Under the pieces are notes generated by a model. That model saw only the letters and a list, made by a program, of their open reading frames with translations. It had not been told where the DNA came from and made no database searches. Below, piece by piece: positions 1-25,988 of a DNA stretch of 25,988 nucleotides. Positions within the stretch are counted from its first letter, which is position 1. Every line of letters starts with the position of its first letter. Origin of the DNA: a virus; the IMG/VR virus record IMGVR_UViG_3300015195_000016, positions 1 through 25,988 of that record. The stretch is one strand, 5' to 3'. A program made the translations under genes and the position numbers.

Positions 1-724
1 TATCATTAGTTACTGTAACTGGATTAGTAATTGTATCAACTGTCGTCACTTTAGCGAGAGTATCAGCCGGTTTTAACCTGGTAGATAATGCCACATCAAG
101 ATTGCTCAAGCTAGCATTACTTACTGTAACTGGATTAGTAATTGTATCAACTGTCGTCACTTTAGCGAGAGTATCAGCCGGTTTTAACCTGGTAGATAAT
201 GCCACATCCAGGTTCGATGTGTTTAGATTAGTTCCGGCGTTTGCTGTTACAGCACCACCAGCTTGCATAGGTGAGCCTAATGTTGAATTGATTGTGTTTA
301 GTGCCGTTATCTCAGTCGATTGATTTGCTGATGTCGATGCCCCACTAGGGAGTGCAGATGAATCAACAATCACATGAGAAGCTGAACCACCACCACCACC
401 AGAACTCCCGTTTACAGAGGCATCGCTAGCTATTGTAGTTGTAATATAATTATTACCGGTTTGATCCGATTTACACCACAACGATGTACCCGTTGAGTTG
501 ACAGCCCATGTTTCACCTTGCACTATACGATGTCCTACAACTGAAGCTGAAGGTAATGATGAGGCGAATATACATTGTGAATTTAGAAATGGCGTTACTG
601 TAAATCCAGCACCACCGTTCTCCGGTATCGATGTGTATGTTGTGGAATTTATTGTAGTGCTGACGGATGTTGCGTATGAGTATGATGTAGATAATATACT
701 CAATAATAACAGAAGTTTGCGCAT
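1..724 (-). CDS. Partial secreted tail-fibre-like repeat protein (open at left edge)
   Basis: This frame stays open for 241 codons and runs off the left edge, so only the N-terminus is seen. It starts at an ATG at 724-722 behind AAAAGGG with a 6-nt spacer. The first 18 residues (MRKLLLLLSILSTSYSYA) look like a Sec signal peptide: basic start, Leu-rich core and a small-residue cleavage site before TS. A Ser/Thr-rich domain with two Cys and a Gly5 linker (near residue 108) follows, and then a 37-residue tandem repeat beginning LDVALSTRLKPADTLAKV. That LSTRLKPADT motif is common in phage fibre and surface proteins. The gene is the last of the baseplate/fibre cluster seen here, and its ribosome site overlaps the end of the upstream fibre gene. 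An exported phage protein would be odd for a virion part; it could be a host-surface (lysogenic conversion) protein. The role is inferred. Confidence 0.75.
   Translation of the reverse strand, partial: MRKLLLLLSILSTSYSYATSVSTTINSTTYTSIPENGGAGFTVTPFLNSQCIFASSLPSASVVGHRIVQGETWAVNSTGTSLWCKSDQTGNNYITTTIASDASVNGSSGGGGGSASHVIVDSSALPSGASTSANQSTEITALNTINSTLGSPMQAGGAVTANAGTNLNTSNLDVALSTRLKPADTLAKVTTVDTITNPVTVSNASLSNLDVALSTRLKPADTLAKVTTVDTITNPVTVTND
11..208 (-). repeat. 111-bp tandem repeat in the fibre-like gene
   Basis: Positions 11-97 recur almost perfectly at 122-208, a period of 111 bp or 37 codons, so the reading frame is kept. Near-identity at DNA level implies recent duplication or gene conversion. 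The array may continue beyond the left edge. It encodes the LSTRLKPADTLAKV repeat of the partial protein. Confidence 0.9.
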
Positions 725-735
725 TTTAAACCCTT

Positions 736-1587
736 TTAATATGAAGTTGAATACAATTCTGACCATTTATTACCACCGTCATAATTGTAGGCCTGTACAC
801 CATTAGCTATAGCAATAATGGTTAATGTGCCGCTTACCGTATCTACAGTGTCAGAACCTTGAGCGTATATATTAGCATTAACTGTACTTCTAATTATAAC
901 TTGTGTTCCAGCACTTGGTGAAGCTGGTAATTGCACTGCCGCGTCACCACCAGCCGACGCTATGATTTTATTATAACCAGCCACAAGTATCGGTGAAGAT
1001 GCATGTGCAGCACCTGCCGTTATACTACCCTGGAATGGTAACAATCCAGTACTGATAGTAGTGTATAATAATGACGAACCGTTTGACGTTAATACTTGTC
1101 CGTTTGAACCGACAGATGTTAATCCAGTACCACCGTGTGTTATTGGTAAAGTACCTGTTATTGCAGCAGCAGGTAAGTTTGTGAAGGTGTTTGCTGTACC
1201 ACTCATGCTCTTATTAGTTAAATTATCAGTACTGCTTGCTGTTATAAATCCAGTCGTATTACCGGCTAAATATTGTAAAACCCCAGCAGTTAGTAAATTC
1301 GCAGCCACATCACCAGTCGACCAGTTACGCTGCGCCGTTCCCTCTTGTCCACGTAATACCGTGCAAGTGTCCCCCGATCTTGATGTGCAATAACATATTT
1401 CATTTACAGCTATTCCAGCACTTTGGTCAACAAGAGTTATTGGGAAGAATTGGTTACCAGATCCGTCAGGTACTGGAAATTTAGAACCTGTACCTGTTGC
1501 TAAAACTACAGTCGTGTTACCAATACCACATGGTGATGCTAAAGTAGTACCGGCATTATTAGTCATTAAAAGTGTCGTTAAACTCAT
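736..1587 (-). CDS. Tail fibre / receptor-binding-type protein
   Basis: This 283-aa protein has the composition and layout of a short phage tail fibre. The N-terminal ~95 residues hold a small domain seen at fibre bases (FPVPDGSGNQFFPITLVD, then CTVLRGQEGTAQRNWSTGD). The middle has the motif GTLPITHGGTGLTSVGSNGQ, typical of fibre shafts, and the C-terminal ~100 residues are beta-rich (QVIIRSTVNANIYAQGSDTV). It is expected to attach to the baseplate and contact the host surface. Its ATG overlaps the TGA of the upstream DUF2612-type gene (ATGA), so translation is probably coupled. No chaperone gene is visible nearby. Family assignment rests on motifs recognised by eye; receptor specificity cannot be inferred. 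Confidence 0.75.
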   Translation of the reverse strand: MSLTTLLMTNNAGTTLASPCGIGNTTVVLATGTGSKFPVPDGSGNQFFPITLVDQSAGIAVNEICYCTSRSGDTCTVLRGQEGTAQRNWSTGDVAANLLTAGVLQYLAGNTTGFITASSTDNLTNKSMSGTANTFTNLPAAAITGTLPITHGGTGLTSVGSNGQVLTSNGSSLLYTTISTGLLPFQGSITAGAAHASSPILVAGYNKIIASAGGDAAVQLPASPSAGTQVIIRSTVNANIYAQGSDTVDTVSGTLTIIAIANGVQAYNYDGGNKWSELYSTSY

Positions 1588-2279
1588 GTTGTACTCACTA
1601 CGTAATTAAATTGAAAAGGTAATTCGAGAATTTTGGAATCTATTGCTACTTTTAAAAAAGACAAGTCTACCGTTGGTAATGTCTGAATGTTGTAAAATAT
1701 ACCACTGTTCATTTCAGCAGCTATAGAATTCATCTGAAATGAGTTCATAGTACCTGAACCATTAAGTAAAGTGAAAATTTGGTTTGGGGAATTTATAAGA
1801 ACTGTGTTACTGTCTATGAATTGTACACTTATTTTATATGTCGGATGTGTGGAATCACCACCGTTTATTCCATATAAAAATCTTTCAATTCTCCGCTTTA
1901 ACCATCCAATACTGAATTGTTTACCGTCGGCTTTATAAAAATGCCATGTTATTACTTTTTTGTATTGATCATCAGTCAATGTGTAGTTTACGATACTACT
2001 AAACCCATTCATTTCAGTCGTGTTCATTTCATAAGAGTTTAGAGTGCCTTGTAACCTATTTATGAAAACTCCAATACTCGATCTATGTATACCGTAAAGA
2101 CCTAATCCCACCCAATCCAACAAATCACCGTTTAATTGGGTGTATATAGGTAATGATATGTTATAAAACCAATCTACATAATCCTGAGTCATTGTATTAT
2201 ATGCAGTTATAAAAGCTTGTAAATCTTCATCGTCTGCGTACTGCCAATATAGATACGATTTTATAGTTTTAGATATCAT
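1584..2279 (-). CDS. Baseplate protein, DUF2612 / gpI-like
   Basis: This 231-aa protein begins with a stretch typical of DUF2612 proteins: YLYWQYADDEDLQAF, then YVDWFYNISLPIYTQLNGD and LLDWVGLGLYGIHR. These proteins sit after the J-like wedge gene in many contractile-tail phages and play the part of P2 gpI, joining the wedge tip to the fibres. Here the neighbours are a baseplate J-like gene upstream (4-nt gap, GAGGGTGA ribosome site) and a fibre gene downstream. The motif EMNTTEMNGF and a later MNSFQMNSIAAEMNSG show a local Met-Asn repeat. Confidence comes from both motif and position. Confidence 0.8.
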   Translation of the reverse strand: MISKTIKSYLYWQYADDEDLQAFITAYNTMTQDYVDWFYNISLPIYTQLNGDLLDWVGLGLYGIHRSSIGVFINRLQGTLNSYEMNTTEMNGFSSIVNYTLTDDQYKKVITWHFYKADGKQFSIGWLKRRIERFLYGINGGDSTHPTYKISVQFIDSNTVLINSPNQIFTLLNGSGTMNSFQMNSIAAEMNSGIFYNIQTLPTVDLSFLKVAIDSKILELPFQFNYVVSTT

Positions 2280-2283
2280 TCAA

Positions 2284-3474
2284 TCACCCTCTAGTAACAA
2301 TAATACTGCTAGATTGTGTAAAGAAAAAACTTTCAGGATCACCTTCAATTAATCCAGTTCCACCAACTGGGGGTGTTAAAACTGTGTTTATATAAACCGC
2401 GAATATCATTCTTGATATATTTTGAGCTGGTATGAATGCAGAAACGGCGGTTTGAAATACGGTTTGTAATTCGAATAAATTTATAGCGTCACCAACATAT
2501 AAACTATTTATATAATCAGTTAAAGCATTTGCCGCTAATATAGACACTGAATCATTCGATACATAATTAGTGAGAGTAGTATTCCAAGTTACATCTATAG
2601 CTACTGTTTGTAATGGCGGGTTTACATAAATAATATTGTAATTATCTGGGGCGTCGTATATTGAGATTGTTATATTCCTGGAAGTATAAGATGACCCCAC
2701 TAAATGATTAATATCGAATAACGCTTGATATATTGCAAAACCTACGCTATATGGATCTCCCCCTCCACATAGAATTTGCCAATTCCCACCAACTTGTCTA
2801 ACAGATATTAAACGCGATTCCACACCTGGAACATTATTCAATAAAGTCTTTAAGTAAGTTACCATTCCAGTTGAAGCCGCAACCCCAGCTTGTAACACTC
2901 TCATTCTATAATTGTCTGTAGTTTCAGTCCCTGTTGAAGGTGTTCCAGGGTTAAGATTTGTGCAAGTTAGTGTGATTCCGGTCTGTACAGATGTGACAAG
3001 AGTTGTTACAGTATTTGAAGGGACTGCCCATGTACCTGTAATTGTAGCCACACAAAACAATACGACAGTACCACCAGAACCTATCACCCCACCATCTTGA
3101 ACTACGTATTGATGCGAACCGTCAGATACGGTAAAACCCTTAGCAATTACAAATCCAGGTGTGGATGTGAATCTTACAAATACTGATGTATTGGTTGGTT
3201 GCCCCAGTTGAATGCCGTATATCTGGCCAAGTTGATTAAGTAAAAATTCATTAGCGCCGTAAGGGGTTAAACTGTTGACTAATTCTACACGTGCTTGATC
3301 TATAAGGCTCATTGCAGCCGTATCTGTCGATGCTATATCTTCTATAAGAGAACCTGGTAGATTAGCTGTATAGCTAGGGTCAATTGCTTCAACAATAGCG
3401 ACTAATTGATCCCTCAATGATCGGGCAGTTTGAGGTTGTAAACCGTTTTTAGTTATTACTATAGGTAATGTCAT
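2284..3474 (-). CDS. Baseplate wedge J-like protein
   Basis: This 396-aa protein is a baseplate J / gp47-like wedge component. The N-terminus (QTARSLRDQLVAIVEAIDPSY, NLPGSLIEDIASTDTAAMSL) and the segment GANEFLLNQLGQIYGIQLGQ match the usual start of the family, followed by the beta-rich core (VFVRFTSTPGFVIAKGFTV) and the TTDNYRMRVLQAG motif. In the family this protein forms the ring that triggers sheath contraction. The start ATG overlaps the stop of the gp25-like gene, and the DUF2612-type gene follows after 4 nt. The order spike, gp25-like, J-like, I-like, fibre is the classic baseplate order. Length is near that of other J-like proteins, and no defect is visible. Confidence 0.9.
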   Translation of the reverse strand: MTLPIVITKNGLQPQTARSLRDQLVAIVEAIDPSYTANLPGSLIEDIASTDTAAMSLIDQARVELVNSLTPYGANEFLLNQLGQIYGIQLGQPTNTSVFVRFTSTPGFVIAKGFTVSDGSHQYVVQDGGVIGSGGTVVLFCVATITGTWAVPSNTVTTLVTSVQTGITLTCTNLNPGTPSTGTETTDNYRMRVLQAGVAASTGMVTYLKTLLNNVPGVESRLISVRQVGGNWQILCGGGDPYSVGFAIYQALFDINHLVGSSYTSRNITISIYDAPDNYNIIYVNPPLQTVAIDVTWNTTLTNYVSNDSVSILAANALTDYINSLYVGDAINLFELQTVFQTAVSAFIPAQNISRMIFAVYINTVLTPPVGGTGLIEGDPESFFFTQSSSIIVTRG

Positions 3475-3818
3475 TGTGGAATCTCCATCGATATAGAACT
3501 TCCTTGATTAGTCAAAACATTAATTTTATACAATGGGTAATGATTTAGTAAAGGAGTCGGCAGCTTTGATATTAGTAGTGATGCAAAATACTTTGCAAAT
3601 TGTTGTTGTATTTGCTGAACCCAATAATCCGGGAAAATTTGAGAAATGACTGATTGTTGAGCAGGTATACCGTTTCTTGCATAGAATGGAGATTCACCAA
3701 CGTTTAATTTTAAATTTTGTATGAGTGTAACTAGATACACGTCGTCATTTAGACCGTTATAATCGGTTGTGATTTCAATCCAATGACCAGCATTATTTCG
3801 TCCCCATGTTCGTAACAT
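3471..3818 (-). CDS. Baseplate wedge protein, gp25/W-like
   Basis: This is a 115-aa protein with the motif VTLIQNLKLNVGESPFYARN followed by a helical segment (YWVQQIQQQFAKYFASLL). That combination and size fit the gp25/gpW-like wedge proteins that lie just upstream of the J-like gene in contractile tails. It starts at the ATG at 3818 behind GAGAGGG with a 4-nt spacer, so initiation should be strong. A promoter candidate lies just upstream, the only one seen inside the baseplate cluster apart from the moron promoter. Its stop overlaps the start of the J-like gene. Assignment is from size, motif and gene order. Confidence 0.72.
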   Translation of the reverse strand: MLRTWGRNNAGHWIEITTDYNGLNDDVYLVTLIQNLKLNVGESPFYARNGIPAQQSVISQIFPDYWVQQIQQQFAKYFASLLISKLPTPLLNHYPLYKINVLTNQGSSISMEIPQ

Positions 3819-3850
3819 AAAACCCTCTCGACCATTTTTAAATCATTATT

Positions 3851-3879
3851 ATTATAGCATAGAGTGTTAAATATCACAA
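3851..3879 (-). promoter_or_regulatory. Promoter candidate before the gp25-like wedge gene
   Basis: On the minus strand TTGTGA (3879-3874) is followed by 17 nt and a perfect TATAAT (3856-3851). It overlaps the last codons of the spike gene and would start RNA near 3844, about 26 nt before the wedge gene ATG. It could restore transcription downstream of the inserted moron. This is a sequence match only. Confidence 0.5.
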
Positions 3880-4614
3880 TATCGGATTCCCACCGGTGTA
3901 AGGTATGTCGGCTGTAGAAGTGACCCCCCCGCTATTAGTATGTGTATGTGAATTTAAGAAAGTTATCATACTGTTGAACGTGTTATACATGTGAGATATT
4001 ACCATACTATTTACAGTATCGCTGATAGTAACGCCACCAATCGCTGTGATTAAACCGGTACCAGTAGCTGATAACTCAAAACTACCGTCCGAACGTATTG
4101 TAAATAAAGTATCGTTTATATTTATAGTAACGAAGTCTAATGCTACAATTGTAATACTTCTAGGTGTTAACGTTATTATACTTTGAGCATGCGTGTCTTC
4201 AATTACAACACCATCGATACCGTATAATGTAAGTGCGTTGGGGTTTACACCAAACCAGTTGATGTTACCGAAAGGTGCGAACGCTAAAGCGCTTAGATTC
4301 CCAGGCTTGCTTAAATCTGTTGAATTTTGACCTAATCCGCTATTTTGTCCAAGCCTGGCATCGAACGCTATAACAGCACCTTTATCACCAATTTGTATTG
4401 GATATCTTATATACTCAAATCCCAATACCGGTACGGTAACAGTGGGTAATGTGAAGTCGCTTACCACATCGAACGCTACTGTCACAACACTACCAGTGAC
4501 TGCCACAACGTGAGCCGGTAAAGATTTGCCGAGAAGTTGATTGTTATCATTGACGTTTTTACCAACGCCTTGGGTGAAACTTTGTTGGATAGGGGTGTTT
4601 AACGTATTAGACAT
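3874..4614 (-). CDS. Baseplate spike protein, gpV / gp138-like
   Basis: This 246-aa protein has the layout of a central spike. An N-terminal beta-rich domain comes first (AHVVAVTGSVVTVAFDVV, YPIQIGDKGAVIAFDARLGQ), then a beta-helix-like stretch (IITLTPRSITIVALDFVTIN), then a C-terminal tip with the metal-type motif HTHTNSGG near residue 228. In gp138 and gpV spikes, His residues at the apex bind iron. I chose the ATG at 4614 because TTGGAG lies 6 nt upstream; an in-frame ATG at 4626 lacks a ribosome site. The ribosome site lies inside the end of the preceding 68-aa gene. The expected partner, the hub gene, is separated from it by the two moron genes. Confidence 0.85.
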   Translation of the reverse strand: MSNTLNTPIQQSFTQGVGKNVNDNNQLLGKSLPAHVVAVTGSVVTVAFDVVSDFTLPTVTVPVLGFEYIRYPIQIGDKGAVIAFDARLGQNSGLGQNSTDLSKPGNLSALAFAPFGNINWFGVNPNALTLYGIDGVVIEDTHAQSIITLTPRSITIVALDFVTININDTLFTIRSDGSFELSATGTGLITAIGGVTISDTVNSMVISHMYNTFNSMITFLNSHTHTNSGGVTSTADIPYTGGNPIL

Positions 4615-4615
4615 T

Positions 4616-4822
4616 TTAAACTCCAATAGTGCGTAAACGCATTATATGTCTGACTGGGTGCTGCTTAATGTTAATAAACGCCGGTATGTTGTAATATAAG
4701 AAACAACTTATTAAATCCATTTGTAAATACATAGAAATTTTACTTAGAGTATTGTAATAACCTTCATCTTTAAGATCTTTACGTATACCTAAAGATATTA
4801 ATCGTTTAGTACGTTTATTCAT
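4616..4822 (-). CDS. Small hypothetical protein (moron gene 2)
   Basis: This 68-aa basic protein is not recognised. It begins MNKRTKRLISLGIRKDLK and ends with RHIMRLRTIGV, with a hydrophobic middle (MYLQMDLISCFLYYNIPAFI) that could be a short membrane-associated or buried helix. Its ATG lies one base after the stop of the preceding gene, so it is probably translated by coupling. Its last codons hold the ribosome site of the spike gene. It belongs to the two-gene insert between hub and spike genes, where homologous phages normally have nothing or other small genes. It could equally be a small accessory baseplate gene. Confidence 0.5.
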   Translation of the reverse strand: MNKRTKRLISLGIRKDLKDEGYYNTLSKISMYLQMDLISCFLYYNIPAFINIKQHPVRHIMRLRTIGV

Positions 4823-4823
4823 T

Positions 4824-5258
4824 TTATTTCTCTGACGTTTGAATGAATAACGAATCTAGTAAAATTTGTAAACTGTAATTCATTTCAATATTAATGACGT
4901 TACTTTTGTATAATCTTATTAAAGCATTAGATATTCTAAGGTTTAATTGAAACTTATTCACATGCAGCTCAACATTACACTCTTTAGGATTAACAAGATT
5001 TTTAGGATTAATACGCAACTCAGGTTTAATTTTCATGACATTCCTTTTAAGATTCCACGTTTTAGCACGTTGCGCGATACCGGACGATCTGGCATCATCT
5101 ACATTTCGTGCTAAAACGACATGAAGCTTACCGGCATTACGAGCATTCGCTGTGCGATTCGAAGGGTAATAAAACTCAGTACGAAAACTCGCGCAACGTG
5201 CTAAAACGTGGAATCTTGTCACATTGTGGAAACTACGTAAAATCATATGGATATTCAT
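4824..5258 (-). CDS. Hypothetical moron protein with in-frame palindromic insert
   Basis: This 144-codon frame is not recognised. It has its own promoter/operator and a strong ribosome site (AAAGGAG, 6 nt, ATG at 5258). Residues 14-70 are encoded by a palindromic element and look unlike a folded protein: Arg-rich, with HVLAR and VVLAR repeated. The remainder (MKIKPELRINPKNL onward) looks like an ordinary small protein. A second good start lies right after the palindrome: AAAAGGAATGTC before an ATG at 5036, which would give 70 aa. Either the element was inserted in frame and is translated, or it is a structured leader of a 70-aa gene. The gene overlaps no baseplate gene and is coupled to the 68-aa gene downstream. 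Confidence 0.5.
   Translation of the reverse strand: MNIHMILRSFHNVTRFHVLARCASFRTEFYYPSNRTANARNAGKLHVVLARNVDDARSSGIAQRAKTWNLKRNVMKIKPELRINPKNLVNPKECNVELHVNKFQLNLRISNALIRLYKSNVINIEMNYSLQILLDSLFIQTSEK
5050..5217. repeat. 168-bp palindromic element with perfect 29-bp inverted arms
   Basis: Positions 5050-5078 are the perfect reverse complement of 5189-5217, with a 110-bp centre. The core CGTGCTAAAACG of the arms recurs a third time at about 5107-5118. The element is 168 bp, exactly 56 codons, and it is open in the frame of the surrounding gene. This matches the behaviour of the palindromic elements that insert in frame into genes of Rickettsia and Wolbachia, although I cannot assign it to a known family. 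Folded as RNA, it would make a very stable long-range hairpin between the first ribosome site and a second start codon. Confidence 0.85.
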
Positions 5259-5281
5259 GACGTTCTCCTTTATCTATACTT

Positions 5282-5312
5282 ATGATATGACTCATACTGT
5301 ACAGTATGTCAA
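5282..5312 (-). promoter_or_regulatory. Moron promoter with 16-bp palindromic operator
   Basis: On the minus strand a consensus TTGACA (5312-5307) overlaps the palindrome CATACTGTACAGTATG (5293-5308). The -10 is weaker: CATATC at 17 nt or TATCAT at 19 nt. The TGA stop of the hub gene lies inside the -35 hexamer, so the promoter abuts the upstream gene. The same operator occurs in two promoters near 24 kb. A repressor bound here would block RNA polymerase. Confidence 0.75.
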
Positions 5313-6256
5313 ACCAAATGAGCGTTGAATATCGTGATCCAATCTTGGCCAGTTGTACCTCTGTAATTACCAAGATGTCTGACAGCATCAATCTGAAACT
5401 CACCCTGAAAAACCGAACTATCTCTAAATTGAGAAAAGCTCTGAGCCGTGTTTGTAGCAATAGTCTTAGGCATGTTTACGTACTCACCCACAAGTATATC
5501 AGCCCTCATTATAGTTCTGAACTGAATTTGATTCAAGGATTGCCATACAGGTTGCCCAATTAAATCGTTGAACGACACTTCTTTCGGTGTGGATTTACTA
5601 AACCCATCATATACTGTAAACGTGTTATTACCTATGAGAATTTTAACACCACCATAATCAGCAGACTGATTGGAATATTTAGAAACTTGATTAATGTATC
5701 TGGCAAATTGAGGCACTGTCTGATAAAATCCATATTCACTATTAGCTAATACTAAATTAGGGTTTATATTTATATTTATAGTATAGTTAGGGTAAGCCAC
5801 ACTCAACGTGTTTCTAATAGCGTCTGTTAATGGAGAACCTTTAGCCCAATTAACAATTAAATTTTTTTGATCATTCACAGTTCCCCACCCTGGGATTATC
5901 TGTAAATTTAAATTCATATCAGTACCTTCCCAATTACCAAAAGCTTGCTGAATAACCCCTTGTAAAATTAAACCTCTTTGATCAGGATTAGATAACGGTA
6001 AACCTTTAGACATCCCTGCAAAAACTTGGATATTCATCTTATTTAAATTGAAAGCCGCCCCAATCTCAGTTATAGGTATTCCGTGGATCTTAATGAAAGC
6101 TGCCCCAATTTCTTCAGCTGTTGTAAAAACTGTAATATCAAACTCCACAGATTGTGATGATAGATTATTAGATCCATCTATATTTAAAGTTGTCCATTCT
6201 TGAATAACAGTGTTATTATTGTTAGGGTTCGTTATTATAATATCATAAAATCTCAT
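5309..6256 (-). CDS. Baseplate hub protein (gpD/gp27-like)
   Basis: This 315-aa protein lies where the hub gene is expected, between the plug-like protein and the spike. The N-terminal ~110 residues are beta-rich (VEFDITVFTTAEEIGAAFIK, MNIQVFAGMSKGLPLSNPDQ, LILQGVIQQAFGNWEGTD). The middle segment WAKGSPLTDAIRNTLSVAYP and the later PQFARYINQVSK resemble the hub family, whose members form the trimer between tube and spike. The start overlaps the upstream stop (ATGA). The stop lies in the -35 box of the moron promoter, so the spike gene that normally follows directly is now about 0.7 kb away. Assignment is by position and general pattern. Confidence 0.7.
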   Translation of the reverse strand: MRFYDIIITNPNNNNTVIQEWTTLNIDGSNNLSSQSVEFDITVFTTAEEIGAAFIKIHGIPITEIGAAFNLNKMNIQVFAGMSKGLPLSNPDQRGLILQGVIQQAFGNWEGTDMNLNLQIIPGWGTVNDQKNLIVNWAKGSPLTDAIRNTLSVAYPNYTINININPNLVLANSEYGFYQTVPQFARYINQVSKYSNQSADYGGVKILIGNNTFTVYDGFSKSTPKEVSFNDLIGQPVWQSLNQIQFRTIMRADILVGEYVNMPKTIATNTAQSFSQFRDSSVFQGEFQIDAVRHLGNYRGTTGQDWITIFNAHLV

Positions 6257-6519
6257 GGTATAATCTCAAATTGATTAGTACTAGCTCTATAAATAAGTTT
6301 AGATGTTTGAAAATATCCACCACTTATATCAATATTGTAACCTTGAGGACTGGATATTATGGGTAATGTAAATATTCTAAGTCCATTCACATTAAACATG
6401 CTGATGTAATATCTTTGCCCGAACATATTCCAACTACAAATACAATTATATTTCACATTATCCATAGTTACATTGAATGTGAAATTACTTTTTGGTGAAG
6501 GATTAAAATTAATTAACAT
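6253..6519 (-). CDS. Baseplate plug-like small protein (Pam3 gp18-like)
   Basis: This is an 88-aa all-beta protein between the distal tube protein and the hub. The motif FGQRYYISMFNVNG followed by a hydrophobic strand and GYNIDISGGYF is the pattern I associate with the plug protein of simple contractile baseplates such as cyanophage Pam3 gp18. In that setting it seals the inner tube next to the hub. It overlaps the preceding gene by 11 nt and the hub gene by 4 nt, so its synthesis is tightly coupled to both. The match is by eye on a short sequence, so the family call is tentative; a structural role is likely. Confidence 0.55.
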   Translation of the reverse strand: MLINFNPSPKSNFTFNVTMDNVKYNCICSWNMFGQRYYISMFNVNGLRIFTLPIISSPQGYNIDISGGYFQTSKLIYRASTNQFEIIP

Positions 6520-7231
6520 TTGGATTAATCAACACTGCGTTGGAATTAAGGTTACCTGTAGTAACTGAAGTTGATCCACCTGTTTGATTAGAGGTTAATC
6601 CTTCACCACTCCATTTAATTTCACCATTATTATCAGGTTTAACTACATAACCACTATTAATATTATTCATTAAAGAATTGTAAGCTGCCTGAGCATCTTC
6701 TAATGTTAATAATGGTTTTATAAAATCAAATCTATATTCACTTTGAACTTGTTTTGATTGTCCTGATGTTATATCCACAATATCAGATAAGATACAATTT
6801 GTGTAAGTAAATGCAGGAGTTACTATATTGTACATTCCACCACTAGAATCATGTAAGTCTAATGATCGTTTTAATTGTGTAAGCTTTTGAGATTTAGTTA
6901 TATAACCACCGTTACCTTTAGCTGGGCATATCATTAAAACTGAAACATTTAAAGGGTTGAATACTATAGCATTAGCAGCGGCCTGTTGATTCGCAAAGGC
7001 GTACATTCCAATGCTATTAGATTTTAATTTACTACCAGGTAATACTTTAAACTTTGCAAAATAATCATTTTCTGAGATATTCAAAGTACCGTTAACTAAA
7101 CCGTTATCATAATTTTCTTGCTCCGTTAACGCTATTATAGGTAGCATCTGTGATGGTAAATCAGCAGCAATCCCGCCGATTAATATTATAGGAGTTATCT
7201 CGTATGATAGTGCAAACGATGATCTTGACAT
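6509..7231 (-). CDS. Distal tail tube / baseplate initiator protein
   Basis: This 240-aa protein directly follows the tape measure gene, the place of the Dit-like or gp48/gp53-like protein that caps the tube at the baseplate. The N-terminus (FALSYEITPIILIGGIAADL, then MLPIIALTEQENYDNGLVNG) is beta-rich. The middle contains NVSVLMICPAKGNGGYITKS followed by a helix rich in Lys and Gln, and ALTYTN-like strands (AFTYTNCILSDIVDITSG). The last 50 residues are low complexity, rich in Asn, Ser and Gly. The start is 2 nt after the tape measure stop and has only a weak ribosome site, suggesting coupling. The exact family is not settled. Confidence 0.6.
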   Translation of the reverse strand: MSRSSFALSYEITPIILIGGIAADLPSQMLPIIALTEQENYDNGLVNGTLNISENDYFAKFKVLPGSKLKSNSIGMYAFANQQAAANAIVFNPLNVSVLMICPAKGNGGYITKSQKLTQLKRSLDLHDSSGGMYNIVTPAFTYTNCILSDIVDITSGQSKQVQSEYRFDFIKPLLTLEDAQAAYNSLMNNINSGYVVKPDNNGEIKWSGEGLTSNQTGGSTSVTTGNLNSNAVLINPNVN

Positions 7232-7233
7232 GG

Positions 7234-8751
7234 TTAATGACTCGCTGAACTTAATGCTACCGTCGCGTTACCGCCGGTGTTATTGTTTATCGTAATAGTC
7301 TGATTTTGTGGATTTAATACCTTACTGACTTGTTCAGGAGAGTAACTAGTTTTGTTATTTTCATGCTTAGTTATAGCAGCGACCAATTTGGATAAAATCT
7401 CTTGATTATTTAGATCAAGTTTTTCATTCGCATTAAATCCAGTTCGTTGGCTAACATCTTTTATATAAGCAGTTGTATTATTTTCAGAAGAAGGGGCGTA
7501 TTTATTTATGATTTGAGTTATAGTATTCAAATGGTCTCTGTTTTGATAAAGTTTTAACTGCTTACCTAACGCTGATATACCTGATTCTTTGTTCGGAAAT
7601 ATAGCAAATCCACCAGATTTAGGTAAATTTCCCCACGCTCTTAAATTACCAGGATTATTTCTACCACCAGGATTCGGTTGGTTTGAAAATGAAGTAGGTG
7701 ACCCCCAAGAACCAGAAGCGCCGGATGATTTTGGAGTTTTATCGAAAGCTTTCGAATTACCTGTAATAAAATCCACAGGGTGATCTATTAACTTAGACAT
7801 ACCGGATGTAAAATTGTCTAACGGGTGATCCATTGTTGAATTTAACAACTTAGCTACTGGAAGTAATAAATCGGCGGTTATAACCTTCAAAGACTTAGTA
7901 AATAGGTTAATTTCAATATTCAAATCTTGCCAAGATTTTAATTGAAGATCTGTTTGATCTAGCGCTTTTCTATCTATCTTTTCCTTTTCAACAGCAGCTT
8001 TTATTTCAGCTTCACTGGTGTTTTTTAATAACTGTAGTTCATCAGTGCTGAATCCCATTTCGTGTAATTTAAAAGCCTGAGCAGCTGATTCATTAGCTCC
8101 ATGTTTCATGTAGGTTTCTCTAACTTTAAGAAGAGATTGAGCTAAAAAATCAGCATTATTTAAATTTCTCATCCCACCCAAACCAGCGGCTGATAGTTCA
8201 CCACCTTTAGTAACATCATTTCTAAATTGATTTTGAGCGTGTAAATGTGATCCTACGTCTATAAATTTACCAAAGTTTGTTTCTTGTGACTGCAATTCAC
8301 CAGCACTTATACCAAGAGTTTTAGTTTCTTTTCTGATATTAGCTTCGGATGATGCGACACCTGCCATAACAGCAAATCCTGTACCTAACGCACCTCCTAC
8401 AGCCAAACCAACTGATCCCCATTTACTCATTAAAGCTGTGGTTTCCTTACTAAAATTTAAAATATCTAAATGATTTTTACGAGTTTTACCTGATTGATCT
8501 ACAGTGGTTTTTGATTGTCTGTTGAATTTTATCATTTGATCCACACTAGAATCTAAAGTACCTAATATAGCTTTCGCATCATCACTCAATTTCTTAGTAT
8601 TGTCGGCACCGGCACCTGCACTTTTAGCTACATCCTCCCATTTGGCACCTTGAGCTATCAAATGTTCGTTATATTCATTGAATGAATCTATAAACTTCCT
8701 GTACTGTTCGTCTTTGATTTCAATTTCAATGATGCTTTTTACATCAGCCAT
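7234..8751 (-). CDS. Tape measure protein with C-terminal P5-like peptidoglycan hydrolase domain
   Basis: This 505-aa protein sits between the tail-assembly chaperones and the baseplate genes. The N-terminal ~110 residues are helical and charged, then comes a hydrophobic segment (WGSVGLAVGGALGTGFAVMA, residues ~112-131) that may enter the host membrane. A long helical region follows to about residue 310. Near residue 362 a domain begins with RNNPGNLRAWG, and continues with GFAIFPNKESGISAL, TITQIINKYAPSSENNT and AYIKDVSQRTGF. This is the pattern of the P5-type virion lytic domain known from several phages, used to open peptidoglycan during DNA entry. At 505 residues the tape is short, predicting a modest tail length. 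Its ATG overlaps the chaperone stop (TAATG). Confidence 0.85.
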   Translation of the reverse strand: MADVKSIIEIEIKDEQYRKFIDSFNEYNEHLIAQGAKWEDVAKSAGAGADNTKKLSDDAKAILGTLDSSVDQMIKFNRQSKTTVDQSGKTRKNHLDILNFSKETTALMSKWGSVGLAVGGALGTGFAVMAGVASSEANIRKETKTLGISAGELQSQETNFGKFIDVGSHLHAQNQFRNDVTKGGELSAAGLGGMRNLNNADFLAQSLLKVRETYMKHGANESAAQAFKLHEMGFSTDELQLLKNTSEAEIKAAVEKEKIDRKALDQTDLQLKSWQDLNIEINLFTKSLKVITADLLLPVAKLLNSTMDHPLDNFTSGMSKLIDHPVDFITGNSKAFDKTPKSSGASGSWGSPTSFSNQPNPGGRNNPGNLRAWGNLPKSGGFAIFPNKESGISALGKQLKLYQNRDHLNTITQIINKYAPSSENNTTAYIKDVSQRTGFNANEKLDLNNQEILSKLVAAITKHENNKTSYSPEQVSKVLNPQNQTITINNNTGGNATVALSSASH

Positions 8752-9421
8752 TAAATACCTCTCAACGCCTTAATTATATAACGCTGCTTGAATTCTAACA
8801 CACTGTCGCACTCTAATCCATATTCGCTAAAAAATTCTTTAAAACCGGTAGTACTTAAATATTCTAATATGGAATCGACGATAGTGTCTTTATCTCCGAA
8901 GGTTGTTCCTCGATCAACGTCCGCAAAGAATCTTTGAACTCCGTAGAGTTGTAAGATGTAAGCTGACCCCCCCATAATTCGGTTAATTGTGTCATCGTGG
9001 GGAGTGTTAATTCCTTCTTCGCTACCGATGACACACATGAGAAAAAAACCAACATACCTTTAATTTCGTCAAATTCTTCAGTTGTCAAAACTTTTCGAGA
9101 CAGACAATCCGACAATGTGGATGTAACATAACCGTTAGATGTAGGCATCACTACATTGCATAATCTTACTATTTCATTCATCAAACCGTTGTTAACTGCG
9201 TCTAAAACACCCTCATCTTCAGCTATATCCTTTAAAACTAAATGTGCTATTCTAGGTGCAGTTAGATGTAAGCCTTTGGAGTATATCATACTAAATGTTC
9301 TACTTAAAACCATATAAAATTGATTGAAAATATCCAATGATATTGGAGTGGCATGAACATAAATCACTCCATTATCATCCGGTATTTCCAAAACAAGATT
9401 TAGTTTATTGTTTATACGCAT
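8751..9421 (-). CDS. Tail assembly chaperone, frameshifted long form (G-T type)
   Basis: A -1 ribosomal frameshift at GGGGGGG (8973-8967) would fuse the first ~150 residues of the short chaperone to a second frame that runs to the tape measure start. The junction reads LWGG in frame 0 and MGGSAYILQLYGVQRFF in the -1 frame. The tail of the long form (DTIVDSILEYLSTTGFKEFF and VLEFKQRYIIKAL) is well formed and helical. This is the position and logic of lambda gpG/gpGT: the long form should bind the tape measure and recruit tube subunits. The -1 frame lacks a convincing ribosome site of its own. The predicted fusion is 223 aa. Frameshift efficiency is unknown. Confidence 0.8.
8864..9421 (-). CDS. 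Tail assembly chaperone, short form (G type)
   Basis: The zero-frame product is 185 aa, mostly helical, with the segment YMVLSRTFSMIYSKGLHL and a Cys-containing middle (LCNVVMPTSNGYV). It lies between the tail tube and tape measure genes, where contractile and siphovirus tails carry the chaperone pair. I chose the ATG at 9421, which overlaps the tube gene stop as TAATG; a GTG at 9433 lacks a ribosome site. The frame continues past the slippery run for 34 codons and stops at 8864, so ribosomes that do not slip make this form. It is expected to coat the tape measure with the long form during assembly. Confidence 0.75.
   Translation of the reverse strand: MRINNKLNLVLEIPDDNGVIYVHATPISLDIFNQFYMVLSRTFSMIYSKGLHLTAPRIAHLVLKDIAEDEGVLDAVNNGLMNEIVRLCNVVMPTSNGYVTSTLSDCLSRKVLTTEEFDEIKGMLVFFSCVSSVAKKELTLPTMTQLTELWGGQLTSYNSTEFKDSLRTLIEEQPSEIKTLSSIPY
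8967..8973 (-). other. Programmed -1 frameshift slippery site GGGGGGG
   Basis: In the zero frame the codons are TGG GGG GGT; slipping back one base gives GGG GGG TCA. The run lies late in the first chaperone frame and inside the overlap of the two frames, as expected for a G/GT-type pair. I did not find an obvious pseudoknot by eye. Confidence 0.8.
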
Positions 9422-9861
9422 TATAGATTCCACAATGAATTATTTATGTAGTAAATACCAGTCAGATTTAATACATAACCTGCATTTTTACCACTGAAAT
9501 CTAATGTTTCCACTGATTCAATTGCCACATTAGTAAAATTATAATCGCTCAATGTCGTCGTATCCGTAGTAACGGCGAGATCTCCAATTAATGTGTTATC
9601 TTCCATCTGCGCCTTCCACTGATCGCTCAAAATCTGAGATTTGAGTAGATGGACTTTTACAGAAACTTTAATGTACGGTTCTGGACTTTGAACAACCCCC
9701 GTCAATGTGTCGATGGTTGTTGTAGCGCCGCCACTAAATGATATAGAAATACCTTCTACTGCTAGATTGGCGGCGATTACATTTAATTCTGGGAAATCAA
9801 CAGGAGATACACTACCTCTTAGTCTATTCAATGTTCCTTGTTGTATAAGTGGGTTAGCCAT
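9421..9861 (-). CDS. Tail tube protein
   Basis: This 146-aa beta-rich protein follows the sheath gene, the standard place for the tube subunit. Features include GTLNRLRGSVSPVDFPELNV near the N-terminus, ISISFSGGATTTIDTLTGVV, a long paired strand region (PYIKVSVKVHLLKSQILSDQW) and the C-terminal AGYVLNLTGIYYIN. The RGSV and VHLLKSQ patterns are seen in tube proteins that accompany DUF3383 sheaths (DUF3277 group). A strong AAGGAG site lies about 10 nt before the ATG, consistent with the high output a tube subunit needs. It should form hexameric rings inside the sheath. Confidence 0.8.
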   Translation of the reverse strand: MANPLIQQGTLNRLRGSVSPVDFPELNVIAANLAVEGISISFSGGATTTIDTLTGVVQSPEPYIKVSVKVHLLKSQILSDQWKAQMEDNTLIGDLAVTTDTTTLSDYNFTNVAIESVETLDFSGKNAGYVLNLTGIYYINNSLWNL

Positions 9862-9874
9862 GTCAATTTACTCC

Positions 9875-12550
9875 TTATGCAAACAAGTTAACGTTTAAAT
9901 TAAACACGATATGCTTAAAACCAAGTTGAGGTGTGTAAGCGCACGTCAATCCATTGTATTGACCAATTGCGTAATCACCTGGATTTTCTGATGTATACAC
10001 ACTAAAAGGTTCGGCGTTTACTACAGCGTTTCCTAAATATTTTCCAGCATTTATATTCGCTATGAATACAGCTTGAGGTAATTTAGTTAAAATTACACTA
10101 CCCAGGGTTAAACCGTAACTTACACTATTACCCATTAACTGACCAGCCACTCGTTGTAAATAATCTATACCTGCTTGATTGTAATAAAGAGGAGGTTGTC
10201 TGTTAGATCCATTAATTATAGCATTACTTATAAATAACTGTTCGTTAATCTGCACCCAATCGATTGAGTACCACATGTTTAAAGCATCACCGTTGGCCAT
10301 CACACCATGAAAGTCAATATCAGTCGATATACCACCTTCAGCCCCAGTACCGATATAATTTAGATTAGCAGCTTCAAATGTCGTTTTTTGTGAATTTGTA
10401 ATTGGGTAAGGAGTAACGCCTAAAGCGAAACTGTACGATGATGGTGGTACCTGATTAGTACTAGATGGATTTTGAGAAGCCACCCAGTAAGGCCTGAATG
10501 CGATTGTGAATTCAGTACTAGGTATTCCAGAAGCTTCTATCATTTTATATACGTTTTTTGTTGTGAAACTTGCATATGTAGACAATGTTACAGTCGTGTA
10601 AAAATAGACCTTATCTGTATTCGCATTGTGATTACCAACTAATGTTACATACGTTGATTCTGCATCCCAACCGCGAGGTACTGTGTAAACATAAAACGCA
10701 TTTGGATTATTAGTTAAATATGTGGAGAACGCGGATATCCTAGATGCCGCAGAACCCGCACCTAACTCTAATACGTAAGCTGGGTAATTTGAACCTTGAG
10801 CAAAGTATGTAGTAAACATTGCAGTAACTTCCGTTGCTGGACTACCACTACCTATAATTGCAACAAGATCGGCTAAATCCGTAATTAATGTTGTCACACC
10901 AGCACTTGTCGTTGTTCCACCTTGTGAGATAAAACAAACTTTAGACTGCAATTTATTAGGCGCTGGGGGTCTATTGACAGTCACGTTAACCTGTGTAATT
11001 AAATTCTGTGTCATACCTGACTCCGATGGTGTTGATGCTGTAAATCTGTTGGTGCTGAATGGGGTTGATTGCCCAGTTAATGTGTTAGCTGAAAAACTTG
11101 TAGGATTTAAAAATTTAAAACCCCCAGTAATTGACCATGCTGGCGGAGCTATTAAATTAGCCGGATCGTACAATTGAGTTGCGTCGTACAAATAAAATTG
11201 TATAGATCCAGCACCGTCATCTGCTGAAGGTGAAAATTGTAAAAATCCACGAGTGTTGTCGAATACTGGTGGTAATATACACGCATGTGTTGTTGATACA
11301 GTACTCAACAGAGGTGTCATGTTTAACGGTGAATCTGTAGTATGATCATACCAATACCAGGTTCCATGTGTAGCTGATAAAGAAGTTATAGCAACCCCTC
11401 TCAACCCAGGCGAATTTGTTGTACTTTGATAATCTGAACCAAAATATCCAGCTTCTTGTACTAAATTAAATATTGAATTGAACGAATCCTGTTGACCAAC
11501 CGAACAGGGACTTACCGGTACTACACCACTGAAACTTGAATGAGGCGCTTCATTAACCCATAAAATTGCTTTACCGTAAGCTGCTGTGAACGCCGTTGGT
11601 TCATTACTCAAATTCCAATATGATTGAGTACCGTTAGTCGACGCATGACTAGAAGTAGTTCCGTATTGATCCCAACCAGCAAAATTTAATGTAACATTCG
11701 CTTCGTATTGATTAGCCGCGACATATCTCACGTATGTGGAATTAGATAATAATAATGCGGCTGTAGTAGTTGTACTGCCGTTTGGTACAGTACCAAATCC
11801 TGTCCACGTAATACCATCAGTCGAATACTGCCATGTTCCGGCACATGCTATTATCCCGCTAGTATCCACAAAACTTGTAGCGGTAACACCAGTTACAGCA
11901 ATCCCGCCGTATGCTGGCGAATTAGGGTCGTTATAATTCACTTTAGTTAAAACATCACTTATTAAAATAGCGGGTGATGTGGAATTACGTGCAACGCCGA
12001 ACTCGAACGCTTGAGCATACGGTGAGCCTAACGTTGGTTGATTATGAAGTGATGTTACTACATTTATTGTTAGATTATGCAAAAATAACAAATCTCCTAT
12101 ATGATCATTTGAGTTTGGCGATGATATTGCTGTACCGACAACTCCACCATTAGAATATCCTGTATTATTAGGTATAGCTGGATCATGATCTAGTGCACAT
12201 AAATTTAAACTTGCTATTTCTACAGCCGCTGTGGGTGTATACCTAAACCATGTCACCAAACCGCTGATTAATTCTTTTATTAAGCATGAAACTTTAGGTG
12301 ACCCAACACTACCGCCAGAAAATTGATAAGAATATACGTCAAACCAAGTTGCACCACTATCAGTGCTAATTGACCATTGACCTACACCAACAAGATTATA
12401 AAAATACAACCCCCTATACTGATTTGTAGGATCAGTAGCTTTGTAATATTGCAAATAATTCAAAATTGCAGTACTAGTTATTATTAAAGGGCTGCTAGAA
12501 ACTAATATGTTATAAGTATCTATATTATTATTTATTGTAGGTTGGGTCAT
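9875..12550 (-). CDS. Tail sheath (DUF3383) with N-terminal adhesin-repeat extension
   Basis: This 891-aa protein joins two unlike parts. Residues 513-891 read as a DUF3383-type contractile sheath: VNVTVNRPPAPNKLQSKVCF, FTTYFAQGSNYPAYVLELGAG, ANLNYIGTGAEGG and WYSIDWVQINEQLFISNAI. Residues 1-512 contain three degenerate repeats of the cadherin/adhesin type, each with W-x-YSTD-GxxW, then RYxP or RYVAANQY, then an A-x-D element: W59/RY103/ALDHD119, W240/RY275/GWDQ292 and W398/LQFSP437/YLYD453. A typical sheath of this family would be near 380 aa. The ATG at 12550 has no clear ribosome site and lies 3 nt after the preceding stop. The ATG of codon 513 has GGAG 6 nt upstream, so a short sheath may be made as well. 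The repeats would probably face outward from the tail. Confidence 0.85.
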   Translation of the reverse strand: MTQPTINNNIDTYNILVSSSPLIITSTAILNYLQYYKATDPTNQYRGLYFYNLVGVGQWSISTDSGATWFDVYSYQFSGGSVGSPKVSCLIKELISGLVTWFRYTPTAAVEIASLNLCALDHDPAIPNNTGYSNGGVVGTAISSPNSNDHIGDLLFLHNLTINVVTSLHNQPTLGSPYAQAFEFGVARNSTSPAILISDVLTKVNYNDPNSPAYGGIAVTGVTATSFVDTSGIIACAGTWQYSTDGITWTGFGTVPNGSTTTTAALLLSNSTYVRYVAANQYEANVTLNFAGWDQYGTTSSHASTNGTQSYWNLSNEPTAFTAAYGKAILWVNEAPHSSFSGVVPVSPCSVGQQDSFNSIFNLVQEAGYFGSDYQSTTNSPGLRGVAITSLSATHGTWYWYDHTTDSPLNMTPLLSTVSTTHACILPPVFDNTRGFLQFSPSADDGAGSIQFYLYDATQLYDPANLIAPPAWSITGGFKFLNPTSFSANTLTGQSTPFSTNRFTASTPSESGMTQNLITQVNVTVNRPPAPNKLQSKVCFISQGGTTTSAGVTTLITDLADLVAIIGSGSPATEVTAMFTTYFAQGSNYPAYVLELGAGSAASRISAFSTYLTNNPNAFYVYTVPRGWDAESTYVTLVGNHNANTDKVYFYTTVTLSTYASFTTKNVYKMIEASGIPSTEFTIAFRPYWVASQNPSSTNQVPPSSYSFALGVTPYPITNSQKTTFEAANLNYIGTGAEGGISTDIDFHGVMANGDALNMWYSIDWVQINEQLFISNAIINGSNRQPPLYYNQAGIDYLQRVAGQLMGNSVSYGLTLGSVILTKLPQAVFIANINAGKYLGNAVVNAEPFSVYTSENPGDYAIGQYNGLTCAYTPQLGFKHIVFNLNVNLFA
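11012..11024 (-). promoter_or_regulatory. Internal ribosome binding site and start inside the sheath gene
   Basis: GGAG (11024-11021), a 6-nt spacer and an in-frame ATG (11014-11012) lie at codon 513. This is exactly where homologous sheaths begin (MTQNLITQVNVTV). It is a better initiation site than the upstream ATG at 12550. It predicts a 379-aa short sheath in addition to the 891-aa form. Confidence 0.6.
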
Positions 12551-12553
12551 ATT

Positions 12554-12919
12554 TTAGTCGAAACTTACAGAAACTGTTTGACCAGTTCCAGGTGTGATCA
12601 CAATTCCAACTTTAGCTGGAAAGTTTAGAGGATAAATTCCGACAGTATTAGGTATTGTCGCTATTAAATTACCAGCAGCCACAGCTCCCGTTGTTGCAAC
12701 ATCACTCACTGTTCCGGCCGCACTTCCAGCTACATTAACGATAACTTTACCTATTTTACCAGGTGTGGCTTTCACAACAGTAGCTGTTGAAATATTCAAT
12801 AAAGAATTTAAACATTCCGCTGAATGTACAGGGACATTTCCTAAAGCGTCAAGGCTTATTGTGGTTTGGGCATTCGATGTGTTTTTAGCAATTGTGGTAG
12901 CTAAGGGATTTTGTGACAT
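12554..12919 (-). CDS. Small phage structural protein (minor, decoration-like)
   Basis: This 121-aa protein has a short helical start (NPLATTIAKNTSNAQTT) and a C-terminal beta domain with the recurring phage pattern ATPGKIGKVIVNVAGSAAGT, VAAGNLIATIPNTVGIYPLN and FPAKVGIVITPGTGQ. I recognise this as a common hypothetical virion domain but know no assigned role. It lies between the neck-region protein and the sheath, with an AAGGAA ribosome site. The sheath ATG follows after 3 nt. Possible roles are a neck or head decoration or a tail terminator; its fold would decide. Confidence 0.6.
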   Translation of the reverse strand: MSQNPLATTIAKNTSNAQTTISLDALGNVPVHSAECLNSLLNISTATVVKATPGKIGKVIVNVAGSAAGTVSDVATTGAVAAGNLIATIPNTVGIYPLNFPAKVGIVITPGTGQTVSVSFD

Positions 12920-12921
12920 TT

Positions 12922-13830
12922 TTAAATTCCTTCTTCTATAAATGTTATTTTAGCTGACAAAATTAACTGCCTAGCTATATCATTAACTCGCGTTTGATAA
13001 TACGAAACCTTCATTGTAAACGTCTTCTTTTGAGCCAGAATATTATATTCAGATTGAGTTCTTTTTTCATCCTGAACAACTGGGGTATTCATGAGCCCCC
13101 AGTTGTCAGTATCAAGACTGTTTTGATATAAATAATCCTGAAAATCAAGAACGTTTGTGTTACGCTCACCATATATTGTAATTCTGACCATATCGCTAGT
13201 CAATTGGTAATGTGAGGTGATGGGGTCAATAAATGGTATTGACTGTATAGCCTCTGTTCCTGAAGGGTCTATGTGGACGCTCCCGTAAGGTGGTTGTATA
13301 TTAGCGGGTATTGCAAAACTGGGATACATTGGGAAATATCTATTTAATTGTAAAAATATAGGTAAACTATTTGACACAACCGGATTAATATTATCAAAAT
13401 CAGACGCTGTATCTAAAAATTGACTTAACATCGCGGGGTAAATAGCATCACCTACATAATGCCACAAAGATGCCTGTTGATAAAAATTCTTCTTGTGATT
13501 AAAAGAAAATCTTAATTCACCAAAAGTTCCAATAAACATTTCTGTTGGAGCTATATCTGTAAAAGCATTAATCTCAGATTCAGATGTAAATATTACATGT
13601 GATTTACCGACAGTTTCATCTTCATTTTGATTTTGGTCACCTGCGAAATGTAAAGAACCTTTAACATCTATAGTATTAGTCGTTTTCGCCCAAAAAATAA
13701 AACCATCAGCAGGTAATACCAATTGAATGTATTTCGTGAATGTTATTATCTGGTCTTGAGATAATACCTCAACCCCAGCTTGTAAAGTTGCTTGTAATGG
13801 ATTTGCTGAAGATTCAAATATCGATGGCAT
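12922..13830 (-). CDS. Neck / minor structural protein
   Basis: This 302-aa protein of the head-tail junction cluster is not firmly assigned. It has a beta-rich N-terminal part (YIQLVLPADGFIFWAKTTNT, SLHFAGDQNQNEDETVGKSH), a middle segment naming many aromatic residues (FYQQASLWHYVGDAIYPAML) and a C-terminus ending QSEYNILAQKKTFTMKVSYY. I chose the ATG at 13830 because it forms a TAATG overlap with the upstream stop and has GGTGGA upstream; an in-frame ATG at 13848 has no ribosome site. Proteins of this size and place often precede the sheath gene in DUF3383-type phages. It could be the tail terminator or a collar component. Confidence 0.55.
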   Translation of the reverse strand: MPSIFESSANPLQATLQAGVEVLSQDQIITFTKYIQLVLPADGFIFWAKTTNTIDVKGSLHFAGDQNQNEDETVGKSHVIFTSESEINAFTDIAPTEMFIGTFGELRFSFNHKKNFYQQASLWHYVGDAIYPAMLSQFLDTASDFDNINPVVSNSLPIFLQLNRYFPMYPSFAIPANIQPPYGSVHIDPSGTEAIQSIPFIDPITSHYQLTSDMVRITIYGERNTNVLDFQDYLYQNSLDTDNWGLMNTPVVQDEKRTQSEYNILAQKKTFTMKVSYYQTRVNDIARQLILSAKITFIEEGI

Positions 13831-14306
13831 TATTTTATTTCCACCCATGCAGTAAAATTACTTTCATACATACCCGTGTCCCTAAAGCTTGGACGCCTGG
13901 CACCTTTAAATTTTTTTAATCTTGATGAATACCCCATTAACGCAGCTTGAGTAGGTACTGTCAATCTTATACTCTTGCCATTTTTAAGAGTTCTACCAGT
14001 GCTTAAAAACGTATTTTCAGACTTTATGATATCTTCATTCTGTATAAATTTTCTAAACTTAGTTTGTATTTTACTTACAGCCCCATCGAATGGTTTTAAT
14101 TGTAAAATGTCAGCCCCATTTTTAACTGAAAATAAAGCATTATTTAGTGAATCCCTAAGTGAATCGGCAATATCTTTAGAGTTTAATTCGTAAAAATTTT
14201 CCATTACACTATATCTATTTTCAAGTATTTCAGCGACCCCTCCGGTCGTCATACCCCCCTTTGTGTATGGTACATCGTAAACACCCAGATGTAGGATGAT
14301 ACTCAT
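13830..14306 (-). CDS. Head-tail completion / neck protein
   Basis: This 158-aa protein contains the segment MTTGGVAEILENRYSVMENF followed by a helix (KDIADSLRDSLNNALFSV). This segment recurs in tail-completion proteins of DUF4054/DUF3383-type phages. The C-terminal half is basic (SRLKKFKGARRPSFRDTGMY) and ends in a strand. It starts at ATG 14306, overlapping the adaptor gene stop as TAATG, and its own stop overlaps the next start in the same way. The likely job is closing the neck between adaptor and tail. Assignment is by motif and position. Confidence 0.6.
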   Translation of the reverse strand: MSIILHLGVYDVPYTKGGMTTGGVAEILENRYSVMENFYELNSKDIADSLRDSLNNALFSVKNGADILQLKPFDGAVSKIQTKFRKFIQNEDIIKSENTFLSTGRTLKNGKSIRLTVPTQAALMGYSSRLKKFKGARRPSFRDTGMYESNFTAWVEIK

Positions 14307-14953
14307 TATACACCACTCAATGATAATGAGCCAAATTTTTGAGCGTACATGGCGTAAAACCTACCGTAAGGAGTTTTAAGTATATCTAAATCATTAAGAC
14401 TAACATTATTAACCCAATTTGGAGTAGTAAGCGATTCCGATGTGGATTCATCGGCTGAAGATTTTATTAATCCAGGTACAAAATTGTTCATGTGGTAAGT
14501 TGCTCGCAGTGTTTCAAACAAATTAAAACCTGCTTTACCTGCAATAATACATGTTCCGGGATTTATTGATATTGGGTATGTAAAATGAGTACTATTAATC
14601 ACCGTTATCGATTGAACACCATTGTAGGATTGTGGCACAACGTTAGATACAAGTATTGTATTACCAGTAACGAAAGTGTTTACAGTAATCGTAGTTGCAG
14701 CCACAACACCGCTACTCCAAGTTAGTGATGCTAGAAGTACCGAGTAATCTCTAGCGATTGATATTAAAATATGACCAGCTAGATTGTAGACCATCAGCGG
14801 GTATATTGTTTTCCATTTACAAAACCAATGATTAACTTGTTCTTTCGCTAGACAATACGATAATTCGATATCAAGGGAATCGTCCGGTAAATACTGAATT
14901 GGTATCCCCATTTGAGTACGAATAAATACTATATAGTCAGCTAACGAGATCAT
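14306..14953 (-). CDS. Head-tail adaptor (DUF4054-type) with inserted beta module
   Basis: This 215-aa protein has the layout of DUF4054 adaptors, which bind the portal ring. The N-terminal helices (YIVFIRTQMGIPIQYLPDDS, ELSYCLAKEQVNHWFCK) and the C-terminal half (GFNLFETLRATYHMNNF, TPYGRFYAMYAQKFGSLSL) match the pattern. Between them, at residues 76-139, lies a ~64-residue insert reading SLTWSSGVVAATTITVNTFV to INSTHFTYPISINPG. The same module is present in the decoration-type protein encoded at 16525-17361. Without it the protein would be about 150 aa, closer to the usual adaptor size. It overlaps both neighbours by 4 nt or less. Confidence 0.75.
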   Translation of the reverse strand: MISLADYIVFIRTQMGIPIQYLPDDSLDIELSYCLAKEQVNHWFCKWKTIYPLMVYNLAGHILISIARDYSVLLASLTWSSGVVAATTITVNTFVTGNTILVSNVVPQSYNGVQSITVINSTHFTYPISINPGTCIIAGKAGFNLFETLRATYHMNNFVPGLIKSSADESTSESLTTPNWVNNVSLNDLDILKTPYGRFYAMYAQKFGSLSLSGV

Positions 14954-15420
14954 CTTTCAACACTAACTTTCTTGTTACGGGATTTTTCGTTTCGATGACC
15001 TAGAGGTACAACTTCCTCAATCTCAATACCGCTGTTTTTTACAGTGGCACCTACCTCTGATAAAATTCGCTCCATTTCATTATTAGATGCAACGGCAGCT
15101 TTATCCATTATATCAGATGATTGCTTATCTAATTCACCATCATGAGCTTCAACTGCGAGTGCTATTTTTTCAGAACTTACAGAACGAACGCTGTATGCAA
15201 TACCGTGAACACCTTTGGTACTATCCACATTAGCCATATTTATAACACCGTAGTATTTAAGTTGGTCTAATACGTTATCGATGTCGTCTTTTGTAGAATT
15301 ACTTAAAACTAATTTTTGTTGCCCAATAGGTATTAAAAAAGGTACCAATTTAATTTGTTCAGGTAATCTTAGATTGATGACTAGTTTTTGTTTAGTACAG
15401 TTTATTAAATATAAATCCAT
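14950..15420 (-). CDS. Small head-region protein following the capsid gene
   Basis: The family is not recognised. From the ATG at 15420 it is 156 aa: a beta-rich N-terminus (MDLYLINCTKQKLVINLRLP, LVPFLIPIGQQKLVLSNSTK), a DDIDNVLDQLKYYGVIN segment, and a charged C-terminus (IEIEEVVPLGHRNEKSRNKK). The open frame extends back to 15540, but that would overlap the capsid gene and read through a strong hairpin, so I prefer 15420, although only a weak GAAAG lies upstream. In phages with DUF2184 capsids a small protein often lies here, between capsid and adaptor genes. Its expression is probably lower than that of the capsid because of the hairpin. Confidence 0.6.
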   Translation of the reverse strand: MDLYLINCTKQKLVINLRLPEQIKLVPFLIPIGQQKLVLSNSTKDDIDNVLDQLKYYGVINMANVDSTKGVHGIAYSVRSVSSEKIALAVEAHDGELDKQSSDIMDKAAVASNNEMERILSEVGATVKNSGIEIEEVVPLGHRNEKSRNKKVSVER

Positions 15421-15440
15421 GATGCATACACTTTCAGAAA

Positions 15441-15471
15441 GATACAGACATAATTGTAATATGTCTGTATC
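15441..15471 (-). terminator. Intercistronic hairpin after the major capsid gene
   Basis: A perfect 11-bp stem (15441-15451 with 15461-15471, GATACAGACAT and its complement) encloses a 9-nt loop, 17 nt after the capsid stop. On the minus strand it is followed by only a weak T-run (TTTCT). It is thus a candidate partial terminator or RNA-stabilising hairpin that raises capsid mRNA over downstream genes. It is the only such gap in the head cluster. Confidence 0.6.
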
Positions 15472-15488
15472 CAAAATAAAATAGGGGT

Positions 15489-16514
15489 TTATTGGTATTG
15501 CATAGAAAGTAATACCAATAATTCTGGGCGTAACGTCCAACCACTAGTACTTCTCAATTCACTTGTAACGTGTGTAAACCCTTGTGGCATCGTACCGCTG
15601 TAAATTTCCCTAGGCGCTGGCATATCGACGTATTGCATGTTATTTGTAAGTAAACCTGGTTGTAGTTTAGCGAACTCATTAGTATTAGGTTCAGCACCAT
15701 CTGCAACTTTAAGCTCAGGGATTGTTACGATAACCATATCAGTCCCACCCGAACCTTTACCAATTAAAGTATCGTCGAAACTGTAGAATATTTCATTATC
15801 CCATTCTTCATTGATTTCTTTAACTAATTGAGCTGTCGTCATTGTGCCACCACCAGGGCGCTGATAACTAGTTAACTGCACGATTCCTACTTGGATCATA
15901 TAACCTAATGTACGTTGCGGACCAGTAATTACAACTTTTTGTGGAATACCAAGTTGAAATGCTGCTATTTGTACATTAACAATTTGTTGTAGTAAAAATA
16001 TAGCCATTTGGCCGTTATCGTATGTCATAACAGTAGTGTTACCGTTAGTATCAGGAGGTAATGTTACTGCTGTTGCACCTTGAGTATTCACAATACCTTC
16101 ACCATTAGCGGGTGACATACCGTATAATAAAGCAGCCCTCATTTGTTGAAAAATACTTTGACGCATCGCTAAACGTTCAGCTTCAGGAAGTGATACGTTC
16201 CACACTCCTGCACTGCGGGTGTCGTGGTGATTATAAAGTGCTTGTGAACGAAAAATATACGTTGGAGTACTAATTAACTGAGTGCTTACTGTGCATGATG
16301 GTATCTCTTGGTAAGCCGATTGACCGGCAGCATTTTCTGTACGTAATTGTAAAGTTTTGATATAAACTTGCAAATCACCTTCAGACAATTTAACAGATGG
16401 ATTACCCCCAGCTAAAAGTTCAAAAGCTCCTGATTTTTGCGAATACGGTAACAACAATTGAGGCTCAATATATGAGGGATTAATTGTTATGAACTGCGAA
16501 CTATTAAAACTCAT
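15489..16514 (-). CDS. Major capsid protein (DUF2184)
   Basis: This 341-aa protein fits the DUF2184 capsid family. Recognisable parts are LLPYSQKSGAFELLAGGNPS near the N-terminus, RAALLYGMSPANGEGIVNT in the middle, IAAFQLGIPQKVVITGP and the C-terminal PQGFTHVTSELRSTSGW with WTLRPELLVLL. Proteins of this group form the HK97-type shell. No N-terminal leader for cleavage is obvious. A strong ribosome site (TTAAGGGGTG) 5 nt before the ATG fits high output, and a hairpin follows the stop. The upstream decoration-type gene and the DUF2213 scaffold/protease gene complete the usual head set. Confidence 0.85.
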   Translation of the reverse strand: MSFNSSQFITINPSYIEPQLLLPYSQKSGAFELLAGGNPSVKLSEGDLQVYIKTLQLRTENAAGQSAYQEIPSCTVSTQLISTPTYIFRSQALYNHHDTRSAGVWNVSLPEAERLAMRQSIFQQMRAALLYGMSPANGEGIVNTQGATAVTLPPDTNGNTTVMTYDNGQMAIFLLQQIVNVQIAAFQLGIPQKVVITGPQRTLGYMIQVGIVQLTSYQRPGGGTMTTAQLVKEINEEWDNEIFYSFDDTLIGKGSGGTDMVIVTIPELKVADGAEPNTNEFAKLQPGLLTNNMQYVDMPAPREIYSGTMPQGFTHVTSELRSTSGWTLRPELLVLLSMQYQ

Positions 16515-16524
16515 TTTACACCCC

Positions 16525-17361
16525 TTAAAGAATCACAAGCGCACAAGCGCCTGAATTATTATAATTTACAGATCCTGTTACCGAATTGTAAACAGCAACA
16601 CGAGAATTACCGGCTTGAATCTTAAGAATTTTAACTGTTAAAGCACCACCACCGGCTAACACTACAGGACTCCCCGTTGCAGGACTTGCTCCTGGATTAA
16701 CAGGTAAACTGTAAGTAAAGTGTGTGGAATCAACAACGATCACTTTAAAATCCCCATTATACCCTGATGGTGTTGCACCGCTAATAGTTACCCAATCACC
16801 TGTAACTAATGTGTTTGCTGCTGAGCTTGTGGCACTAGCAACACCACCTGACCATGTCAACGAACTTAAAGTTAACTGGGAGGTTTGGCTGTTGTAAGGT
16901 ACAATTTGTTGATTTGTGAAATCCCAGGAGACCTGTTGTGTAATCAAGCCCCCATCAATACTTATTAAAGCTGGATCGCATGCTAATGGGACTCGTACAC
17001 CAGATCCTAAGCGACAAAATTGAACCCCCATACCGCCGCTTATAGTGGGCACGTTAGAACTTTGGGAAATTATCGCACTATGTAAACTATTAAATACTGT
17101 AAAACCTGTAATATTTAACACGCTACTATTGCTAGCTAAATCCACAATACTACCTAAAGGATCGTCGCTTGTTGGAATAAATTCGCTTATAGCCATACCA
17201 GCATAAACTGGTAAAGATTGAGTTGATTTAAGTACACCTCCGGCGATTTTATAAATGTTCACAGGGTCGTCTTGGATAATCCCCTGAACATAACCACCAG
17301 ACTGTACGTTAAAACTACCTGCTGCATTGGAGGTAGCTATAGGATTAACTATAATGCCCAT
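16525..17361 (-). CDS. Capsid decoration-type protein with shared beta module
   Basis: This 278-aa protein precedes the capsid gene, as cement or decoration proteins do in DUF2184 phages. The first ~160 residues resemble a known structural protein pattern (GSFNVQSGGYVQGIIQDDPV, LPVYAGMAISEFIP, VQFCRLGSGVRVPLACDP, VSWDFTNQQIVPY). Residues 165-237 carry the inserted module SLTWSGGVASATSSAANTLV to VDSTHFTYSLPVNPGASP, also found in the adaptor protein. The last 40 residues return to the base fold (VKILKIQAGNSRVAVYNS). The start overlaps the protease/scaffold stop (TAATG). The role is inferred from place and composition. Confidence 0.65.
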   Translation of the reverse strand: MGIIVNPIATSNAAGSFNVQSGGYVQGIIQDDPVNIYKIAGGVLKSTQSLPVYAGMAISEFIPTSDDPLGSIVDLASNSSVLNITGFTVFNSLHSAIISQSSNVPTISGGMGVQFCRLGSGVRVPLACDPALISIDGGLITQQVSWDFTNQQIVPYNSQTSQLTLSSLTWSGGVASATSSAANTLVTGDWVTISGATPSGYNGDFKVIVVDSTHFTYSLPVNPGASPATGSPVVLAGGGALTVKILKIQAGNSRVAVYNSVTGSVNYNNSGACALVIL

Positions 17362-18614
17362 TATTTTTCACCTTCTGATATTTTACCCTTGAAAGACGGC
17401 TGACGAAATTGATTGGTAAAACCGGAAATATCACCGATGAATTCCGTCATCTCAACTCTACCTTGTTTTTTAGTAACTTCGCGCAATTGCCCCCTCGGTA
17501 AAGTTGATATAATACGACGCGGGTCGTTAGCCGCAAGTTGTGCGTCATTATATACTTGATCTTCAAAATGTTTAAATGCAACATTATCTGTAATTTTAGA
17601 AAAGTCGACGTTTTTGAATCTTTCACTAAATTGCTGAAGAGGTTTTAAAACTCGATTGCGGTAAGCATGAGCTTTTTCCCCACTCATGGGGCGTGGTGCG
17701 TGCTTACCGTGTAGTTGAAGCACACTATCAGCGCGTGCTTGAGCATCTGCCATTGCTGCTGATTCAGTTTCATCTTCTTCAGCATCAGCTTTAACTTCAG
17801 GTTTCGGTTCAGCATCAGCTTTAACTTCAGGTTTCGGTTCAGCATCAGCTTTAACCTTTTCATCGGCAGCATCCATACGAGCATTTAATGCATCCATACG
17901 TGATCCAATTTTACCGATAGCATCCATAATAGCATTGAGAGCTGTAGGATCAGCATCGTTTTTATGGCGAGGATAATCCTCGCCAGTATTATCTTTATTA
18001 CCGTTATCGGCATCAGCTTTAACTTCGTCAGTCATTTTATCAACCCCTTCAATTATTTGTGAATCCAGTCTAACTCCGCTAGGCTCTCCGAGTTTATCCC
18101 AAACGCCTCGCTCACATATAGCTAAATGATCTATTAATGGGGCTACACCCTCTATTAATAGATGTTTACCATCACTTAATTCTACAACGGTGTTTTCAGA
18201 TTGTCTATTAAATAATACACCAGGTGATGTAGATAATTGATTTTCCGTCATTTGTTTAACTGATAAATCGTCGTATATTTTAGCTATTCCCCAAACCTCA
18301 TCATCTTTAATATACGGTTTAAATATAGTACCTATTATGCGATTTGAAAAATCTTTAGAATCCATCACACCTTCTTCTGGGTGATTCCACAAAACAGGTA
18401 AACCGTTACAACGTTCTAGAAATTCATCATTTAGATAATTATCGGGATGCCTATGCACAAACTCTTCTAAACCAACTCTATACGCAGCACCGGTACCAGT
18501 AATGCGCAAATCAAATAATGTAACATTATTAAAAACTTGAGGTGAGGATAATTCCCCAGATATCATAGATTTTGCAATGTCTAACTCTGTAACTAAAACA
18601 TCATCTTGAGGCAT
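17361..18614 (-). CDS. DUF2213 prohead protease / scaffold fusion
   Basis: This 417-aa protein has a DUF2213-type N-terminal half (to about residue 200). Its motifs are EEFVHRHPDNYLNDEFLERC, GLPVLWNHPEEGVMDSKDF, IIGTIFKPYIKDDEVWGIAK and LIDHLAICERGVW. The C-terminal half is helical, acidic and scaffold-like, with MDAIGKIGSRMDALNARMDA, then 2.5 copies of a 10-residue repeat (VKADAEPKPE), and a terminal region (KNVDFSKITDNVAFKHFE). In the family this protein is thought to cleave and scaffold the prohead. It starts at 18614 behind AAGGAG with a 10-nt spacer. I could not assign catalytic residues with confidence. Confidence 0.8.
   Translation of the reverse strand: MPQDDVLVTELDIAKSMISGELSSPQVFNNVTLFDLRITGTGAAYRVGLEEFVHRHPDNYLNDEFLERCNGLPVLWNHPEEGVMDSKDFSNRIIGTIFKPYIKDDEVWGIAKIYDDLSVKQMTENQLSTSPGVLFNRQSENTVVELSDGKHLLIEGVAPLIDHLAICERGVWDKLGEPSGVRLDSQIIEGVDKMTDEVKADADNGNKDNTGEDYPRHKNDADPTALNAIMDAIGKIGSRMDALNARMDAADEKVKADAEPKPEVKADAEPKPEVKADAEEDETESAAMADAQARADSVLQLHGKHAPRPMSGEKAHAYRNRVLKPLQQFSERFKNVDFSKITDNVAFKHFEDQVYNDAQLAANDPRRIISTLPRGQLREVTKKQGRVEMTEFIGDISGFTNQFRQPSFKGKISEGEK
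17781..17856 (-). repeat. 30-bp tandem repeat (2.5 copies) in the scaffold gene
   Basis: Positions 17781-17810 are identical to 17811-17840, and 17841-17856 begins a third copy. The unit encodes VKADAEPKPE. Perfect identity points to recent slippage. It lies in the acidic linker of the scaffold, where length variation is likely tolerated. Confidence 0.9.
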
Positions 18615-18837
18615 GATTCAAAAACTCCTTTAAATCTTTTAGATTAATATTCATACGCATTTGTTTGTTGTAAGTTAAAATTGCGAATTCACCTTTCGGA
18701 AATGAACCAAATATTTCACAATATCTATCGAAAGCGATATGTAAAATTGCTTTATTATCTACACAAAATTGTATATCATCTAAAGTTTCTGAAATACCTA
18801 AACCTTCTTCGGAAATGATAATTAATTTATGTATCAT
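18601..18837 (-). CDS. Small hypothetical protein in the head cluster
   Basis: This 78-aa protein is not recognised. It has a short strand start (HKLIIISEEG), an acidic helix (GISETLDDIQFCVDNKAIL) and a basic end (NKQMRMNINLKDLKEFLNHA). It is locked into the operon: its ATG overlaps the head morphogenesis stop (ATGA) and its end overlaps the protease/scaffold start by 14 nt. The downstream gene's ribosome site lies within its last codons. That packing supports a real gene. A regulator of head assembly or a morphogenesis helper is possible but unproven. Confidence 0.55.
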   Translation of the reverse strand: MIHKLIIISEEGLGISETLDDIQFCVDNKAILHIAFDRYCEIFGSFPKGEFAILTYNKQMRMNINLKDLKEFLNHASR

Positions 18838-19580
18838 TTTTTCATCGCATCCTTACCTTTAGCTGTTAGCATATCATCTGGTAAATCTTGTATCGCGTAC
18901 AAATAAGTTCCGTAACATCTACAAAATGGTTCTTTTGAAAATCCCGGTGACTCATCGTAATAACCATGTTCACCGAGTTTCATTAAACCTGCGTTTTTAG
19001 CCCAATTACCTCGTATTGTAAATATTTTACCATCAATATCTTTATGGTCTTCACGGTAATTATAGCCCATTTCTTGCCAGTGGCTATTCCAAATTACAGC
19101 GATCGCCCCACCGTTTTCGGCAATAATGTTGTTTATGTTTGCTGTTAGTTTGTGGGATTGATCGATAATTACTCTACGCTCTACAAAAGGTAGTTGTTTC
19201 AAAGATTTTTTAACTTCTTCGCGCATTTCAGGATCAGGTTTACTATCGCTAGTTATCCAACCGCTTAATCTTCTGATCGTCTTATCTATAGCCTCTTCAC
19301 GATTAAGTTTAATCAAGTTTGCGCTGGCAAATATTCGTCTATTTAATTCTTGCCGCAATTGAGGTTCGATACGTTCAACCCCAACAGCCATTCTAATAAT
19401 GCTGTTAAATTTACCTCTAAATGTCCTATCTAACAGTAATTGCAGCTTATCTTCTGGCATCATCTGCTTAATTGCAGCATCTCGCACTAACTTAATCCAC
19501 AATTGTAATTGTTGTTCTGTAGTGTAACCTTGAGCGCTCGCTTCATTTATCACTTTATTTATTACACTGTAATAACTCAT
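18834..19580 (-). CDS. Head morphogenesis protein (Mu gpF-like minor head protein)
   Basis: This 248-aa protein follows the portal gene, the usual place of Mu F-like proteins. The C-terminal domain carries the characteristic pattern YNYREDHKDIDGKIFTIRGN and then SPGFSKEPFCRCYGTYLYAI; the CRC near residue 225 is typical of these proteins. The first ~110 residues are helical. Mu gpF-type proteins are minor head parts attached to the portal and may enter the host with the DNA. The start overlaps the portal stop by 4 nt. Assignment from motif plus position is good. Confidence 0.8.
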   Translation of the reverse strand: MSYYSVINKVINEASAQGYTTEQQLQLWIKLVRDAAIKQMMPEDKLQLLLDRTFRGKFNSIIRMAVGVERIEPQLRQELNRRIFASANLIKLNREEAIDKTIRRLSGWITSDSKPDPEMREEVKKSLKQLPFVERRVIIDQSHKLTANINNIIAENGGAIAVIWNSHWQEMGYNYREDHKDIDGKIFTIRGNWAKNAGLMKLGEHGYYDESPGFSKEPFCRCYGTYLYAIQDLPDDMLTAKGKDAMKK

Positions 19581-20992
19581 AATTTAAATCCAGCTTCAGC
19601 GACTTTTTGCTCTTGATCAGCGTGCTTTTCCAAATAATCGCGTAACACTTCTATATCAATGTTTAGCGGATTTTTAAAAAGTAACTGTTGTTCATTAAAA
19701 TTATCAATCCCCCACTGAATTAGATCAGCTTTGTTTGTGGGATCTATTTGAGCACCTAACGTATCTACCAAAGCAATAATGGCTTTAAGTTTTACTTCCT
19801 CTGTTTTTATTTTATCAGCATCAGATTCTATTAAAAAATTTGGCCACTGGGCTTTGAATGAATTCTTCCAACCGATGAAAGCTTCTTTAAAATCCACATC
19901 CTTATACTCATCAGGATATTCATTTTTTACAGCTTCAAAAAAATCAGGAGTCCATGCCTTATACATTACGATATTGTCAAACCAATCAAAAACTGGTTGT
20001 AAATCCTTTTGCTTATTCAAAATGTATCTCGCTACATTTTTAGCATCTTCGGTACCTTCACCAAATCCTTCAGCGAAAGTTTCGCTATTTAATATTTTAG
20101 CCGGAGCTTGAATAGCCAATGCTATATTTTCTAATGCATTTTTTCTCGCTGTAATCATTGCCTTATCAATATTTTGTAGATCCAAACTCTCAATCGCCTC
20201 ATCAATATCAATATTTACTGTATTACCAACCTCTGCCTGATTGAGTAAATTACGTTTAAAACTCATCGCGCTCATCATGATATTATCAATAAATGATCCG
20301 GGAGCTTTTATTTTAGCTACAAGTACCCCTGCCTTTTTTGTAACTAGATCATCGGTGATCATAGTTTGTATATAGGTTTTAAGTGGAAATAATGCTCGTT
20401 GATAGGCCGAACGCCCTACAAATCCATATGCACTTTCTGTAAATGATATGTAAATAGGATCTTCATTCAGTAAAACACAACTTCTCGACGGATGAAACTT
20501 TTGACCGTTCACTGCAACAATTTGAGGTTTTTGAAAATCACTAGATAATGGTAATTGATTGAGCACTAAAGAGCCTGAAGTGTTCAAAGGATCGAACACA
20601 TTAAAATATAAATCATTTTCAGCTAGAGCTTCAAGAGGTACTGCGGTTTCTGTAGCAACCCCAGTCACGATGTAAACTATTGTGGATATTCCGTAAATTG
20701 CAGATGTTCGAGCTAAGTTTTTGATGTGGGAATCACACTTCAGTTTATCCCAAGTTTGCATAAATTGTTCGATAATCATTTCGGCAGCTGTAGATTTTAC
20801 AGATATTTCCCGTGGTTTACTCATAGCCATATTTACAGGATACTCTACGATTTTAGCCCCTAGCGGGTGATACAAATAAATCTGTTTGCATAGCTCATAA
20901 CTCGCCGATGAGCCTGGTGCAATATCCTCTGACATTAATAACTCAGTTAAATGAGTGCCGATCGTAGAGCCGTTAAAAAGTACTGATCCCAT
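19577..20992 (-). CDS. Portal protein (DUF1073)
   Basis: This 471-aa protein sits between TerL and the Mu F-like gene. Segments typical of DUF1073 portals are CKQIYLYHPLGAKIVEYPVN near the N-terminus, KFHPSRSCVLLNEDPIYISF, YGFVGRSAYQRALFPLKTYI, and NIALAIQAPAKILNSETFAE followed by GFGEGTEDAKNVARYI. The C-terminal part is helical and acidic. The portal ring is the DNA gate that binds terminase on one side and the adaptor on the other. The ATG overlaps the TerL stop as TAATG. No truncation is apparent. Confidence 0.85.
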   Translation of the reverse strand: MGSVLFNGSTIGTHLTELLMSEDIAPGSSASYELCKQIYLYHPLGAKIVEYPVNMAMSKPREISVKSTAAEMIIEQFMQTWDKLKCDSHIKNLARTSAIYGISTIVYIVTGVATETAVPLEALAENDLYFNVFDPLNTSGSLVLNQLPLSSDFQKPQIVAVNGQKFHPSRSCVLLNEDPIYISFTESAYGFVGRSAYQRALFPLKTYIQTMITDDLVTKKAGVLVAKIKAPGSFIDNIMMSAMSFKRNLLNQAEVGNTVNIDIDEAIESLDLQNIDKAMITARKNALENIALAIQAPAKILNSETFAEGFGEGTEDAKNVARYILNKQKDLQPVFDWFDNIVMYKAWTPDFFEAVKNEYPDEYKDVDFKEAFIGWKNSFKAQWPNFLIESDADKIKTEEVKLKAIIALVDTLGAQIDPTNKADLIQWGIDNFNEQQLLFKNPLNIDIEVLRDYLEKHADQEQKVAEAGFKL

Positions 20993-22284
20993 TAAAAACC
21001 GCCTTTATTACCTAAAGTTAAAGCCACAGCATATGTAAAGCAATCTAAAAGATCATCCTCCCGTTTATTAGCATTCTCATCTGATATTTTAAACTCAGAT
21101 AGCTGCGAAAGCAAATGGTTGCGATTACGTTCTTTGAAATTTACTAATCTGTTATACGCCACATCACACAATTTTACCTGCTCGCGATGCACGTAACCGC
21201 TAATACTTATAGCTCGCTCGTCTTTACCGACAGCCGTAAGTTTTGAGTTAATAGCATGTACTTTTAAACCTCTGCGTTTGGCTTGTTGCAATAAAATCAT
21301 GCCGCTAGATTTATCCTCGATCAATACACCAGGGCTAGGTAATCGAGCGTTGCATAATTTACAATAGTGATCAATTTGCTCATAAACAGTAATCAAAAAT
21401 ACCTCAAGCAAACTACCCTCAATTTGCACTATATTGTAATCTAAAATATATAGAGGTTGCCCTCTATTAAAAGCTACATATATCACACCCGTACCATCAT
21501 TAAGATTGCCCGTTTTTGTAGCAGTATCCATAACTGCTACAACATAATCAACTCGATCAGGTATCGCCACCGGCTGCTCGTTAACCAAAAGTTTTTTCAT
21601 ATCAAAAAATCTTACACCTCCCCAATCAACAAATTCAGCCAGATATTCTTGCTGAAAAACTAGAGGATGATTTTCGCGCTCCAAAGCATCCAAAGCCTCT
21701 TGAGATAGATAAGGGTTCGTATGCGTAGGTAAATGAATCTCTTTAAATCCAAGCGATTTATCATTACAAATTTGATAAAAAAAATCATTTTCATTAACGC
21801 CTAAAGGAGTACCTGTAATAATACAAAAACCATTATAATCTAATAATGTTGGGCGGATAGCTTGATTCCACACATCCATCATATTTTCTTTGCACAATCC
21901 TGCCTCATCGATACCTACACCGTGATATTTTCGTGATCTTCCGCAATGCTCATTCTCAGTGCTCCAAAAATCCATTCTACCTGCATGCCTGGTTAGTATA
22001 ACTCCATCAGTTTTGGAGCTGCTTTCGATATCATCATTTAAAATGCTTTTACAATCTCGATAAAACTCACTCATATATTTGTATTGTGGAGCAAAATACC
22101 CAAAATATTTACCGCGCGCGGTAGTATTGCAACCGATAGCTTTCAGCAACTCTGATTTTCCCCATCGCCTTCCGCACCTAACGACTACAAATCTATTTTT
22201 TACATGCAAACCATAAGCGCGTAATTGACCCTTATGTAAAATTGGTAATTTTACGTGCGTGCGCTTATCATGATTAGTTGCCAT
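20992..22284 (-). CDS. terL: Terminase large subunit (TerL)
   Basis: This 430-aa protein is the packaging motor. A P-loop of the W-type is seen at residues 37-45 (CGRRWGKSE). A Walker B follows (HGVGIDEAGLC), and then the coupling motif IITGTPLG. The C-terminal nuclease half contains VVAVMDTATKTGNLNDG, PGVLIEDKSSG and DDLLDCFTYAVAL, the expected acidic residues. I start at ATG 22284, overlapping TerS by 11 nt; a longer frame needs a TTG at 22323 deep inside TerS. The TerS gene lies directly upstream. The type of DNA end (cos or pac) cannot be told from the sequence alone. Confidence 0.9.
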   Translation of the reverse strand: MATNHDKRTHVKLPILHKGQLRAYGLHVKNRFVVVRCGRRWGKSELLKAIGCNTTARGKYFGYFAPQYKYMSEFYRDCKSILNDDIESSSKTDGVILTRHAGRMDFWSTENEHCGRSRKYHGVGIDEAGLCKENMMDVWNQAIRPTLLDYNGFCIITGTPLGVNENDFFYQICNDKSLGFKEIHLPTHTNPYLSQEALDALERENHPLVFQQEYLAEFVDWGGVRFFDMKKLLVNEQPVAIPDRVDYVVAVMDTATKTGNLNDGTGVIYVAFNRGQPLYILDYNIVQIEGSLLEVFLITVYEQIDHYCKLCNARLPSPGVLIEDKSSGMILLQQAKRRGLKVHAINSKLTAVGKDERAISISGYVHREQVKLCDVAYNRLVNFKERNRNHLLSQLSEFKISDENANKREDDLLDCFTYAVALTLGNKGGF

Positions 22285-22807
22285 TATCGTACTCAGGTTG
22301 TTGCAATGCGTTGTCGATGACAAGTGAATCCTCTAGTTTGTGAGTTTCTTCACGCTCTTTAAGATGTTCATCAAGATCTTTTAAAGCCTTGAGTTTATCC
22401 CAAAGAGTTACTTCGAGATTACCGTCTTTATTAATTTTTATCGAAGAAACAGCAACTTGCATTTCCTCCGGTATCTCGGATAGATTAGCACTTTTTATTA
22501 AAGCGAGATTACTGCTCGCTATTTTATGCCGCTCGAATTGTATTTGAGCCCGCGTCATTATCTTCGAATAGATCTCTTCGTCTTCTATCTTCCGTCTTTT
22601 TGCGCGTTCTTCGGCTATCGTTTTCTTTACTAACGGGCTTAAAAGCAATTGTGTACCTCTTACTTGAGGATTTTTAGTTTTGTATCCAGCAAGGATTACA
22701 GATTCGGATATCATACCTGTTTCGAGATAAAATCCAATAAATAATAATTGTTTTTCATTTAAAGTCGCTCTCGATCCTGGATTTTTTACACCAACACGCG
22801 ATGACAT
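22274..22807 (-). CDS. terS: Terminase small subunit (TerS)
   Basis: This 177-aa helical protein directly precedes TerL. The N-terminal segment NEKQLLFIGFYLETGMISES followed by VILAGYKTKNPQVRG forms a helix-turn-helix, the DNA-binding part of TerS. The centre is a charged helix (VKKTIAEERAKRRKIEDEEI) likely to form the oligomer. The C-terminal ~40 residues are acidic and should contact TerL. The start is ATG 22807 behind AGGTG with a 6-nt spacer. It should recognise the packaging start on phage DNA. Confidence 0.8.
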   Translation of the reverse strand: MSSRVGVKNPGSRATLNEKQLLFIGFYLETGMISESVILAGYKTKNPQVRGTQLLLSPLVKKTIAEERAKRRKIEDEEIYSKIMTRAQIQFERHKIASSNLALIKSANLSEIPEEMQVAVSSIKINKDGNLEVTLWDKLKALKDLDEHLKEREETHKLEDSLVIDNALQQPEYDNGN

Positions 22808-22877
22808 TTTAACACCTAAAATTTTCCGGTTATCATAATTTTAATTAAATAACAAAAACCTATTACCGCAAATATTA

Positions 22878-23075
22878 TTAATGAATCCACAATTTAATCC
22901 TTTCGACGATAATCGCGCTGGTGGCTAAAGTTGCGAGTGATATTAAAAATGATATTAGTTTAACCCAATTTTTAGCAGCGTTGCGAGTATTCATTTCTTC
23001 TATGAGTGCTGAAACTATTAAATCGCGGCACTCTTTATCATCGATGACTTGTTTGGCTAAATCTTTATAATTGAT
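22878..23075 (-). CDS. Small one-helix membrane protein of the lysis cassette (holin candidate)
   Basis: This 65-aa protein begins MINYKDLAKQVIDDKECRDL and has one hydrophobic segment near the C-terminus (LISFLISLATLATSAIIVER) with a short basic end. The ATG at 23075 lies inside the last codons of the endolysin gene; a longer frame to 23135 has no ribosome site and adds an unlikely hydrophobic start. Overlap with a GH19 endolysin suggests a lysis role such as holin, antiholin or spanin, though single-helix proteins are hard to assign. The fairly long N-terminal soluble part (35 residues) argues for caution. Confidence 0.5.
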   Translation of the reverse strand: MNYKDLAKQVIDDKECRDLIVSALIEEMNTRNAAKNWVKLISFLISLATLATSAIIVERIKLWIH

Positions 23076-23634
23076 CATGATAAAAATCAAACTTAGTTTT
23101 AAAAACATCATAATTAAGCAAAGCTGGATTAACAATACCTCTGCATTTTTTTAGATCCAGAGCTAATGCTGCATTTTTGAATCGATCCTCATTGTAAATA
23201 AATAAAAACCAATAAGCGCTATTTACAGCGTGAGTCACATCACTGCTCAATAAATCTGGATCTAAAGATGGATTACCGCACCATTTAAAATATTGCAAAT
23301 ATAAAAATCTACCTGTAATTTGAATCAAACCTCTCCCTCTGTATTTCCAACCGTCTCCAGAAAAATAATCCCCGTTACCCATTTTTTGAGAATAAACTCT
23401 GTTGGCTATCAAAACTGGATGTCTAGCGTCATGCTCTGCGTCGTCGGGTTTGTTTTTATAAATCGACGGGAATGTGCTCATCAAAGCTGCGGCGGAATAA
23501 TTTAAATTTTCATACAAAAATCTACCGCCGCCACTTTCTAAATCTGCATTAGCGGCAGCGGCGGCTATAACTTTTTTATCCAAACCTTTAGATTGTAAAA
23601 AAGTTATCAACAATTTAATATTTCTATTAATCAT
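23065..23634 (-). CDS. Endolysin, GH19 chitinase/lysozyme-like
   Basis: This 189-aa enzyme should cut peptidoglycan glycan strands at lysis. GH19 signatures are clear: AAAANADLESGGG with the putative catalytic Glu at residue 33, FLYENLNYSAAALMSTF, ARHPVLIANRVYSQKMGNGD, and SGDGWKYRGRGLIQITGR at about residues 92-109. No signal peptide is seen, so it probably needs a holin for export. I start at ATG 23634, which overlaps the end of the upstream small gene; a longer frame to 23688 would lie wholly in that gene. The gene is followed by a small membrane protein, forming a lysis cassette just before terminase. Confidence 0.9.
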   Translation of the reverse strand: MINRNIKLLITFLQSKGLDKKVIAAAAANADLESGGGRFLYENLNYSAAALMSTFPSIYKNKPDDAEHDARHPVLIANRVYSQKMGNGDYFSGDGWKYRGRGLIQITGRFLYLQYFKWCGNPSLDPDLLSSDVTHAVNSAYWFLFIYNEDRFKNAALALDLKKCRGIVNPALLNYDVFKTKFDFYHDQL

Positions 23635-23872
23635 TTTTTTGAGTAGGTAGTGAAAATAAATGTAAAAATGCATCAGCAAGACTTGCATCTTTAGCTACAG
23701 CGGAATTGATATTATCCAGATGTTGAGCAGTTTCGGTAGCTCCAGCGGCTTTAGCTACAGTAGAGGCACTATTGAGGGTTAAAGTCACGGCTTGTTGAGC
23801 CGCACTTAACGTTGTTTGAGCTTTTGCAAAAAATGCAAAACCTTCTGTGATTAATGCTAATAAATTTCCCAC
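23627..23872 (-). CDS. Small hypothetical protein leading the lysis cassette
   Basis: This is an 81-aa Ala-rich amphipathic protein: VGNLLALITEGFAFFAKAQT, then SAASTVAKA-like helices (TLNSASTVAKAAGATETAQH) and SLADAFLHLFSL. I use a GTG start at 23872 because AGGAG lies 8 nt upstream; the longer frame back to 23947 begins in the AT-rich promoter region. It is the first gene of the leftward operon in this window and overlaps the endolysin. It has no clear membrane segment, though residues 3-15 are hydrophobic. It could be a holin-like or regulatory protein; I cannot decide. Confidence 0.5.
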   Translation of the reverse strand: MGNLLALITEGFAFFAKAQTTLSAAQQAVTLTLNSASTVAKAAGATETAQHLDNINSAVAKDASLADAFLHLFSLPTQKND

Positions 23873-23921
23873 GATTTGATCTCCTAAAATTACACAATAA
23901 TGATTACACAAAATATTTATT

Positions 23922-23979
23922 AAAAATATACATATAAACCCTTGCATACTGTACAGTATGTGTCATACTTAAATTGTAG
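23922..23979 (+). repeat. Promoter cassette repeat, copy 1
   Basis: About 58 bp (23922-23979) recur at 24357-24414 with about five differences. The shared block runs from an AT-rich tract (AAAATATAC) through AAACCCTTGCATACTG to ATACTTAAATTGTA, so it covers the upstream element, -35, operator and -10. This is a duplicated regulatory cassette. Confidence 0.9.
23942..23969 (+). promoter_or_regulatory. Plus-strand promoter with palindromic operator, copy 1
   Basis: TTGCAT (23942-23947) is followed by 16 nt and CATACT (23964-23969). The palindrome CATACTGTACAGTATG (23945-23960) fills the spacer, and a further AGTAT-N5-ATACT half-site pair reaches the -10. A bound dimer would block polymerase. It would drive the structured leader and the 57-aa gene, and it diverges from the late operon. 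Confidence 0.75.
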
Positions 23980-24109
23980 ATAGAGAGACCGTGGTCTCGG
24001 AGGTTCACCCTCCAAACCAGCGCGGGATTCAGGGATGACTCAAGTGGCCGAGGGCGGGTTGAGAAAATCTGAATATCATAGTTACTCAATTCTAGCCCGC
24101 GAGGGTTAG
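23975..24109 (+). ncRNA. GC-rich structured leader or small RNA candidate
   Basis: Between promoter copy 1 and the 57-aa gene lies a stretch of ~170 nt with much higher GC than its surroundings and no convincing ORF. Visible hairpins are GAGACC/GGTCTC, GGAGG/CCTCC and CTAGCCC-GCGA-GGGTTAG (24092-24109), the last with a GNRA-type loop. TTGAG (24059-24063) can pair with CTCAA at 24039-24043 or with CTCAA at 24085-24089, and GCGGG (24054-24058) can pair with CCCGC (24096-24100). These are mutually exclusive folds, as in attenuators or sensors. The only frame, a 24-codon ATG at 24035, has no usable ribosome site. It may be a regulatory leader or the remains of a small gene. Confidence 0.4.
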
Positions 24110-24126
24110 CGTGGATTAATTAAAAC
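24080..24126 (+). repeat. 46-bp cassette-end repeat with hairpin, copy 1
   Basis: This block, starting AGTTACTCAATTCTAGCCCG and ending GTGGATTAATTAAAA, is repeated at 24314-24359 with two differences. The first 13 bases recur once more at 24615-24628. The two differences keep the CTAGCCC hairpin paired in RNA (G-U in this copy, G-C in the other). Confidence 0.9.
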
Positions 24127-24141
24127 CTAAAGGGGATTATC

Positions 24142-24315
24142 ATGATTACATTATCAATAATCGCAGCGGTAGTGGCTATTTTTACAACATACAAAGTTAT
24201 TCTCACTAACCCCACACGTATAGTACGAGTAATCAATATTGAGCTTAAAACTCCACAAAAAAACATTAGCCCAGAATTATGGGATGTTGAAGTTTATCAT
24301 AGAGGTTCAAAATAG
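24142..24315 (+). CDS. 57-aa small membrane protein
   Basis: This short gene starts at ATG 24142 behind AAAGGGGA with a 6-nt spacer, a strong ribosome site. Its N-terminus is a membrane segment or uncleaved signal anchor (LSIIAAVVAIFTTYKVILT), followed by a soluble tail (NIELKTPQKNISPELWDVEV) ending YHRGSK. It is not recognised. The stop TAG is the first part of the cassette-end repeat. Phage early modules often carry such short membrane proteins, for example for exclusion or host interference, but nothing here proves a role. It is probably transcribed from promoter copy 1 through the structured leader. Confidence 0.65.
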   Translation: MITLSIIAAVVAIFTTYKVILTNPTRIVRVINIELKTPQKNISPELWDVEVYHRGSK

Positions 24316-24359
24316 TTACTCAATTCTAGCCCGCGCGGGCTAGCGTGGATTAATTAAAA
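24314..24359 (+). repeat. 46-bp cassette-end repeat with perfect palindrome, copy 2
   Basis: Here the hairpin is the perfect palindrome CTAGCCCGCGCGGGCTAG. It is followed directly by promoter cassette copy 2, so end-repeat and promoter form one joint unit. There is no T-run, so it does not look like a simple terminator. Confidence 0.9.
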
Positions 24360-24414
24360 ATATACGTATAAACCCTTGCATACTGTACAGTATGGGGTAT
24401 ACTTAAATTGTAAC
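24357..24414 (+). repeat. Promoter cassette repeat, copy 2
   Basis: This is the second copy of the 58-bp promoter block. Differences from copy 1 cluster just after the palindrome, where GGGT replaces TGTC and improves the -10 to TATACT. Confidence 0.9.
24376..24403 (+). promoter_or_regulatory. Plus-strand promoter with palindromic operator, copy 2
   Basis: TTGCAT (24376-24381), 16 nt and TATACT (24398-24403), with the operator CATACTGTACAGTATG at 24379-24394. It lies 26 nt before the start of the 62-aa gene. This is the strongest -10 of the three operator promoters. Confidence 0.8.
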
Positions 24415-24428
24415 CTAAGGAGAATATC

Positions 24429-24617
24429 ATGAATGCATATACAAAAGCGTTAAAAAAAGGTTTTGAGTGGGTGGTTGTTGCAAATTACGACCATGCTAAT
24501 TTCAAAGCGGGCGATATTATTTCCAGACACAAAACATTTGAGGCTGCTTTGAAAGCCGCGTGTAAAGAATACCCGTCGTTTCGCGCTGTAAGAGATACAA
24601 GAAGCTGTGCGGATTAG
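24429..24617 (+). CDS. 62-aa hypothetical protein
   Basis: This small soluble protein starts at ATG 24429 with a textbook AAGGAG 7 nt upstream, directly behind operator promoter copy 2. It reads as a compact fold: KALKKGFEWVVVANYDHANF, then KAGDIISRHKTFEAALKAAC and EYPSFRAVRDTRSC. The alternating strand-helix pattern with WVVVAN suggests a small alpha/beta domain. I do not recognise the family. The stop TAG begins a partial third copy of the cassette-end repeat. It is likely controlled by the shared phage operator, so it is an early or lysogeny-state gene. Confidence 0.65.
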   Translation: MNAYTKALKKGFEWVVVANYDHANFKAGDIISRHKTFEAALKAACKEYPSFRAVRDTRSCAD

Positions 24618-24635
24618 TTACTCAATTCCAGATAA

Positions 24636-24664
24636 ATTATAGTAATTATAACCTTTACACTCAA
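24636..24664 (-). promoter_or_regulatory. Leftward promoter candidate in the left 33-bp arm
   Basis: On the minus strand TTGAGT (24664-24659), 17 nt and TATAAT (24641-24636). It is the mirror of the rightward promoter in the other arm and would give RNA antisense to the 62-aa gene. Confidence 0.4.
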
Positions 24665-24765
24665 CGCGAGTTCTACTTATCGCGTTGAGTTACCAAAGCC
24701 TTTACCGGTATGGTTCTCGTGTTAAATTCCACAAAGATTTATGAAAAAAACCCTATTTCACTTCT

Positions 24766-24839
24766 TAGGCCCAACAGATAGTATATACATCTACACCTAT
24801 ATTTATATATATATAGTTATATACTATCTGTTGGGCCTA
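24766..24839. repeat. Central 22-bp perfect inverted repeat with AT-rich loop
   Basis: Arms 24766-24787 and 24818-24839 (starting TAGGCCCAACAGATAGTATA) are perfectly complementary and flank a 30-nt loop very rich in A and T. In RNA the stem extends about four pairs further with G-U wobbles. The AT-rich centre would melt easily, as in origins, or extrude as a cruciform. Confidence 0.9.
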
Positions 24840-24933
24840 GGGACTGAGAATGGCGTTTACACTCAACTTAATTAGCTCATAAGCCTTGTGGAATCAGATA
24901 TACATAGGAAATTTACCACTCATCACGACTACC

Positions 24934-24971
24934 TTTACATGTTTGAGTGTAACGGTTATAATTACTATAAT
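24934..24971 (+). promoter_or_regulatory. Rightward promoter(s) for the 304-aa gene
   Basis: TTTACA (24934-24939), 17 nt and TATAAT (24957-24962) form a near-consensus promoter. A second, TTGAGT (24943-24948), 17 nt and TATAAT (24966-24971), lies wholly inside the right 33-bp arm. The ATG of the 304-aa gene is at 24989. Confidence 0.6.
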
Positions 24972-24988
24972 TTATGTAGGATGTAATT

Positions 24989-25903
24989 ATGAGAACCGTT
25001 AACGAAATTATGGAAAATACATGTTTTACTGCGACTGTTACGAAAAAGGTTTTGAACTATTTAATCGATGAAGGATACGGTGAATATTTTTGTTATGAGT
25101 GTTGTGGGAAAACTACAGACTTTGCTATGAGTTATCACTACAAAAAATTACTCCCGTATTCACCGATATGTGTGGTGGCTGGTGCTAAATCCCAAAATGG
25201 CAGTAAAATTTACATTGTGGTCACACCTGATAATTCGGTGTGTAACAAAAATGTTATTGAATTGGATACATCCAGTAGTGAAGTATTCAAAAATCTGCAT
25301 CCTAATGACCCTCAATCTAGGTTGAAACTCATGGTGCGAATATTATCTAAAATGAATCATTACGCCATGCGTACGACTATTCGTAATGGTATTGTCGGTA
25401 GGTTATGTAATAAAAATGTCACGGAAAACAACGCTTTGCATAATGATAAAGTTTTTGATGCTAAAATAAATTATTTAAAATTAAATGTAGATTTAATACC
25501 TGATGATAAATTGATATATGATTTATATTTTCCTAAAAGCACCGAAGGTAATGTATTCGCCAGCAACGAATGTCGTTTTAATTTACAAATTACGTACGCT
25601 GCGATAATGTTGCAGATTAATCCACTTAAAACTGTCAAAGAACATTTAAGTTATATTCATCAACCTGGTAGATCCAGAATTGAATACGCTATATTAAGTG
25701 AATGGTTTCATAACGGTTTTGGGGACAAATATGTTGATAAAGTCGAATTGGCATCTTCATCTAATCATGATCCTGTATCTATACAACGCCACAGTTTAAA
25801 ACTCTATATACGTGGGTACAACGTGATTAAATGGAAAATCGGCGGTCGCAGGTATGGGCGTACGAGAATGGTTTATTTTTTATTAGAACTGAAAGGGGAA
25901 TAA
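24989..25903 (+). CDS. 304-aa hypothetical protein after the nested repeats
   Basis: The family is not recognised. The start at ATG 24989 follows TAGGA by 7 nt and a good promoter. The N-terminal 40 residues include a helix (VTKKVLNYLIDEGYGEYF) and a Cys cluster (CYECCGK). A beta-rich stretch follows (PICVVAGAKSQNGSKIYIVV), then a basic helical region (SRLKLMVRILSKMNHYAMRT) and a C-terminus rich in basic residues (YIRGYNVIKWKIGGRRYGRT). Basic character and its place right after an origin-like or regulatory repeat suggest DNA binding, for example replication initiation, but this is inference. The next gene starts 1 nt after its stop. It shares the operon with the Ala-rich gene. Confidence 0.65.
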   Translation: MRTVNEIMENTCFTATVTKKVLNYLIDEGYGEYFCYECCGKTTDFAMSYHYKKLLPYSPICVVAGAKSQNGSKIYIVVTPDNSVCNKNVIELDTSSSEVFKNLHPNDPQSRLKLMVRILSKMNHYAMRTTIRNGIVGRLCNKNVTENNALHNDKVFDAKINYLKLNVDLIPDDKLIYDLYFPKSTEGNVFASNECRFNLQITYAAIMLQINPLKTVKEHLSYIHQPGRSRIEYAILSEWFHNGFGDKYVDKVELASSSNHDPVSIQRHSLKLYIRGYNVIKWKIGGRRYGRTRMVYFLLELKGE

Positions 25904-25904
25904 C

Positions 25905-25988
25905 ATGAGAACGAAACAGTCAATTCGTATAGCAGAAGCAGCAGCATGGCGCAAAGCAGAAGAAGCATGGCGCAAAGCAGCAGCAGCA
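25905..25988 (+). CDS. Partial Ala-rich repeat protein (runs off right edge)
   Basis: Only 28 codons are present, from ATG 25905 behind AAAGGGGA, and the frame is open at the edge. After MRTKQSIRI it repeats AEAAAWRKAEEAWRKAAAA, an alternating acidic/basic, Ala-rich pattern of a helix or coiled coil, with near-identical DNA units (AGCATGGCGCAAAGCAG). The function cannot be told. Confidence 0.6.
   Translation, partial: MRTKQSIRIAEAAAWRKAEEAWRKAAAA

What the first reader, a model, noticed from the sequence alone, without database searches (positions are those of the whole stretch)
5293..24394. One 16-bp operator shared by three promoters 19 kb apart
Seen: CATACTGTACAGTATG occurs perfectly at 5293-5308, 23945-23960 and 24379-24394, and each copy sits between a -35 and a -10. 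A 16-bp palindrome is not expected three times by chance, least of all only in promoters. Inference: a phage repressor (outside the window or unrecognised) controls a regulon made of the moron in the baseplate cluster and two short-gene cassettes, so these genes respond to the lysogeny or induction state.
Basis: partly seen in the sequence, partly recalled or inferred. Interest (0 to 1): 0.75.

Follow-up and report, generated by a model that had tools for sequence, protein, structure and literature searches.

The report
Shared repressor-type operator in phage promoters
A perfect 16-letter palindrome sits inside three promoters of accessory genes in an environmental phage, which points to one regulator controlling them together; the regulator's gene is not in the sequence at hand, and this is a known style of phage regulation rather than a new kind.

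Summary
CATACTGTACAGTATG occurs exactly at 5293-5308, 23945-23960 and 24379-24394. No other site in the window lies within 3 mismatches, and shuffled windows almost never hold one. All three copies lie in the 3.5% of the window outside genes, at the same register from a -35-like hexamer, with an expected centre near -23 (steric-repressor position). Two caveats: copies 2 and 3 lie in a 64-nt duplicated segment, so there are two independent contexts, not three; and their -35 is weak (CTTGCA). The sharpest evidence is copy 1 against 2 and 3: upstream identity at background (6/25), 16/16 in the palindrome.

The window is about half of a temperate-type myophage genome related to Rac-SA53, PdC23, Chronis and QDWS. 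Copy 1 drives a 682-bp insert between two tail genes that abut in all six relatives examined. Copies 2 and 3 drive short-gene cassettes and a possible small RNA. No recognisable repressor is in the window; relatives encode theirs in the missing half.

Best reading: operator of a phage-encoded dimeric repressor that silences accessory cassettes, working like SPbeta's SPBRE/MrpR. That it is the immunity repressor is inference. Xer/dif, LexA and simple duplication were tested and disfavoured.

The parts
5293..5308 (-). Operator copy 1, CATACTGTACAGTATG, directly after the stop codon of the baseplate-hub gene
5282..5312 (-). Promoter of copy 1: TTGACA (5312-5307), 19-nt spacer, TATCAT (5287-5282)
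   Evidence: 9th best of 51,896 positions
4627..5308 (-). Inserted segment (moron) between baseplate-hub and baseplate genes that abut or overlap in six relatives
4824..5258 (-). Moron ORF 1, 144 aa, no relatives found; starts 35 nt after operator copy 1 with AAGGAG before its ATG
4616..4822 (-). Moron ORF 2, 68 aa, no relatives found
23945..23960 (+). Operator copy 2
23941..23969 (+). Promoter of copy 2: CTTGCA (23941-23946), 17 nt, CATACT (23964-23969)
23979..24110 (+). G+C-rich leader or possible small RNA without ORF, ending in stem CTAGCCCGCGAGGGTTAG
   Evidence: fold z -1.98; no Rfam match at gathering score
24142..24315 (+). Short ORF of cassette 1, 57 aa, hydrophobic N-terminus (likely membrane protein)
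24379..24394 (+). Operator copy 3
24375..24403 (+). Promoter of copy 3: CTTGCA (24375-24380), 17 nt, TATACT (24398-24403)
24429..24617 (+). Short ORF of cassette 2, 62 aa, no relatives found; starts 35 nt after operator copy 3 with AAGGAG before its ATG
23915..24412 (+). Span of the duplicated promoter block: 23915-23978 and 24349-24412, 92% identical over 64 nt
   Evidence: family D3

Best explanation
The 16-bp palindrome is the binding site (operator) of a dimeric repressor encoded by the phage in the half of its genome missing from this contig. Bound between -35 and -10 (about -31 to -16), it blocks RNA polymerase at three promoters that each head an accessory unit: a two-gene moron in the tail operon and two short-gene cassettes near the lysis module, one with a structured leader or small RNA. 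When the repressor is lost, the three units are switched on together, ahead of or apart from the late operon. Shown: the sequence, its positions, the promoter register, and its sharp conservation against diverged flanks. Inferred: that a protein binds, that it represses, and that it is phage-encoded.
For: Three exact copies, no near misses, far above chance. All outside genes, in 3.5% of positions. Same register to the -35-like hexamer in all three; copy 1 is a near-consensus promoter. Copy 1 against copies 2 and 3: 6/25 identity upstream, 16/16 inside, which common descent of the whole segment does not explain. Two of three sites are followed by AAGGAG and an ATG 35 nt away. The phage belongs to a group with temperate members carrying CI/DicA-type repressors. 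The 16-mer is absent from 32 related viral records at up to 2 mismatches and, exactly, from 398 genomes of one phylum, as expected of a phage-specific rather than a widespread host operator. SPbeta gives a precedent: a 15-bp repeated element in about ten promoters, bound by the master repressor MrpR (PMC10516654).
Against: No repressor gene is recognisable in the window. Two of three -35 hexamers are poor, which would also fit an activator. Copies 2 and 3 are duplicates. No relative has a repeated palindrome of this kind, so there is no comparative support for conservation. The divergent promoters at 24618-24988, where a replication or immunity switch might lie, have no copy.
Confidence: 0.62

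Rival explanations
1. A host transcription factor, not a phage one, binds the site, so the morons answer to a host signal (SOS, metabolite, quorum).
For: Many host dimeric regulators use 16-bp palindromes, and accessory phage genes can be wired to host control (own knowledge); the half-site ends in CTGT/ACAG as in LexA boxes.
Against: LexA of gamma/betaproteobacteria needs CTGT-N8-ACAG (own knowledge); here the spacing is zero, and no LexA-like box scores better than 15/20 anywhere in the window, none at these sites. The exact 16-mer is absent from 398 genomes of the phylum of one relative's host. The phage's own host is unknown, so other regulators stay open.
Confidence: 0.18
2. An activator binds the site and switches the three promoters on (an early or late phage activator, or a MerR-type protein that twists an over-long spacer).
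For: Copies 2 and 3 have weak -35 hexamers; copy 1 has a 19-nt spacer with good hexamers, as MerR-type promoters do.
Against: The site centre near -23 is not where ordinary activators act; MerR-type promoters need 19-20 nt spacers throughout (own knowledge), while copies 2 and 3 fit 17; no activator gene seen.
Confidence: 0.12
3. The palindromes are Xer/dif-like recombination sites, and the cassettes are dif-module-like mobile units.
For: The E. coli dif core CATAATGTATATTATG (recalled sequence) matches at 13 of 16; cassette ends are repeated.
Against: dif and pdif sites are 28 bp with two 11-bp arms and a variable centre (PMC6449649). Here the centre is invariant and the arms diverge just outside the 16 bp. 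On arm identity the sites score 10-13 of 22, and 120 to 2,833 places in the window do as well or better.
Confidence: 0.03
4. No function: one promoter segment was copied by duplication, and the third copy is coincidence or a decayed duplicate.
For: Copies 2 and 3 are a 64-nt, 92% duplicate.
Against: Copy 1 shares nothing above background upstream, yet all 16 bases of a perfect palindrome, again in a promoter; chance is negligible.
Confidence: 0.05

Closest known systems
SPBRE element and MrpR, master repressor of Bacillus phage SPbeta (PMC10516654)
   Same: One short element repeated in about ten scattered phage promoters of mostly unknown genes, bound by the lysogeny repressor
   Different: SPBRE is a 15-bp motif bound by a tyrosine-recombinase-fold protein; here a perfect 16-bp palindrome, three copies, no known binder
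CI/C2-type operators of lambdoid phages
   Same: Dyad of similar length lying between -35 and -10 (own knowledge)
   Different: Lambdoid operators cluster at the immunity region and vary between copies; these are single, identical and next to accessory genes
Stoperators of cluster A mycobacteriophages (PMC9283540, PMC6550527)
   Same: Repressor sites distributed across a phage genome
   Different: Stoperators are asymmetric and stop elongation at sites across the genome; these are palindromic and only in promoters
Rac-SA53, Actinobacillus pPE4, Pantoea PdC23, Klebsiella Chronis, Yersinia 21.09 and Shewanella QDWS phages
   Same: Same head, baseplate and terminase genes in the same order; temperate members with CI/DicA-type repressors; two (Rac-SA53, pPE4) carry an inserted antirepressor elsewhere in the baseplate cluster
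   Different: None carries this operator, these cassettes or the insert at this junction

Membership tests
Dispersed phage-repressor operator (SPBRE-like regulon) | Same short motif in several phage promoters, outside genes | tested here: met
Dispersed phage-repressor operator (SPBRE-like regulon) | Motif overlaps or lies between promoter hexamers | tested here: met
   the -35 is weak in two of three
Dispersed phage-repressor operator (SPBRE-like regulon) | Cognate repressor encoded by the same phage | tested here: inconclusive
   none recognisable in this half genome; the other half is not available
Dispersed phage-repressor operator (SPBRE-like regulon) | Repressor binds the motif and silences the promoter | not testable with these tools
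   needs binding and reporter assays
Xer dif/pdif site | 28 bp: conserved 11-bp XerC and XerD arms around a variable 6-bp centre | tested here: not met
   arm identity 10-13 of 22, equalled or beaten by 120-2,833 places; centre invariant, arms diverged
LexA (SOS) box of gamma/betaproteobacteria | CTGT-N8-ACAG | tested here: not met
   half-sites abut (CTGTACAG); one search finds no close LexA-type box at these sites
Rac-SA53/PdC23/Chronis-type temperate myophage | Collinear terminase, portal, capsid, sheath and baseplate genes at about 40-50% protein identity | tested here: met

The most novel reading that the evidence does not exclude
The operator belongs not to the immunity repressor but to a separate regulator dedicated to accessory cassettes, and moves with them as part of a promoter-operator module, so that unrelated morons in one phage form a regulon with its own signal, independent of the lysis-lysogeny switch.
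Probability: 0.17. Interest if true: 0.55.

Novelty: new member of a known kind. Interest (0 to 1): 0.36.

Why it matters
Accessory phage genes are often treated as independently expressed passengers. A shared operator would show that unrelated morons in distant places are wired into one circuit and would predict when they act. It also gives a concrete handle, a 16-bp exact motif, for recognising the missing half of this phage and its repressor in metagenomes.

Tried and rejected
Exact 16-mer in IMG/VR: 18 contigs, one copy each, none in a promoter-like context on inspection and many of them the same sequence in related contigs; taken as chance. The inner 14-mer: at least 118 contigs, none with a second exact copy; one contig (L227) has TTGACATACTGTACAGTAT upstream of a -10-like sequence but a single site and unrelated genes, taken as coincidence. 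Relatives: no variant within 2 mismatches in 32 viral records, no comparable repeated palindromes in six reference phages or in about 160 loci around the terminase. Homologues of the cassette and moron proteins: none in the phage records or in IMG/VR pattern scans, likewise none convincing for the 304-aa orphan, and no significant family match in Pfam, PHROGs, NCBIfam or PADLOC. The repeated cassette end was not found elsewhere in IMG/VR. AlphaFold of the 304-aa orphan without an alignment gave pLDDT 35, unusable. The operator text is in no held paper. Rfam hits at 24740-24860 are microRNA models fitting a long AT-rich hairpin below gathering score, dismissed.

Full report
Observation. CATACTGTACAGTATG is present exactly at 5293-5308, 23945-23960 and 24379-24394 and at no other place within three mismatches; shuffles give 0.13 such matches on average. 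The only other perfect 16-bp palindrome of the window occurs once (24327), and in 300 simulated windows none held any such palindrome twice. Only 3.5% of 16-mer positions lie wholly outside the genes as I called them, and all three copies do.

How independent the copies are. Copies 2 and 3 are part of a 64-nt direct duplicate with 92% identity (D3), accompanied by a second duplicated block that ends each cassette (D6, 96% over 48 nt). They are one context. Copy 1 is different: oriented along its transcript it shares 6 of 25 upstream bases with either other copy (the level of chance), then all 16 bases of the palindrome, then little except a -10-like ATA, and a ribosome site in the case of copy 3. 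Identity that begins and ends with the palindrome is what a binding site leaves when the rest has diverged or never was shared.

Promoters. With an approximate sigma-70 matrix the best promoter over each site starts its -35 hexamer 4 nt before the palindrome in all three cases: TTGACA-19-TATCAT for copy 1 (9th of 51,896 positions), CTTGCA-17-CATACT for copy 2 and CTTGCA-17-TATACT for copy 3 (top 0.6% and 0.3%). The matrix uses consensus frequencies recalled from the literature, so the ranks are guides only; the plain consensus scan listed none of the three. With the usual start 7 nt after the -10, the palindrome spans about -31 to -16. This is where operators of dimeric repressors such as lambda CI lie (own knowledge). 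Copies 1 and 3 are each followed by AAGGAG and an ATG 35 nt downstream of the palindrome.

What the genes are. The record is a 26-kb viral contig with a late operon on the minus strand (terminases, portal, capsid, sheath, tape-measure/lysozyme, hub, baseplate J, fibres). Terminase and baseplate J place it with Shewanella QDWS, Rac-SA53, pPE4, PdC23, Chronis and Yersinia phages at about 40-49% identity, several of which have integrase and CI/DicA-type repressor genes. Closer environmental relatives exist in IMG/VR, up to 55% in the terminase. In all six reference relatives the hub gene and the next baseplate gene abut or overlap; in the window 682 bp carrying operator copy 1, a 144-aa and a 68-aa ORF lie between them. 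This is a moron by position. Two relatives carry an antirepressor insert elsewhere in the same baseplate cluster. The cassettes at 23.9-24.6 kb are on the plus strand, against the late operon: operator promoter, a G+C-rich stretch without ORF that folds somewhat better than shuffles (z -1.98), a stem, a 57-aa ORF, the same cassette end, the second operator promoter and a 62-aa ORF. None of these proteins has a relative in the libraries searched.

The regulator. No ORF of the window matches a DNA-binding regulator; the 304-aa orphan at 24989-25903 stays unidentified and its model was unusable, so it remains formally possible as the binder. Both contig ends lie in tandem repeats, which suggests an assembly break, and the regulatory half is missing. 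The site is absent from related phages and from 398 genomes of one phylum. Phage immunity operators change quickly between relatives, so absence fits, but it also means there is no comparative proof.

Rivals. Xer/dif: the core resembles dif at 13 of 16, but arm identity is no better than at hundreds of places in the window and the centre, not the arms, is what is conserved. LexA: half-site spacing is wrong and no good box is present. MerR-type activator: only copy 1 has the long spacer. Host repressor: cannot be excluded since the host is unknown. Pure duplication: does not account for copy 1.

The moron lies in the same direction as the late operon and would be read with it in the lytic cycle anyway. 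A separate repressed promoter therefore matters only while late genes are off: in early infection or on loss of repression if the binder is the immunity repressor, or in the lysogen if it is another regulator. The evidence does not separate these.

Verdict. A real, shared, repressor-type operator; a dispersed phage operator regulon like SPbeta's SPBRE/MrpR in kind, with the binding protein still to be found.

Noticed in passing
5049-5077 and 5189-5217: A 29-bp perfect inverted repeat 111 nt apart inside moron ORF 1, with a third copy of its CGTGCTAAAACG core at 5107-5118; the transcript folds far better than shuffles (z -4.75). It may be a small mobile hairpin element or a structured RNA rather than ordinary coding sequence.
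   Followed up: partly
24078-24125 and 24312-24359, stub at 24615: Cassettes end in the same block (TAGTTACTCAATTC plus a GC-rich stem); the stop codon of each short ORF is part of it. The two stems differ by changes that keep pairing through G-U.
   Followed up: partly
24625-24664 and 24943-24982: A 40-nt inverted repeat (90%) whose arms each carry a TTGAGT-17-TATAAT promoter pointing outward, with a long hairpin at 24747-24858 and three TTTACACTCAA-like motifs between or within them: possible replication or control region.
   Followed up: no
24989-25903: 304-aa orphan protein behind a near-consensus promoter (TTTACA-17-TATAAT); no significant match in any library.
   Followed up: partly
1-214 and 25931-25988: Both contig ends are tandem repeats, which probably caused the assembly to stop.
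   Followed up: no
L227:6040-6090: Unrelated viral contig with TTGACATACTGTACAGTAT upstream of a -10-like sequence: a single similar promoter-palindrome, probably coincidence.
   Followed up: partly
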